From contig JACCGJ010014419.1 in the NCBI GenBank assembly GCA_013407085.1, positions 1 through 64,000 of the forward strand: 64,000 nucleotides of DNA, read 5' to 3'. Below the pieces are notes generated by a model. The model was not told the DNA's origin and made no database searches. It saw nothing but the letters and a program-made list of their open reading frames with translations. Below are positions 1 through 64,000 of this stretch, piece after piece. The position numbers were made by a program, and so were the translations under genes. How positions within the stretch are numbered: the stretch's first letter is position 1; every line of letters starts with the position of its first letter. The stretch comes from Atriophallophorus winterbourni. Its lineage: Eukaryota; Platyhelminthes; Trematoda; Plagiorchiida; Microphallidae.

Positions 1-109
1 ACTCAGAAAATTTTATGGTAGAAAAAGCATTAAGCTTAACAATAACCATAGGATGACAAGGTATATGGAACATATAAAAATATATAAAAAATATAAAATA
101 TCTCAAAAA

Positions 110-2917
110 TCAATAGGGACATTCGCATACCGCATGGTTCGTCATAAAATCATCGAGTTTGGAAGCGAAAACCTCAACAGATTCTGATCGTGTGATTTCT
201 TCAGGCAAATAGTTCCAAGTGAAACAAATTCTTACGGAGAAGAAATTACGACGTATATCCAATCGAGAATGCGGAATGCTCAAAGCCTTTGAATGTGTTC
301 GTGTTCTAGTAAGGTCATTGGGCTTTAGCAAGTGTTTAAGGGGATGGTTTACAGAATGCAGGATTTTGAAGGTCAACAAAAGGTCACGGCGTATCCGTCG
401 TTGGGTAAAATCTTGTAGGTTTAGTTTTAACATTCGCTCTGTGAAAGGCAAATTTCTGTACCGGGAGACCAACTTTGTAGCACGATGATAAATCCTGTCG
501 AGTAGTTCGATATCCTTCCTCAGCCATTGTGCCCAGGCTTGGATGGAATATTCCATAACAGGACGTATATACGTGTTAATTACCCGGGGTAGGGTTTCGG
601 GCGTAAAAATCCGGAATATTCTTTTGAGAAGACTCAAGATACGGCAAGCTTTATTGTACACCATCAGGCAATGCTGTCCAGGCTTCAGGTTAAACGAAAC
701 CCAGATACCCAGATCTTTTTCTGCTGTGGTCCAGACGAGATCTTGCGTGCCAAGCTGATACGTGTGGTGCAGAGATTTCCCAAGCTGCAGCATTTTACAT
801 TTCGCAGGGTTAAATGGCAACTCATTTAACTGGGACCAACGAAATAAGATGCTTAGATCCCGTTGTAATGCCATACAGTCATTAACAGACCTGACACGTT
901 TCCATATTTTAATATCATCGGCAATAGTATCAAGTTGCATCCAATATCCTCTACTATATCGTTCATATACACCAAGAATAGAAGAGGTCCAAGCACCGAG
1001 CCTTGCGGAACTCCACTCGTGACGTCTATTTTGCTAGATAAGGTGCTGCCAACGCGAACTTGGACGTGTCTATCAGTAAGATAGTCCCTTATCCAATTCA
1101 GCAATATTCCCGTTATTCCATAGGATTCGAGCTTTTTAATTAAGATGTCATGGTTGACTCTATCGAAAGCTTTGGAAATATCGAGGTAGCAAGCATGTAC
1201 AGCCTCACCTTCGTCTAGTGCCTTGGTCCAATCCTCGAACGTTGTAAGAAGGTTAGATAAACAGCAACGACCTCTTCGAAAACCGTGTTGTGCTGCGGTC
1301 AAAATATTTTGGTTTTCAAAATGTTCTCTTATGCGCGCAGCCACAATGCGTTCCATTAATTTGGAGATCACCGGAAGTAACGTTACCGGTCTATAGTTTG
1401 CTGTGTCTGAACGGCTACCGCCTTTATAAATAGGAGTTATCATCCATGCTTTCCATTGCGGTGGTATTTTTCCTTCATTTAAGCTGAGATTGAATATGCG
1501 AGTGAGAGGAGCAGTCAAAGCAACGCGACACATGCGAAGTACGGCGGGGTTAATTTTGTCTGCGCCAGGGGACTTCTTTTCGTTTAGTCGACAAAGTTCC
1601 CGCCCAACCATGTATTCGTTGATAGTCATTTCACTTAATAATTCGAAATGTGGTGAACTTGATGAAAGTTGATATGGTATACAACGCTTGGAATTGAAGA
1701 CAAATGAATAAAACGTTGCCAAAGCGTCGGCGGTATCTTGGGCAGTGTGGGTCAATCCATGAGGTGTTAGTACAGAGAATACACCTGGTTTGATCTTTGA
1801 TCGTTCATTTACTATATTGTAGAGAAGCTTAGGATTCTTTTCCATTCTCTTAAGCAAGTTCCATTGGAATTGCATGCGATCTTCTCTTACAAGAGTAGTG
1901 ACGTGATTCCGTATCTTACAGAATTGCTTCCAAGTTTCTTCCGTACCAAACTTCTTATGAGTTACCCAAGACTCTCGCTTAACAGCTAACCATTTCTTCG
2001 TTCTACTTCGAATAACAAACTGGTTGTTGTAGCTGCATTTGTGTGGTACAAAAATCGAGTTTTCGTAAATCTTCGAGATTGAGATAATTTGGAAACGAAT
2101 TGTAATATGAGCCAGGATCCATTGAATCAAACTCATGAGTGTATGCATCCCGGAGACTGATATTAAAAGATTCAAATTGTATTTTCCTTATGACTTTCGT
2201 CTGTTCACACAATCGTTCCGCACTACATACATAATCAAACAAAAGCACAACATGATCACTCTTCCCCAGTGGTGCCAGGTATTGTATACACTCTACTGCG
2301 GTTGCCTCAGGCGTTAAGACAAGGTCAAGGGTTGAAGGTTGGTCAAGACCCCGCCAGCGAGTTGGCTGGTTAACGTGATTGTGTAGTGAAGCAAATTCTA
2401 TAACCTCCTTGAATTTATGTTCAAACGAATGCAGGGAGTGCTCACCTCTCGAAAATAGATGCGGGAGATTAAAATCGCCAATGATTAGCAATTGCATAGT
2501 CTGGCATCTTGTGATGTGTTGCAATGATTCGATGAGCTTATCATTGTATGAGCTTTCGGATGATGGCGAGCGGTAAATGATGCCGATCGTACATTCATCT
2601 TCATTGACTAGTTTTACTGAACACCACATCGTATCAGGAAGGCTGAGGTCAGGATGATCGATGACGTTACACTGCGCTAAACGTTCGTGATAGTAGACTG
2701 CAACTCCACCACCGGATCCTCGATCACGATCGCGACGAAGTAGTGACATTTTCGGAATCAAAAGCTCAGCATCAGTCATGCAGGGCTGGAACCAAGTCTC
2801 TGTAACTGCAACCAAATCGGGTGTAAGTCTATCACAAAGCTCACATAGTTCAGCTAATTTGTTAATTAAACACTGAGCATTTGTATATATGCACCTGATC
2901 GTATTTGTCTTACACAA
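110..2917 (-). pseudogene. LINE A ORF2: endonuclease-reverse transcriptase, frameshifted
   Basis: Three reading frames carry one protein. The first (2917 to about 2040) is an APE-type endonuclease: AVTETWF, GGGVAVYYHERL, IGDFN and KSDHVVLLFD are visible. The second (about 2050 to 935) is reverse transcriptase: NYRPVTLLPVISKLMERIV, QHGFRRG, DISKAFDRVNHDIL and GVPQGSVLGPLLFLVYMND. The third (about 935 to 110) starts at ADDIKIW, the catalytic aspartate motif, and holds the thumb and C-terminal region typical of fluke CR1 ORF2 (YIRPVMEYSIQAW, RIYHRATKLV, RRIRRDLLLTFKILH). One frameshift lies near 2040-2055; the other, near 930-940, splits the F-A-D-D box. There are few other lesions, so the copy is fairly young. 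Confidence 0.85.
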
Positions 2918-2937
2918 TGTCGAATTGTGTACTGTAG

Positions 2938-4302
2938 CTATTGGTCCGACTCGCGATGAGCCGGACCCTTTTCGTTTTTTGGGGTAACATTTGAACTGTC
3001 AATAACAAGATTGCAATCAGGCTGTGGTTGCGATGGTTCTCTGGGTTTCAGTGAGGAAACACGCTTGGGCACACTTAGTCTCACGTCTGGTGGAAGTTTT
3101 GAGCGGTTAGATTTCCAGTCGGTGTTCATAGCGATAGCCATTTCAGTCGTTAGAAAAGTGATTTTCAGAGGACTGGGCCCATTGCCTTTGTAGTTGGAGG
3201 ATCTGGGTATTCTAAAAGTATCTAGGACAATGGAATCACGAGATCCAATAGCATCGGCAATGTATAACCATTGCTTCAAATCATGTTGCTTTGATTCCGA
3301 TGCTGATACTACATCAACATTTGCGGGGACACCGAGGAATATTAAACTACGTGAAGTAGAGTGGTCTCGACGAGTGGATTGACCTTTCCTTTCCCACCAA
3401 GGTATGTCGGCTTGTAATCGGCAGGTCAAACCGGGACAAGCACCGAGTAGATACGCATTGAGTATGACTTCTTCCATTTCAGATTTATTTCGCAATGTCA
3501 CCCTTAATAGGCGCGGCCGGTCTACGTGAGGGGAGTCTTTATGCCGGGTTAAGCGCGTCATTGATGTAGGTACTAAAGATTTCAAGCCCATGTGTGTACA
3601 GAGCTTAGTCCATTCATTGAGCTCATGTGCTTTTCTTGCTGAGAAAAGTGAATCTGTCGATTCCGGGATATTTGTGCAGATTACACTGAGAGCGATATCT
3701 GTCTTGGTAGAATGAGCGGTAACATTGCTTTTTTTGGGAGGCTCGGATCTAGCAACTAGACGACGGGGAGTCCTGGACAAAGTGTTCACAATTTTACCAG
3801 ATGAGGACCTAGGTAAAAAGGGTTCAGTAGGTCCATCTTTATTACTTTCGGATGAGCTATCAACACATTCAGTTAAGGGAGCAGTTATTGGAGTAATTTC
3901 CTTTTCCTTTGTGTCTTGAGCAAAATTTATTTCGGGTCGAATTGCGTTGGCAATTGTATCTACCAAAAGCGGTTTAAATGTTTCCTCAAGTTTTCGAAAG
4001 CAACTTTCCAAAATCTCTATCCGAGATTCCAGCTTTGCCTCGTGGGGAGGAATTGTAGTCGTATCAATTGGCTGTTTACTTCGACATGCACAACATACGT
4101 AGCAAACACCGGGTAAATCAACGTTGTTAATAAAACATATCACTTCTTTCGTTAGGGCTTTATCACATTTCGTATGTATTTTACTCAAACAGCCAAAACA
4201 TTTAACAACGATGGATTTGGCGCTTACCCCTTTGTTACAAATTTGACACACATCACGTGCTGCCTTCTTTATCTGGGTCATCGAGGTCATCCTTCGCGTC
4301 AT
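2938..4302 (-). CDS. LINE A ORF1 protein with N-terminal PHD-type finger
   Basis: An uninterrupted frame of 454 codons on the minus strand, immediately upstream of ORF2 (20 bases between them). Residues about 18-75 have regularly spaced Cys/His: CQICNKG, VVKCFGCLSKIHTKC, then GVCYVCCAC, a PHD/RING-like zinc finger known in ORF1 of some CR1 elements. A polar middle (about 75-200) follows, then a region rich in R, K and W that may bind RNA. ORF1 proteins of this class are thought to act as RNA chaperones in the retrotransposition particle. The intact frame next to a broken ORF2 is notable. Homologous but broken ORF1s sit in LINE B (PHD near 43090-43190) and LINE C (53068-53574). Confidence 0.75.
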   Translation of the reverse strand: MTRRMTSMTQIKKAARDVCQICNKGVSAKSIVVKCFGCLSKIHTKCDKALTKEVICFINNVDLPGVCYVCCACRSKQPIDTTTIPPHEAKLESRIEILESCFRKLEETFKPLLVDTIANAIRPEINFAQDTKEKEITPITAPLTECVDSSSESNKDGPTEPFLPRSSSGKIVNTLSRTPRRLVARSEPPKKSNVTAHSTKTDIALSVICTNIPESTDSLFSARKAHELNEWTKLCTHMGLKSLVPTSMTRLTRHKDSPHVDRPRLLRVTLRNKSEMEEVILNAYLLGACPGLTCRLQADIPWWERKGQSTRRDHSTSRSLIFLGVPANVDVVSASESKQHDLKQWLYIADAIGSRDSIVLDTFRIPRSSNYKGNGPSPLKITFLTTEMAIAMNTDWKSNRSKLPPDVRLSVPKRVSSLKPREPSQPQPDCNLVIDSSNVTPKNEKGPAHRESDQ

Positions 4303-4745
4303 TGTTACAATCCAACGAGTGATGAGTCAGTGCACTTAGCGGTGCAGTTGTTTATCGATCGGTAGGTACTGGTGGAGTGAATGCGTTGGATCGGAGTGAT
4401 GCGATCCAAGCGGTAAAATACGAACGAGTTGGATAAAAGTGGTGCGGTTGAACGAGTTTCGATCTGATAGTGTTGAAAAAACTATCAGTCAATTCGAAAT
4501 GATGTGATCCTCTCAATAGTATTCGAACAGGAACAATATTCTGAATCGCCAAGGATATTGCACGCGTCGGTAAAGTTGGGTTAAAACTTGAAATTTGAAT
4601 TTTCAAGAATTCACCTTGCTCGAAGTTGAAATGGGTATATTCCGAAAGAACAAACTGAGACGAGTTCAATGATATATGAATCGTCCAGTTCAGGCAAAAA
4701 TGTGAGGAAATAAATCCAAAAGTATGAGAGCACAAATATATGCGT

Positions 4746-5300
4746 CCGCACAGCAGGTCAACAATACTCTTCCGTCCTCGGTATTTATTAAAACATTAGA
4801 GCTATTGCTGCAGTTGGCATGCTCATGTCTTTAAAATCATGAACTCATCTCGGCGTAGACTAAAGTGAAATCAAAATGCACGAGAGAATGAAAAATATCG
4901 ATGAAGAAATATGTTTTCGATGAAGACTACATCAGCAGCCTGTTTGTGACACACTCGACACTGTTTGATTAGCGCTTACTATCTATAAGTCAGTAGTGTA
5001 AATTACTAATTATTACGACTCACGTAATTCAAATAAGTTTTGCTGACCACTTCCGGTTGATGCCCAAAAGGAATCTGCATCTCTATCACACGATTATCTT
5101 ATAGAACATAACGTTTCTTCAACGTTAAAGTCTGATTTCAAATGTGCAACATTTATATCTGTATATATTGCATCGACGGTGGGTAAATTTGTCTTGTTTG
5201 CAGCAATTAGTTGATTTGGTTTTGACTATATCCATCCGAAGACACTTTTGGCTCTTGATTGTTTTATGTGCTTTTCATTCAGCACGTTTGAAAAAACCTC
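4746..5300. other. Unassigned interval between LINE A and family R
   Basis: AT-rich sequence with no convincing reading frame, repeat or splice pattern by eye. Confidence 0.4.
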
Positions 5301-5559
5301 ATCATGGGCAAAAACAACATGTCTACAGTGTTCCTTATCTTCGATTTGCACGGTCAATTCACTAGCTGTCCGCATGAACTACGCTCGGCATCCGAGAGCT
5401 CCAATATGACGTGCCTCGAAACTGAGCAGACACAACAAAGTTTTTCCCCGCTCGCGTGGCCAATCATCTCTTCTATACACGTCGTTGTACTAAAATTACG
5501 ACCAGGCCAGCTGTTGACTTCCTGATTTAACCCACAATAAAGAATACGTCAATTTTCCA

Positions 5560-6180
5560 TTCTATACAAATGACCCTCAGAGCGTGAATGCACTTTCTTT
5601 TGTATGGTAAATATGCGCTTTAAACCAACTTTAGAAAGCATATCTCCATTTGCTAAAATTTCCATCCACGATGTTTTCAAGATTCGACGAATTCTCCTCA
5701 AAGGGAAATTATTCATCTTCCGTTCGGTGGTTCAGCTTTCGCTTCCATACAGTAAACTATTTAGTTCGCCCGCTATGTGCAACCATTTATTGTCTTTACG
5801 GTCAGCTTAGAGAATATAGCAGCTGCTCGCCAACCAGTTTATCTATCAGCGATTAGCGACTTGTTATGCTCAATCGTTGATCCAAGATTCGTACTGTTTA
5901 AATCTCACAGATCTTAACGGTTAAATCGGGAGTCGATACAGTTCAGTAGTCATAAACGTTGAGCATTTTATGCTTATTATTAACACACAGGCATTGCATG
6001 CCGACTAAATGCAGTTTATTAGCGACAGCAGCTGTTCTTGGTACAAAGCAATGGTGTCTGCATCATCGACAAAGCGTAGGTCACTGCTCACCATATCCCG
6101 TACCTTGGTTACGGGTTTCAAACGGTTCAGGTTGGAATGCTTGCCATCATAATGCGTGTGTAGTTAAATACCTTCTGTTC
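5560..6180 (-). pseudogene. Family R non-LTR reverse transcriptase fragment (C-terminal half)
   Basis: Minus-strand frames give an RT active-site region at about 6115-5990 (VRDMVSSDLRFVDDADTIAL, with F-V-D-D in place of F-A-D-D). Around 5750-5600 is the post-RT motif LYGSESWTTERK, matching the 'LLYGSETW' box that ends the RT domain in RTE-like elements. Stops and shifts are frequent. The fragment continues across an inserted LINE into 7500-7660. Other copies of this family lie at about 14220, 19660, 21690, 24805 and 26005. Confidence 0.6.
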
Positions 6181-6239
6181 TGGTCATAAATACCTGATTC
6201 AACAGCAGAACAAAAAACTTCTAATTACGGATTTTGGTT

Positions 6240-7499
6240 TGAAACCTAGGTGAATTTCAAAGCTTATCGAATTCAACCGCTAAAGTGAACTGGGTCCTCC
6301 ATGCCAGAATGGAAAGTCATGATGAGTAAGAGTTAATGGTGCTTTCTCACGATCCTTTACAGTAACGAGTGGGGTGCCGCAGAGATCATTGCTTGAACCA
6401 ATTCTTTTCCTTATCTATGTAAACGACTTACTTAAACTTGTTCGATGCAAATCCTTTTTATTTGCGGATGACATCAAGCTGTAGACACAAGTACGCACAA
6501 CTGAGGATTGCGGACAGCTTCAGCTGGACCTCGATGCCTTACAGGACTGGTCAGTTAGAAATGAACTCTTTCAATGCTAGAAAATGCAAGGTATTGTCTG
6601 TTGGAAGACATTTCGAGTTATCTAACAACTATGGTTCCCATATTCTTGAAAGCACTGACAAGGATAAGGGCTTGAATATGTGTGTGTGGGCAGCACTTTG
6701 AAACCGTCACATCACGCCAGAGTTGTCCATGAAGACGTCAAGAATACTGCTTCTATTAAAACGCGTGTTTATCGAATAGTTAATATGTACTTGAGGCCAA
6801 CCATTGAATATGCGGTCCAGGCTTGGTCACCCTGGCTACAGAAGGACATCAGCCTCTTGCAGAGAATATATCATCGGACCACGAAGCTCGTACGTGGGTT
6901 AAAGCACAAACTATTCGAATATCGTATTACAAGTTTCAATCTCTTTGACTCTCACTACCGCCGTATTAGAAGTGATTTGATTCTCATGTTCAATATGTTG
7001 CATACCCCCAACCATCCCCTGAATACACTATTCACACGACTACCACCCCGAACCAGCTGGATCATGACTACGCAGTACTTATTCCCGACTCCCGACTGAA
7101 CTGTCGAAGGTATTTTTATTCTGTACGTGTATGTTTGATACGGAACTCATTACCCTCTAATATTTCACATTCACCCAAATTGGATATATTCAAATCGAAC
7201 TTGGACAAATTCATGTCGACCGATCCAAACATTGAACCAATATATTCTACACCATTACAGCTTTGAACCTTGAACCTATGCATCGAAGTAAACTATACAC
7301 CTTGACCCTATGGATTTGCATGTGCAATCCAACCGATTGCAAGCAGTTTCTGCATTATGAATTTTTACCTGATTCCTGAACTGCTCAGTAAGCAAACAAA
7401 TCCTGTTTTTACTACCTATGTTATTAGTAATTCCCATATTGTTCTGTGGTTTATGTAAAGCTATATGCTTTTTTGATCATTAAATTGAATTGAATTGAA
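6240..7499 (+). mobile_element. CR1-like LINE, 5'-truncated (LINE E)
   Basis: Plus-strand remnants of ORF2. At about 6365-6480 is the RT core (VPQRS...LFLIYVNDLLKLV then SLFADDIKL, followed by a TAG). At 6680-7099 is the C-terminal region (YLRPTIEYAVQAWSPWLQKD, RIYHRTTKLVRG, YRRIRSDLILMFNMLH). The 3' end is about 7475-7499, with short ATTGA-type repeats (attaaattgaattgaattga). This is the same superfamily as LINE A but a different copy. It sits inside the family R element, splitting RT residues at 7500-7660 from those at 6180-5560, so LINE E is the younger insertion. Confidence 0.75.
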
Positions 7500-7660
7500 A
7501 ACTGCGTAAAAATGCATACGCTGTTTCCGACGCTTTTCTTGAAGTTTTCCAAGGGAGAATATCAAGTCTACGCTTGATTTACCCTTGTAGAAGCCATAAT
7601 GAGATTCAAAGTAATCCCTAACAATGACTTAGTGTAGCAGCATCTGCAAAACTTCAGTGA
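7500..7660 (-). pseudogene. Family R reverse transcriptase fragment (N-terminal part)
   Basis: Minus-strand translation includes RDYFESHYGFYKGKSSVDLI and FSLGKLQEKRR. These match the 'CGFRxGRSTVD.IF..RQLQEK' block that precedes the RT catalytic core. In orientation and order it is the missing upstream part of the fragment at 5560-6180. Confidence 0.6.
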
Positions 7661-8500
7661 ACAAGTTACCTACAACATTCAATGTTCGGTAAACGCTCAA
7701 AAGTTTCAAGTGCATACCATAAATCCATGCTCTTCTAAGATGTTTTAATTTTTCATATGTTGACATTCGTTAGAAATTCAAAAATGCTTACCGTTTCTCT
7801 TCCGAGACATTACAGATGTTATGGGTTTGAACCAGTCGTGCGTTCGAGCTTTCCATAGAACATACGTGTTATATTCATTTTAAAGTGTTTCAAAGTTTTC
7901 ATAGGCTCAACTGGAGTTATTTGGCTGAGATCAATTGTGAAAGCGTGCTCTATAAAGCTTCAGTTTTGCACAAAAAGGGAATGGTGAGTGTCGCAGTGCG
8001 CGTTCTGTTATGATCATGTAAGGAGTACGCTTTTTATTGTAGAGCGCCTAACGAGAATAAGATCAAGCTAGTGCTAATGTTTCGAACAAGGATATTTCCA
8101 TGAAACTTTATGATCTGACCACGTTTTAAATTCGTTAGTGATACAAATACTGGATTTTGTGCATAGATCTGAAAGATTCTGTCGATTTTCATTATTTCTA
8201 CATACTCTGAACTTTTCTAAACAATATGACCATATTGATATGCACTAATTCTGGTATTGAAATCGTCAAATACCGCCAAACAGAAATCAGCAGCACATTT
8301 TTAAAACCAGTTATGAGACAATGATAAAGCTTTCTTTCAGCAGGCGTTACAAAAGCGTCAGCTCATAAACGTTGACCAACGTAATGGCGCCAGTTGATGC
8401 TTTTCGGGAGACGATCATCTTTAATTCAACTTCAATTTCATTTCTTCCATATCATGTGCTTAGTTGACAACATAATTTTGAATGTGTCATATTTGACAAA
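7661..8500. other. Unassigned interval
   Basis: AT-rich, with no recognisable coding or repeat structure by eye. Confidence 0.35.
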
Positions 8501-8523
8501 AATTAGATATCCTGAAGGTCCAT

Positions 8524-8562
8524 GACCGATAAGTGCAAAAGCACGAAACCGGTCGTGCTGGA
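8524..8562 (+). ncRNA. Hammerhead ribozyme motif, near-intact core
   Basis: Core in order: CCGATAA (consensus CTGATGA; two changes), stem II GTGC with loop AAAA and GCAC (perfect), GAAA, a self-complementary CCGG stem III, and the GTC triplet (to 8554) where cleavage would fall. The 3' side continues GTGCTGG. The first base change (CTGA to CCGA) probably reduces activity. The following sequence to about 8790 keeps parts of the dispersed hammerhead repeat. Confidence 0.6.
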
Positions 8563-8790
8563 CGTAATTCACGTGCAAGCAAATATGGATATTCTATGCA
8601 AGTCCATGGGTTCATCGCCATCCAGTTGTTTGTGTGTGCATGTGATTGGACAAGTTCGCCTCGTTATCCCAATCTAACAGAAGCTTCAGTTAAAATTTGT
8701 TTACCATTTCTCAACTGTTTCACAACATGCGGATGCTGGTTACACTGTCCCAGCTGGATGAGTGGAAACAACAAGAAACTGATTGGCAGA
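8563..8790 (+). repeat. Body of dispersed hammerhead repeat, degenerate
   Basis: Contains 'gcatgtgattggacaagttcg' and 'tttaccatttctcaactgtttcaca', which match the conserved body segments seen near 35550 and 36490 (catgtgatggaacaggttgg; tttaccatttctccactgtttcaag). Confidence 0.45.
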
Positions 8791-8799
8791 TGGATGGAA

Positions 8800-10288
8800 A
8801 ATCATAAAAATATGAACATTCCAACACTGCCTGACTTCTACTCGTGTCGCTTACATATCAGTCGTTTAGAACTTTTCGCAAAATTTTCCAGAAACTCACA
8901 ATGTAACAAGGCATGTTGTTCTGCGTCGAAATAAATTAAGTTGATTAAATAAACTATGCTTTATGTGTTGTGAGTCCTTCAGTCCCGATTTTCGGCAGAA
9001 TTTTTGCGTTTTGCAATGAAATAGTTATTTTCTTCACCAATCATAAACCGTGAATGTGGCAAAATAAAACATTTCGTGTTGTTTAGAGCAAAGTTCAGTT
9101 GTTTCCTTGACACTGAATTAACCTAGTTTTGGCCTATGATTTGTTACATAAATCTTGGAATACTGGTCATGCTGCTGAAAAAGAACACTTAAAATCTGGC
9201 ATATTGAAAAGTGTCCCAAATCCATGTTCATTTTTTGAATGGAACCTTAAAATGTTGAGGTGATGGGGATGTATCGCTTGAATATAGTTCATTTTGACAG
9301 GTTTAGCATATGGGCAAGTTGAGACTATGAAACAAAAATGTCTTCAATCTAATGCATTTCGAAAGATTCCATCACCATCACTGGTTGTCTTTAGTTGATT
9401 CAAACTGTATGCTAAAAATGAAAATTGACTTCACATCAACCGCTAGAATGAAACCGGGCGAAAATAATTATAAAACATTTATCAATGTTCAAGGAAATAT
9501 TGCGTAAATCAAGGTAATCCTTTGAAGGTATATCAGGTGAATTTCGGTCACATCGAGCGCGCCTATCTTCAGGGTGCTCAACTCGAAACTTAAATATTGC
9601 TGTTCAAAGGGCTAGTTGCACAATCCACTAACTATTTTGGTTGCATCGTAGTAAGTCATCTCAGAGAACGCGATTTCCTATTCTAATCATGGTGCCCAAG
9701 CTTGTGCTCGAAAGCTCAAGTGTATGAATGTAATTATTAGCTTTCTTAGCTAGTGACGTTACCACGCGCTCTTCTAGATGACTATAGTCTGCTTTTCAGA
9801 ACATCAACAGAGTTGGTAAAGTAAACCATAATCAAATGTAGCAATGGAAATCGTTCTTAACGGAGGCCTCGAAATTTACGAATAAACGGGTCTGTACAAA
9901 TTATATCCGTTGAATTAAACTGATTGCCATGACTATGGATATCATTCAATGCTTCATCCAACTCTCGTGCATACACCTGAGAACACTTCCTCGGTTGCTA
10001 GTGGGAACCAAAAAATGGGGTTGTGGCCAAACTCTGCCTCTTCCTAAGTAAACCATTTACAGCCGAATTGAGGGTTGTGAAGATCGCTTCATTTTTTCGT
10101 CGTCCGGTGTATGTACCTTCAACGAAGTGGCTGAATTGGCAGATACATCAAACTTGATTCACAAGGTTGAAATATTTTATCTGTCATTTTACTACTATTT
10201 CGCTGGTATACGTTATTTAGCACAACACGTTTGGTCCATTTAACAACTAGACTAAAATAAACTTTTGTCACAGCAATTAAGCCGGTTA
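8800..10288. other. Unassigned interval
   Basis: No supportable gene, RNA or repeat seen. Plus-strand frames here lack domain motifs. Confidence 0.35.
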
Positions 10289-10674
10289 CGACACAAAATC
10301 AAGCATCAGTCCTCTCCGTGCCGGGTGGCACATGAGGCGAAGACTACTTCACGCCAGTGGTTCCGGTCTTTCGCTGCTTCCGTTGCCGTCTGCACCGTGA
10401 ATCCTTGTGCATGTAGTTCGCGTTCCAACGTTTTGCGCCAAGTTTCCGTGGGCCGTCCCCTTTTTCGTTTACCTTGCGGATGCCAGTGCATGGCTACCTT
10501 CGTATGCGAACTGATATCCATCCTGCAGACATGACCGAACCACGGATCTGTTGTCATCGTTTCCGTAGCAATGTAGGTTTTACGGGATAGGGTTGCTAGC
10601 CCTAAGCCCAACCCTCCTCCTTTCTCAGACGGGCTTGGGACCGTCCTTGGCGATTTCGACACAAAATCAAGCAT
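10289..10674 (-). mobile_element. 5'-truncated RTE-like retrotransposon tail with 18-bp target duplication
   Basis: The insert (10307-10656) is bounded by direct copies of CGACACAAAATCAAGCAT at 10289-10306 and 10657-10674. The minus-strand frame encodes the C-terminal tail of an RTE-type ORF2: WFGHVCRMD, GKRKRGRPTETWRKTLEREL, then AAKDRNHWREVVFASC. Only the extreme 3' end was copied, as expected for LINE insertions that stop early. Confidence 0.8.
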
Positions 10675-11837
10675 AATAGCAGAAATAACTCAAATTATTT
10701 TTTTCTTTTTTGATGTTTCATATCAAACTATCTTGTTTCGATTAGTTCGCGTATGCATTTCAGGTCTTGACTGAAGATACATACATGCAATACGTTTGTT
10801 TATTTGTTTTCGTCAAAGTCGTACAACCCTGTTAACCAATTGGTTGCGTCTTGAAGAATACTCTCGAGAAGCGCAATTTTTATCCCAACCATTGTACTCA
10901 AATTTGCGCTGTATAAAACATGGATGGCGTTATAAATGAATTGAGTATCTCGATAAATGGGACAAGCATTAAATGAACGAACGCTTATAAACATTGATGC
11001 AAAGTAAATTGTTCTCAACACCAAAACTTTTCTCCGATAAAGTCTGCTTAGGGGTTAGACTGTCAAATAGTTAGGAGAACAGACAAGGTTCTCAAACCGA
11101 AACATTTGCACATAGGGAGACTGAAGTTCAACTTATTCACAATCGACCACCGATGCAGCTTACTTAGCTATCTTGCATATACCCAGGGAATTTGAGCAAA
11201 TCACGAATTTCGGATAACTCGCCTCAGGTCAACTCGCCCACAGACGGGTGTTTCGAGGGATCGATGGAGCTGGCTTATCCAACTGTAGGACCGCCTACGC
11301 CAATTGTTAAAGGGATACCGCTGGCAAAATTATCGCCTTGTTATAACGTCTGAATTCTGACAATTTTCTTTAAAATAGATGTCACACTCGCCGCGATTCT
11401 ACTGCTGGTTCCTCACTCATCTTCGGTCAATAGATGAACGTCAAAATTGTCGCTTTTTGTATGAGAATCACGAACAACCTCGGAGACCGGAAGAGATTGA
11501 GATCGTGCTATTGAAGAATATAGTCCTAGAATCTTAGAACGAGGTCATCTTCAAATCTCTGTTAATTAGATTTCAATGAAGATTACCGTGGTGAGGTGGA
11601 AACCCAGCTAGTCATTTTACAGCATGAGCGAGAGAATAAAGTATTGAAAATTCAACATTGTATATTGCGAGAATATCAGAAATAATAATGAGATTATTAG
11701 AATATAACAATATAATCGGCGGTAGATCTACTTGAAAAAGTTTTTCTTTTCAAAGCTTGTCGAGACTAGTCATCAAAACAAAGTATTCTACAGGTAAACA
11801 AACTGCAGGTGAAGGAAAATATTCATTTGAACGGGGA
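10675..11837. other. 3' flank of NAPRT, no further gene seen
   Basis: AT-rich. No clear AATAAA on the minus strand was found by eye just beyond the NAPRT stop, so the transcript end is not defined. No repeat recognised. Confidence 0.35.
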
Positions 11838-12023
11838 TCACGTCAATTCTCCAATCGGGACCAGTCGAAGCCACATATCGGTGGTATAGTTGTACAGCTC
11901 TTCCGACAAGGAGACTTTATACGGTGTCGGGTTGAGAAAACGCTTGTAGTCCGCACGCAACAATTCCATTTGCTGTGCCACATTTTGCCTGGATTGTTCC
12001 AACGTAGGCAGCGGCGTTATCAC
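11838..12023 (-). CDS. NAPRT: NAPRT exon 11 (terminal)
   Basis: Acceptor GTTGATGCAG. Encodes [20 protein letters not shown], then [20 protein letters not shown] and ends IGELT-TGA. It matches the human C-terminus PLPSLAESR...SPAQYQVVLSERL. Confidence 0.93.
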   Translation of the reverse strand: MITPLPTLEQSRQNVAQQMELLRADYKRFLNPTPYKVSLSEELYNYTTDMWLRLVPIGELT

Positions 12024-15000
12024 CTGCATCAACAGCGAAGAGTAGCAAGGCAATAAAGTGGTCGATTTTAGAGCACATATAATTAACCGGATAAAAACGC
12101 GGAAGGATGGGTGCGTTAATATCGAATAGTTGGGATGAGCATAGACATATCAGCAAGACAGATTCCTTGCGGCTTTTGCTTCTAATATCGATTGACTACA
12201 GGGAATAATAATAAGGCTCCGGTTAACATGTCAAACAGCGTTATTAACTAATTCTGATAGATAAGCACCTCGTTCAACAACCTTGGAATCACAATTTCGT
12301 TTCAATTCACTCATCAAGATGTCGTCTGATAAAAAGCTACCCAAATCGAATGACATCGCAGAGTGAATGAGAACCAAGAGAGATGGGAAGCGAACATGGT
12401 TGGTATGCGGCTCCTTGAAAATTTACCATGAGAATCCAGAGTGGAAGAATTTTGATCGTGTTAAATCCTGTGTCTATAAGAGGAACGCAGACTGACTGAG
12501 ATGAGTGAAGTGAAAGTTTGTTGCGCATGTCTTACGGCATGAAGGCGATTTAAAGACAACTCACGTTAGTTCAAGATCGAGCTGTCTATCCGCGGATTTA
12601 ATTCGACAAACGATCGTCACATTAGTGAATGCGACAGACTGAACAAAGTTAATTCATCCTATGGTACAGTTCCATTGAACAAGACCCTGCAAATCATTCT
12701 GCTCTACGCGAAGCCAGCAATTTGTTCCTTATTCAAAGACGGAACAATTCAAAATGACACTTGTTACCTAAGTGGCTCGATACCTCGTTATACAATCAAA
12801 AGCTGTTTCACATTTAAAGATACGATCGACAAGTCGAAGTCGGCTATAAAGAGTTTTTCGTCATTTTACCTTAATTTTGTGGTAAAATTAATTTTTGCTG
12901 ATAAATAAGGTATTAGAATGAGGTATTTTATTTTCTTCAAGACGCAAAAGAAGCTGGATACCTGTCAGTTACCAAGCAAGTTAAACATCATACACATATC
13001 ATGGACGTACAGAATAAGGGATGCAGATGTGTTCCTATGACATTAATTACGAAAACTGAATGTTTAAAAATATAAAACGATGGTAAACAAAATTAGACTT
13101 TGGAGCCACTGTTCTTCAAACACATAATCACATGGTGATTCCTGATCAAGCTCTGGAGGAGCTGATGGATGATCAAAGTAACGTGTTTGAACATCGTGGT
13201 TCGTTGTACGAACCCTATCAAACAGTGGTTTCACAGACTAACTTTTATACCACTTTTCCACTGTTACATGGCTCACTGAACCTAATGCTATTGTCTCCAC
13301 CTGATGACGGCAAACAGTCAGAACCCGGTAGTGGTGTGTACGTGTGGGGTGTGTGAACAACACTTAACTTTGGTCATGAAACCATCATATTTTAAATGAG
13401 TTACTGTATGAGGGTTACAATCAGGAAGTCAACCTCAGAGTGAGCCGCACTTGTACTGCAAAGGCAATTTGTAAAAGACGTATGAAAGATTTCGGCATTG
13501 AACCTACGAGGTGTGAATAGCATGCTTCTAACCGCTCTCATCGAGGCATTGTGTAAAGCACATCTTTGGACGCTCATACAATATATTGACAAGCTTTTGC
13601 TCACCTTATAGTGTATTCAATGGTTAATATCAGAATAAATTTGAACGCGACCAAAGAGAGCTTTACTAAACCCAAAACATTAAAAGTAAAAACCGTTTGG
13701 AAAATAAGTGTCTATCCCAGACACAAGAGAAACGATCACAGCATGGAAATACTTTGCGCTCGATAATAGACAACTCTTCCGTTGGGAATGACACCACGTT
13801 TAATAAAAGACGTGCGAATAGCAAACTCTTATTTCCGGCTGAAAAACTCTGATTTAACTTGGTAACGAGAACTCCTCAACGATCTATACATAATCCGTTA
13901 AGGCTCACATCAATGATAAGCTTTACGAGAGTATACTTGTAAATGCCAACAATCAGACTGATCATTTATGATAGCTGAAGCATTCTCGTTACGGTATACA
14001 TTTGGATGTTAGCAGTACAGATGTGTACAATCCTTCGAGCTTAGCTTCAATAATAGCCACTCTCTCGATTAGCGCGTTAAATACATTCTTGCATACGGTT
14101 CTACCGTTTGGATCGCAGCAGTTAGGAGAACGGTCACACATTACCTAGTGTGTTGACGGATGTTGTTTCTAACTCCATAGAGTCAAGCGCTTCCAACTAT
14201 TTCACGCTTATGTGCCTATTGTGGACCTCCTTCGGTCGATGACGACCATGGTTGTACATCACAATCGCATGAATGTTCATTTTTTACAGCTTTTCGAATG
14301 ACTAATCAGTCCCATTCAGGAGTAACAATCTCTTCCATAGCGCTGGCAACTATAGTCAGAACTCTGTTGTAGGGCGTCAGTTACACGCCGGCGGCGTGAT
14401 TTGCGTTCAGCAGCCAAGAGCTGTATCTGCTCCTCTCCAGCTTACAGACGACGCTTTACACAATGCCTCAAAAGTGAGCGGTCAAGAGCAAATTCTTCCC
14501 AGCTCGCGGGGTCATTGCCAAGAGCTTTCATATCTCTTTTGCAAACGTATTTGTACCGCAAGTGCGGTCTGACCAATGGTAGACTTCCTGGTTGTATGTG
14601 TCTTTACACATGTGATTAAACAGGTTGGTTGTGCCAATTAGACATGAAATCTCGTAACATTGACCCAACTATTTGGAAAGAACTTCGGGGGCACTGTGTA
14701 GAGCATCATCTCCAAGCTAAGGAAAGCATATTTTGCTCTCGTAGATCACACCGACAGCATGCAACTGCAGTCAACCGACCGAGTACAGCAGACCGCTGTG
14801 TTTGCTGCGGGAGAGATTGTTCTCTCCTGAACTGGAGTGTTTAGTCAATTGAAGCGCTGAGGAGCAAGATGTACATCCATGATCCACATGGACAGAAGGG
14901 GGTCAACAAAAACAATATGTTTCGGAAAGGCTCGCACCGAATTCTGTGGAACACGTCAACATGTTATCGGGTTTCCACAGAACATTTATGACGTGAACTT

Positions 15001-18000
15001 GTAGCGCTTCGCTTTGATTTTCGGCACTACTGAAATGCAATTAAATTACCACTATTAATTCATTACTTGGCTGTGCCAATATTTAAGAAACTGTCCAAAC
15101 CTTACTCGGTTACAACGAAGATGACCCAGTTAATCGAACTAGGCTTTATTCCCTAAAGGGACGTGTCGATAAAATGACACCGTTACAGAATGGAGATTTC
15201 TATGAAAAAGTGAAAATCCCAGTCGATCCAAATTTCAAGTCTTGTCTACATTTCCATCAAAAGCGGATCCTGATCATATTGTACCAAGCTGATGAGTGCA
15301 AGCATCATTTGACGTAATGTGCAACTTTTTTCAAGCTAACGTATTACAGCGCGTATACCCGCATATAGTGTTTATGTCATTTAGCCGTTCGGTTGAATCA
15401 ATATCAACGAACTTTGACGCGAAACATTAGGATTTGTTTACCATTCCACCGCGATTTCAAGACAAGTGGATCCGGGTTGTAATATCCCTAGACGATGAGT
15501 ATAAACATCATCAAATCGGCCGTAGGATGTCTGTGATGTAAATGCACACGAATATGTATTTCGGGCCCATGCAATCAACCACTTTCATACGCAATTGAAT
15601 AGGATGCTTGTATTATGCTCATCACGATGGCTTCAAAGTTCATGATTCACTAAAACATGCTCTTCAGCAAACGAATCTCGATATCATTAAAAACGGAACC
15701 ACCTACTTCTCCGTTGCGCCAGAACAACTTCATCACTTCCTCCACTCGCGCAGGCACAACGTAGACGCGTTTCGAGGGTTCGCTCGGGTGGCGACAGAGA
15801 ATGCGCGTGTTCGCACGTGGAGGGGCTTCACTGGTGCGTTGAATCAGATCGAGCAGCGCATCGCCTGCGGTTAGGGGTGGTTGTGCAATTGATGATGAGA
15901 AGCATTTGAGGAACCGACCAACAGTTACGGAGGAAAATAATTGAAACGACATGCAAGTTTCACACCGTTTATATTTACATACGGGCAAATTCACACGGAA
16001 GAGTAGGTTTGTAGTACAACTGCTTTACCACTTGTTTTGTTAAAAGTAGAAGGGTCATAGATTGATTAGAAATTGTTCGAAATTCCAGATTAAGCTTTAC
16101 GTTGAGAAAACAAAAAATTGTACCAATTGCACATAAGTCTCTTCGTATAAAATGTACGTATAATATCAACGAGATAGACCTAAACTTATCTTAAAAATCT
16201 GGCATTCTGCAGTGGATAAGGATTAACGTGCATAACACCTAATGTGCACATGGACTACGTAAGCAGTGGGTCAGCAGACGCTGTTCGCACTTGCACACAC
16301 AATAAGCAATTTAGAGATTAACGCAGCATGTTGGGGGTGTGATCAATTGTCTTGATCTCGCCTGCCTATGTAAGGTAACTCAGGATTGGTCAAGAAAATG
16401 CCATTTAAACGTCAACCCTAATTGTACTGTCACCCCTGGTCTGACCAAGTTTCTGTGTCAGAAGCGAAACGTTACCAAAAATCTGCTATAACCGATTCAT
16501 TGCAAACTTGATTTTCATGATTATGGACTCCCGATCGGTCTCGAATAATTTCAATCGCCTTGCAAACTTAAACGTAGTTGTTCAATAAGCAGTTCGAATT
16601 GACAAAGGTGTCTTGATGATAACGCAATAAAGGATGTTCGATATGAAGACAATTTTGAAGGCCACGTGATGTACTTTGAGGAAGCTAAGCTTTTGAGGAG
16701 CTCGTTAAGAAGTATCATTAAAAATAATATGGATAAGTTGATCGTATGATGAAAAAAGACATTTTAAGGTTAATTCTAGGTTATAATAAAGAACAAAGCT
16801 ACTGCATGAAACGATTCTGATACACATTTTGAGCAACACAAAGTCTTTCAAAGGATGTGTTGGAAAAATAGCTTGTGAACAATACAAAATATGAAGTAAT
16901 ATGCAAGAGATGGAGTGAGAAATCAGCTTAGGGTTACGCCGAATGAAAGAAAAGAAAAGCGTTAGAAGAAAGCCTAGAAACTCTTCTAAGTAGAGAATTG
17001 AGATGATGACTTAGAAATGGCGATGCCTAAAGACTTGACATGTGATTACAACTTGTGGTCAAGATAACGGCCTGGCTCCAGGGAGACCTGGGCCAGCAAA
17101 TGTACTGTAGAACTAATAATTCATGGCAAACAATAGTCGCAGAAACTCCGAGATGGAAACAAAACCGAGATTAAAATCACGAAACTCACTGCAATCCAAA
17201 CCTAGAAAGTATATCGATCCATCCTCGTGGTTGACAATTTGGAAAGAATCTAAATCTATTGTTGGAATATGGTCGGGATTATTATTATGAATACAATGTT
17301 CACTATATTTTGATCTGTTGTGCCATACATGGAATTAAATAAATAAACAAACAAAAGAACTCTATTGAAAAGCAACGGTGTATGATCGGGTCGCCCACAT
17401 GCTGGCTGATTGTATCAATGTCCCGAGAACTTAGAAAGCACCTAACTTTTGTCGTTTTGTGTAAAATAAGCTCTGCTCATAACGTTTTCATGTAAAAGAA
17501 GGAGCAAGTACTCACCCTGTTTACCGAACAGCCGATAAACGGTCTTTCGTCCTGGTAAAGTGATTTTATCCGCAGCGGCGCTCAGTTTCATTGTCGGGGT
17601 CCCGGCAATCTCGACCAGTTTATAAACGCAACCCAGTGCTGGTTGCTTTTGGCAGGTGACCAAATTAGTCCCGACACAGAAGGCATCCACCGCGTTACCC
17701 TGCTTCGTAGAAAGCAAGACAAGTTACACACGGTTGGAGAAACTTTGAGATGCGTTTGCCTGGTTTCGTTTGAAGAAAACGCGCGGTTTCTGTGACGACA
17801 AACATGCAATCGATGGAGTAGGCAAACATGTTAACGCTGAGAGCGCGTAGGTGCCACTTAGCTTCAAGATTGTGGTTCAAAGTAATACTCAAATAATGTG
17901 ATTAATGCCGCTATCAAGCATGTAAGGCAAAAAACATAACTCTGAACTAACTAAACTAAGTGAACTCAAATTAGGATGCAGCAATTACATTTACGTTTCT

Positions 18001-21000
18001 CCGACATCAGTTACGAGAACCGTATGGTTGCTAAAACTACGATATTCACGTTTTCGATAAAAGCTTTTGAAATAAAATTATTACATGGCACATAAATGTG
18101 ATGAGTTATAAGTATTCGAGTGAAAACGCGGTTGCCATGTTAACAAGGGAATAGTTCAAGCAAAATAAGCAAATCCATTAATTTAGAGGTTCAGTAGCTC
18201 GCTGTTACAACCCATAGCGGTGACGCTTACCCGCGCTTTCTGCTACATGGATAAGCAAGGTTATGACACATTTTAAGAGTAGCTACGTCTCTTGGTATTT
18301 AGTTAAAACGGTTTGTGGCAGGGTCATGCAGAAGAAATCGCAACTTTTACAAAGGCAAAGCAGGGTTTGGATAAAATGAATTGTGAAATTTAGTAAGGAT
18401 GAAAAATACTGAAAGTATTATAACATTCACCAAACGAATGTCATAAATGGTGGGCACAGAAAAATCAATAACAAACCGGGTAGTTTTAATAGCTACAATG
18501 TCGATGATGGGTAAACGCAAGCTTGAAAACGCGTGCAATCGAAACGAAGACAAAGCTGGGGTAAACAAACACGGGCAAACCAACATGTTGAGACAAGCAA
18601 CTGGGTTCTAACAACAGAACAACAGATTTAAAAACCAACCGCACCCATTGAAAAGTGTGGTGTCCCGATTCGGCTAGAGTCTGGAAAAAGAAGTTATACA
18701 GCTCACGTGGATTGGACAATACAAAACGCAGGACACCACATCAAGCGGGACGTGATCACCGATAGCGTGATAGTTGTGCACGCATAGCAAATGCTAAGCA
18801 AAACACTTGCCGACTGGAGAAATGAGAGTCGTGAGAAAACCAAGAATATTCCTGACAATTTCTAGGCAATCGTCAAAAACGGAAGCAAGCACACAAAGGC
18901 CTGTGACCAGACTGAAATGAAGCATACGGTCCCTCGTTGCTGAGGGTAAACAGCCAGAGACCAGTCGTGGCGTATGTGTGCAGGGAATGTAAATAACAAA
19001 AATTTATAAGCGTTTTGAGTGCTTCGGTGAAAATCACTCCGTAATTCTGTATATAACCCCATTGTTCAAAGCATGACGCCTATTTAACGGTGGCTTCAAT
19101 GTAAGACATTGTTTAGCATCTTTGCACCATTTCTTGGTTCATTAACCGTAATCTTACTGTCGCTACCTGATGGGACGATCAACATGAAAGCTGTGTAGAG
19201 AATGTGAGTAAGAATATAATATGGGCAAATGTAAGTTATATCATTGATCTGTGTTTGTTCCCTATAGTTGAACTGGGAACCTCATCTTGGACAGTTCAAT
19301 GAAACAATTAACTCAGTGAATGTGCTTCTGAAGCATGGTGATTAATGCATAAATAACCGGCGGTTGTTAGTGGTGAAGAATTGTGACATTTTACACCGAC
19401 ACGAAAATGCTCCAAAGAAATATCTCAATATTGTAGATAATGACCTACTTCCGTGAATGTTTATTTCGAGTGTATACTGGGATAATATTAAAGTACAGCT
19501 AATACGGAACTAAGGATCCATGACACAAAAATGTGCTGTATTCGAACATATCTAGTTGAAACGAGCGTGTCTGACCTTCACGGTAGAAGCAACACTTGCT
19601 TCTATCTAGATTGAAGTGAACGTTCCGTTAATCGGTCGCGATGTAGAGTAGTGTTTATGCTGTTGTTGTCCTTCTTTGTTTAATTTCGATTATGGATGTC
19701 AGTCACAAGCGCATGATGGTTTCATGCGCCACAGCGTTCCGAATGACTAAACAGTTCAATTCGTGAGGGACAATCTCTCCCGCAACGGTCACAGTCATCA
19801 TCAACATCACCAAAGACGGCATTATACCAATAGCACGTACCGAATGCTTAACTGCCATACAACCATGAGAAAGTACAATTCTAAAAGATGGGGAAGGGTG
19901 GGACTTAAATTGCTACGGCTTCTATAGAAGAGTAAGCACAAACAAACTGGGAAGAGGTGCCTGCACCTCGAATGGAACACACATTCAAACAAGTTTTCGT
20001 GAACGAGTAGAGCGACTTTAGCACGGCAGCTTCCATGTGGCTTTCAGTGTCATGCATCATGCAGTGATAGGCAGTACTCGATTGAACGATGTCAGTTACA
20101 CGCTGACGGCGTGATCTGCGATCAGCAACCGAACCCTCCCCCCAGCTTGCAGATGGCGCTGCAAACAGTGTCTCAAAATTGAGCGGTCAAGATCAGGTTT
20201 TTCCAAACTCATAGGATCAATGGCAAGATCTTTTATATCTTTTTTACAAGTGTCTTCGAATGCAGCTTTCCAGGTTTCAACTGAGCAGAGTGTATGCATT
20301 TTGAAATACAACCATTTTCCATAATGCAAAAAAATTTGAGTATATTCTCGGGGCATCCGTAAGGGAATGAGAATAATTCATTACATGAATTCCAATTTGT
20401 TTACGTAGACGGATACACAGTTTCAAATTTTATTGTGAAATTAGACATACGAAGTTGGATAAAGATGATAAAAATTCAGTAATTTGATCTCCCTTTGGTT
20501 TATACCAAGATGTGTTGCCATATTTCAATTGTTTTTAAATGGTGACTAGGCAACTAGTTGACCTGAAAAACCGCTTCCTGTTTCTTGCTTTAATTTTGAG
20601 GTGAACCAACGTATTGTTTGTTTTCGTTGAAGCAAAGTTGTTTACATGTCAAGCTGACCTTATCACGCATAGGAGATAAATAGTCGAGAATTGGTACGAC
20701 CGATTATGGTCGAAGATGAGCCGCTGCAAATCTGCATTGTTTCTAATCTTATGCACGTGTTTCTTGCTTTGCGTAGCTTGCTTCCCTGAGCATGAGTAAG
20801 TGTAGTTGTGATTTTACTTACACACTTTCACTCAGTGCTGAGCACAGTCACGAAGACAAAAAAGAAGCCCCCATGGTAAATTGGTCTCATTTGCTAATGC
20901 CTTCCGAAACAGCAATTTGCCATGAGAATGTTTGGAAGAGTTAAAACACTCATGCCCAAGTTGAGTAAACGATTATGGAAATGTATGGAGTCCAGTGAAT

Positions 21001-24000
21001 TGGGAAGCAAAATCATGGAAACTCACATGAAAAGTCGTGAAGTCTTGATGCTAGGTAACACGAAAAAGCCACGTTATATATTTTGCCCACAGCACTTGAT
21101 AAACTGGAGAAATACGTTGACGAATCGTAGAGAAGTTCGTTCGCAATGTTTGATAATCTATTTATACCGCATTAAATATAAAGCTTCATCCTTAATTCCT
21201 TTCCTTCTTGCACTGTTTGATACAGCGTCAATAGATTTTTGTACGAGGGTTTGCAAGTATGCACAAAATGAACATTGTTCCTGTTGTAACTGCTTTATTC
21301 GCGTACCTGGATTTGATGTTGCAGCGAAAGAAAGAAATCACCAACTACTGCAGTAATTTAAGTACTAGCACGAACGGAGGTTACTATAAAACTCCCATCC
21401 ATTTCAGTCAGTTTCACGACTAAAGAAAATAATGTGTGTGCACTCGGTCCAAACAGTTTTGGGACTTATTATAGGCTGTTTAGCGATAAGGTCAAATCAG
21501 TGGTGGTAGGTTAACTACTACTTAGTCATGTTCCCTGTCCTGACTAACACCCTTGGGCTGGCGAACCTTCTGTGTCAGAAGTGAAACGTTAACCAAAAAC
21601 AACTCTAACCGATTGCAATCAAAGTTCTTTGCATTATGAATACACGATCGGTCCCAAACATATTCCAATCGATTGCCAACTATTTTCCATTCTGTGAAGA
21701 TACTCTGTAGACCAGTTTCAGAAAACACTCGAGAATTCGTTACTTTGTCCATCCACCATATGTTTAAGTTACGGTTGATGTTCCTAAAATGGAAAGCTTC
21801 CGTTGGGGTCTTGCGTGGATGGTCCAGGTTTCACTGCCGTACAGTAAAGTCTTTAGTACGCACGCCCTGTAAACCATCATCTTTGACTTCACAGTCGACC
21901 TGCGGTTTCCTCAAACACGAGAGTTCAATCGGGACAAAATGGTAGCTGCTTTAACATCCTCCTGTTTTTGTAGCATACTGGAAAATAGGATTCATAAGTT
22001 TACATCCGCGTTGAGTAACTCTTGTAGAATACGTTCGTTTTTCATTCTCGAAATACTGCCTGGCCAATGTGTGCGACGCTGTGAAAGTGCGGTAAACATC
22101 AGTGTTGTTCAGTGTTCATCAGTGTTGTGTTCAAGATCAGACAAACACCTGCACATGAAAATTGTTCAGCTTTCTTTCACACGTTGTGTAGGTAGTCCAA
22201 TTTCTCCACCGTAAATTAAGGCACTATTATCCTCATCATAGCCACTTTGCGGTTTTCGTAGATATCGTCAAGGTGGGTTGCATAAAATGCTCTTGAAATG
22301 GGCTTGTTAATCACACTGTCAAAGTTTATCCGCAATACTACATTAGCACGCATTGAAATAATGCGATTTTCAAGCTGCTAACCAAGTGCTGATCATGGCA
22401 ATCACCAGACCTAAATCATTACATCATTAATCAACGAATTTTGCCGACAGAAAGAGCAGATTTAATTGGTAGCTGCATACTGATGAGGTTTCCGGCTTAT
22501 AAGCAGCTGTCTTACCTGCATGTTAGCAATCAACTGCACACATGCAAAGAACGAATTTGCAGGCTCCTTGTACGGATTGCATGACTCCAATGTCGATTTC
22601 TCCGGAGACCTGTTACGCTGCAGTCAAAAATTTTGAGGCTCAAGATGTAGCGTTAACAGTCTATATTGTGCCGTATCTTGTACACTACCTCATTTTTACA
22701 CCTCTCCTGTAATTTTCCCGCTCAATTTACGCAAGACTTTGTGATAATAAGATGTTCTATCAAAATTATTTCTCGCACAAGTTTAATTTCCTACGAAAGC
22801 ATCTGGTAAATTATAACGAAACGGTACGTTTTGTGATAAACTTATTAAGAATAATCTCGCCGATAACTTCCATTCACTTGACACCGAACTAGCAAAATCT
22901 TAACCAGTTTATATAACTCAATCAAAACATATTACATTGCCATCTTAAAAATCCCTAGATCAGTGGTCATTCATCCCTATCGCCTCAAGATATCTCTGTC
23001 AGAAGGATCTAGTCATTGAAAAATTGAGAAAGTATTTATATCGCTGACATTTTGTAATCGTGTACCGTATTTTGTTGTAGTAATCATTAACGTAAATTTG
23101 GAATTTCGAATATTTTCAAATAAAGTAGTGGTATGTAAGGGATGGGGATGTGAGCACCAAAATACTTAAGTATTATATTGTTATTATTTTTGATTAAACA
23201 GCTAAACCTTTGATAATAGTAGTACTCAACCCTCATTTCCATTATGGAAATATCTATTCTTCACGTAGGCTGAGATTAAACAGGCCCATGAGAAGAGCAT
23301 TCATAGGAATACGACACCTGCGAAGTATGCAGGAAGTAATTGTGGCTCAATCAGGGGACTTCTTTTCGTTTAGTTTCCGAAGTTCCAGCCCAACTATGTA
23401 TTTATTAACAGTTACTCCACTTCATTAATCCAATATCGCTGAAACATGATTCTCGATACAACGCTTAGGATTGAAAACAAGTGAGTAAAACTTTTCTAAA
23501 GCATCGGCGGTTTTCGCAGAGAAGACTCCTGGATTTACACTTCATTGCTCATTTACTATCTTGTAAAGAAGCATAGGATTCTTTTCAATATTCGTGAGCA
23601 ATTGCAATCGGTACTGCATGCGATCCTCCCTTACAAAGGATATGACGTAATTCCGAATCTTACAGAATCCTCATGGAATTTTACAGTATGTTGTATGCAT
23701 CTATTTCTCTTTTATGTATATGCGTAATTTCGTCATTTGAACATCAACAGATGTTATTAGTGTACTCACACTTGATGCTGCTGCTTACTAACTAAATTTC
23801 TCCTTCATCAGAGATAAGTTAAGACATTTTATCTCAGAAATGGGTAAGATTGTTTACCGTTTGGAACGTGAATAAGTGACTCAGTGCCTGCAAGAAATCA
23901 ACCGGTAAACAAACAGACATGTTCACAATCGGACTTTGTTTGAACGGTGTTGCAAACGAGCGAAATGTGCGTCAAAGACAGAGCTATCCAGTGTACGTGT

Positions 24001-27000
24001 ACAAAATGACGACGTCAGAGCTTGTGCAACAGAGCCAGCCGTGGGGAATACTTACCCTAAGCTGGAAAAGATGATCACGGTTATCAAATTTAATAAATGG
24101 ATTGCAAAAAGCATGTGGAGCGTGAACTGTATCACACATATTGAAAATAAAGTCATAATTAGCGTACCTGGTGGTTCAAAGAATAAAGCGTGTCTTCGTT
24201 TAAATCGTTGCTCACTAGAATTTGCATCTTCTCAAACCACGGTAAGTCGAAACTTTGGCGAAGAAAGAATGAAGAAATCAAGCGATTAGAGGTGAAAATT
24301 AATTTGAGATTTCAAATTCATGAGATTGCTTAGGACAGAAATTAGGAAGCACAACCAACGTACATAGGTGCTAGGGCACTGCTTCTAACCAATAAAACAC
24401 CCCGAGTCGTTGATTGGCTGGAACTTGAACGCAAACTCTCAACAAGTGAAAACAGCCCGATGTGGACTTTGAAAAACGTTTGCAACCATTATCGATACCT
24501 TATCTATTAGAACGTTCTAGAAATGGTCGGTTATAAAAGCAGCGCTCAGTTTCGTGTGAGCAAACTCCTCAATTCGGTCACATTTTTCACGATAAATTGG
24601 CCTTTTCTACTTTGGTAGACAGGGATTTTCAGAATCGATTTTGTTGAGAATCAGAAGTTCGCTCTTAGATGATCTTGTTTTCTTTTTCAGGCCGCTGAGA
24701 TCAATTACACGTGATATGATTTTACTGACTGCACATGGTGCTAGACCGTTGCAGTTGATTTTCCGATTATCGTTGGTGGTGCCTCATTCACGTTTGTGTG
24801 TATTCCGGGGAATATTGTTGGCCTCCTTCGGGCGTCAGTTGCACGCCGGCTGCGTGATCTGCGTTCAGCAGCCAAGAGCTGTATCTTCTCCTCCCCAGCT
24901 TGCAGACGATGCTTTATACAATGCCTCCAATGTGAGCGGTCAAGTGCAAGTTCATTCCGGGGAATATGATGAAATGAAATCACAAGCGTGGGCTAAGATA
25001 CTCTCAGATTGTCCGGGCCTAGACAAATGGGAGAGAAAATGGTAGCGTATTTTCACCCGCAGCTGGGTACCTTTAGAAAATCAAAGTATTGAAGTACTGC
25101 ACAATTACGCATCTCTGCATACTATGTCGAATAAGGATTGGGCGAATTGCCGGAAATGAACACGCGTGACAACTATCGAACGGAGAGCGTTACCTATATC
25201 GCGGCATTAGTTTATCACAGAGTTAAGAATTACTAGGAAGGATGAATAATAACTCGAAAACCGACATGATCATCTCTTTAGGAATCATATCGGGTAACAA
25301 TACCAAAGCATGCCTAAAGACTGAAAGTCACATTTGGGAACGTTTGCTGAGTTATATGATCTAATTTGATCCCTAACGAGACGCTTTCCAAAGAGAGCTG
25401 GAACCTGTGGGCATTAACCCTAAGAGTGAGGAAGATCTTACATCTGACGCTCAATTTAAGAAGGAATCGGCTTTATTTGTGTACACGGATTTTCAGCAAT
25501 TACAATAATTTCAACACAAAATGTAAACAATGACGAACAGGTCTCTACATCGGATTACAAGGTGTCAACTGCACGACGTTTCTTTTTTTCATGCCGAGGA
25601 TGAGCAGATGGTGTTTTAAGTTGCTGACTGTAGACTACCGCTCACTTGGTGAGTATGTTGCGGTAGAAGTTGTTCCGCAATTTTATCGTTATTGATTTTC
25701 TCAGTTGTAGAGCATGGGACATATTAATTTACGCATGGCTTCATGAGTGGATTCTTATTCACAGATACATTTTGAATCATCTTCAGCCGGTTTTCACTAT
25801 GAAAATGAAGACAAAAGTGAGTGCAAACTGGAATATTGACTACTTTTGCTAAGCTCTAACCGAGTGCATACAAATTTCTTTCAATTTTACTGACGGCATT
25901 CTCAATCATAAACATTTTCCAATCAATCGTCTATAAAGCCGATCGAGTTCTCGAAAGCGGGTTACTGCATGTCACAAAAAGCAGATTCGCATGTAATGGC
26001 TAAGAAGTATGTTGTTGGCCTCCGTCGGTCGATGTCGACCATGAATGTACATCACATCGCATGAGTTTCATGTTCCGCATGTTTCAGACTAAACAGTCTG
26101 ATTCGGGAGGAACAACCTCTCCCGCAGCGCTCGCAACGATAGTCAGAACTCTGTTGTATTGCATCAGTTGCACGCCGGCGGCGTGATCTGCGTTCAGCAG
26201 CCAAGAGCTGTATTTGCTAATCCCCGGCTTGCAGACGACGCTTTACACAATGCCTCCAAAGTGAGCGGTCAATAGCAAGTTCTTCCCAGCTTTCGGGGTC
26301 AATGTTAAGAGCTTTTATATCTCTTTTGCAAACATCTTTGTATCGCAAGTGCGGTCTGTCCAATGGTCGACTTCCTGATTGCAACTCACCGCAGAGTAGA
26401 TCTTTCGGAATACGACCATTTTCCATTCTATAGACATGCTCATGCTGATTGTTAGACCAAAGTCTTTGCATGCCGACGAAAAACAGTCCATTAGTTTGTA
26501 GGTTCTCTTGGGAGTGAGCAATAAAGGCTGTATCGTCGGCAAACAACAGGTCACGGATTATCACATCCCGTACTTTGGTTCGCTAAGAAGTATATGAAAT
26601 AGGAAATTAAGATACAAAAATTACAAAGTTATGAGTGTCCGCATTTACGGGTCTACCCATCGCATACACACACAAACACCACGACTGGTTTCGTGCTGTT
26701 TGCGCTCATCAGGTAGGTACAGTACGACCATTATCGCGTGCGTTGACACGGTGGTGAAATGGTAAACAAAGCTTGAAGGTTAAAGTAGCTGTCGGATAAA
26801 CATGATACCACTAACCTGATCGAACACAAAAACATAAAACACACATTCGCATGAGCTCATAACATATCCGTATATGCATGCCTACCACCTCAAAAACCAC
26901 GATTATATTGCAGCGGGGAAGAGAGATTTCGTCTTTTCAATCGAGAGCCGAAACGCGTTCCCTATTCTGCCTTCTGAAACCTTGTCTACACAAGCTTCAG

Positions 27001-30000
27001 GTGACTCGATCAAACATTCAGCACGTCACCCCCCGCGTTTCAAAGTCCTTTGAAGATTCTGTCTTGATTCATCCCTGAGGTGAACCTGTTTAATGCGTTC
27101 GCCAACGAATCCCGCAACACAACAGAAAGACGGTTGGTCAAAGGCGTTTATTACGCACAAGACGAATATCGAAACACACGCTCATCTTATATAGGCAAAC
27201 AAACAATCACAACGGTGATCATCTACAAGTCTGTCCCGGCTGTCACTTTGATCTGAGTTGTCAGTAGATTTCGTGCCAACCGGTACATTTCAAGCACTCG
27301 CCATTTAGCGCTCGTTTGATTGACATTGACGAACTGCATATCGTTCGATAGCGGCTGACATTATTCATCTTCATATGCTTCCGAGGATACACCTCGAACC
27401 GTTCTAATCCAATCCTTCCGCAACCCAAAATATTACGAGTTGGGGATTGTCCTCATCGGACTTTACGGCGATTCCCGATCTTGTGTCGTGCGGGGGAGGG
27501 TTCTGTTCGACATATCATTCGAAAGCTCGTGATTCGCACCCATCGCTGATGCACTTCGTATTGCTCATGCAGACGGAGATTTCAACCACGTTCTTAACAA
27601 CATTCGATGTATTTCCATGCTGCTTAACCACCCCAACAAAGCAGTTTTGGAATCGAAGACGGGAATGGGGATCCGAATCTTTGCAAACTAATTTAAACGT
27701 TAAAACTTTTTCGTTAACCAAAGAAATGCCTGGAAGCCACTGTTCAATACGGTTCATACGACGAACCACGATGCTGAGATATTTCCCATAACACACGTCT
27801 GCGAGGTCACCAATCGAAACTTTACAAACAGCATAGCAGGTTGAACTGCCGCAAATATGCATTTTCCGTTCACAATGTGTAATTGTGGAACAGTTTGCCT
27901 ACTTACGTGGTACAATCTGGAACCGTTAAAGTTTTCAAGAAATCACTAGATATCCACATGGACAAGTATATTTTTTATGCTTGACAATAATTTAACATTA
28001 TTTTGATATTTTTACCATCCGACCCGATGTACATTTTTGTGGGTCTTGTAAAGCATAGCTTTTTACCTGCATATAATCTATGAATAGAAGCACAGAATGG
28101 TTTACGGTAAAGCGTTCCAGGAGCATAAATTGACTCTTATAGGGATGGAAGGCAAGAAGAGGACCGTGGAGAAATGGTGCATAAAAGGGAAAATTTGAAC
28201 CACAATACAATTGGCATAACCATATGAACACGCTTGATCGCAATGAAACTCTCAATTTGGGATTTACTTCATTCAAGTGCACTCACTGGGTGGCGATCGT
28301 TTTAAAGGATTCTCGAACCGACAATGAGAGAAAGGCCAAATCTCCACTATCGATCCGGAGGCCAACTGCTCGATATCCGTACTCATGCAAAGCAAGGCTC
28401 ACGGCGCAATAGTTTGGGAGGCCAGAACTATCGAAATGGAAACAAACTCGGGTGAAAGGTAACCGAAACATGGATGAAAACAATAAAAACTAGTCAACCT
28501 GACAAAAAACAGTCCATTTATGTTAATGCTCACGATCCCATGTCCTTATATTCCGCTAAGGGCTCCGATGTCGTGAGCCAGTAAACCGAGTTTCGCAGTT
28601 AAGCCAACTTTAACCGAGTTTGGCAAAGTAAGACGGTTAAACGATCAATAATGTACAGCCATGCAGTACATCTGAACGGTGCGGCTTAACTGGTTTGCCA
28701 CTAGTAATAAGCGGCGTTTGGAAGCCCACAGGAGACTCAATGTCATTATTTATATTGGCATGGGTCTTGGTAACCAGACGGTATCTCAGCCCAGCTGCAA
28801 GCTCTGGTCGTGTGGCCAGTTGACTGATTCCGGGTTTATGATTTTGATCCAAAGAGCTTCGAAAACATGGATGAACGAGCTTTTGATCCACTATTGAAAA
28901 AGTAGATAATTCGTTCCACTACATGGGTCTCGTCAGATCAAACTCGAGGTTTTCAACATTCAAATTTTCCCCCGTGATTCAAGGATTCGCCAGTACATTT
29001 TAAACGCAATCCTCGAAAGGCCTAATTTGCCGATTTACGAATGCTAAATTTGGTAGACCAGAGGGATTAAATGTGGCTGCTCGAGTTTACATTCGCTGGA
29101 AAGCTATTCTTCCACTTGCTTGTTAATATTTTGATGACAGTGAGTAATAAACGTAATAAAACTATAATAGGAAAACTAGAAAGGGAAATAAAATAATCCT
29201 GGATCGTCAAATCGATATCCACATGGCTCAGCTCGAACGAGTTGAATCGAACACTACCGAAAATCTGCAATGCGGCCTAGAGTAAGCGACCGCGTGAGGC
29301 CATCAAATACCTCATAAATCATACCATCTCACTTTCCCATAAAATATACCCATAGTATTCGTAGCCCCAATGAGTCCATGGCTGTATTTAGGCTAGTAAA
29401 CAGGCTTTTCTAGACAGCGATCCAGCTATGTTATTCACAAATCGTAAAGCTGGCATGTTGGAAAGAGATCGCTGGAAATTAATAAATAAAACTTACCGCA
29501 GCACATCAAATGTATCGATCAGGCCAACAAAGTGGGTTGGAAACGAGTAGGCGTAATTCACAAAGGCCGCCAGTTCACCCCGGTGGGCTTGATAAGGCGA
29601 GTAGTCCAACAGCCCGCTCAGTTGATGCAGCCAATACTTCGCACGCGACATGAGAGATTCCAATGTGAACGGAGAGGAAGTCAAATCTAGTAATTTCGCG
29701 TTGGGTACTCCCTTACTATTCGCTTGCTCAAATGCAGTCTCCGGCTAAAGGGGTGAAGAAAGAATAAGAAGGCCGAGTGAGGTAGCGTAACTATGGAAAC
29801 AAAAACAAGCCGAGAAATTTCATTTTTATTAGCCTAGCACGCAGGTAACGATTGACGAATTAAACCTACGCGAAAGTCTGATTATCGATCCAATTCAACC
29901 TCGAGTAAGATGAATGTTGAAATAAATTTAGAAGTCGGATTGTTTTGTGTTCTTATGCAAACGATAGACTGTTTATGTTATGGGCGCTAAACGTGCTCTC

Positions 30001-33000
30001 GTCAGAAATACACAACAATCGAATTGCGCACATAGAACACATCCGATTTCTCGCTGATATTGCACTGCTACCATAAACTTATCATACTGGTTGGAACAAT
30101 GAGTCCATTTGTCGATCTGCATTACGTCCGAGATGCGAGCAATGTTCTCTGGCTGAAAACCATACAGCTGGTGTTGGGGGCTTTCGTGAATTGCTCATGT
30201 CTCTCATCACCACAAAGGTCAGTAGTATAATAGACAAACATGTAAAAGGGTGAAAATTCGAACGATGGTGATTAGGTATAAATACCAATCAAAATGATTG
30301 TGTTATGTCTGTAAATTGATTCATGAAACAATTGAACGCCGCAGACTTCAAGGTTTTCAATTACAGGCATACATAGCGATCGCCAAACTCTCGGGGTAAC
30401 GACAGTCGCAGACACCTCACCGACATTTTTGGGATATTTAAAATATCTTTAAACGCAAAATTAAACCATTTAAAATTTAATCAACAGCCCTTGTTGTGGA
30501 TTGCAATAAATGGTTTTACGCTAAATGCATCAGAATCCATATAAAATATTAACTTCTAATAATCTGGAATAAATACTCGAAATAGTATAGTATAATAGCA
30601 TAAGTTCAGAAATGGATGGAGAACGATGCTGAACACTTCGAATATGTGTGACATTAAAGGGAAGGGTTCTTACCTCAGCCTGATACGCGCAGACGAATGA
30701 ATGGGCATGCGTTCCAACTACTGGAATCCCGAATAACTTGCCGGCTAGAACATTGCTCGTCGCGTCGTAACCTGCGCGCATAAAGTAACGCGGCACAAAT
30801 TCAACGGCTAAATCAATGTGCGCATATATATATTCACAAATGAATAGAGTAACACATGTACAATAGCTTCTGAAGCTGGTCCACAGAGCATATTTACTTT
30901 ACGGCAACAGCCTCGCGTTCACTGACTTTTTCGTGTCTATAGAATGCAAAAAATTCTCATTTCAAATTATATACTCTATGAAGAGTTTAACTAAGGATAT
31001 CACCCTTTTGGCAGGCCACAATCTGCGGTAAAAAGGCATTTGTGAAAGCGATGTGGAAACTCTGGACATTAAAAGTAAAATGGGGAAAAAATCGTTTTTG
31101 ATGGCTTAATTTGGAGGCACATAGTCTAAGAACTATCATTATTTCCCCCAAAACTCATTTTTATTCTTCATCTCTGTGTAAGATTGCACAATATTCAGTT
31201 TATAACTCCAGTGAGCCTCGATATATTTTGAGCCTTTGATTCTCGACTCTGGTTAGTGTATTTTTCACCCTCTTGTACAGCACAAAGTTATAAACACAGA
31301 CGAGCCCCAGCCTAATATCTCTTTTTGGTCAGAGACGGTAAAAGTGCTTTACTTGAAAAGTCTAACTTTGTTCGTGTCACGCGTACTGTTGGCTCTAGTA
31401 GTGACTAATAAGTATGAAAATACACTGTTTCAGGTAATTAATATTGGGCTCAGCTTGGGACAAAATAGCGTAATCCTTCAGCTGCTTCCGGCTGCTGAAC
31501 GCCTACAGCATGAAAACACTACCGGTCAACTAAGTAATGCTTACCGCTATGAAAGCTGCAAGATTGATTGTTACTATCGAATCCGAATGTATAGTCCAGA
31601 AAGGTGTGAACATAAATCGATTGGAACATGTTTGGGACCGATCGTGTATTCCAAATGCAAAGAAATTTGAGTGCAATCGGTTAGCGTAGTTTTTGGGTAA
31701 CGTTTCACTTCTGACACAGAAGCTTCGTCAGACTAAGGGTGATAGTCAGGACAGGGAACATGTTTAAGTAGTAGTCAGAAGTGAAACGTTACACCAAAAC
31801 TACTCTAACCGATTGCACTCAAATTTCTCTGCATTGCGGTGTGAACATAAATTAATCTTGCCACTGTGGAATACACTCATGGTTAACGACGGTCAACAAC
31901 AATATACCAAATGTTAATTACACGCTATGACCATGAATTTTAAACGAAAATCGGACAGTATGGACCGTATATCTTGAAATGGATGCTTACCCCCTAAATA
32001 TGCATACTTTGACGCCGAAAGTGCCCCGTCTGGGCCTTGAGCTCGTCTTAGACCGAACTCAAAGAGCTTTTTATCCGGACCAGCCGCTAAACGAAAACGA
32101 GCAGCATTTGTGGCAATCAGGCTAAACCAGAAAATATGAAACGTGAGTAATTAAAAAAATAAGATGAAACAGAAACGACGAACAATGGACGTTGAGCCAA
32201 GAGTATATATATACCTTCGCAGCGTTTTATATATTCACTGTCACAAAAATGGAAACAGAGTATCATTCTGGAGAACACTATACGAAATAGGCAGCGAGAT
32301 ACACGTATGAAGCAGAAGACCACAAGCTTGGATACAATCGAAGTACACCACCGTCTGATAGGCTGAGATTCTGTTAGGCATTAGTAAGGAAAGGGCAAAC
32401 GACAGCGAAACTGTAGTGTTTTTCTGCACACAACATTAGTGCCAACACGGTGTTACCTTCATGATTAGCGCATACTAGACACTTGAGCGGAGGGGAAAAT
32501 GTGACCGGTTGGGTTCACACTGCTGAGTTAAGTATGATCGGTGTGAGCACCCTTAGTTGGCACATGTGGAGGTGATAATGGCTATCGTGAAAGTCTTAGG
32601 CTCGTCATCATCTGCATGAGCTGCAGAGAAAGACAGCATTTTACTGACATCCACTATATATGTTGGAGTGTCTTATATGAAAAAATTGTGTATAGAAAGC
32701 AAAAAAAGAATTCCCGATACATGCCTGGTGATTACGCCCCTTTTACCGTAAATAACATCAAGTATAATGAATGAATGATCGCTGCCTTCGTTTATTCACT
32801 CCAGTGTCATGCGTCTTAGCAAACAACCAGTAGCACTCCACTCAGCATGCTTAAATTGGTTACACAACACATTACCAGAGCTACCCGTAAACTCTCTGAG
32901 CGATACCACAACTTGCAGTACAAATATTATGTACCAATGAAATGCTATGAATTATGCACGATCACAATATAACGCTTAGACCATTTGCGTATTATGGAAT

Positions 33001-36000
33001 CGCATTGTCTCGAAAGAGTGCTCAAAGCTGTAATGAATAATGCATACCACGAAAGCACATCATGTTTTCGTTGATGACTAGCTGAGATAGAGGAAGCAAA
33101 ACTCCATTGCACTTTTCACAAAAAGAGTTGTAGTCAAATGTTAGCCATTCCGTTAACGTCCAATTTAACGTAAACTTATTAATCATATTACCTGGATAAT
33201 AAAAGTTCAAGTAGGCGTGTAAGATTGACATTGTACAATAAAACAGCTGACGGGGGAGGGAATGAATGCACTAATGTGAAAAAAACCATCTGAAACTGCA
33301 CCTGGCAAAATTGACCGAATTGAGTATCGGAGTCTCCAGTAATTGACACAAAATTATTGGCCCTTCGACTCGCATAATAGGCTCCCGGGGAAACACTAAA
33401 GTTCCATCTGGGACGCTCCATAGGGAAACATCTTTGGGTGTAACTTGAGCCAGGTAATCAAAGAAGGCTTCATCCACGCAGGTAGGAAATGCGGTGCGCA
33501 GATAATCGATATCTGTGGATACGTCAATCGAATAGACATTTTACAAGAAAGTGATTTGTTCGGTTGAGCAATTCGCCTTTGCATCCATGTGGTAATCAAC
33601 AATTTATGTTTAGTTTACGGTAATAAAAATTGTGAAAGGTTTCGTCACGAGCATCACGAATTTAGAAAAACGGAAAAAATGCGGGATGACTTAAGTAGTA
33701 TTCAGGTTAGATCGACCAATGCTAGTCAACAATTATGGAATCGCTCAATTTGCAGGGGTTAGCCGATACGCTTTTCCGATGTTCGTTTTGCTTGGCTTGA
33801 AATACTCGGCACATCAAATGAGATACAGAATTTAGTTATGTTTATCTTCCTGAGTTTCCGCTTGAATTCAAGAAAGAATGCGCGACATGACGCTCTACAA
33901 AAAGCAATTAATCAACCAGACCAGAAAGCACATGCTCTATGTTTTTGCACAAGAGCAAAAGCCGCCTTATTCACGCCACGCATTATTCAACTGGAAGGCA
34001 TTTCCTCAACCACACCGGCACGAAAATTAGCGCACCCTTCACCGGAAATTAAGGACAAGAACCGACATTCTACTCAGAGCTAAGGCGTAACATTGAATGA
34101 AATTCAAGCTCTGTGAAAAGTTTATGCGAAAATACTAAACAGCATTGACCATTTGGTCTACAACTTGGAATCGCATTGTGGTTGACACATGATTAAAAAT
34201 CCGCGTTTCGTACGTGCTTCGTTTTTAGGTTATGAGATTTAACCTGACCGAAAAGTTTAGTATCGGTTGTCTATAATAGGATTATCTTTTAAATAGACAG
34301 TCTAGAGTAACAATGAAAGTTGAATAAAATAGAGAAAATTAAGACATCACAAAAACAATTTCAAACTCAAACAAAATCACATAATTGTTTGTTAAATAAC
34401 CAAAAAGCTCATCGAGCAAACATCTTAACCATTATCTCACATAACCATGATCATGGACAGTAGTACATCGGTAATAGGTAGCGAGTGCTTAACTGCCATA
34501 CAACCATGACACGTTGAAATCCTAAAAAGAAGGGAGAAAGTGGGACCGAGAAAGCTACTGAACCTGTAGAAGATTAGGCGCAGGCACACTGGGATGAGGT
34601 GCCTAAACCTCAAATCGAACACGTTTTCAATCAAGTATTGTGAAAAAGTAAAGCAACATTAGCATAACAGCTTCCTTACAGCTTTCATAACAAGTTTTCC
34701 TTTCCACTCAACTTACCAAGATACAAGATTACTCGAAGGCTCCCAGAAGATGTCTACAACAAGACTACCACTGAACATAGTTTTGAAACATATCACTGAG
34801 AGTAAGAAGCCACTGTAAATTCTGATATCTTGGCCGTTAGATTAGCACTGAGGCTTGCGGTTCATATAAATGGGTAACTAATTGAAGGGAACTTGAAAAG
34901 CACACTGTTGAAAACTAGCACGCACACCAAGATAATACTGAAAGTTTCTATTGATTTAACGTTTTGTAAATGAACAAAAATGACGCAGTAGTAACAAAAA
35001 TCCTCATTTGAATGTATTTCCATCACACATATGTCACAATCGGTTACGTGCTGTGAGCACTCATCCGTTAGGTACATTACGATCAGCATCCGTATGCTAC
35101 GAAACAGTGGAGAAATAGTAAACACGTTTTGTGCTTGAATGCCACTGCTGGTAAAGTTTGGTACGACCGACCAGTCCAAATACATGTGCCCAGACACATG
35201 GGGATGGGATTAAAAAACGCAGTATTCACATGTTTTGGAAGAACGGAACTGTGAAGCGAAAAACTGTATTTGCAAGCAGTTCCATCACACACACACACAC
35301 CGGTTCCGTGCTGTTGCACTAATCAGTTGAGTACAATACGATCAGGATCCGCATGTCTTAAAACAGTGGAAGAATGGTAAGCAACTTGCGCCTGTATGCC
35401 ACTTTTGGATCAGGTTGTTACGACCAACCTGCCGAAACACATAGAAAGGGGTTAAATCCATTACCATGACAAAATCCGTATTTATATGCATTTCAATCAC
35501 ACACAAACCCATTCTACATGTGTTTTGTCACATGTGATGGAACAGGTTGGTCGTACCAACCTCATCCAACACTGCCATACAAGCGCAGCTTGAAACTGTG
35601 GAAACATTCCAGGACATTGATAAGGCCAACTTACAAGTGTTGTGAAGCTAAGTAGCTCCAGCACTACTTCCGACAACACCCTTAGTTTGCAAAGTTTATG
35701 CTGCTAAAAATTATAGCTCATACTAGTTTGCGACTGACAAAAACATGCCACTGGTTGAAACAGTATAGATGTATGCTAACGCAGAAATCGGACTATGTAA
35801 TTCTAACAAATGCTCCATGATTTCTCCGTATTCCAACACAAAAAACAGTAGACGATTATAAATATTCATGATGAAACAGAATGTTGTGAAAGCTAAACAC
35901 AACCACAAATGTGGAACAAGAATAATAGTGAGAGTCAAACAACGTGCGAAACCTTAAAATCAGATGAAACAGTGTGTGGATTATCCTGCACTGGTGATGT

Positions 36001-37219
36001 ACATAATTGATCAAAGCCAATAAAAGGTTAACGAACTGATAAAAAATGAATCTCGAATTTTAAATTTTGATAGCAAAATAGATTAAGTAACACATTCAAA
36101 AATGAAGCAACATCGAAATACGCACCTTCTTTGGAAAATTTGAAACTGCTCAACAGATCAATGCAGTCGGAAAGGCCAGCAAAAATGGTAAACTCTCCTT
36201 GAAAGGGATTTTTGCGGAAAAACACTTCAAAAACAGCGTGCTCGTTGCTTTTCTTGGTTTTCCAATATCCGTAAGACATTGTCAATTGATAAAAATCTGG
36301 TAAACGGAATTTTACTTAAGTCGGAATAACCAGAAAATTTAATGAAATTAGATTGCAACTAAATATACTCATTGGCATCATTTTCATCACACACGCCCCA
36401 CTACCGGCTTCCTGCTGTTTGCACTCATCAGGTAGGGCCAGTACGATCAGTATTCGCATGGCTTGAAACAGTGGCTTACATGTATAAATTGTTTACCATT
36501 TCTCCACTGTTTCAAGGTAATTGGATCCTGATCTAAATGTCCCTACCTCATGAGTGCAAACATCACAAAAATGGTCTGGGTTGTTTGTAATGGGAATGCA
36601 TACAAATGAGTATCTTCGTTTATGACCATACGTTTAACTCATCTACATGTGTTTTGGCACCTGTGAATGGACAGATTGGTCGTGCCAACCTTACACAACA
36701 GTGGATTATAAGCAGAACTTGTTTAGATTACAACTGTATAAGAATGAAATCAAATGTACCAGAATAATCATTTACATGCCTTTACATCACACACCCCACG
36801 ACCGGTTTCGTGCTGTTTGCACTTATCAGGATTCGCATGCGTTTGAAATCAAATGTACTTAGGGGAAAATTCGTTCGAAAAATATGCATGATTGTGCTGA
36901 ACCAACAGTTTTTGGATATGATTTGATAGTGCCATATGTCGATAAATTACTTAAACATGAGTGCACTTGCTACCTTAATCAGTTCATATTGTCTCATTCT
37001 AGACACGTAACGGAGCATAAATGTAGTGAAGTGAACGATTACTGTTAGCTTCATTCACTTTCCTAATGCAGCCTCGTGAAAAAATTGTCTAGGGATTGCG
37101 CTAACAAATTATGACAGTATCGTAAAACAGAAGTTTAATCCCTTACCAGTCAGTAAAGGCTGAACCACGCGTAAATGGGCATCAGACGAAGGACTATTTT
37201 CTCCTTTTTGATTCGGCAT
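11838..37219 (-). CDS. NAPRT: Nicotinate phosphoribosyltransferase (NAPRT), 11 exons
   Basis: Catalyses nicotinate + PRPP + ATP to nicotinate mononucleotide, the first step of the Preiss-Handler route to NAD, in the cytosol. Exons (minus): 37219-37147, 36296-36126, 33512-33302, 32121-31991, 30771-30674, 29744-29497, 28427-28287, 24252-24168, 17699-17516, 15864-15707, 12023-11838. They sum to 1686 bases: 561 residues plus TGA. All introns are GT-AG and all phases close. Visible family features: LLTD-FYQLTM (Tyr27, human Tyr21), GTHAHSF (His219, the phosphorylated His213 in human), [11 protein letters not shown] (Arg335, human Arg318), LVSNDLNED and CVGTNLVTC (Thr397, human Thr380), [10 protein letters not shown]. 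Human NAPRT is 538 residues. No stop or shift interrupts it, so it is probably functional. The introns carry many retroelements. Confidence 0.95.
12024..13085. other. NAPRT intron 10, first part: no feature seen
   Basis: AT-rich intron sequence. A plus-strand frame at 12675-12908 has no recognisable domain and is probably chance. Confidence 0.4.
13086..13370 (+). repeat. Dispersed hammerhead repeat copy (intron 10)
   Basis: Shares with 38640-38990 and 63800-64000 the blocks 'ttgtacgaaccct', 'aacagtgg', 'ggctcactgaacctaat' and 'gatggatgatcaaagt'. Its ribozyme core at 13297-13340 reads CTGATGA, then a mismatched stem II around AAACA, then AGAAC, CCGGTA and GTGGTGTG. The GAAA and cleavage triplet are altered, so it is probably inactive. 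Antisense to NAPRT. Confidence 0.6.
13371..14219. other. NAPRT intron 10: no feature seen
   Basis: No supportable gene or repeat recognised. Confidence 0.35.
14220..14595 (-). repeat. Family R retroelement tail
   Basis: Close copy of the segment at 26005-26400: 'cacgccggcggcgtgat', 'ttcagcagccaagagctgtat', 'gcaagtgcggtctg'. In minus frames it encodes the C-terminal tail ([14 protein letters not shown], then a W-rich block). It lacks the RT domain. Confidence 0.65.
14597..14640 (+). repeat. Fragment of dispersed hammerhead repeat body
   Basis: 'tttacacatgtgattaaaca' followed by 'ggttggttgtgccaatt' matches the body block near 35520-35565. It lies between two oppositely oriented family R tails. 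Confidence 0.5.
14641..14860 (+). repeat. Family R-like retroelement tail, plus orientation
   Basis: Plus frame gives [20 protein letters not shown], then EHHLQAKES and a Cys-rich end [14 protein letters not shown]. It matches family R's [15 protein letters not shown]...[12 protein letters not shown] and adds a terminal zinc-finger-like motif. Confidence 0.6.
15262..15325 (+). repeat. Degenerate hammerhead copy (intron 10)
   Basis: Has the family leader GGATCCTGATCATATTGTAC, then CTGATGA and GTGC-AAGCA, but stem II 3' and GAAA are lost. Antisense to NAPRT. Confidence 0.45.
15707..15864 (-). CDS. NAPRT: NAPRT exon 10
   Basis: Acceptor CTAACCGCAG. Encodes [33 protein letters not shown] and [13 protein letters not shown], the C-terminal domain segment matching human RVWPPGAQEPCTVRPAQVE. 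Donor GTAGGT, phase 0. Base composition is GC-richer than its flanks. Confidence 0.92.
15865..16425. other. NAPRT intron 9, first part: no feature seen
   Basis: No recognisable repeat or coding sequence. Confidence 0.35.
16430..16565 (+). repeat. Repeat family X copy (intron 9)
   Basis: 'ttctgtgtcagaagcgaaacg' and 'ccgatcggtctcgaataatttcaatcg' match copies at 21514-21690 and 31618-31837. No coding potential. Confidence 0.6.
16570..17515. other. NAPRT intron 9, remainder
   Basis: Nothing recognised. A/T-rich, with short simple 'aaataaataaacaaacaaa' near 17337-17356. Confidence 0.35.
17516..17699 (-). CDS. NAPRT: NAPRT exon 9
   Basis: Acceptor ACGAAGCAG (an AG three bases upstream would add one Gln). 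Encodes [33 protein letters not shown] and [16 protein letters not shown]. Thr397 sits in the phosphate-binding VGT. Donor GTGAGT, phase 1. Confidence 0.95.
17700..19140. other. NAPRT intron 8, left part: no feature seen
   Basis: Minus-strand frames here show no domains and lack splice context. Confidence 0.35.
19150..19200 (+). repeat. Very degenerate hammerhead copy (intron 8)
   Basis: Family leader 'aaccgtaatcttactgtcgc' then CTGATGG and ATGAAAGC. Stem II is not preserved. Confidence 0.35.
19660..20360 (-). repeat. Family R tail interrupted by family Y
   Basis: 19660-19790 and 20085-20360 match the two halves of the family R tail (compare 26020-26400), in the same orientation. The right half encodes [20 protein letters not shown] and [12 protein letters not shown] in minus frames. 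The family Y sequence between them is a nested insertion. Confidence 0.6.
19835..20080 (+). repeat. Repeat family Y copy (nested, intron 8)
   Basis: Matches 34440-34690: 'gcttaactgccatacaaccatga', 'gaggtgcctgcacctcgaatgg' and 'agcttccatgtggctttca'. Shorter copies are at 37760-37835 and 63340-63415. No coding signal; likely a SINE or other short element. Confidence 0.6.
20361..21513. other. NAPRT intron 8: no clear feature
   Basis: A plus-strand frame at 20922-21356 has no domain resemblance I can name. Near 20690 'ttggtacgaccgattatgg' resembles the hammerhead repeat body but is too short to call. Confidence 0.3.
21514..21690 (+). repeat. Repeat family X copy (intron 8)
   Basis: 'catgttccctgtcctgacta', 'ttctgtgtcagaagtgaaacg', 'ctctaaccgattgcaatcaa' and 'cacgatcggtcccaaacat' match the insertion at 31618-31837 on the opposite strand. 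Confidence 0.65.
21690..21960 (-). pseudogene. Family R RT fragment (intron 8)
   Basis: Minus frames give [14 protein letters not shown], then [20 protein letters not shown]: the end of the RT domain and start of the connection in RTE-like elements. It aligns with 5600-5760. Confidence 0.6.
22200..22340 (-). pseudogene. Short LINE coding remnant
   Basis: Minus frame reads [20 protein letters not shown], resembling a linker region of a non-LTR ORF2. Family not determined. Confidence 0.3.
22516..22617 (-). other. Possible in-frame cassette exon in NAPRT intron 8
   Basis: A 102-base open stretch between acceptor TTTTTGACTGCAG and a strong donor CAG-GTAAGA, phase 0 on both sides and in the transcribed orientation. 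It would insert 34 residues (begins [11 protein letters not shown], ends [10 protein letters not shown]) between Gln386 and Gly387. NAPRTs I know have no such insert, so it may be chance or an alternative exon. Confidence 0.25.
23255..23680 (-). pseudogene. LINE A-family RT fragment (intron 8)
   Basis: About 430 bases align by eye with 1480-1940 of LINE A in the same orientation: 'ggggacttcttttcgtttag', 'tacaacgctta(g)gattgaa', 'cattctc...tgcatgcgatcctcccttaca'. This covers the pre-catalytic RT region. Several indels and stops. Confidence 0.7.
24168..24252 (-). CDS. NAPRT: NAPRT exon 8
   Basis: Acceptor TTCGCCAAAG (a weak AAG site). Encodes [20 protein letters not shown] then TLYSLNHQ, the FxxPW...SNDINEE block of the family. 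Donor GTACGC, phase 0. Only 85 bases long and more than 4 kb from either neighbour. Confidence 0.92.
24805..24990 (-). repeat. Family R tail fragment (intron 7)
   Basis: 'gttgcacgccggctgcgtgatct', 'cagcagccaagagctgtatct' and 'tgcctccaatgtgagcggtcaa' match 26160-26280. Runs directly into a family Z repeat. Confidence 0.6.
24964..25150 (+). repeat. SINE-like family Z copy (intron 7)
   Basis: 'gtgggctaagatactctcag', 'gtccgggcctagacaaa' and 'gaagtactgcacaattacgcat' match 59195-59425 and 62300-62540. Confidence 0.6.
25160..25990. other. NAPRT intron 7: no feature seen
   Basis: No recognisable repeat or reading frame. Confidence 0.35.
26005..26590 (-). repeat. Family R element, best copy (intron 7)
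   Basis: Minus frames give [20 protein letters not shown] (RT catalytic F-A-D-D), then after a jump [38 protein letters not shown] and [13 protein letters not shown]. The palm is joined directly to the C-terminal tail, so a few hundred residues are missing. Confidence 0.65.
26640..26770 (-). repeat. Dispersed hammerhead repeat copy (intron 7)
   Basis: Contains the family leader (rc of 'gtaggtacagtacgaccattatcg') and 'acggtggtgaaatggtaaacaaa'. Encloses the best ribozyme core of the window. Confidence 0.65.
26676..26724 (-). ncRNA. Hammerhead ribozyme, best-preserved copy
   Basis: On the minus strand: CCTAC (stem I 5'), CTGATGA (26712-26706, exact), GCGC-AAACA-GCAC (stem II, one mismatch against GTGC/GCAC), GAAAC (26692-26688, exact), CCAG, then GTC (26685-26683), then GTGG pairing back to CCTAC. 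Predicted cut between 26683 and 26682. Stem III is only two to four pairs, a form that in other flatworm hammerheads is reported to work best as a dimer. It is sense-oriented in NAPRT intron 7. Confidence 0.75.
27087..27360 (-). repeat. Candidate LTR (intron 7)
   Basis: Minus strand runs TGTCAGCC...TTAAACA (TG...CA, 274 bases), with TATATAAGATGAGC about 145 bases from its end and AATAAACGCC about 80 bases from its end, the usual LTR order of TATA box then polyA signal. Upstream (27361-27862) is a 115-residue open frame I cannot identify. The flanks do not show a target duplication, and no second LTR was seen in the window. Confidence 0.5.
27515..27862 (-). CDS. Unidentified open frame beside the candidate LTR
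   Basis: 115 codons with 11 Cys residues, reading toward the candidate LTR at 27360. It could be the end of an LTR-element polyprotein. No motif recognised, and the overlapping plus-strand frame is equally long, so coding status is uncertain. Confidence 0.25.
   Translation of the reverse strand: MHICGSSTCYAVCKVSIGDLADVCYGKYLSIVVRRMNRIEQWLPGISLVNEKVLTFKLVCKDSDPHSRLRFQNCFVGVVKQHGNTSNVVKNVVEISVCMSNTKCISDGCESRAFE
28287..28427 (-). CDS. NAPRT: NAPRT exon 7
   Basis: Acceptor TTTCGATAG. Encodes [20 protein letters not shown] and [10 protein letters not shown], holding the Arg335/Asp337 PRPP- and nicotinate-site region. Donor GTGAGT splits the CAT codon, phase 2. Confidence 0.95.
28428..29496. other. 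NAPRT intron 6: no clear feature
   Basis: Short internal echoes ('aaccgagtttcgcagttaagcc' and 'aaccgagtttggcaaagtaag' near 28577-28634) but no identifiable element. Confidence 0.35.
29497..29744 (-). CDS. NAPRT: NAPRT exon 6
   Basis: Acceptor CACCCCTTTAG. Begins [10 protein letters not shown], then [10 protein letters not shown], and [23 protein letters not shown] sequence matching human PGERAAFVAYALAFP. Ends GLIDTFDVL plus CG. Donor GTAAG, phase 2. Confidence 0.95.
29745..30673. other. NAPRT intron 5: no feature seen
   Basis: AT-rich, with no recognised repeat. Confidence 0.35.
30674..30771 (-). CDS. NAPRT: NAPRT exon 5
   Basis: Acceptor GCGCGCAG. Encodes [20 protein letters not shown] then [13 protein letters not shown]. 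His219 corresponds to the histidine that is transiently phosphorylated by ATP. Donor GTAAGA, phase 0. Confidence 0.95.
31603..31852 (-). mobile_element. Foldback insertion of repeat family X with 15-bp duplication (intron 4)
   Basis: Direct repeats GGTGTGAACATAAAT at 31603-31617 and 31838-31852 bound a 220-base insert. Within it, 31654-31715 and 31774-31835 are 62-base inverted arms with a few mismatches. The left part matches family X (21514-21690) in reverse. Confidence 0.8.
31991..32121 (-). CDS. NAPRT: NAPRT exon 4
   Basis: Acceptor TGGTTTAG. Encodes [20 protein letters not shown] and [20 protein letters not shown], almost identical in pattern to vertebrate NAPRT ([10 protein letters not shown]). 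Donor GTAAGC, phase 1. Confidence 0.95.
32122..33301. other. NAPRT intron 3: no clear feature
   Basis: No repeat family recognised with confidence. Confidence 0.35.
33302..33512 (-). CDS. NAPRT: NAPRT exon 3
   Basis: Acceptor TATCCACAG. Encodes [30 protein letters not shown] and [10 protein letters not shown], matching the human FPGVPLLQVSGPLLVVQLLE block. Donor GTGCAG, phase 2. Confidence 0.95.
33513..34439. other. NAPRT intron 2, right-hand start: no clear feature
   Basis: A plus-strand frame at 33838-34083 has no domain signal. Confidence 0.3.
34440..34690 (+). repeat. Repeat family Y copy (intron 2)
   Basis: Matches 19835-20080 along about 240 bases: 'gtgcttaactgccatacaaccatga', 'gaggtgcctaaacctcaaatcg', 'agcttccttacagctttca'. 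Confidence 0.65.
35030..35075 (-). ncRNA. Hammerhead copy, altered core (intron 2)
   Basis: CCTAA, CGGATGA (one change from CTGATGA), perfect stem II GTGC/GCAC with loop TCACA, GTAAC instead of GAAAC, CCGATT. Two catalytic positions are changed, so it is probably inactive. Sense to NAPRT. Confidence 0.5.
35292..35335 (-). ncRNA. Hammerhead copy, altered core (intron 2)
   Basis: CTGATTA, perfect stem II GTGC/GCAC with loop AACA, GGAAC, CCGG, then GTG in place of GTC. A (TG)n run follows. Sense to NAPRT. Confidence 0.5.
36126..36296 (-). CDS. NAPRT: NAPRT exon 2
   Basis: Acceptor TTTACCAG then AT, completing the Asp codon. Encodes [12 protein letters not shown] (substrate-site Tyr27) and [16 protein letters not shown], then GLSDCIDLL. 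Donor GTGCG after phase 1. Confidence 0.95.
36396..36438 (-). ncRNA. Hammerhead copy, good stem I (intron 1)
   Basis: CCCTAC pairs with GTGGGG (stem I; one G-U). CTGATGA exact at 36431-36425. Stem II GTGC-AAACA-GCAG has one mismatch. GAAGC replaces GAAAC. CCGG then GTA in place of GTC. The leader CTGATCGTACTGG is kept. Sense to NAPRT. Confidence 0.6.
36541..36580 (+). ncRNA. Degenerate hammerhead copy (intron 1)
   Basis: CCCTAC, CTCATGA, GTGC-AAACA-TCAC, AAAAA, TGGTC, TGGG. Opposite orientation to the copies on either side, with which it shares 'ccatttctccactgtttcaagg' (36496-36517). Confidence 0.5.
36794..36829 (-). ncRNA. Hammerhead ribozyme, near-intact core (intron 1)
   Basis: CTGATAA (36829-36823; one change), perfect stem II GTGC-AAACA-GCAC, GAAAC exact, CCGG and GTC (cut between 36800 and 36799), then GTGGGG. 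The stem I 5' strand is not the usual CCTAC. Sense to NAPRT. Confidence 0.65.
37147..37219 (-). CDS. NAPRT: NAPRT exon 1
   Basis: ATG at 37219-37217, with A at -3. Encodes 24 residues ending VVQPLLT plus one base, then donor GTAAGG. This gives the start of the LLTD(L/F)YQ motif of the family. Residues 1-15 are polar and variable, as in other NAPRTs. Confidence 0.9.
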
Positions 37220-38639
37220 TCTTGAAATTATCAAATATCTGTAACGTCAACACGATAGATGGTTTTAACATCTTGAGATGAATCATTTGTATTTAAATCG
37301 ATAAAAATGCAGGAAGAACGATGCATGATTAGAGTACACACAAGAATGCGAGCGAAATATTGAAACAAACATCTGTTATGAGATGAACATAGTTCAAACG
37401 TGTAAGCGATGAAACGCAACGGTTCGAACAATTATATGTATTTATGCTCTTACACACTAAACACACAACAGCCAGCTCCGTGTTAGTTACACAAATCTCT
37501 GTTTTTTATTGCTATCAGGCAGCTGAAATCCTGAAGGACATTTCTTATCTCCGATTTTTATAACGGAAAACAAAACATGTGATAAAAATCCAGCCGTTGG
37601 ATTGTTTGTTTTTCTGATATTCTATTATTTCCTCGTTTCAGTCAGTATGCATTTTGAAAAGGTATGGTAGGGAATTCATGTTATGTACGGTTTCCTAAAA
37701 TCTTCAAAGGACTTCGAATCTTATCTTCTTCAGTAGAGACAGCATTGCACCATTAGCATTTATCAAATTTTTTCAACTGCGATACAACCATGAAAATAAT
37801 GAAATCCTAAAAATGGGTATTAAACAGGCGCACAGTTTATCTTCACAGATCAATCGAACAGGGACTTTGTGCACCTTAAGTTAGCTCCGGCAAAACTGAT
37901 AATACGAACTCGAGGGTGTGCACGTTTGAAAAGCAGACAAATATGGATATGTTGTACAATTTATTATTGCGTTCATGTTAGAGAACAGGTATTGCTGCAT
38001 AACTTTGACAACTATGATTTCTCTGACGTTTTAGGCTATGCTAGAAAAATGAACAACATCTACCCGATGAATACTGCTAACAACAAGAATACTGTGCGGA
38101 GGGTTACGAAAAGTGTGTAAATACGGATGTTTCGTGCGACATAGGACCTTAATTCGCAGAAAAATGCATGTCAGCATGAAAATATGATTATAAATCAAGG
38201 GTACATTTCATGAAAATAATGCACTTCAAATGCTTGTAAAATATTATCAAGCATATCTAACGCGAATTCAATCACTACGGTGAAAATCACTGGAAATTCA
38301 AGAGAATTATCCTGAATAATTTGAATAATCATAGATGTGTCTATCATATAGAATTTATTGAATGTTGACTAAACTTGAAATGCAGCTCTATTAAATGTGC
38401 CACGATGGGTTCTGTGATAAAATATTCCTGAAATCAAACTGAGGGTACCTTATTGGAAACTATTACAACAAATATGCTGTAGTTTATTTTTGTATCAATT
38501 AAAATATTATTAAAACATTCGTTACTGGAAATTTGGAACATATATATGACTATGAATGGATAGCTGCATGATCATTTATAGTTAAAAAATGCATTACCTC
38601 GAAGTTTTTTCTTTAATATTGGTTCCTAAAATATGTTGG
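37220..38639. other. Upstream flank of NAPRT
   Basis: Presumed promoter and 5' untranslated region of NAPRT, plus a family Y fragment. I see no CpG-rich segment or convincing TATA box that fixes a start. Confidence 0.35.
37760..37835 (+). repeat. Repeat family Y fragment
   Basis: 'gcgatacaaccatga...gaaatcctaaaaatggg' matches 34496-34540. Lies upstream of the NAPRT start. Confidence 0.5.
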
Positions 38640-38990
38640 AACTACATCTATTCAACAAATATGTGTTGATCACAAGTTGTTGAAATAATATCAACCATAG
38701 ACCGGTAGTTGTGTGTGAGTGCGAGGAATGTGAGCAATACATCACTTTGGTCATCCATAAGCGCCTTGAGTGCTTGACCAGGAATCACTAAGTGATTCTG
38801 TGTTTGAACACTGCAGTTAGTTGTACGAACCCTGTGTAACAGTGGCATTCAAGTATAACTTTGTTTAACACTTATCCACTGTTTCAAGGCTCACTGAACC
38901 TAATCTTACTGTGTCCACATGATTAAAGCAAACAGCCTAAAATCGGTAGTGGTGTGTAAGTGCTGGAGATATGAGCAACACAATACTATT
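38640..38990 (+). repeat. Dispersed hammerhead repeat copy, decayed ribozyme
   Basis: Matches 13086-13370. The ribozyme at 38917-38955 reads CATGATTA, AGC-AAACA-GCC, TAAAAT, CGGTA, GTGGTGT: the short stem II survives, the core does not. Confidence 0.55.
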
Positions 38991-39499
38991 GTAATACAAA
39001 TATGTTTTCGTAATTTTTTAAGACAATGTTTGGGAATAATGTTTCCCAGTTAGCGTCGAAATTACTCTTAAAGCTTAACATGGTAGGGAGATTTATTATA
39101 CCATCTCGGGGCTTGTTCCATTAGCTAATCACAGGGTGGTTGAAAAAAGCTCGCGTAACAGCAGTCTTGGCCCAGTCTTAAGAAGGTTGATTAAAATACG
39201 CTTGTAGCTGTTTTAGGTAGAAACCTCTGTAATTCCGTAATATTGAATTCCCTGGAACCCTATAGAATCTTAAAGTCTTCAATTCAGTCGCCTCGCAGTT
39301 CTTCGCTTTTTAGTGAAAACAGATCGAGGTCTTTGACTCTTGATTCATAGGTTTTACCTGTCTGACCCTCAATCGTCCTAGTCGGAATACGCTAAACCGT
39401 TTCTCGGCACTCATATAACTATTTTCAAGTACGGGGCCTAGGATTGACGGTAATCCGTTGGAAACAATCTCAGTTTTGTGAGACGTTCTTGGTAGCTGG

Positions 39500-42021
39500 A
39501 GAGGCCAAGCCCCGTGACAAGCTTGGTAAAACGTCTTTGTGGTTGTTCCAACCCGTGCTGGTCACGCTTTAACTATGGTTTCCAGACAGAAATAGCATAT
39601 TCTAAGTGTGGCCTGACGTACGCCTGAAGAAGAAGGAGGAAGAGACGTGAATCGATGGTTCTGAATGCCCGCTTCAAGAGCCCAACATTTCAATTAGCTA
39701 CGGTTGAAGCACTTTCACACTGAGCAGAACAGCCCAAGTCATGTTGCACGATCACTCCGAGATCCTTTTCTTGCGTTGTGACAGTGAGGATCTTGCCACC
39801 TAGAATATACCTATGGTCGCCAGGAAAGCGAACACGTAATGCATGACATTTTTCAATGTTGAAAGGTAAGCGATTGATCGTTGATCATTCATGCAATGAG
39901 TCTAGATCGGATTGAAGTTTTCACGTATCGTCAGACGAATTGATGGAGCGCCAGATCTTGATATCATCCGCAAATAGGAGAAACGGTGATTTCACGTATC
40001 CTCCAATGTCACTGATAAACAACAAAAATAGACGCGGGCCAAGAACGGAACCCTGAGGTACTCCACACTGAATTGGGAACGGCTCTGAAAGGGTCTGTTT
40101 AACACGCACGCGAAGAGTTCTCGAACGCAGAAATGCAGCTACTCAGGAAAGCAATATAGGTGGTAAACCGAATGACTGCAGCTTCTCCAGTAGTATTACA
40201 TGGTCAATGCGGTCAAAGGCTTTAGAAAAATTTAAGTAAATAACATCTACTCCTTTACCTTCATCAGCAGATTTGGTCCAGTAATCCCGAGCCAAAAGTA
40301 AGTTATAGGAACATGAGTGTCCTCTAAAAAATCCATGTTTTTCTGCAGCAATAATATTGAAGCCGTCCTCAAAAACCATGATTTCGTCGGTAACTATTGC
40401 TTCAATCAACTTGGACAGCACTGGGAGGAGAGTGACCGGATGGTAATTGGCGGAATCACTGGAATTTAGACCCTTGAAGATTGGAGTGATGATACTTTCC
40501 TTCCAACCAGCAGGGACTTCAAAATTATCCATGAGTCGTTGAAAATACACCGCAAGCGGTTCGCTAAGTTGATCAGCAACTTCTCGCAATGCTTTTGGCG
40601 TTATACAATCGATACCTGGTGAGGAGTTGAGTCGAAGTCGCATGATTTTTTCTCGGACTCTGTTAGCAGAAAACATGGTGTAAGAGTTTAGAGGTAATGG
40701 GGACAAAAACAAAGGAAAGATTAGGGAGGGGTTTTGGAAAATGGGCATGTAATGAGATCTCAAGACTGCTGCTGCTTCCTTTGATGTAGACGTGGAGCCT
40801 GCACTAGTACTAAGGGAGGGGATACCAGTCTGCACCTTCTGCCTTTTGTTGACAAATCTGTAGAGCATTTTGTTATTTTCCAGGAATCGAGCCGTAATTT
40901 TACTTTGGTGATCTAATTTATCCTGGCGCACTAGATCAGTGCAATGATTGCGTAATTTTCTATAATGCTCCCAATCCTTCGGCAGTTGTGACAACTTAAA
41001 CGCAGTCCAGGCGGCATTTCTGCGGCACATCCATTTACGGGTTCTACTCCGGATGAATGTGCCGGCATTTTTTGGGGGAACCGGTCTTGAAACTGAAGAA
41101 AGCTCCACTAATTGGTGCCATTTGGTAACAAAATTGCGCCAAGTTGAATCCGAGTCACCTTCTAGCATGAAGTCAAAGCTATTGGAGGCAACAACATTGT
41201 AGAGAGTATCGTAATTTGTAACCGTCCGCAGCCTGATGTCGTCTTGATCCGGGTAGTTAGCGTAACACACGAAGTCAAAAATCAGGACAACATGATCGCT
41301 TTTACCCAACGGAGGTTCACTCGAGACTTCCTCAATCATCAATACCTCGTTCGTCAGTAGGAGGTCTAGTAAAGATGGTGTGTCATTTCCGCTGTAACGT
41401 GTGGGTTCCGTCACGTGACTGTACAAAGGATGACTTTCTATCAGCTCATTTAACTCCCAAGCAAAAGTATCGTGTGCAGGTTCAACACGCAAACTGGGCG
41501 AATTGAAGTCTCCCATCAATAAGATATGACTGTGCTTCATTGATAAGGCGAACAGCAGAGAATAGTATACCGATATCAACAACAGGCTGGGCATTTGGTT
41601 GATGATAGATTACAGCCAATAAAGCAGAGTCTCTGCTTTTGAGCTGCAGACGGCAATAAAGCGAATCTATAGTTTGTAGATGAATATGAGACATTTCTGT
41701 ACACTGGAGCAAAGAATTATGGTACAGAAGAACTCCACCACCCTTTTTGGGACGATCTTTTCTAATGGCAGTCATACCATCAAGCAAGATTTCGACATCT
41801 GTAACGGACGGTGTTAACCATGACTCAGTTACAGCTATAACGTCGAAATGTCGAGCCGCAATTCGAGCATGAAGTTCAGGAAGTTTACTGAGCAGCCCCT
41901 GGGCGTTTGTGTAGGAACACTTCAGGCTTTCGCGGTGTAGAGCGGGGTCTTTACACTTGTTGTGGTTGTTTATTGCGCCGATCCTGGAAGGACAGGAGGA
42001 GTTGAGTTTTTTGAGGCACAA
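39500..42021 (-). pseudogene. LINE B ORF2: endonuclease-reverse transcriptase, broken
   Basis: Frames at 42021-41482 (VTESWLTPSV, GGGVLLYHNSLLQ), 41594-40143 (LMGDFNSPSL, GKSDHVVLIFDF, FNIIAAEKHGFF, NFSKAFDRIDHVIL) and 40109-39921 (GVPQGSVLGPRLFLLFISDI and LLFADDIKIW) together give a full endonuclease and RT. At least two frameshifts (near 41500 and 40125) and later stops. The F-A-D-D box survives. Confidence 0.8.
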
Positions 42022-43400
42022 ACTATATCACCGACAAGACCACTTTGAAGTTTGCCACTTTGCGTTTTATCAAGGGCAGAACGGAGGCGGATCTCGGAAG
42101 GCACAAAACGTTTGTGTCGATACCAACTTTGTAACGCATCACTCACCATGGATTCGGATTGGAGAGTCACTTTGAGTATACGGGGCCCTAAGCTCTTGTA
42201 GGTAGGCGAGGCAGGCAATCGTTTCAAACCAATAGTCAAAGTATCAATTATTTTACTTTGTTGTTGTATAAAACGCCATTGTTCGCAGTCATGAATGGTG
42301 TTTCTGTTGGCATCCGCGTCATTTAGTTCCGGAACTTCTTGAATAAAGACGCTTTTCTTGTCGTTATCTTGTTTCCAATTGAAACTCGTTTCCTTTTTAG
42401 CTTGCCGTTCAATCCATGACACGTCCGAAAATATACGAATATGTGAGGTTCCGTTGCGCAAGGTGTATGCAAAAAGCAAAATGAATCCAACATCTATCGA
42501 GGATTTAAGCGTGACGCGCAGCAGTCGAGGCTCTCCAATATATACTGATTTCGGATGTCTGGACAAACGCACAATATTCTCAGCCTCTGAAGAAATTTTT
42601 AATGACTCACATACGGTCCGCCATTGTTGCGCATCTTGCGCTAGTCAAGTTTTGAAATATGGTGAAGTCGCTTCCGGTACATTGGTGCATATCACGGTTA
42701 ACGCCTCTATAGAACGGGAGCTTGCCTCCGGGGCTATTTTTTTCGCTGCTGTGAAATTCACATGAGTATAGTTTTCTGCTGAATCTGGAGACAATTTGTT
42801 GGTGGTGAATAAAGAACGAGTGCAGATCAGAAGAAAAGCAGCAGTAGTAGCGAATGTCGGAATCAGTGAGCTTACTTGGATGAGCTTGCTACGTTGGATA
42901 CGGTTGGAGTGATGGATTGGAACAGAGAAGTCGACTTGGCTTCGAGAAGATCTAAGCGCTTCTGAGTTGCTTCCGAGGTTTGCTCATATTCAACTATTTG
43001 CTTGGTCATGTAACGCATGAGTGGAGTTTCAAGGCAGGTCATACAAACCACAACTTGTTTTCATCTGCTGAATGTTCTTTCAGCTCCTTAGTTGACAACC
43101 CTGAACACGGAGGATAGTACCACGTAGAGCAATAACTACATTCTATGCCATCTTTTACGGGACAAGATCATTGGCTATTACCACAGGTAAACTTATTGTC
43201 ACTAGTTTTAACAATTTTAGTTCCGGCGGATTGTGTCCCATCGGAAGCCCGAGGGATGCCACTACGATTCTTTTTGCAATCACTGCTGTATTGCATACGT
43301 TTGCAGATTTTCTGGTCATACCCATATTAAAAGCCGTTGATAATCAAATAAATACGAAATCAAAAAAATCAGAGAGAAGGCTTTCACGCTGACCTCGAAT
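41970..43400 (-). pseudogene. LINE B ORF1 remnant
   Basis: Near 43200-43030 the minus frames read CPVKDGIECSYCSTWYYPPC then LSTKELKEHS, a PHD-type finger, with one in-frame stop just before it. A coiled, K/E-rich stretch follows, then at 42572-41970 the basic C-terminal region seen in LINE A ORF1 (for example YIGEPRLLRVTLKS; LINE A has RPRLLRVTLRNKS). Confidence 0.65.
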
Positions 43401-44108
43401 TCGGATGTCAAAGGCATTCTGAAAATAATTGTAGCTTCCTACAACGACTCTCCATTCATCAAGATGTAGTGACTTCATCAAAAAACCTTAGAACATATGT
43501 TGAGCAAAACATTCGTCTACAGAGTACATGCAAGGCACCGCATAATAAGGAATTAGCTACCAAATTCTTCACCAAATGATTTTTTCCAACCTCACCTTTG
43601 TGAGTGTTTGATTTTCTAAAAACCTTACGTATAATATTATACTTATAAAATTTTCTTCGACCACTTCACTCCGCTAAATACAGGTCATCTATATGCGTAG
43701 TAATAACCCAGAATTAACCGTCAGCGGGCACCTATATGTTAGCATAGAAATACGAAAATTAAAATGGGGTTAATAGTTAGAATAAAAACCATTCCAGGTT
43801 GTACGATTGGTCACAATTATGTGAATGACTGGGATTCTAAAATTACGTATTTCATACATGAATGAAATATTTGTAAAACAACCTTGGGTTTTAAAATGTT
43901 GATCATGAGAGTATGATTATCTTACTATCACTAGAGTATGTAGCACCATGTAATTTCGCTTTCTTTTTAATCGTTTTCACAGTTTTATCTGATGTTTGCC
44001 TCACTCGACACACTTCTGAAGAATTTATCATTTTTCCGTGCCCTTGATCGTTTTTCTTTGATTGTTGTCCTAGCTCTGTTCGTTGTTTTTGTATCATGAC
44101 GATTAAGA
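43401..44108. other. Interval between LINE B and the Gypsy element
   Basis: No feature recognised. 44105-44108 (AAGA) is the left copy of the Gypsy target duplication. Confidence 0.4.
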
Positions 44109-44313
44109 TGTGGTGACGGTTCAAATGTTTAATCAATAGTAATCAATAATTTTGTAATTCGAATTTTCTTGTTGTTAACCTCACATTAATTACAATACAC
44201 TCTTTGTCTACGCACGGTTTTCGTTCTTCTGTGGTTGTCTGGGAGTCGAAATTGTATGTGGATATAACTGGAACACACGCAGCCTCATAATCTATTCTTC
44301 AATATCCACTACG
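44109..44313 (+). repeat. Gypsy 5' LTR
   Basis: Starts TGTGGTGACGGTTC and ends CCACTACG. Aligns without gaps to the 3' LTR, with about 15 mismatches by eye (roughly 7%), including the terminal base. Confidence 0.9.
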
Positions 44314-44358
44314 AATTGGTAAGCCCGAACACGCATTCAATTAAATTCGATTAACGCA

Positions 44359-45100
44359 ATGAGCCACAATACAAATAACGAAGACAAGATGGAAGATGAT
44401 TTCATCAATCAATTCACATTACCCGTCTTCGACAAGACAGATCCACGTCTATGGTTTGCACAAATCGAAGCTCTATCCGAGTTATACCGTGTTCGAACGC
44501 AACGCACACGCTACAACCGCGTTGTTGGAATGCTCCCAAACTCCATTGCCAGAGAAGTTGCTGATTTAATTTATGATCAACCTGCCACAGATCCTTATGA
44601 TAAGCTCAAATCTGCGATTATCTCTCGAATTGGTTCCACCGATGAGCAAAACTAGCGAAAACTTCTATCCAGCTCTGAGCTAAAAGATCGTACACCTTCA
44701 AAACACTTACGCCATTTGTTACAGTTACAGGGCACATAGAAGGTTGACGAACGAATAATACGGCATATCTGGTTCCAGACTTTGCCAGACGATTTGCGTA
44801 ATGTTCTGGTTATCATGAAAAACGACAGTAATCTAGACAAGCTTGCTCAATTCGCAGATAAAGTCTACGACATCTCTCGTACCACATCAATCTGCACGGT
44901 CAGCCAACCAATTTCCACTCCTCGCACTTCCTGCGCAAATTTGAACAGGGATATATCTGAATTGAAATCCCACATCAGCAATTTGACCTCGCAAATACAG
45001 CACTCAAACAGATGTCGAAGCCGTCCTCGTAGTGGAGGGAACCACATACAGCTTCAAAACGCAAAACCAAAATCAGATAAGCCGCAAAGCCAGGCAGTAG
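44359..45100 (+). pseudogene. Gypsy gag
   Basis: ATG at 44359. Starts with a capsid-like segment (FDKTDPRLWFAQIEALSELY; YNRVVGMLPNSIAREVADLI). In-frame TAG at 44653-44655 and 44737-44739. It then continues in the same frame with LPDDLRNVLVIMKN. No CCHC knuckle is evident. Confidence 0.8.
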
Positions 45101-48100
45101 AAGCATCAGCTCTGTCTGGCAATAACACCAGCCGCTTATTCTACGTCACTGACGGTTCAACAAAGATGCGTTTTCTTATCGACACGGGTGCTGAACTGAG
45201 CGTCATCCCATTCACAAACTTAGAACGCAGAAACCATTCTTCATTGACCCTACAAGCGGCGAACGGTACTCGAATAAGCACATACGGCCAACGATCACTT
45301 TCCATCGACCTCGGTCTGCGACGTAACTTTCGATGGATTTTCACTGTTGCCGACGTCAAAACCCCTATCCTGGGAGCCGATTTCCTCTCACACTTTAATC
45401 TTCCAGTCAACATGAGTACACGAAAGCTCATTGACAATGTCACAAAGATTAACGTCATTGGCCATTTGTCTAATTCACCCATACAAACTATTCGAGTCCC
45501 GATTCCAGATACTGCACCGAATTACGTTCTTCTCATGAGAGAATTTTCGGATGTCTTCAAACCATGCGCACATGACACACCTGTGAAGCATGACATCAAA
45601 CACCATATTTCAACCCGTGGACCCCCGGTTTTCAGTAGACCACGCAGTTTGGCGCCTAACAAACTTGAAGCTGCCAAACGATAATTCGAGCACATGATGG
45701 AACTCGGAATAATCCGTCCATCAAATTCACTTTGGGCCATACCTCTTCATATTGTCGAAAAGAACAAACGTACGCCTGTCGTCCATGCGGCGATTATCGT
45801 GCTTTGAACCGTGTAACGATCCCAGATAGATGTCCTATCCCACACATACATGACTTTGCACTCTCTCTTCACGGAAAATCGGTGTTCTCGAAGTTGGATT
45901 AAATGCGTGCATATCATCAAATCCTCGTAGCTGAGGAAGATATTCCCAAAACTGCCATCACCACTCCTTTTGGTCTGTTCGAATTTCTCAGGATGCCATT
46001 CGGCTTACGCAATGCTGCACAAACTTTCCAGAGATTCATGGACCAAGTTTCCCTCGGTCTATTTTTCGTTCACGTGTACATTGATGATGTCCTAATCGCA
46101 AGTGAAAATCCCACCGAACAGCCTGAACACCTTCGTGAAGTATTTTAACGTCTATCCCACTACGGCATTGTGGTTAATCCCGATAAATGTCTGTTTCGTG
46201 TGAGTTCTATCGAAATTCTTGTACACCGAATTGATAGTTCCGGTATCAAACCGTTACCTCAAAAACTATCAGCTATCCAAGATTATCCATGTCTCAACTC
46301 TATCCGTCAAGTCAGACGTTTCTGAGGTTTAGTCAACTATTATAGACGCTTCATTCCACAATGTGCTATGATTTCACAACCATTGACTGACTTGTTACGT
46401 GGAAAGAAACGTGAATTTAAAATGAATGACGAAGCCATCAAATCATTCGAACAACTCAAATTCGCACTAAACAAAGTCATTTTACTGACTCATTTATCAA
46501 CGAACCCCAATGCTAGGTTGTCTCTCGCTACAGACGCATCACAAGAAGTAGTCGGCGCAGTCCTTCAACAAGAAGAAGACAATATCACCAAGCCACTCGC
46601 TTTCTTTTATCGTCGTCTTTAACCAGCTCAAACTCGATACAGTACGTTCGGTTGTGAGTTACTGGCTATCTATTATGCGATACGACATTTCAAACATTTG
46701 CTTGAAGACCGTGATTTCACATTATGGACAGATCACGAGCCCTTAACGTTTGCTCTTTCCACACCATCGGATCGATATTCGCCTCGAGAAATACGTCACT
46801 TGGATTATATCTCGCAATTCACGAGTGACATTCGATATCTTTCCGGCTCGTCAAACACAGTCGCCGATACATTCTCTTGCATTCAGTTAAGTTCTATCGA
46901 CCTGCCTCGAATCGACTTTGAACAATTAGCACGTTCGCAGAAAAATGACCCGGTAATAAATCTGTATATTACTTCACAATCGGGTAAAATCCGCCGTATT
47001 CCGATACCTATTTCTAATTCTTATCTGGTTTGTGACATGTCTACGGGTAAAGCACGTCTAATTGTCACATCAGATTTGAGACGTACCGTATTCGAGCATT
47101 TACATGGTTTATAACATCCAGGAATAAAAGCTACTCGGAAGCTGATTAGCTCTCGTTATCTGTGGTCTGACATACATAAAGACATTCAACTTTGGACCTA
47201 GAGTTGCCTCTGATGTCAACAAAGCTAAGTCCAACTCCACACCATCAGTTCCCCCGGTGTATTTCCACATGTTACGGAGCGCTTTCAGCACGTTCACTTG
47301 GATCTCGTTGGTCCATTAGCGGTCTCTAACGGTTGCTCCTATATATTGACCTGCGTCGACCGTTTTACCCGTTGGCCATTGGCTGCAGCCATACAGGATA
47401 TCAGTGCAGAAACGGTTGCGAAAGCTTTCGTTCAACATTAGATCAGCAACTTTGGTGTACCGAACACTATTACCACTGACAGAGGTTCCCAATTTCAGTC
47501 AACGCTTTTTTGGGAATTGAATAGAACACTCGGTACAAAACACATACAGACTACAGCCCAACATCCTTCTTCAAATGGCTTAGTCGAAAGATTTCACCGG
47601 CAACTCAAAGCTACAATCATGAGTCACGGGAATTCAGAACGTTGGTGCGAGTCATTTCCTTTGGTGCTTCTTGGTATCCGTACAACCGTAAAAGAAGACC
47701 TGGGTTGCTCAGCTGCTGAGATTGTTTACGAGAGTACACTTAACCTACCTGTCGAATTTCTGACATCTTCCGATTCATCAAATGATCTCACAGCTCCACA
47801 ACATGCCAGTCGCCTTCGCAGCTTCATGAAATCATTACGAGCTATCCCAACTCGCCAATACACCCAACCGTTCTACATCCCATCCGACTTGTCTACCTGC
47901 CACTTTGTGTTTGTGCGCGCTGATCATGTACGTCGACCACTTCAACCGCCTTATACTGGTCCGTAAAAGGTGCTCAGCAGGCATCCCAAGTATTTCGTAA
48001 TTGACCGGAATGGATCAAGGGAAACTGTCAGTATCGATCGTCTGAAAGTCGTTTACGTAGAACCAACATCGGAAGCGAAAGCAAATACCCGAAACATTAC

Positions 48101-48269
48101 TCCACAGACGTCTACTGCTGACGAACACGTCCTTTCGTCTGATTCACCAGGAACCAACCTAACCCTTGATAAACCCCCATTCCGTTTGTGTCTTGAACCA
48201 CCCGACAGACAAACACATTCAGGTCGCAAGGTACATTTTCCCCAAAAATTTGATGACTTTATAACCTAA
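45101..48269 (+). pseudogene. Gypsy pol: protease, reverse transcriptase, RNase H, integrase
   Basis: Protease motif IDTGAELSVIPF near 45178-45213. RT follows, with a frameshift near 45770-45785, the substrate block [12 protein letters not shown] after it, and the catalytic YIDDVLIAS near 46077. RNase H: SLATDAS and WTDHEPLTF. Integrase: a broken HHCC finger near 47090-47290, then catalytic residues in [16 protein letters not shown] and [10 protein letters not shown]. Stops at 45682, 45900, 46146, 46323, 46620, 47112, 47441 and 47964 among others. The frame ends with TAA at 48267-48269. No chromodomain seen. Confidence 0.9.
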
Positions 48270-48315
48270 TTTTTTCGAGCGTTTTTTATTTGTCCGACGC
48301 TCTAGGAGGGGAATC

Positions 48316-48520
48316 CGTGGTGACGGTTCAAATATGTGACTAATAGTGATCAATAATTTTGTAATTCAAATTTTCTTGTTGTTAACCTAACATTAATTAC
48401 AATACACTCGTCGTCTACGCACGGTTTTCGTTCTTCTGTGGTTGTCTGGGAGTCGAAATTGTATGTGGATATAACTGGAAAACACGCAGCCTCATAATCT
48501 CTTCTTCAATATCCACTACA
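48316..48520 (+). repeat. Gypsy 3' LTR
   Basis: Ends CCACTACA directly before AAGA. The first base is C where the 5' LTR has T. Confidence 0.9.
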
Positions 48521-48524
48521 AAGA

Positions 48525-49055
48525 ACAACCCGACGTCTAAATACATTTCCGAATAAATTTAGCTAGCTGCAGTTATTCTCTTCCATTTTCTATCTTCCTA
48601 TTTTGTAGAAAAATTTGTCAGCCTTTAATGGTTATTCTTTTTTTGTCATTGTATGCTTCATAAGAATAACCTTAGAAAACCGCGCGAAGCCTCGTTCTAC
48701 AACATAAAATACACTTGTGTGTGCATCATAAACGTAAACTTTGATTTCTTTTCATCCTAAATTGGCTATTTTTCTTCAATTTCACTTTACCAAGTTCTGT
48801 TAATTTTTTTCAACTAAGTGATTTATTCTTGGTAGCTCGATTTTTTCATTACTTTTGCTTGGAACACATGTTTTTGACTTTTTTTAAGGTTTTCTGAATT
48901 TACTAAAAAACGTGTTTCGCAATTCAATGTAGTTGTTGCCCTACCCCAGCTTTCGTTGATTCTAACCCATACGTCTGTTTCCAACAGATAGAAGTCTTGT
49001 TTCGAATTACACGAATCTCAAACGAAGATGTTATGTTCTCTCTTGTTCAATCTAG
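48525..49055. other. Unassigned AT-rich interval
   Basis: T-rich on the plus strand; no element recognised. Confidence 0.35.
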
Positions 49056-49059
49056 AATT

Positions 49060-49081
49060 TATATATATATATATATATATA
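49060..49081. repeat. (AT)n microsatellite
   Basis: An uninterrupted run of about eleven AT units. It marks the left limit of LINE D homology. Confidence 0.9.
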
Positions 49082-49084
49082 AAC

Positions 49085-50468
49085 AAATCTGTCCGAAGAC
49101 TGATCCTTGTGGGACAAAACGGGCAACTTTAATCGACACACAAAACGGTCGTTTTTGACTCTCACGTAAAACTCACGGGGTATTTACCATTCTTTAGTCC
49201 ATCCATGGAGTTTACCTTGTACTCCGTAGGTTGGTAGTTTTGACGAATGTATTTCGTGATTTACACGAAATCGATATAAATCACGTCCATGGAGTTTCCG
49301 GCATCCAGTAGCTCAGAACAAGCTTTTTTTGCTAATAGCAAGTTTGTCAGGCAAAATCGTTTTCTTCCTGGATCCATGCTGTGCCTCGAAGATTAAATTA
49401 TTATTCTCGAAGTGATTTCGCAAAGCATCAGCTATTATGGACTCCGTTAATTTTGATAGCACTGGCAATAAAGCTATCGGACGAAAGTTTGAAGGATCTT
49501 TTCTCTCGCCACCTTTGTAGATGGTACTAATCAGGGCGGTTTTCCAAATTTCTGTCTCTGCTCAAGCATAATGGTAAACACGTCAGACGTCGGTATTGCC
49601 AATTTAGATGACAGATTATACAAAACGTTTCTCTGTATATTATCTTTACCAGGTGAACCTGTTTCCTTCATCGCCATTAATTTTGTTTGATCAACGTTTG
49701 TGGGAAATTCCATTCAGTGAAAAATTGGCAGGCTGCAGCTGTCAGATTTCAAGAACTCTCCATGTTTCTACACTTGTGAGATTACTGATGCAAATTGTTA
49801 TCGAAAAACATTTGCACAATCTTTAAATGATGTTAAAATGACAGTAGCCGAGGCCAGTGGCGGTATTCCCATTTTCACATTCCGGAGGTCGTTGACGTGT
49901 TTGTACAATGCTTGGGAACAAATTTTTCAACTAGATTGCTTTGGTAATCTTTTATGTCTTTTCGAATGAGGCAGACACACCTATTTCGCAATCAGGTGTA
50001 ATTGCACCAAGTTAAACCAGACGGATCGTCCAAGTATTTGTAGCAGGCATTGTCACGCTTGCACATCCATTTCCGAGGACTGCTTCTGAGAGGATGTTTT
50101 GGACACTGTTTGCTGCATATTATTTCCACGTTCGATGATAGATCAATGATAACACGGAGTTGCTTGTAAAACGTTTCCCAGATTTCCTTATCTAAGCTGA
50201 TTTCAAGGAAATCCCATCGATTTACAGTAGTAAGACCTCGAAGCAAGTAATAGTTCACCCTTGTATACGTTCGTTGAGTATTTCCTACTCGTTTGTATTG
50301 ATAAATATAATCGAATGTCATGACAACATGATCACTCAATCCGATTGGAGCTGTATAGGAAACACATTCTATCATGAGTTCTTCATTTGTAAGTATGAAT
50401 TCCAGGGTAGATGGGGTTTGTACAGATCGAAATCGCGTTGGTTCAAGGTAATTCAAGGTTTTTAATGG
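49085..50468 (-). mobile_element. CR1-like LINE fragment (LINE D)
   Basis: Minus frames begin in mid-endonuclease (LEPTRFRSVQTPSTLEFIL; GLSDHVVMTFDYI) at 50462, continue through the linker (RKWMCKRDNACYKYLDD), then RT (NFRPIALLPVLSKLTESII; VPQGSVFG near 49105). Shifts and stops are numerous. The RT differs clearly from LINE C, so this is another copy. It has no 5' or 3' end. Confidence 0.7.
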
Positions 50469-50549
50469 TCTAAAAAGCAACAAGCTTAACAACAACCATA
50501 GGATGGTAAAAATTAAAATTTAAGTGTATCAACAATATAAGAACATAGA

Positions 50550-52082
50550 TTAAACAGTATATAAGTGTTCTGGAAACGAATAATGCAATAAAAATTCGTC
50601 TAATTTCGTTTTAAAGTCATGCAAGCTAGTGGCGTGAGCAACGGTTGAAGGTAAACTGTTCCAAGTAAAACAGACACGGACAGAGTAAAAATACCTTCTA
50701 CAGTTCAGGCGGGAATGGGGTACGACCAGCACATATTCATGGGTCCGATAATTCCTCGTATCCCTTCGCGTGAATAAATCCTGTAAGGGATGGTTCTGGG
50801 TATGGAATGTTTTGTAAAGTAAGATAAGGTCTCCTCTGATTCGTCGATAGGGAAAATCAAACAGATTCAGTTGAGCTATCCTTTCTTTATATGGTTTGTT
50901 TCGGATGCTGAGAACTAGTTTCGTTGAGCGGTGATAGATTCGCTGCATAAGTTCCACATCCCTCTTGAGCCACGGAGACCATGACTGCACACCGTATTCC
51001 ATGACTGGTCTCAAGTATGTATTCATGATCCTTGGGAATATCTTGGGCGAAAATTTCCCAAATACACGTTTGAGTAGATTTAGAACACGTGTTGCTTTTT
51101 TAAAGGCACTGTTAGTTTGAAGTGATGTTTTTAAACTGGAGCATATCCAGACACCCAAATCTTTTTCTTCACTGCAATTTTCAAGGACATGCGAACCTAT
51201 GTGATATGTGAACTCTACTCGATTCCCCACATTCATGATCCTGCATTTGTTGAAGTTAAACGGCAGTTTGTTCATCAACGACCAGCTGTGAAGCGTATCA
51301 AGATCCTTTTGTAAAAGCAGACAGTCTTCTGGACTACGAATGCTGCGCCAAATCTTTATGTCGTCCGCAAATAACGAAATGTTACATCGAACAATTTCCG
51401 GTATTTCATTGACATAAACCAGAAAGAGGATCGGACCAAGGACTGAGCCTTGGGGAACTCCGCTAGTTGCTGCAATTGGTTTGGATAATGCACCATCAAC
51501 ACGTACCTGGTTAGTGCGATTTGTTAGGTAGTCATTTAGCCAATTCAGCAACTTTCCAGTGATACCAAGCCTTTCAAGCTTCTGCAGTAGTAGGGAATGG
51601 TCAACACGATCGAATGCTTTTGAAATATCCAAGTAGCACGCGTGTATTGCTTGTCCTTTATCTACCGATTTAGTCCAATCATCTAGCGTTACCAGTAAAT
51701 TAGACAAACAGGAATAATTTCGTCTGAATCCATGCTGGTTCCTCGAAAGCAACTGATTATTCTCGAAGTGTTTCATTAAATCGTCAACAATGAGTCGCTC
51801 AAGTATTTTTGAAATCACTGGTAACAGAGTAACGGGTCGGTAATTGGAAACATCGGAGCATAGTACATAGTTGTAAAGAAGGTTGCAAGTCATTATTTCT
51901 TGAAGAAAGCTTTTGAATGAATCGTCACCTGTAATGTGTGTTGCAAGTGTCGGTACATTAAAATCACGAAGGAGGAGCGAATATGAATATGTGAGCTTCA
52001 AAGCAAAACGTATTGCATTAGATAGAACAGTGTCAGTGGCAGATAATAAAGTAGGGGGCGATAAATCAATGTTAAGAGGCAC
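50550..52082 (-). pseudogene. LINE C ORF2: deletion-fused endonuclease/RT
   Basis: A 510-codon open frame. Residues about 1-75 are endonuclease remnant (LLLRDFNVPTLATHI, where IGDFN is usual). The frame then joins at CSDVSNYRPVTLLP to RT: QHGFRRNYSCLSNLL, YLDISKAFDRVDHSLLL, GVPQGSVLGPILFLVYVNE, SLFADDIKIW, and the complete C-terminal region (YLRPVMEYGVQSWSPW; RIYHRSTKLVLS; YRRIRGDLILLYKTFH). The deletion kept the frame. With the full RT but a crippled endonuclease it could not nick its own target. Confidence 0.8.
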
Positions 52083-52618
52083 TTACATTAATCATGCAAG
52101 TCAGTAGAGCAAAACATTGTATCTATAACATCTAGCTGAGGGTAGAAAGACATATTGCAGTTTATACTTTCATGCAAGTAGAAAAGGACACCGCTGCCTT
52201 GTGTTGCTCGATTTTTTCTGTAAATAATCAGGTGTAGGTTTTTAGTTCAGTGAACTTGCCCGAAAGCCCTGAGCGTCGGTGTAACAGCATGATAGAGATT
52301 TGATTTTTGTTTCAGATGAAGAACTCATAGTAGTGTATTCGCCGACCCAGAATTGGTGAGCTGCTGCAGGTTTTTTGTCTCCAGTGCATTAGATTGACTT
52401 GGTAGCGAAGTCATTTAAGTAACAATAGTGTTCGTACGCTTTATGTCGTATACAGCCCGAAATTTGAATTTCAGGAGGTCTGAATTTGCGGCATTGATAC
52501 CACACCTCGAGTATACTATCCTTCATTTCGTTTGTGCGGTATGATATTTTGACAGGAGGAGGTTGTCGCGATTACTTTTACGGTTTAAAGCGCATAACAC
52601 GAGTCGTTATTATGCCCC

Positions 52619-53574
52619 TTAACCTAAGGTCTTTTGTAAAAACCTCCATTCACTGCAATCGTATTGCAGACTTTTACTTGATTCTCCTTCGTTCGAACTG
52701 AATACACCATGAACTAAACCACCTCTGCTATTTATAGCCTCTTTTATCAGTTCCGTATTTTTACGATGAAAATGTAGTCCTTCCCACAGAACGTTTGGGA
52801 ATATTCGCACAGCCGATTTGTTCACAACTAAGAGGGATGAGGCGAGCAACATATTTTCTACATCTTAGTCTGACACTAGCATTACACGTAGTAACCTCGG
52901 CGTGTTCGAACAAGATGAGTTCGGGGGTCTAAACAATCGTGTCAGCGACGCCGATGAAGCAGTGATACCTAAGCTTCGGCAAAGGTCATTCCATTGTTTC
53001 CCATCATCTGCCTTGCGTTACTTTTGCGATGGCGAAGTCGATTCAATTAGATTAATAAAAATTACCGTTAAATCCTTAATTTTTCCTCTTGGGGGGTTTT
53101 CGTGTTCAAACTCTCCGGTCTTAGCTTATATACATCCTTCGATAATTCTTTACTTCCATTTACTTGACTACTTGTCTGATTCACAATATCATTGGTCGTA
53201 CTGAGCTGTTGAAACCGACTTTGTTCGATTTCTGTAGAAATCAATGTTTCCGTGTTCGTTAAGGCTCTCGTGTAAGACTTAAATTGAATGTGGTTAAGGA
53301 CCGCGTTTTGAACTTGCTCTAGCGCGTTCTGACACGCAAATTTTCGGGAAGACTCTACCATGTTTTCAATCCGTTTAAAGTTCGACTTTACAGCAAACAA
53401 GCGTCTTTCCATAATCGAATCAGAGTTTTCGACTCGTGATAAATAACTATTTACTTTTAATCTGCTTGGATTACATATATAGCAGATGCCTGGTATTTTT
53501 CCATTATTAATTAGAGTCACTGATTTGGATGATACAGACTTTTCACAAATCGCATGAATAGCAATTATACACAA
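52619..53574 (-). pseudogene. LINE C ORF1 remnant
   Basis: 53574-53068 keeps the second half of the PHD-type finger (VTLINNGKIPGICYICN; compare LINE A CFINNVDLPGVCYVC) and a coiled middle. 52852-52619 is the C-terminal segment. Frameshifts lie between them. Confidence 0.65.
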
Positions 53575-54078
53575 GTAACATTTATCTTGATGTGATCTGG
53601 GACTTACCAGCTCTGAACAAAGTTAACACTTTTACACGCCCCGTCGTCAGCTCCGTTTAAGGTCACGTTGTCGGTAATCGTTACGAGTCGATACGGTGGG
53701 CGAAGCGGTGGTTAATCGCTCGGTGTCTGTCGATTGGGTGCAACAACGAGTGGATACGATGCAGTGCGATCAAACAGACAGTAAACATGTACCTTTTCAC
53801 GTGAAGCGGGGCTGTTCTGTTAGATTTGATCCCACAGTTTTGAAATAACTGTTGGTAAATACCAACTAAAGAGATCTTCCTTTTGGTATGCGAGTTGATT
53901 TGAGTTTGATTTTCAAGGATTGACGTTTCTCAGACTTAAAAAAAGTATATTCCGAATGAGGAAGTTGAGACAAGTTCAATGATATAAAAACCGTTTAGAG
54001 CCGTCAATAGAGCAAGCAATAAAATCCAAATATATGCTATCGTAAATTTGTACTTAGACACCGTAGTCTGTCACCATG

Positions 54079-54200
54079 GTGAGTGCAATTCATAATCTTG
54101 CGCTGATTACGTCCCTGCCCTTTGTGCACACCGCCCGTCACTACTACCGATTGATTAAGCAAGGTCATTGGATCGATGCTTCGGCGGCCAGGCCGTATTC
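54079..54200 (+). pseudogene. 18S rRNA 3'-end fragment
   Basis: Contains 'ttgcgctgattacgtccctg', 'ccctttgtgcacaccgcccg' and 'tcactactaccgattga', the near-universal 3' region of eukaryotic 18S rRNA, followed by 'ttaagcaaggtcattggatcg'. Several differences from the conserved sequence (gtgcaca for gtacaca, tcactac for tcgctac) show it is a decayed, partial copy of about 120 bases. It ends within 30 bases of the LINE C 5' end, in the opposite orientation. Confidence 0.85.
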
Positions 54201-54479
54201 ATCTTGGTGACATGTACCACAAATTTATTTAAGCCAGAATTTTCGACACTCCGTTCCAGTAGCACTTATCCCAGTAAGTAAACTTACGAAAGTGAATAAC
54301 TCTAAAATGCAGTTATTAAATGTTATATGGAATTAATATTATTAGGGAGGCAGAGTCATGCTCCATATAAACATATCTATACGTATCATGTGAGCATGAT
54401 CGTACTTTTCGAACATCATGGGAAGGTAATTCATGTTCAATTGTAGCTATCATATGTAATTGAATGCGAAATCCCTCTA

Positions 54480-55200
54480 TAGTACAGAGTCATCCGCCAT
54501 CGTGAGTGTGTTTTGCATATGCTGCCGTATGGTTAGATTCAGCGACGAAGCTCGCGGATTTGGATCGACAAACAACGGCAAAATGATCAACTTTAGCACA
54601 TTTATGGCGCTTGACATTACGTTCATGCTGGATCATTCGCTCGGTGATTCGAAATTCCGCAGCGTTAGAATTATTACTTCGATTGTGTAGTACTTTTCGG
54701 ACTTTGCGATTGTCCAACTCGGGCTACATCATTAACGGTGGGACAACAGGGAGCTTGAACCATTATTTCTTCCTGATTTGTAGCAATGTCACTATATTAA
54801 GCCCCAGTGATCTTGCGTGGGACTTGAGCTAAAAGCATTTTTCGTAATTTGGGGCGTAGGATGCGGTTAAGCAATTGTTGTTTGCAGAGGAATTCATCGA
54901 ATTTCTAGGCTAGTAACTGGGGTCTTACAAACGAACTGCTTGGTTTCATTGAGAGATAAAGCAATTCAAAGGTTCGCTTGCTTTTTGAATAGTCCGTGTG
55001 AACTTGAATCATGTAGCATAAAGATTCTGCTGTGCACCCAGCAATGTAATTAGTACAGTAAATACTTCATTGAACGTAGTTTTATTACGGACATCATGGA
55101 TATCATATTGTCTTTGTCCAACAGGACCCAGATGATTTCTTAACAATTTTAATGTGTTTTTTCGACGAGCACGAGTTTTGGGTGTAGAATGTCCAGTAGT
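54480..55200 (-). pseudogene. LTR-element gag fragment with zinc-knuckle remnant
   Basis: The minus frame at 54717-54490 includes HKCAKVDHFAVVCRSKSASF, which looks like the DHFAVVCRSK end of a CCHC knuckle in Gypsy-type gag; one Cys is missing. Upstream frames to about 55200 read like the preceding basic/helical gag segment but are broken. Confidence 0.45.
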
Positions 55201-55379
55201 TCAAAGTAACCCAGAGAAGTAGTTTTTCATGTGATTCGTGAATCTCGAGGAGGACAGCTAACATCCTTCCAAATGTGTGTAGGAGGGCAAATATGAGCGA
55301 ATGAATTCATTGTAAATAATCCGATAAATCTCGCGACGCCAATATGTTTCATAGCAGTAAGAACGTACATGCACGTTAG

Positions 55380-56060
55380 GAACCAAGTTTTATTCGTCCG
55401 AACATTAACAACGACCTACTAGAGACACTCTCATGCAAGGTGATTCTTTATTCAGATGATATTAAACTTTGGATGATGATTAAAGCAACTGCGGACTGTG
55501 TACAGCTGCAACGTTAATTACATTCACTCCATGAATTGTCTGTACGGAATTGTTAGCAATTCAATTTCCAAAAATGCAAGGTGTTTCAAATTCTTAAGCA
55601 ATTAAATTAGCAATATCACTTTGGATGGACGATTTTGAGCTGGACCTAGTCGGAAATGGATCTTAGAGCCTAGGTATGCGGCAGCCTGAAAAACAACCTG
55701 CATTGTGAGGTCATCTACAATCGTGCTTCCAAGCTTCTAGGTATGCTGCGACGGATTTTTAGAACCTTCTCGCTTGGAACGTTGCCCAACATCATGGAAG
55801 CATACTTAATTCCAACAATACTGAATGCATCACGAGCTTGGACTCTGTGGTTAAAAAAGGATATATTATTGCTTGATAAAATATAATATCGTGCAACCAA
55901 ACTCGTAACTGGTTTCGGGAAAGTAGCGTACGAGGAACGATAGCAAAACTGAAACTCACTACTCTCATTCAAAAAAGCCTTCGAAGTGATGTGATACTAA
56001 CCTACAAAATATTAAATACCCAACATCGTCCATTTATTCGAATACTGTGAGCCACGAAAT
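55380..56060 (+). pseudogene. CR1-like LINE RT fragment
   Basis: Plus frames, with many stops: ILYSDDIKLW (catalytic box, F-A-D-D changed to Y-S-D-D) near 55440, then FNFQKCKVF, YNRASKLLGMLRRIFRTFSL and KDILLLDKI-YRATKLVTGF, the standard CR1 C-terminal region. Confidence 0.65.
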
Positions 56061-56580
56061 ACACGCAGTCACTCAGCGACACTAAGAATCCCCATCATAT
56101 ATCAGCTATGTAGTAGGCTGACCACTACAATAATGTCCCCAATGAATGTTGGGAAAAAGGCACAGGAGAATGAAATTTCATCGCGGTAGCCAAAACGTGC
56201 ACGGAAGTAATCACGGAACACGACTCAACGGGAAGTGTGTATGAAGGACAATTGTTAGGTACAGTAAAACAATGTTGTTACACAGCCACCTTCAAGAAGT
56301 CTGGTCAGAGAAGACATGTGATCAGTAATTGACATTTGAACGGGCTAAGCGGTCTCAGGACGTTCCAGGTTGGAACATAGTTTCTCAGCAACCAGTCACT
56401 TCGAAATTAGCCAAGGCACTTGATCTGCATGGGTCTATTGTAGGTGGTGACCAGGGTAGGGTACACAATAAACCGATCAGTACTAAGCCGAAGCACGTCT
56501 CACATGGGGTGAACGTGCTGCCGGAGCCCACTCACACGGGGTGAACATGTTACTAGCGGGAATCACCTGCCTGGCATGGT
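56061..56580. other. Unassigned interval
   Basis: A short imperfect direct repeat (cacatggggtgaacgtg / cacacggggtgaacatg, about 56500-56550). No gene. Confidence 0.3.
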
Positions 56581-57056
56581 TTTAGTATGAACACAGTAGG
56601 AGCAGATGCAGGTACATCCGTAGGCTTGACAACGAAGAACCAGATGCTTCGAAAACATAGTCCCTGATGAGAATTTCTTGCATCCCCAGGGTTGATGGCA
56701 AACGGCATTGCTTGGAGAAAGCTGAGTGGCGTGTAGTCAGACTTGCAAGGTAATGGACTGATAGGTTTCGAGCTGGAAGTTGTGTTCTCATGGTTGGACC
56801 TACCGAGTTGGTTGGCGACAATCGTCGGTGATCAGTGGGTGGCGTGTGGCACGGTTTGAACAGTGGGCGGTGTATCTGAGGAGTGCATGGGATTAAAACC
56901 ACGACCGAGTTATAGTGATGAGGCACAAAAACATGCTCCACGCGATAATAAGTTGTTAAATACCCGCTACATAATCGACAGACTGACGGATTCGCGCGCC
57001 TACTCGCTGTGGGGTGATGGCGGATTATGAGTAAATACTTGATGTACAAGTGGTTA

Positions 57057-57480
57057 TTATCCAAAATAGCGGGGTTGCCATGACAGTTTCACGCTGCACG
57101 TATCCACTGGTTTTCGGCCATACAAATTTTTTCGTAAGAATCTTAACTCTAGCACGAATGCCAGGATGTGAAAGTTTGTGTATGTTATGCATAATGCGCC
57201 TGGATAAATAGTCGAAGACCGCTGCGGTAAGACTCCAAGGCTATAGCCCAAGCCATCGGGCAAGCGGAGAAGTGTGATATCGAAAGAATAGGAGTCCCTG
57301 TGCTGTGTGATGCCGCATCGGTAGCTTGCACTGCAGCGAATTCTCTGAGTTCGAGGGAGAGTGGCAACTCTATCACACTCGTTGCAGATAGTGAGTCAGA
57401 GATAGGAAGTGGGGCACCTGAGATATATGGTATATCAGTCGTGAACTGACTGACAAAATCCTGGTGCGTAGTCTCTAGAA
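57057..57480 (-). pseudogene. Gypsy pol fragment (RNase H end and integrase start)
   Basis: The minus frame reads HQDFVSQFTTDIPYISGAPL then SDSLSATSVIELPLSLELRE: the connection after RNase H, compare HLDYISQFTSDIRYLSGS in the 44-kb Gypsy. A shifted frame gives IHKLSHPGIRARVKILTKKF, the H-x3-H start of the integrase finger. A different lineage from the 44-kb copy. Confidence 0.6.
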
Positions 57481-57830
57481 GAGTACCTACCCGCAAAGTG
57501 CCAAGCAACAGGAAACAGGAAAAGCAGATAAGCAAGCGCGTGAAAAAGATAAGCGTGCAAGCGGAATATACAAAGCAAATACACAAAAAGCAGCTTTTTT
57601 TTAGTATCACTGCGTGCGTTTTTGTGTTTTTAGTTTTTTATCAAATATAATACCGTATTAAAAAATGATGACACAATAAAATACACTGGTGCCGCTGGCT
57701 TCGGTTTGTAGCCATATCTCGTAAGGTTTCCAGCTAACTATTGTGTGAAAATTTTGGACCCTACCCAGGCAAACGAATACGCCCCACCGAGCCTAGCGCT
57801 ACGGTGAGTTTCTTCATCCAAACGCGCCAC
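57480..57830 (-). repeat. Inverted copy of the RTE 3' end and adjoining repeat
   Basis: The reverse complement of 57480-57830 aligns with 61560-61880: GGGCGTATTCGTTTGCCTGG near the start, a TATTTGAT(C/A)AAAAAA tail in the middle, then a shared T-rich stretch (TTTGTATATTC(T/C)GCTTGC). It includes the RTE 3' terminus. Confidence 0.7.
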
Positions 57831-57918
57831 GCCATGGACTAGCCACCCGATCGTTTTTCCCAGCATTTATCAGGCTCTGTGAATAAGTCGTGACATGGTG
57901 AACGGTGCTGAGCCATTC

Positions 57919-58900
57919 TTAAAACATGAATCCCTGAATGCTACTTATGTCTGACGAGTCTGTTTTGTTTTGAAAAGACTTAGAGTGGGATGGGATACAA
58001 CATCTTTTAAAAAATTGTTCCAGGCGATACAAACACGAACGGAGAAGTTTCTTCTGCAGATGATGCGTGAGGTCTATTGAATAAGTTTTCGGGAGTGGCG
58101 GCGTAGATGCGAAGTTTTTGTGTTCAAGGCGAACAAATCTGAACAAGAATGATTTTGTGTCGGCAGAATTTGTTAAAGCAAAATAAGATCCCAACAAATC
58201 CATCGATATTTCATGGTGAACAAGTTGAGTTTCGCCTGTCTTTCAGATCATTGGACGCATAGACCCCTTACTAGCTTGGTTACTCGTTGCTGCGGTGGTT
58301 CAAGCATCCTTTCGTCCTTTATTAGCCTCGGTTTCCAATCTTGCACGGCATACTTTATATGTGGCCGAATGAATGCTCCCAGAAGTACACGAAATGGGGC
58401 TGGCTCAAATTTGTTAAGGGCTTGTCGTAAAAGACCTACCATGGTGCCGATAAAGTTGGCTGTTTTCATGCACTTGGCTGAGATAAAGAGATTGCATTGT
58501 GTGATGACCCCTAGTTCGCGTTCAGAAGCTGTCACATGCAGTAACTGATCCCCAAGAAGATATAGTGGAGCAGTCCTCATACGAGTGGGAACAATACGGA
58601 ATTGCATTACGTTTAAGGTAACTCTGTTGTCAGTTATCCATTTGTGTAGTGTGCTGACGTTGGCCTGGAGCAAATTCACGTCGTGCTAGCCGCGAATAGT
58701 ACGCCAAAGATTAATGTCATCCACGTAAGGCAATACAGACAATTGCAGAGAGCGCGTAACGTCATTTATGAATATGAGGAACAGGTACGCACCTAAGCCC
58801 TGTGGAACTTCACTTAGAGTGGCAATTGGAGATAAAACAGTTGTCCACTCGAACTCGGGTGCTTTGTTCACTCAGATAACTCCTCAGCCAGTAAAGTAAT
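57919..58900 (-). pseudogene. CR1-like LINE RT fragment (LINE G)
   Basis: Minus frames: VPQGLGAYLFLIFINDVTRS and LPYVDDINLWRTI (58871-58686), then LQANVSTLHKWITDNRVTLN, RELGVITQCNLF, IRPHIKYAVQDWKPRLIKDE and RVTKLVRGL (58679-58248), and a C-terminal KSFLFRFVRLEHKNF (58203-57919). The catalytic box is Y-V-D-D. One in-frame stop lies between the first two parts. Confidence 0.65.
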
Positions 58901-59194
58901 TTCTCACGGATTCCCTGCGAGGCTCACTTCTATAGGAGTGTGGATGTGTGGGGTACTCACCTCTGCATGGAGTAGAGCCATCTATTTTCTACCCCGTATG
59001 CTGAAATATGCTAAGAATTCAGGCATCATGGCAACTTCAAATATCAAATGTGCTGACCATTGCGCAGTTTCAAGTGAATAAGCTAAAAGAGAACTTCCGG
59101 TGGCGCTCAGCCCGCTTGTAGAAGAGTCTTAGTTGCTGATGCCGATCTGCAAGGCAATAGTGAGACTACAGTCAGAGTTTTCTGTTCAAACTCA

Positions 59195-59425
59195 CAAGCC
59201 TGATCCAGACAAAGTGCCGAACAGTCATAAACTGTACATCGGCTAAGATACTATCAGGTTGCCCAGGCCCAGACAGATATGAGGATGAAAATAGAAATAG
59301 TAGTGAGGCTCCAGCATATTTTCGCTTGCAGCTCATTACCAATGGGAAATCAATTTAGTACGGTGTTAGCTGCACAGCACGGAAGTACTGCACGATTCCA
59401 CATCCCTGCATCTAGAAAAAAAATA
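59195..59425 (+). repeat. SINE-like family Z copy
   Basis: 'atccagacaaagtgccgaac', 'aagatactatcaggttgcccag', 'gaaatagtagtgaggctccagc', 'gcacgattccacatccctgcat': about 230 bases matching 62300-62540. Confidence 0.7.
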
Positions 59426-59744
59426 TTCGCTTGCCACACGCATGATCGCTGGCTTGCATGTACCTTCTCTTAGCATTAGGGCTTTTCTCGCTCAAACGGA
59501 GATAGCTTTAGGGTGATCCTCCTTAACTTGGACGACTTCGTTCAGATGTATTCTGTGGTTGGTACAATGATCATAGCCGTAAACTGTGTAAGTGGCATCT
59601 TACGCTGGAACCTAGAGCATTCGGCTAGTTAACGCCCTCAACTTACTTTTCGAAAACTTGTCTGGACAGCTACAGTGGCTGCGCGTAATAATAGGCTGTC
59701 CGAACGATAACAGGTGCTAATTCCGGAGCCCTTCTAACGAAAAA

Positions 59745-61755
59745 TTGGTTTGGACCTTAACGTGGTGTAATGGCTTGTGTACCGTTATGACCCTTTGAGC
59801 TGTACTGGGTGGTCATTTGGCTCCAACAGAGCTACTGATACCAAGAAGGTCGATGGGTAAATGTCAGACAAACTCAGTCTCAACCCACTGCATTGTGGTT
59901 TTGGTTTTTTTAGCCAAAGGCTCCGGGTGGGGGCCCCTAAGCCAACCCCCTACTTCGGCCTTGGCAACTGGGTAGTATCACGCCCACAAGCAACTATGAA
60001 AATACAGCTAAAAATGACAGATCTCGTGCTCTCGCGCTTTGTTCACAATTCTTTCAATGCTCTCACACTACATGCAAACTATTTTAATAAGCGTTTTCCG
60101 TTTTGTAGTTCTTTGAGTAGCCCTGACAAAAGTATTGCTTTTTCATCGTGGTCTCCAACTTTAGCCACGTCGAGTGTTTCGCCTGCTTCTAATACCTCCA
60201 CAGCGTTCTTTCATCCGCCCGTATCATTCAAAATAGCGGCTTATAATGTACGGACTATTATGCATTGGACTACAGGCAACATTGGCCCGCGCACTCGATA
60301 GCCTTGATATCGATGTATGCTGTGTGTCGAAAACGCGCATGCATAACTCCAGTTCGGTTACGGTTTTGTTTAATCCTTCAAATTTATACCTGTCCACTGA
60401 TGACGACGCCACGGCATATGTTCAGGCTGTTGTCGGAATCGTCTTGCTTTAGCATCTGAGTGCCAAACGGGGAGAGCAAATCCGCGAGGAACAAACTGAT
60501 TTTCTTGCCGGTCGAGAGCGTGTGGATCAAATCTTCACACCCGTCAATTACTGTAGCAACGCCACACTTTTCGTAGGATCATCATCGTGGTATTCCTTGA
60601 CATTCGAGCGGCATTCCAATCAATCAATCTTTGGAACTGAAATACGGAGTGCCCGAAAAGTATGTTTGAACCTCTAAAACATTATATTACGGAACCTCGG
60701 CAGGGTTCCAGCGTACGGACAGTTGTCGACCTCGTTCACTATCTCCACTGGGGTGCGGCAGGGCTGCTCTAACTCGCCGTTATTTTTTAACTCCGCGATC
60801 GACGATGTCCTAAGGAAAGCTTGAGCTAGTCCGATGAGCGTAGGTGTTGATCTTCTGCCGGGCGAGAGAGCTACCGATCTAGATTATGCGGATGACATCG
60901 CTCTTCTGAGAGATGTACCTCATATAATGCAACAAGCCCTGAACCGCCTGACACTTGAATCTTCAAGGTATGGCATGTGCTTTGCCACTAGAAGGTGTAA
61001 AACACTTACCCGGGACTGGAGCGGCTCTCTTCCAAATCGCACTGTGTGATTTCAATCTTGATCTGGTCCACAGCTTTGTTTACCTCGACAGTTGTATCTC
61101 TGCTGGCGGTTGTGTCGATAACGAGATCTCACTGCGTGTAAGCAAAGTAGGTGTAACGTTAGCTAACCTTCGCCATTTTCGGTGTCAACGCGATTTTTCA
61201 CTCCATAATAAAGGTCGAGTGCACAACGCAGGCGTGCTTGCTACACTCCTCTATGGCTGCGAAACTGGGTGTATCTGACAGTAAGATGCCCATCGGCTTT
61301 CTGTTTTCGACACCCGTTGCATGCGTACGATTGCTCGCATTTGGTGGAAGAATCGCGTTACAAATATAGATGTCTGCAAGCGGGTCATAGGACCACGTCG
61401 CTACGGACTGAGAGAAATGCTGATGCTTGCTCGTTTACGATGGTTATGACAGGTTTTATGAATGCCTCACCACTGTTTACCACACCGCGCCTTATTTGCA
61501 GAACCTGGTAAAAGTTGAGATAAACGACCGGTGGCCAGTCCATAACGGACCACGTTAGGATGAAGAAACTCACCGTAGCGATAGGCACAGTGGGGCGTAT
61601 TCGTTTGCCTGGGTGGGGTCCGAAAGATCCACTTGATCGTTAGTTGGAAACCTTACGAGAGATGGCTGCAACTTGAAGTCAGTGTCACTAGTGTATTTTA
61701 TCATGTGTGTCATAAATTTTATCTGATATGATTGTATGATATTTGATCAAAAAAG
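59745..61755 (+). mobile_element. RTE-like retrotransposon with internal deletion
   Basis: Plus strand: 5' region with 'gggtgggggcccctaagccaac', endonuclease start (FKIAAYNVRTI near 60228; LDIDVCCVSKTRMHNSS near 60305), then RT from FLDIRAAFQSI (about 60600) to its end, and a 3' tail TATTTGATCAAAAAA (61739-61753). The middle of the endonuclease is deleted. Confidence 0.7.
60228..61530 (+). pseudogene. RTE ORF2 remnant: endonuclease start and reverse transcriptase
   Basis: RT features: VRQGCSNSPLFFNSAIDDVL near 60755-60815, LDYADDIALL (catalytic Y-A-D-D) near 60879, GMCFATRRCK, YLDSCISAGGCVDNEI near 61080, and VLATLLYGCET near 61230. The connection that follows (RCMRTIARIWWKNRV-like) is in shifted frames. 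The family resembles SR2/RTE of blood flukes. Confidence 0.7.
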
Positions 61756-62204
61756 AAAAATCGCATGCAGTGAAACTATAAAAACAAGTTGCTTTTTACG
61801 CATTTGTTTTTGTATATTCTGCTTGCCCGCTTTCGTTTTTTACGCGTTTGCTTATCTGGTTTTCCTGCTTCATGTTGCTTAACACTTCGGCTCCAGAATT
61901 GTGCTTCATGATGATCATTTTTGTGTTAAAATTTACTGCTGTCCATCGTCTTCTGTATCCGTTTGACACGAATTTTTTATAGATATTACTTTGTCACTGA
62001 TAGGCCATTCCCTTCCTTTTCTATTCACAGGTACACGCTCCTGTGCTACCATCGAAACAAGGGCAGTGCCAGGTGCTCCTATGCAGATCTCCCAAAGAAT
62101 CTGGACACTCGTTTCGACTTTGTCTGTTATTGCCCCGTGTTACTGATACTTCTTCTGGAGCCAAAGCAGAAGGTGGGTTATCCCGGATAACTCATTTCAC
62201 GATA

Positions 62205-62540
62205 CGAATCATGGGTACATTCTACTGGCAAAACGGAACACGGGACTCTAGGACCACTATTACACTGTCCCGGGTTTCAAGTCCCATCTCCTCCATGAAT
62301 GAATGAAAGCACAAGCCTGGTCCAGGCAAAGTGCGGCACAGTTAGAGACTAACACGTGGGCTGAGATACTGTCAGGTTGCCCAGGCCTAGACAAACATGA
62401 CAAAAGAAATAGAAAGAAAATAGAAATGGTAGTGAGACTCCAGCGTGTTGCAGCATGCACCTCACTACCGGTGTTCAATCAATTGAGCACGATGTTAGCC
62501 GTACAACACAGAAACACTGCACGATTGCACATCAGTGCAT
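62205..62540 (+). repeat. SINE-like family Z, longest copy, with possible Pol III boxes
   Basis: An A-box-like TGGCAAAACGG (about 62226) and a B-box-like GGGTTTCAAGTCCC (about 62272-62285) lie some 50 bases apart, followed by 'tgaatgaatgaaagcacaag' and the family Z body to 'catcagtgcatattgca'. This suggests a tRNA-derived SINE. Other copies lack the head. Confidence 0.5.
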
Positions 62541-62699
62541 ATTGCACCCTGTTAGGAAACGCTTTTGAAAACTGTTTTGTCGACAAAAAATTTCGTTTCG
62601 CAGCAATTTCCAGTTTTTCACCCAATTGTGGTTTGCGTGAATTGTTTGCCCGACTGAATCCCCCTAAACCTTCTACAACGAGTCATTGATTTACCTAAG

Positions 62700-63180
62700 A
62701 GTTTGAAAACCCTGATGATTTTGATCCCATATTAACCAAGGAGAATGCAAGTCATAAGAAAGTTAAATCTTTCTTTTCGAGATTATAATTGGTAAAGTTT
62801 GTGTGTAGGTGATATGACACATACTCTGCACCATCTTTGTATCCATCTTTTACATTCTCTCAAGTGTATCACGTTCGCCTTTCGTATTATGGCTAAACTA
62901 CGCATAGCATATATTCTAAAAATTGAAGGACCATGTGTCGAATGAAACTTCCTTGCAGTAAGGGCCGCAAATAAACGGCGGATGGCCCCTTATCGTCCTA
63001 GTAGCACTATCTATTTTCCTCTACGAGTTAGTTAATTACGCAAAAGCGAATTTCATTACATTTATTTTGTTATGGACACAAAAAACAGCACCAGTAGATC
63101 ACACATACACGAATGTGCAATCTTACAGTACTTCTGTACTACACAACTGAAACCGTGTTAAATTGATTTGGCACCGGTAC
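62700..63180. other. Unassigned interval
   Basis: No gene or repeat recognised. Confidence 0.35.
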
Positions 63181-63189
63181 TGAACAGAA

Positions 63190-63290
63190 TGCAAAAACAC
63201 GCTGGAGTCTCACTGCTATTTTATTCCTTATATCTGTCTAGGCCTGAGCAACCTGACAGTATCTTGGCCCACTTGCGGTCTATGACTTCG
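63190..63290 (-). repeat. SINE-like family Z fragment
   Basis: 'tgtctaggcctgagcaacctgacagtatcttggccca' is the reverse of the family Z head-body junction. Confidence 0.6.
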
Positions 63291-63339
63291 TCCACGCCTA
63301 ATCCTCGATAGGTTCGGTAACTTCTTAGGTCTCACCCTT

Positions 63340-63415
63340 CCTATCTTTTTTAGAATTTTTACCATATCATGGTTGTATGGTAGTTAAGCACCCGTTACTT
63401 GTTACCGGTATAGCT
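63340..63415 (-). repeat. Repeat family Y fragment
   Basis: 'accatatcatggttgtatggtagttaagcac' is the reverse of 'gtgcttaactgccatacaaccatga'. Confidence 0.5.
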
Positions 63416-63419
63416 ATGA

Positions 63420-63660
63420 CTTCACGGCACTTTGCCTGGACCAGATTTCTGATTTCATACTCATACTCGTATATGCAATAATTGCATGTAAGTGCAATTG
63501 TGCAGCACTTTTGTACTCTGCAGTTAACCGTGCTAAATTGAATTGCCACTGGCAGTGAGCTGCATGCTGGAATCTCACTGCCATTTCTATTTTATTTTCG
63601 TTTCTCATATCTGTCTTTGCCTGGGCAACCCGACAGTATCTTACCCCATGTGCAATCTTT
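63420..63660 (-). repeat. SINE-like family Z copy
   Basis: Reverse orientation: 'gctgcatgctggaatctcactgccattt' and 'tttgcctgggcaacccgacagtatctta'. About 240 bases, matching 62300-62540. Confidence 0.65.
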
Positions 63661-63799
63661 GACTACACGCCTATTTACAAGGATTAAGCTTGTGCTTCCC
63701 ATACACGGATACGTGTACCCCTACCTTCGCTAATTAATCTTTATTAGAGATCACGGTGACTTTACCTTCATCAGCTTTGGTGACAAGTATATCCTTTTG

Positions 63800-64000
63800 C
63801 AGCCGCTGTTTGATAGGGATCGTACAACGAACCACTATGTTCAAACACAGAATCACATAGTGGTATGAAAAGCACAAGCCTGATCCAGGCGAAGTGCCGC
63901 ACATCAGAACTGCACGTGGGCTAAGATACTGTCACATAGTGTTTTTGCCTCAAGCATCCAAGGCGATTATGGATGACCAAAGTCAGGTGTTGCTCACATC
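63800..64000 (+). repeat. Dispersed hammerhead repeat body, split by family Z
   Basis: 'tgttcaaacacagaatcacatagtg' and 'atggatgaccaaagtcaggtgttgctcacat' match 38720-38815 and 13110-13190 (partly in reverse order/orientation). A 69-base family Z piece (63863-63931) interrupts it, flanked by TCACATAGTG at 63853-63862 and 63932-63941. No ribozyme core within the window. Confidence 0.6.

Follow-up and report, generated by a model that had tools for sequence, protein, structure and literature searches.

A retrozyme-like repeat family with a small, predicted dimer-type hammerhead ribozyme in the digenean Atriophallophorus winterbourni

The genome of the fluke Atriophallophorus winterbourni carries a dispersed repeat family that, judged by its sequence, is very probably a non-autonomous digenean retrotransposon, composed of 233- or 241-bp units with a small type I hammerhead ribozyme that would act as a dimer, and mobilised in trans. 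The unit is retrozyme-like, and a retrozyme fits it better than a SINE-like element of the Sm-alpha kind. The 22-nt core was found with up to two mismatches at 15,584 places genome-wide (0 for the reversed pattern), and the exact sequence CTGATGANNGCAAACAGCNNGAAACC at 8,636 places (control, 0); a search of viral contigs with the 22-mer gave no match. The loci examined are all but five of about 100 places listed, from the assembly's first contigs. Subfamilies A (233-bp units) and B (241-bp units) each have one small type I hammerhead per unit and occur in tandem arrays, of 33.3 copies in A and 2.6 copies in B.

In A, stem I (CCCUAC/GUGGGG) is bordered on its far side by a 3x3 internal loop (UGU/UGU), and the core CUGAUGA is followed by stem II (GUGC-AAACA-GCAC), GAA, and stem III (ACCGGU); the predicted cleavage site lies 3' of the residue next to ACCGGU, a C in A and an A in B. 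The genome copies have the make-up of a type I hammerhead: three stems surround a core of CUGANGA and GAA(A), the predicted cut is preceded by UH, and stem I is open-ended. Rfam model RF00163 matches all four units of locus L010 over its full length (32.9 bits, E 8.9e-6), which is 1.1 bits under the gathering cut-off of 34. To follow conservation of the core, copies were chosen solely by stem II, GAA, and stem III (at most two mismatches), and identical copies and copies near an end were dropped. Of the 109 chosen copies, 80 have an intact CTGATGA, which had not been selected for, and 107 have a residue other than G at position 17. By a fuller definition of intactness, again made of unselected parts only (CTGANGA, non-G at position 17, and 5/5 stem I pairs), 44 of 90 exact-core copies are intact. 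A descriptor like the strict one used below had 0 matches in 2.4 Mb of shuffled DNA. The first-pass annotation had proposed a hammerhead-bearing dispersed family, and the L010 units and the unselected CTGATGA bear it out.

It had done so from 11 sites on both strands of the window, the 64-kb stretch of DNA analysed here. A profile made from 111 copies on other contigs, none from the window's own (L005, L006, and L008 left out), recovered 11/11 of these in the proposed orientation as one repeat family, and four more, giving 15 matches at E<1e-6. A fragment at 23125-23172 was matched at E 3.7e-4; the best match in the reversed window had E 2.8, and those in three shuffles 0.71, 5.0, and 6.0. A weak site at 38059-38102, proposed by a self-trained profile, is absent from the independent-profile matches and was dropped. 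The copies, with their profile E-values, and one associated hairpin are as follows.

8521-8561 (+): copy 8a, A-type, E 6.3e-9; core mutated to CCGATAA; predicted cut after 8554; first unit of tandem pair 8a/8b
8749-8792 (+): copy 8b, A-type, additional (profile match 8687-8783, E 7.6e-15); decayed core; second unit, 230 bp past 8a, cut-equivalent position after 8784
13296-13338 (+): copy 13, B-type, E 5.4e-28; CTGATGA intact; stem II CGGC/GTCA
15284-15326 (+): copy 15a, A-type (profile match 15252-15301, E 8.9e-9); 3' half decayed
15487-15529 (+): copy 15b, A-type, additional (profile match 15432-15565, E 2.1e-15); 203 bp past 15a
18934-18976 (+): copy 18, B-like, additional (profile match 18913-19005, E 2.6e-13); decayed core with ACCAGTC
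19162-19204 (+): copy 19, B-like (profile match 19103-19172, E 7e-7); decayed; 229 bp past copy 18
26677-26717 (-): copy 26, A-type, E 8.6e-26; RF00008 19.4 bits; the window's best-preserved core, with catalytic residues present, one stem II mismatch, and C.A in stem III
35032-35072 (-): copy 35a, A-type, E 3.8e-25; core mutated (CGGATGA, GTAA)
35292-35331 (-): copy 35b, A-type, E 1.2e-28; 261 bp before 35a; CTGATTA, GGAA; position 17 lost
36395-36436 (-): copy 36m, A-type, E 4e-30; RF00163 19.2 bits; CTGATGA intact; stem I of 7 bp, outer stem II pair G.G, GAAG
36462-36516 (no strand): hairpin B (CTTGAAACAGTGG ... CCACTGTTTCAAG), common to the head-to-head pair 36m/36p
36542-36583 (+): copy 36p, A-type, E 1.6e-27; head-to-head with 36m across hairpin B
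36792-36835 (-): copy 36m2, A-type, E 4.6e-22; exact 22-nt core; CTGATAA; 5' strand of stem I lost; tail-to-tail with 36p
38676-38715 (+): copy 38a, B-type, additional (profile match 38701-38757, E 3.4e-8); 5' part of the core unrecognisable
38914-38956 (+): copy 38b, B-type, E 1.8e-31; 241 bp past 38a; core ATGATTA..AAA

Tandem pairs lie at five places in the window, with cut-to-cut distances of 203, 229, 230, 241, and 261 bp; Tandem Repeats Finder, run on the window, detected none of the five. Eight of the 15 copies lie within a minus-strand gene for nicotinate phosphoribosyltransferase (NAPRT), as bounded by the outermost exon frames recognised, and copy 36m is 80 bp upstream of its first exon frame (36031-36315). 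For the sites annotated at 15278 and 19161, the profile match is largely confined to the leader and the first part of the core.

The majority of the window copies reads leader, (C)CCTAC, CTGATGA, GTGC-AAACA-GCAC, GAAAC, CCGGTC, GTGG. The ordered layout claimed at first pass is thus that of the majority, and no single window copy has all of it. A strict hammerhead descriptor found 0 matches on either strand among single window copies; the majority sequence fits it, as do 0 of 20,000 dinucleotide shuffles. The sole CTGATGA..GAAAC match in the window was equalled by 25 of 100 shuffles. Rfam models, named at first pass as the check to make, gave nothing at gathering thresholds and no hammerhead at E<=10 over the whole 64-kb window; hammerheads were returned only for the short stretches around copies 36m and 26, at the scores given above. 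By the state of their sequences, the window copies are old, inactive remnants (fossils).

Pairing in the window copies does not follow the first description. Stem II, which had been called fixed, is paired in only 76.4% of cells (14 window rows), and the paired changes reported alongside it amount to four pairs changed on both sides, compared with 3.9 in column shuffles. The covariation score is 0.193 vs 0.161 in shuffles, 61 of 500 of which reach it. Across the window rows, 70.4% of cells are paired vs 66.4% in shuffles (13/500 reach this value) and 28.6-48.5% in slid versions. Stem I of subfamily A is paired no better than expected from independent columns, and within-subfamily covariation was not found there. 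This goes part of the way to the refuting condition named at first pass, a lack of stem I/II covariation across genome-wide copies. Covariation was rejected as proof of an RNA structure: paired changes exceed neither the shuffles of the window copies nor the expectation for independent columns in A. What sequence support there is from covariation comes only from comparing A with B, and it is mixed: in the second pair of stem II, U-A becomes G-C, in the third pair of stem I, U.G becomes C-G, and the tally is one compensatory change, one wobble-to-pair change, one broken pair, and one half change. In the B alignment (29 rows, one of them A-type, gathered with a search pattern that fixed CTGATGA and the inner part of stem II), the outer stem II pair is mostly lost (C.A in 20/29 rows), and the four stem I pairs numbered 1-4 hold in 83-93% of rows.

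The palindrome ACCGGU that makes up stem III has no loop. A single copy therefore cannot close the stem, and two neighbouring copies in one transcript can, as a double hammerhead. Cofolding of two majority cores gave a double hammerhead at -37.3 kcal/mol, compared with 2 x -16.6 kcal/mol. When natural neighbour pairs were folded unconstrained (loci L001-L008 left out), 13 of 34 formed the double hammerhead; these were 10 of the 14 pairs in which both members are intact and three of the 20 other pairs, vs 0 of 102 core-shuffled controls. Whole units are modelled to fold not much better than shuffles: nine genome units folded as circles had z-scores of -1.2 to -2.2, and the stability of three window units was not unusual (z -0.6 to +0.2).

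Passages of PMC7229834 and PMC7761336 describe metazoan non-LTR retrozymes as 150-450-bp non-coding units with a GC content below 50% and a type I hammerhead, arranged as dimers to multimers, and with target-site duplications that, when present, exceed 4 bp; platyhelminth retrozymes are named in one clause of PMC7229834. The fluke units are likewise tandem, putatively non-coding, and within these limits of size and GC content (0.44-0.47 in nine units), with a type I hammerhead and target-site duplications longer than 4 bp. Circular RNA has been demonstrated for metazoan retrozymes; for the fluke units it is a putative intermediate. According to PMC7761336, helix III is stable and cleavage monomeric in most invertebrate type I hammerheads tested; the palindromic stem III of the fluke unit is unlike these and closer to the dimer-requiring motifs of amphibians. 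Satellite hammerheads of newts and salamanders share its tandem units, weak helix III, and dimeric cleavage but reside in vertebrates, and the axolotl unit is about 330-350 nt long (passages of PMC6155905 and PMC7229834). The small hammerheads of Penelope-like elements also resemble those of the fluke in their diminished stem III, palindrome, and tandem placing. According to Lunse et al. 2017, such variants reportedly cleave as dimers. The fluke unit differs in having no attached Penelope coding sequence, in a small sample, and in a stem I made of a 6-bp helix and an internal loop that faces the 5-nt loop II; a tertiary contact between the two loops is conceivable from the layout.

Among digeneans, hammerheads are described for Schistosoma, according to literature listings. 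Its Sm-alpha/Sj-alpha and W-elements are high-copy short retroposons with a type I hammerhead, as in the fluke (parts of PMC8490949 and PMC2770079), with more than 10,000 copies of Sm-alpha and about 38,500 hammerhead matches in S. mansoni (PMC2770079). By description, their stem sequences differ from those of the fluke family. In Sm-alpha, stem III of the ribozyme is closed by a loop and cleavage is monomeric. The likeness to both Sm-alpha SINEs and metazoan retrozymes suggested at first pass was apt, and the retrozyme is the better fit.

Insertion has left marks at many loci. Matched blocks number 94 in 65 loci (L006, L008, and L017, which repeat L005/L018, were left out of block and flank counts), with ends accurate to a few bases, as BLAST gives them. 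Twelve are inverted parts abutting the 5' ends of elements that end 26 to 53 bases past the cut site (+26..+53); of the 82 non-inverted blocks, 48 end at +26..+53 and 17 at 0..+11, and the remaining 17 end at other positions. A 3' end at +26..+53 is preferred without being fixed. The 5' ends are variable, either ragged or inverted, and are conditioned on the searched core, which all sampled places contain. Direct repeats scoring at least 9 (9-16 bp) flank 18 of 46 elements vs 0.6% of mismatched flanks; this test further excluded L009 and L054 as well as one element near an end (48 reduced to 46). Four distinct B elements have such repeats, the count of 6/28 including L094 and L100 on both strands. 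These are target-site duplications longer than 4 bp, as in non-LTR retrozymes. Together, the preferred 3' end, the variable or inverted 5' ends, and the flanking direct repeats point to insertion by target-primed reverse transcription. Because every counted copy extends past the cut site, its template would have been uncut or re-ligated, and a circular RNA template is compatible with this.

We infer that read-through transcripts of arrays would self-cleave as dimers into unit-length RNA, which a ligase would close into a circle. The reverse transcriptase of another element, for which the Penelope-like elements abundant here are candidates, would then copy the circle, starting at the preferred 3' site and going once or several times round.

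The same marks could be read as those of an Sm-alpha-like SINE, in which insertion draws on a linear Pol III transcript that stops at a T-run (AAATGAATATTTT / AAATGAGCTTTTT). In this model the hammerhead would do no more than trim transcripts, no circle would form, and arrays would arise by unequal exchange. We consider this unlikely but worth weighing. Among blocks ending at +26..+53, the 3' end of A-type elements is near a T-run in many cases, as judged by eye, whereas B-type 3' ends are mostly away from T-runs. Twenty-six of 48 elements measure at most 130 bp and hence have a single ribozyme, which alone could not cut and would leave a linear template whole. Against this, in the same set of blocks, multi-unit ones keep the 3' phase of single copies in six loci (L004, L005, L010-L012, and L018), though the 33-unit array L009 departs from it, with its block ending at phase 164. 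By a comparison made without a shuffle control, the A unit has stretches that resemble an A box and a B box, each one mismatch away, but neither unit has an exact A or B box, and the B unit lacks an A box and has two mismatches in its B-box-like stretch. With near-matches to the boxes only, a Pol III promoter in the unit is not convincing.

Less probable still is that the units are detached terminal repeats (pseudo-LTR small hammerheads) of a Penelope-like element and no family of their own. Published hammerheads of Penelope-like elements are marked by tandem placing and by a stem III that is both poor and palindromic (PMC6466107 and PMC7761336). Such elements seem abundant in this genome, to judge from reverse-transcriptase frames read as Penelope-like (10,046 candidates, 112 of them scored), and they also occur in tandem, at 2.52-2.53 kb spacing. 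Inverted terminal parts are known from Penelope elements, which would suit this reading. Unit fragments are present in four of 15 distinct GIY-YIG loci (22 stretches), but they sit at differing places outside the part common to relatives, at a density no higher than that found elsewhere (the 64-kb window holds 15 copies); at L070, the similarity to related GIY-YIG loci stops about 200 bp before the fragment, which the relatives lack. Two inter-RT stretches of two Penelope-like arrays contain neither unit-like sequence (best E 0.95) nor an Rfam hammerhead at E up to 1, and the Penelope-like CTGATGA..GAAACGTC stretch, which sits in an open frame, differs from that of the unit. No tie of the units to Penelope-like carriers was found, in a sample that is small against the 10,046 candidates.

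The stretch just mentioned belongs to the Penelope-like frame of L114 and L115, which has a ribozyme-like sequence of its own, CTGATGA-T-GTCATC..GATGAC-GAAACGTC, different from the unit core. It is conserved coding sequence in an open frame; its two differences are synonymous, its stem I is poor, and Rfam is silent.

That the family is a satellite or MITE-like DNA repeat with a coincidental hammerhead layout is hardly credible: its palindromic parts and the lack of an intact ribozyme among the window copies would suit such a repeat, but the layout is absent from the 20,000 shuffles of the window majority, unselected ribozyme parts are kept in A and stem I pairs in B, and variable-length flanking repeats, a preferred 3' end, and 5' truncation speak for retrotransposition, not cut-and-paste.

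Within the retrozyme-like reading, the 5' ends draw attention to hairpin B, whose loop and 3' arm are among the repeat's best-conserved stretches (0.91 and 0.79 in two 10-column bins, about 9-10 copies). In five of 11 inverted A elements (phase 146-150) and two of three in B (phase 160-161), the inverted 5' part starts where TTGTTTA ends within the hairpin B loop. Among uninverted A copies, 15 of 35 start at phase 161-174, where the 3' arm of the hairpin ends or shortly beyond it. We tentatively propose, as a possibility we would not bet on, that hairpin B of the retrozyme's own RNA steers insertion, so that the RNA would combine a dimeric cutter, a reverse-transcriptase stop, and a second-strand docking loop and be copied by the genome's own tandem Penelope-like elements. 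If true, such copying, perhaps in several rounds on a circle, would account for single copies as well as for 33-unit arrays.

With its 8,636 exact-core places, the family carries hammerhead retroelements of the dimer type into a further digenean lineage, and its copies with clean flanking repeats are direct sequence evidence of how the unit inserts. Penelope-like elements are described in part of PMC7761336 as only likely candidates for mobilising retrozymes; in a genome that is also rich in seemingly Penelope-like elements, the claim that they do so becomes testable.

To avoid the self-favouring scores of a profile built from window copies, we trained one on 111 copies from other contigs; it identified all 11 sites that the first-pass annotation had listed between 8524 and 38955 as copies of one repeat. 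It added four further copies, for a total of 15 at E<1e-6; the best E-values were 2.8 in the reversed window and 0.71 among three shuffles. Tandem pairs occur at five places in the window, with cut-to-cut spacings of 203, 229, 230, 241, and 261 bp, and at 36.4-36.8 kb the orientation of three copies alternates across palindromes. Eight of the 15 copies sit, on both strands, between exon frames of a nicotinate phosphoribosyltransferase (NAPRT) gene, and the copy at 36396 (-) lies 80 bp upstream of the first of these frames. The other features placed in the window are as follows.

23125-23172, repeat fragment (independent profile, E 3.7e-4)
36031-36315 to 11841-12149, minus strand, NAPRT exon frames (NAPRTase_N, NAPRTase_C)
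113-4326, 40143-42644, and 49995-53622, minus strand, non-LTR element remains (RVT_1 and endonuclease domains), placed by frame
44323-47966, plus strand, LTR element remains (aspartic protease, RNase H, and integrase domains), placed by frame

By our own reading the non-LTR remains are CR1-like, and the best named relatives of a reverse transcriptase in the window are from Dicrocoelium and Paragonimus. Another repeat, with a self-inverted centre, lies at 31654-31835 (193-bp alignment to itself), has relatives at 21514-21674 and 16426-16568 (75-91% identity), and resembles a fold-back or MITE-like element. The COX1 on contig C6618 (flatworm mitochondrial code) is nearest to that of Prosthogonimus cuneatus (80% identity), which together with the reverse-transcriptase relatives marks the host as a digenean fluke; broken COX1 stretches on C4859, C4746, C8922, C10138, and other contigs are perhaps nuclear copies of mitochondrial DNA.

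The hammerhead reading is borne out for the family, by its layout, and the window copies are dead fossils. Scanning both strands with a strict descriptor that requires CTGANGA, a complete stem II, GAA, UH, and four stem I pairs returned no window copy; the majority sequence of these copies matches it, as do none of 20,000 shuffles. The best-kept copies are the one at 26676, with an intact core and mismatches in stems II and III, and the one at 36396, with a nearly intact core. Rfam hammerhead models scored these two at 19.4 and 19.2 bits on short stretches, whereas the whole-window scan gave no hammerhead.

Across the assembly (537 Mb, 15,840 contigs), in which the window makes up bases 1-64000 of contig C9080, the 22-nt core of stem II, GAA, and stem III occurs at 15,584 places at ≤2 mismatches, and the reversed pattern at none. 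Of 109 distinct fetched copies, 80 retain CTGATGA and 104 have C as residue 17, neither feature having been used for selection; in 44 of 90 exact-seed copies the whole ribozyme is intact, including five stem I pairs. The Rfam type I model RF00163 matches all four units of locus L010 over its whole length (32.9 bits, E 8.9e-6), 1.1 bits below its cut-off. Locus L009 holds 33.3 tandem copies of a 233-bp unit.

A pattern with both outer stem II pairs unspecified has 8,636 exact genome places (control: 0). Inspection by eye of about 100 listed matches shows two prevailing types, A (GTGC/GCAC) and B (CGGC/GCCA), the latter with a 241-bp unit. Our B set has 29 rows, including one A-type row, taken from B loci with a pattern that fixed CTGATGA, GAAACC, and the inner stem II; position 17 is A in 27 of these, stem III pairs are kept in 90-93%, and stem I pairs 1-4 in 83-93%. 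From A to B, pairing survives a change from U-A to G-C at stem II pair 2 and from U.G to C-G at stem I pair 3, stem I pair 5 changes from C-G to U-A (13/29) or U.U (14/29), and stem II pair 1 is broken in 20/29 (G-C to C.A). Within A, stem I pairs as independent columns would, and the paired changes that had been read in the window as a mark of RNA structure dissolve into double changes no more frequent than in shuffles; the case for a ribozyme therefore rests on layout, not covariation.

Stem I (CCCUAC/GUGGGG) leads into a UGU/UGU internal loop, and loop II is AAACA. Stem III (ACCGGU) is self-complementary and loop-less; two copies can close it and a monomer cannot. Unconstrained, the majority core cofolds into a double hammerhead (-37.3 versus twice -16.6 kcal/mol). 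This full fold is also the unconstrained minimum-energy structure of 13 of 34 natural two-unit stretches: 10 of 14 neighbours with both ribozymes intact, 3 of 20 otherwise, and 0 of 102 controls with only the cores shuffled. Single units are predicted not to be unusually stable: z lies between -1.2 and -2.2 in nine genome units folded as circles and between -0.6 and +0.2 in three window units.

Insertion marks were read by mapping a natural array onto loci and expressing BLAST block ends in unit phase, where 0 is the first base after the predicted cut. The sample of 94 blocks at 65 loci was selected for containing the core. Ends fall between +26 and +53 in 48 blocks (26 of them ≤130 bp and 15 ≥233 bp), between 0 and +11 in 17, and outside both ranges in another 17; the other 12 are inverted parts that adjoin, at its 5' end, an element of the +26 to +53 class. 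Direct repeats of 9-16 bp flank 18 of 46 elements; mismatched pairs of flanks, each from a different element, yield them in 0.6%. The B loci behave alike: the ends of 18 of 29 blocks lie between +28 and +51, and four distinct elements carry flanking direct repeats of this kind. The preferred 3' ends, inverted 5' parts, and flanking repeats thus mark insertion by target-primed reverse transcription, accompanied by truncation of the 5' end and by inversions that resemble twin priming. One hairpin seems to have a role in it.

A phases 122-168, hairpin B

Uninverted A elements start at 161-174, at or just past the 3' arm of this hairpin, in 15 of 35 cases. The start of the inverted part is at 146-150 for 5 of the 11 A elements concerned and at 160-161 for 2 of the 3 B elements, a position that in each subfamily is the end of TTGTTTA in the hairpin loop.

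Because every mapped copy runs through the cut site, its template was either uncut or re-ligated. In several multi-unit elements the 3' phase equals that of single elements, as would fit repeated copying round a circle; the 3' phase of the long array L009 differs from that of single elements. Alternatively, the template for A may be a linear transcript ending near a T-run.

Reverse-transcriptase frames related to flatworm proteins are abundant, and we take them as Penelope-like because they also match a GIY-YIG frame of the same genome (112 scored of 10,046 candidates, up to 924 codons). Such frames form head-to-tail arrays spaced at 2,521-2,531 bp on C13078, C13126, C10286, C11715, C2474, and C6359. 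The unit is absent from two inter-RT stretches, and the A core at ≤3 mismatches from all 15 distinct GIY-YIG loci (22 stretches). Four of the 15 contain B-like unit fragments, at differing places.

L085:7138-7230, minus strand, B-like fragment, CTGATGA intact, ~1.9 kb from the GIY-YIG frame
L072:2157-2299, B-like fragment in a GIY-YIG locus
L070:2083-2160, B-like fragment in a GIY-YIG locus
L089:864-970, B-like fragment in a GIY-YIG locus

Where relatives can be compared, the part common to related GIY-YIG loci stops before the unit fragment. We infer a partnership between the unit and Penelope-like elements, in line with a proposal published in PMC7761336. Early in the Penelope-like frame, L114:135-170 and L115:171-206 share a conserved CTGATGA-T-GTCATC..GATGAC-GAAACGTC, which is hammerhead-like yet lies within a conserved reading frame and differs only synonymously.

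For hammerheads and retrozymes we drew on parts of PMC8490949 (section 11), PMC7229834, PMC7761336, PMC6155905, PMC6466107, PMC2770079, PMC6515669, and PMC10085705. Apart from one clause on platyhelminth retrozymes (PMC7229834), no title or passage in the open literature covered, on Fasciola, Opisthorchis, Clonorchis, other digeneans, and platyhelminths, describes such a family outside Schistosoma. Judged from its sequences, the family probably consists of retrozyme-like units with a small dimeric hammerhead and unusually clear marks of insertion.
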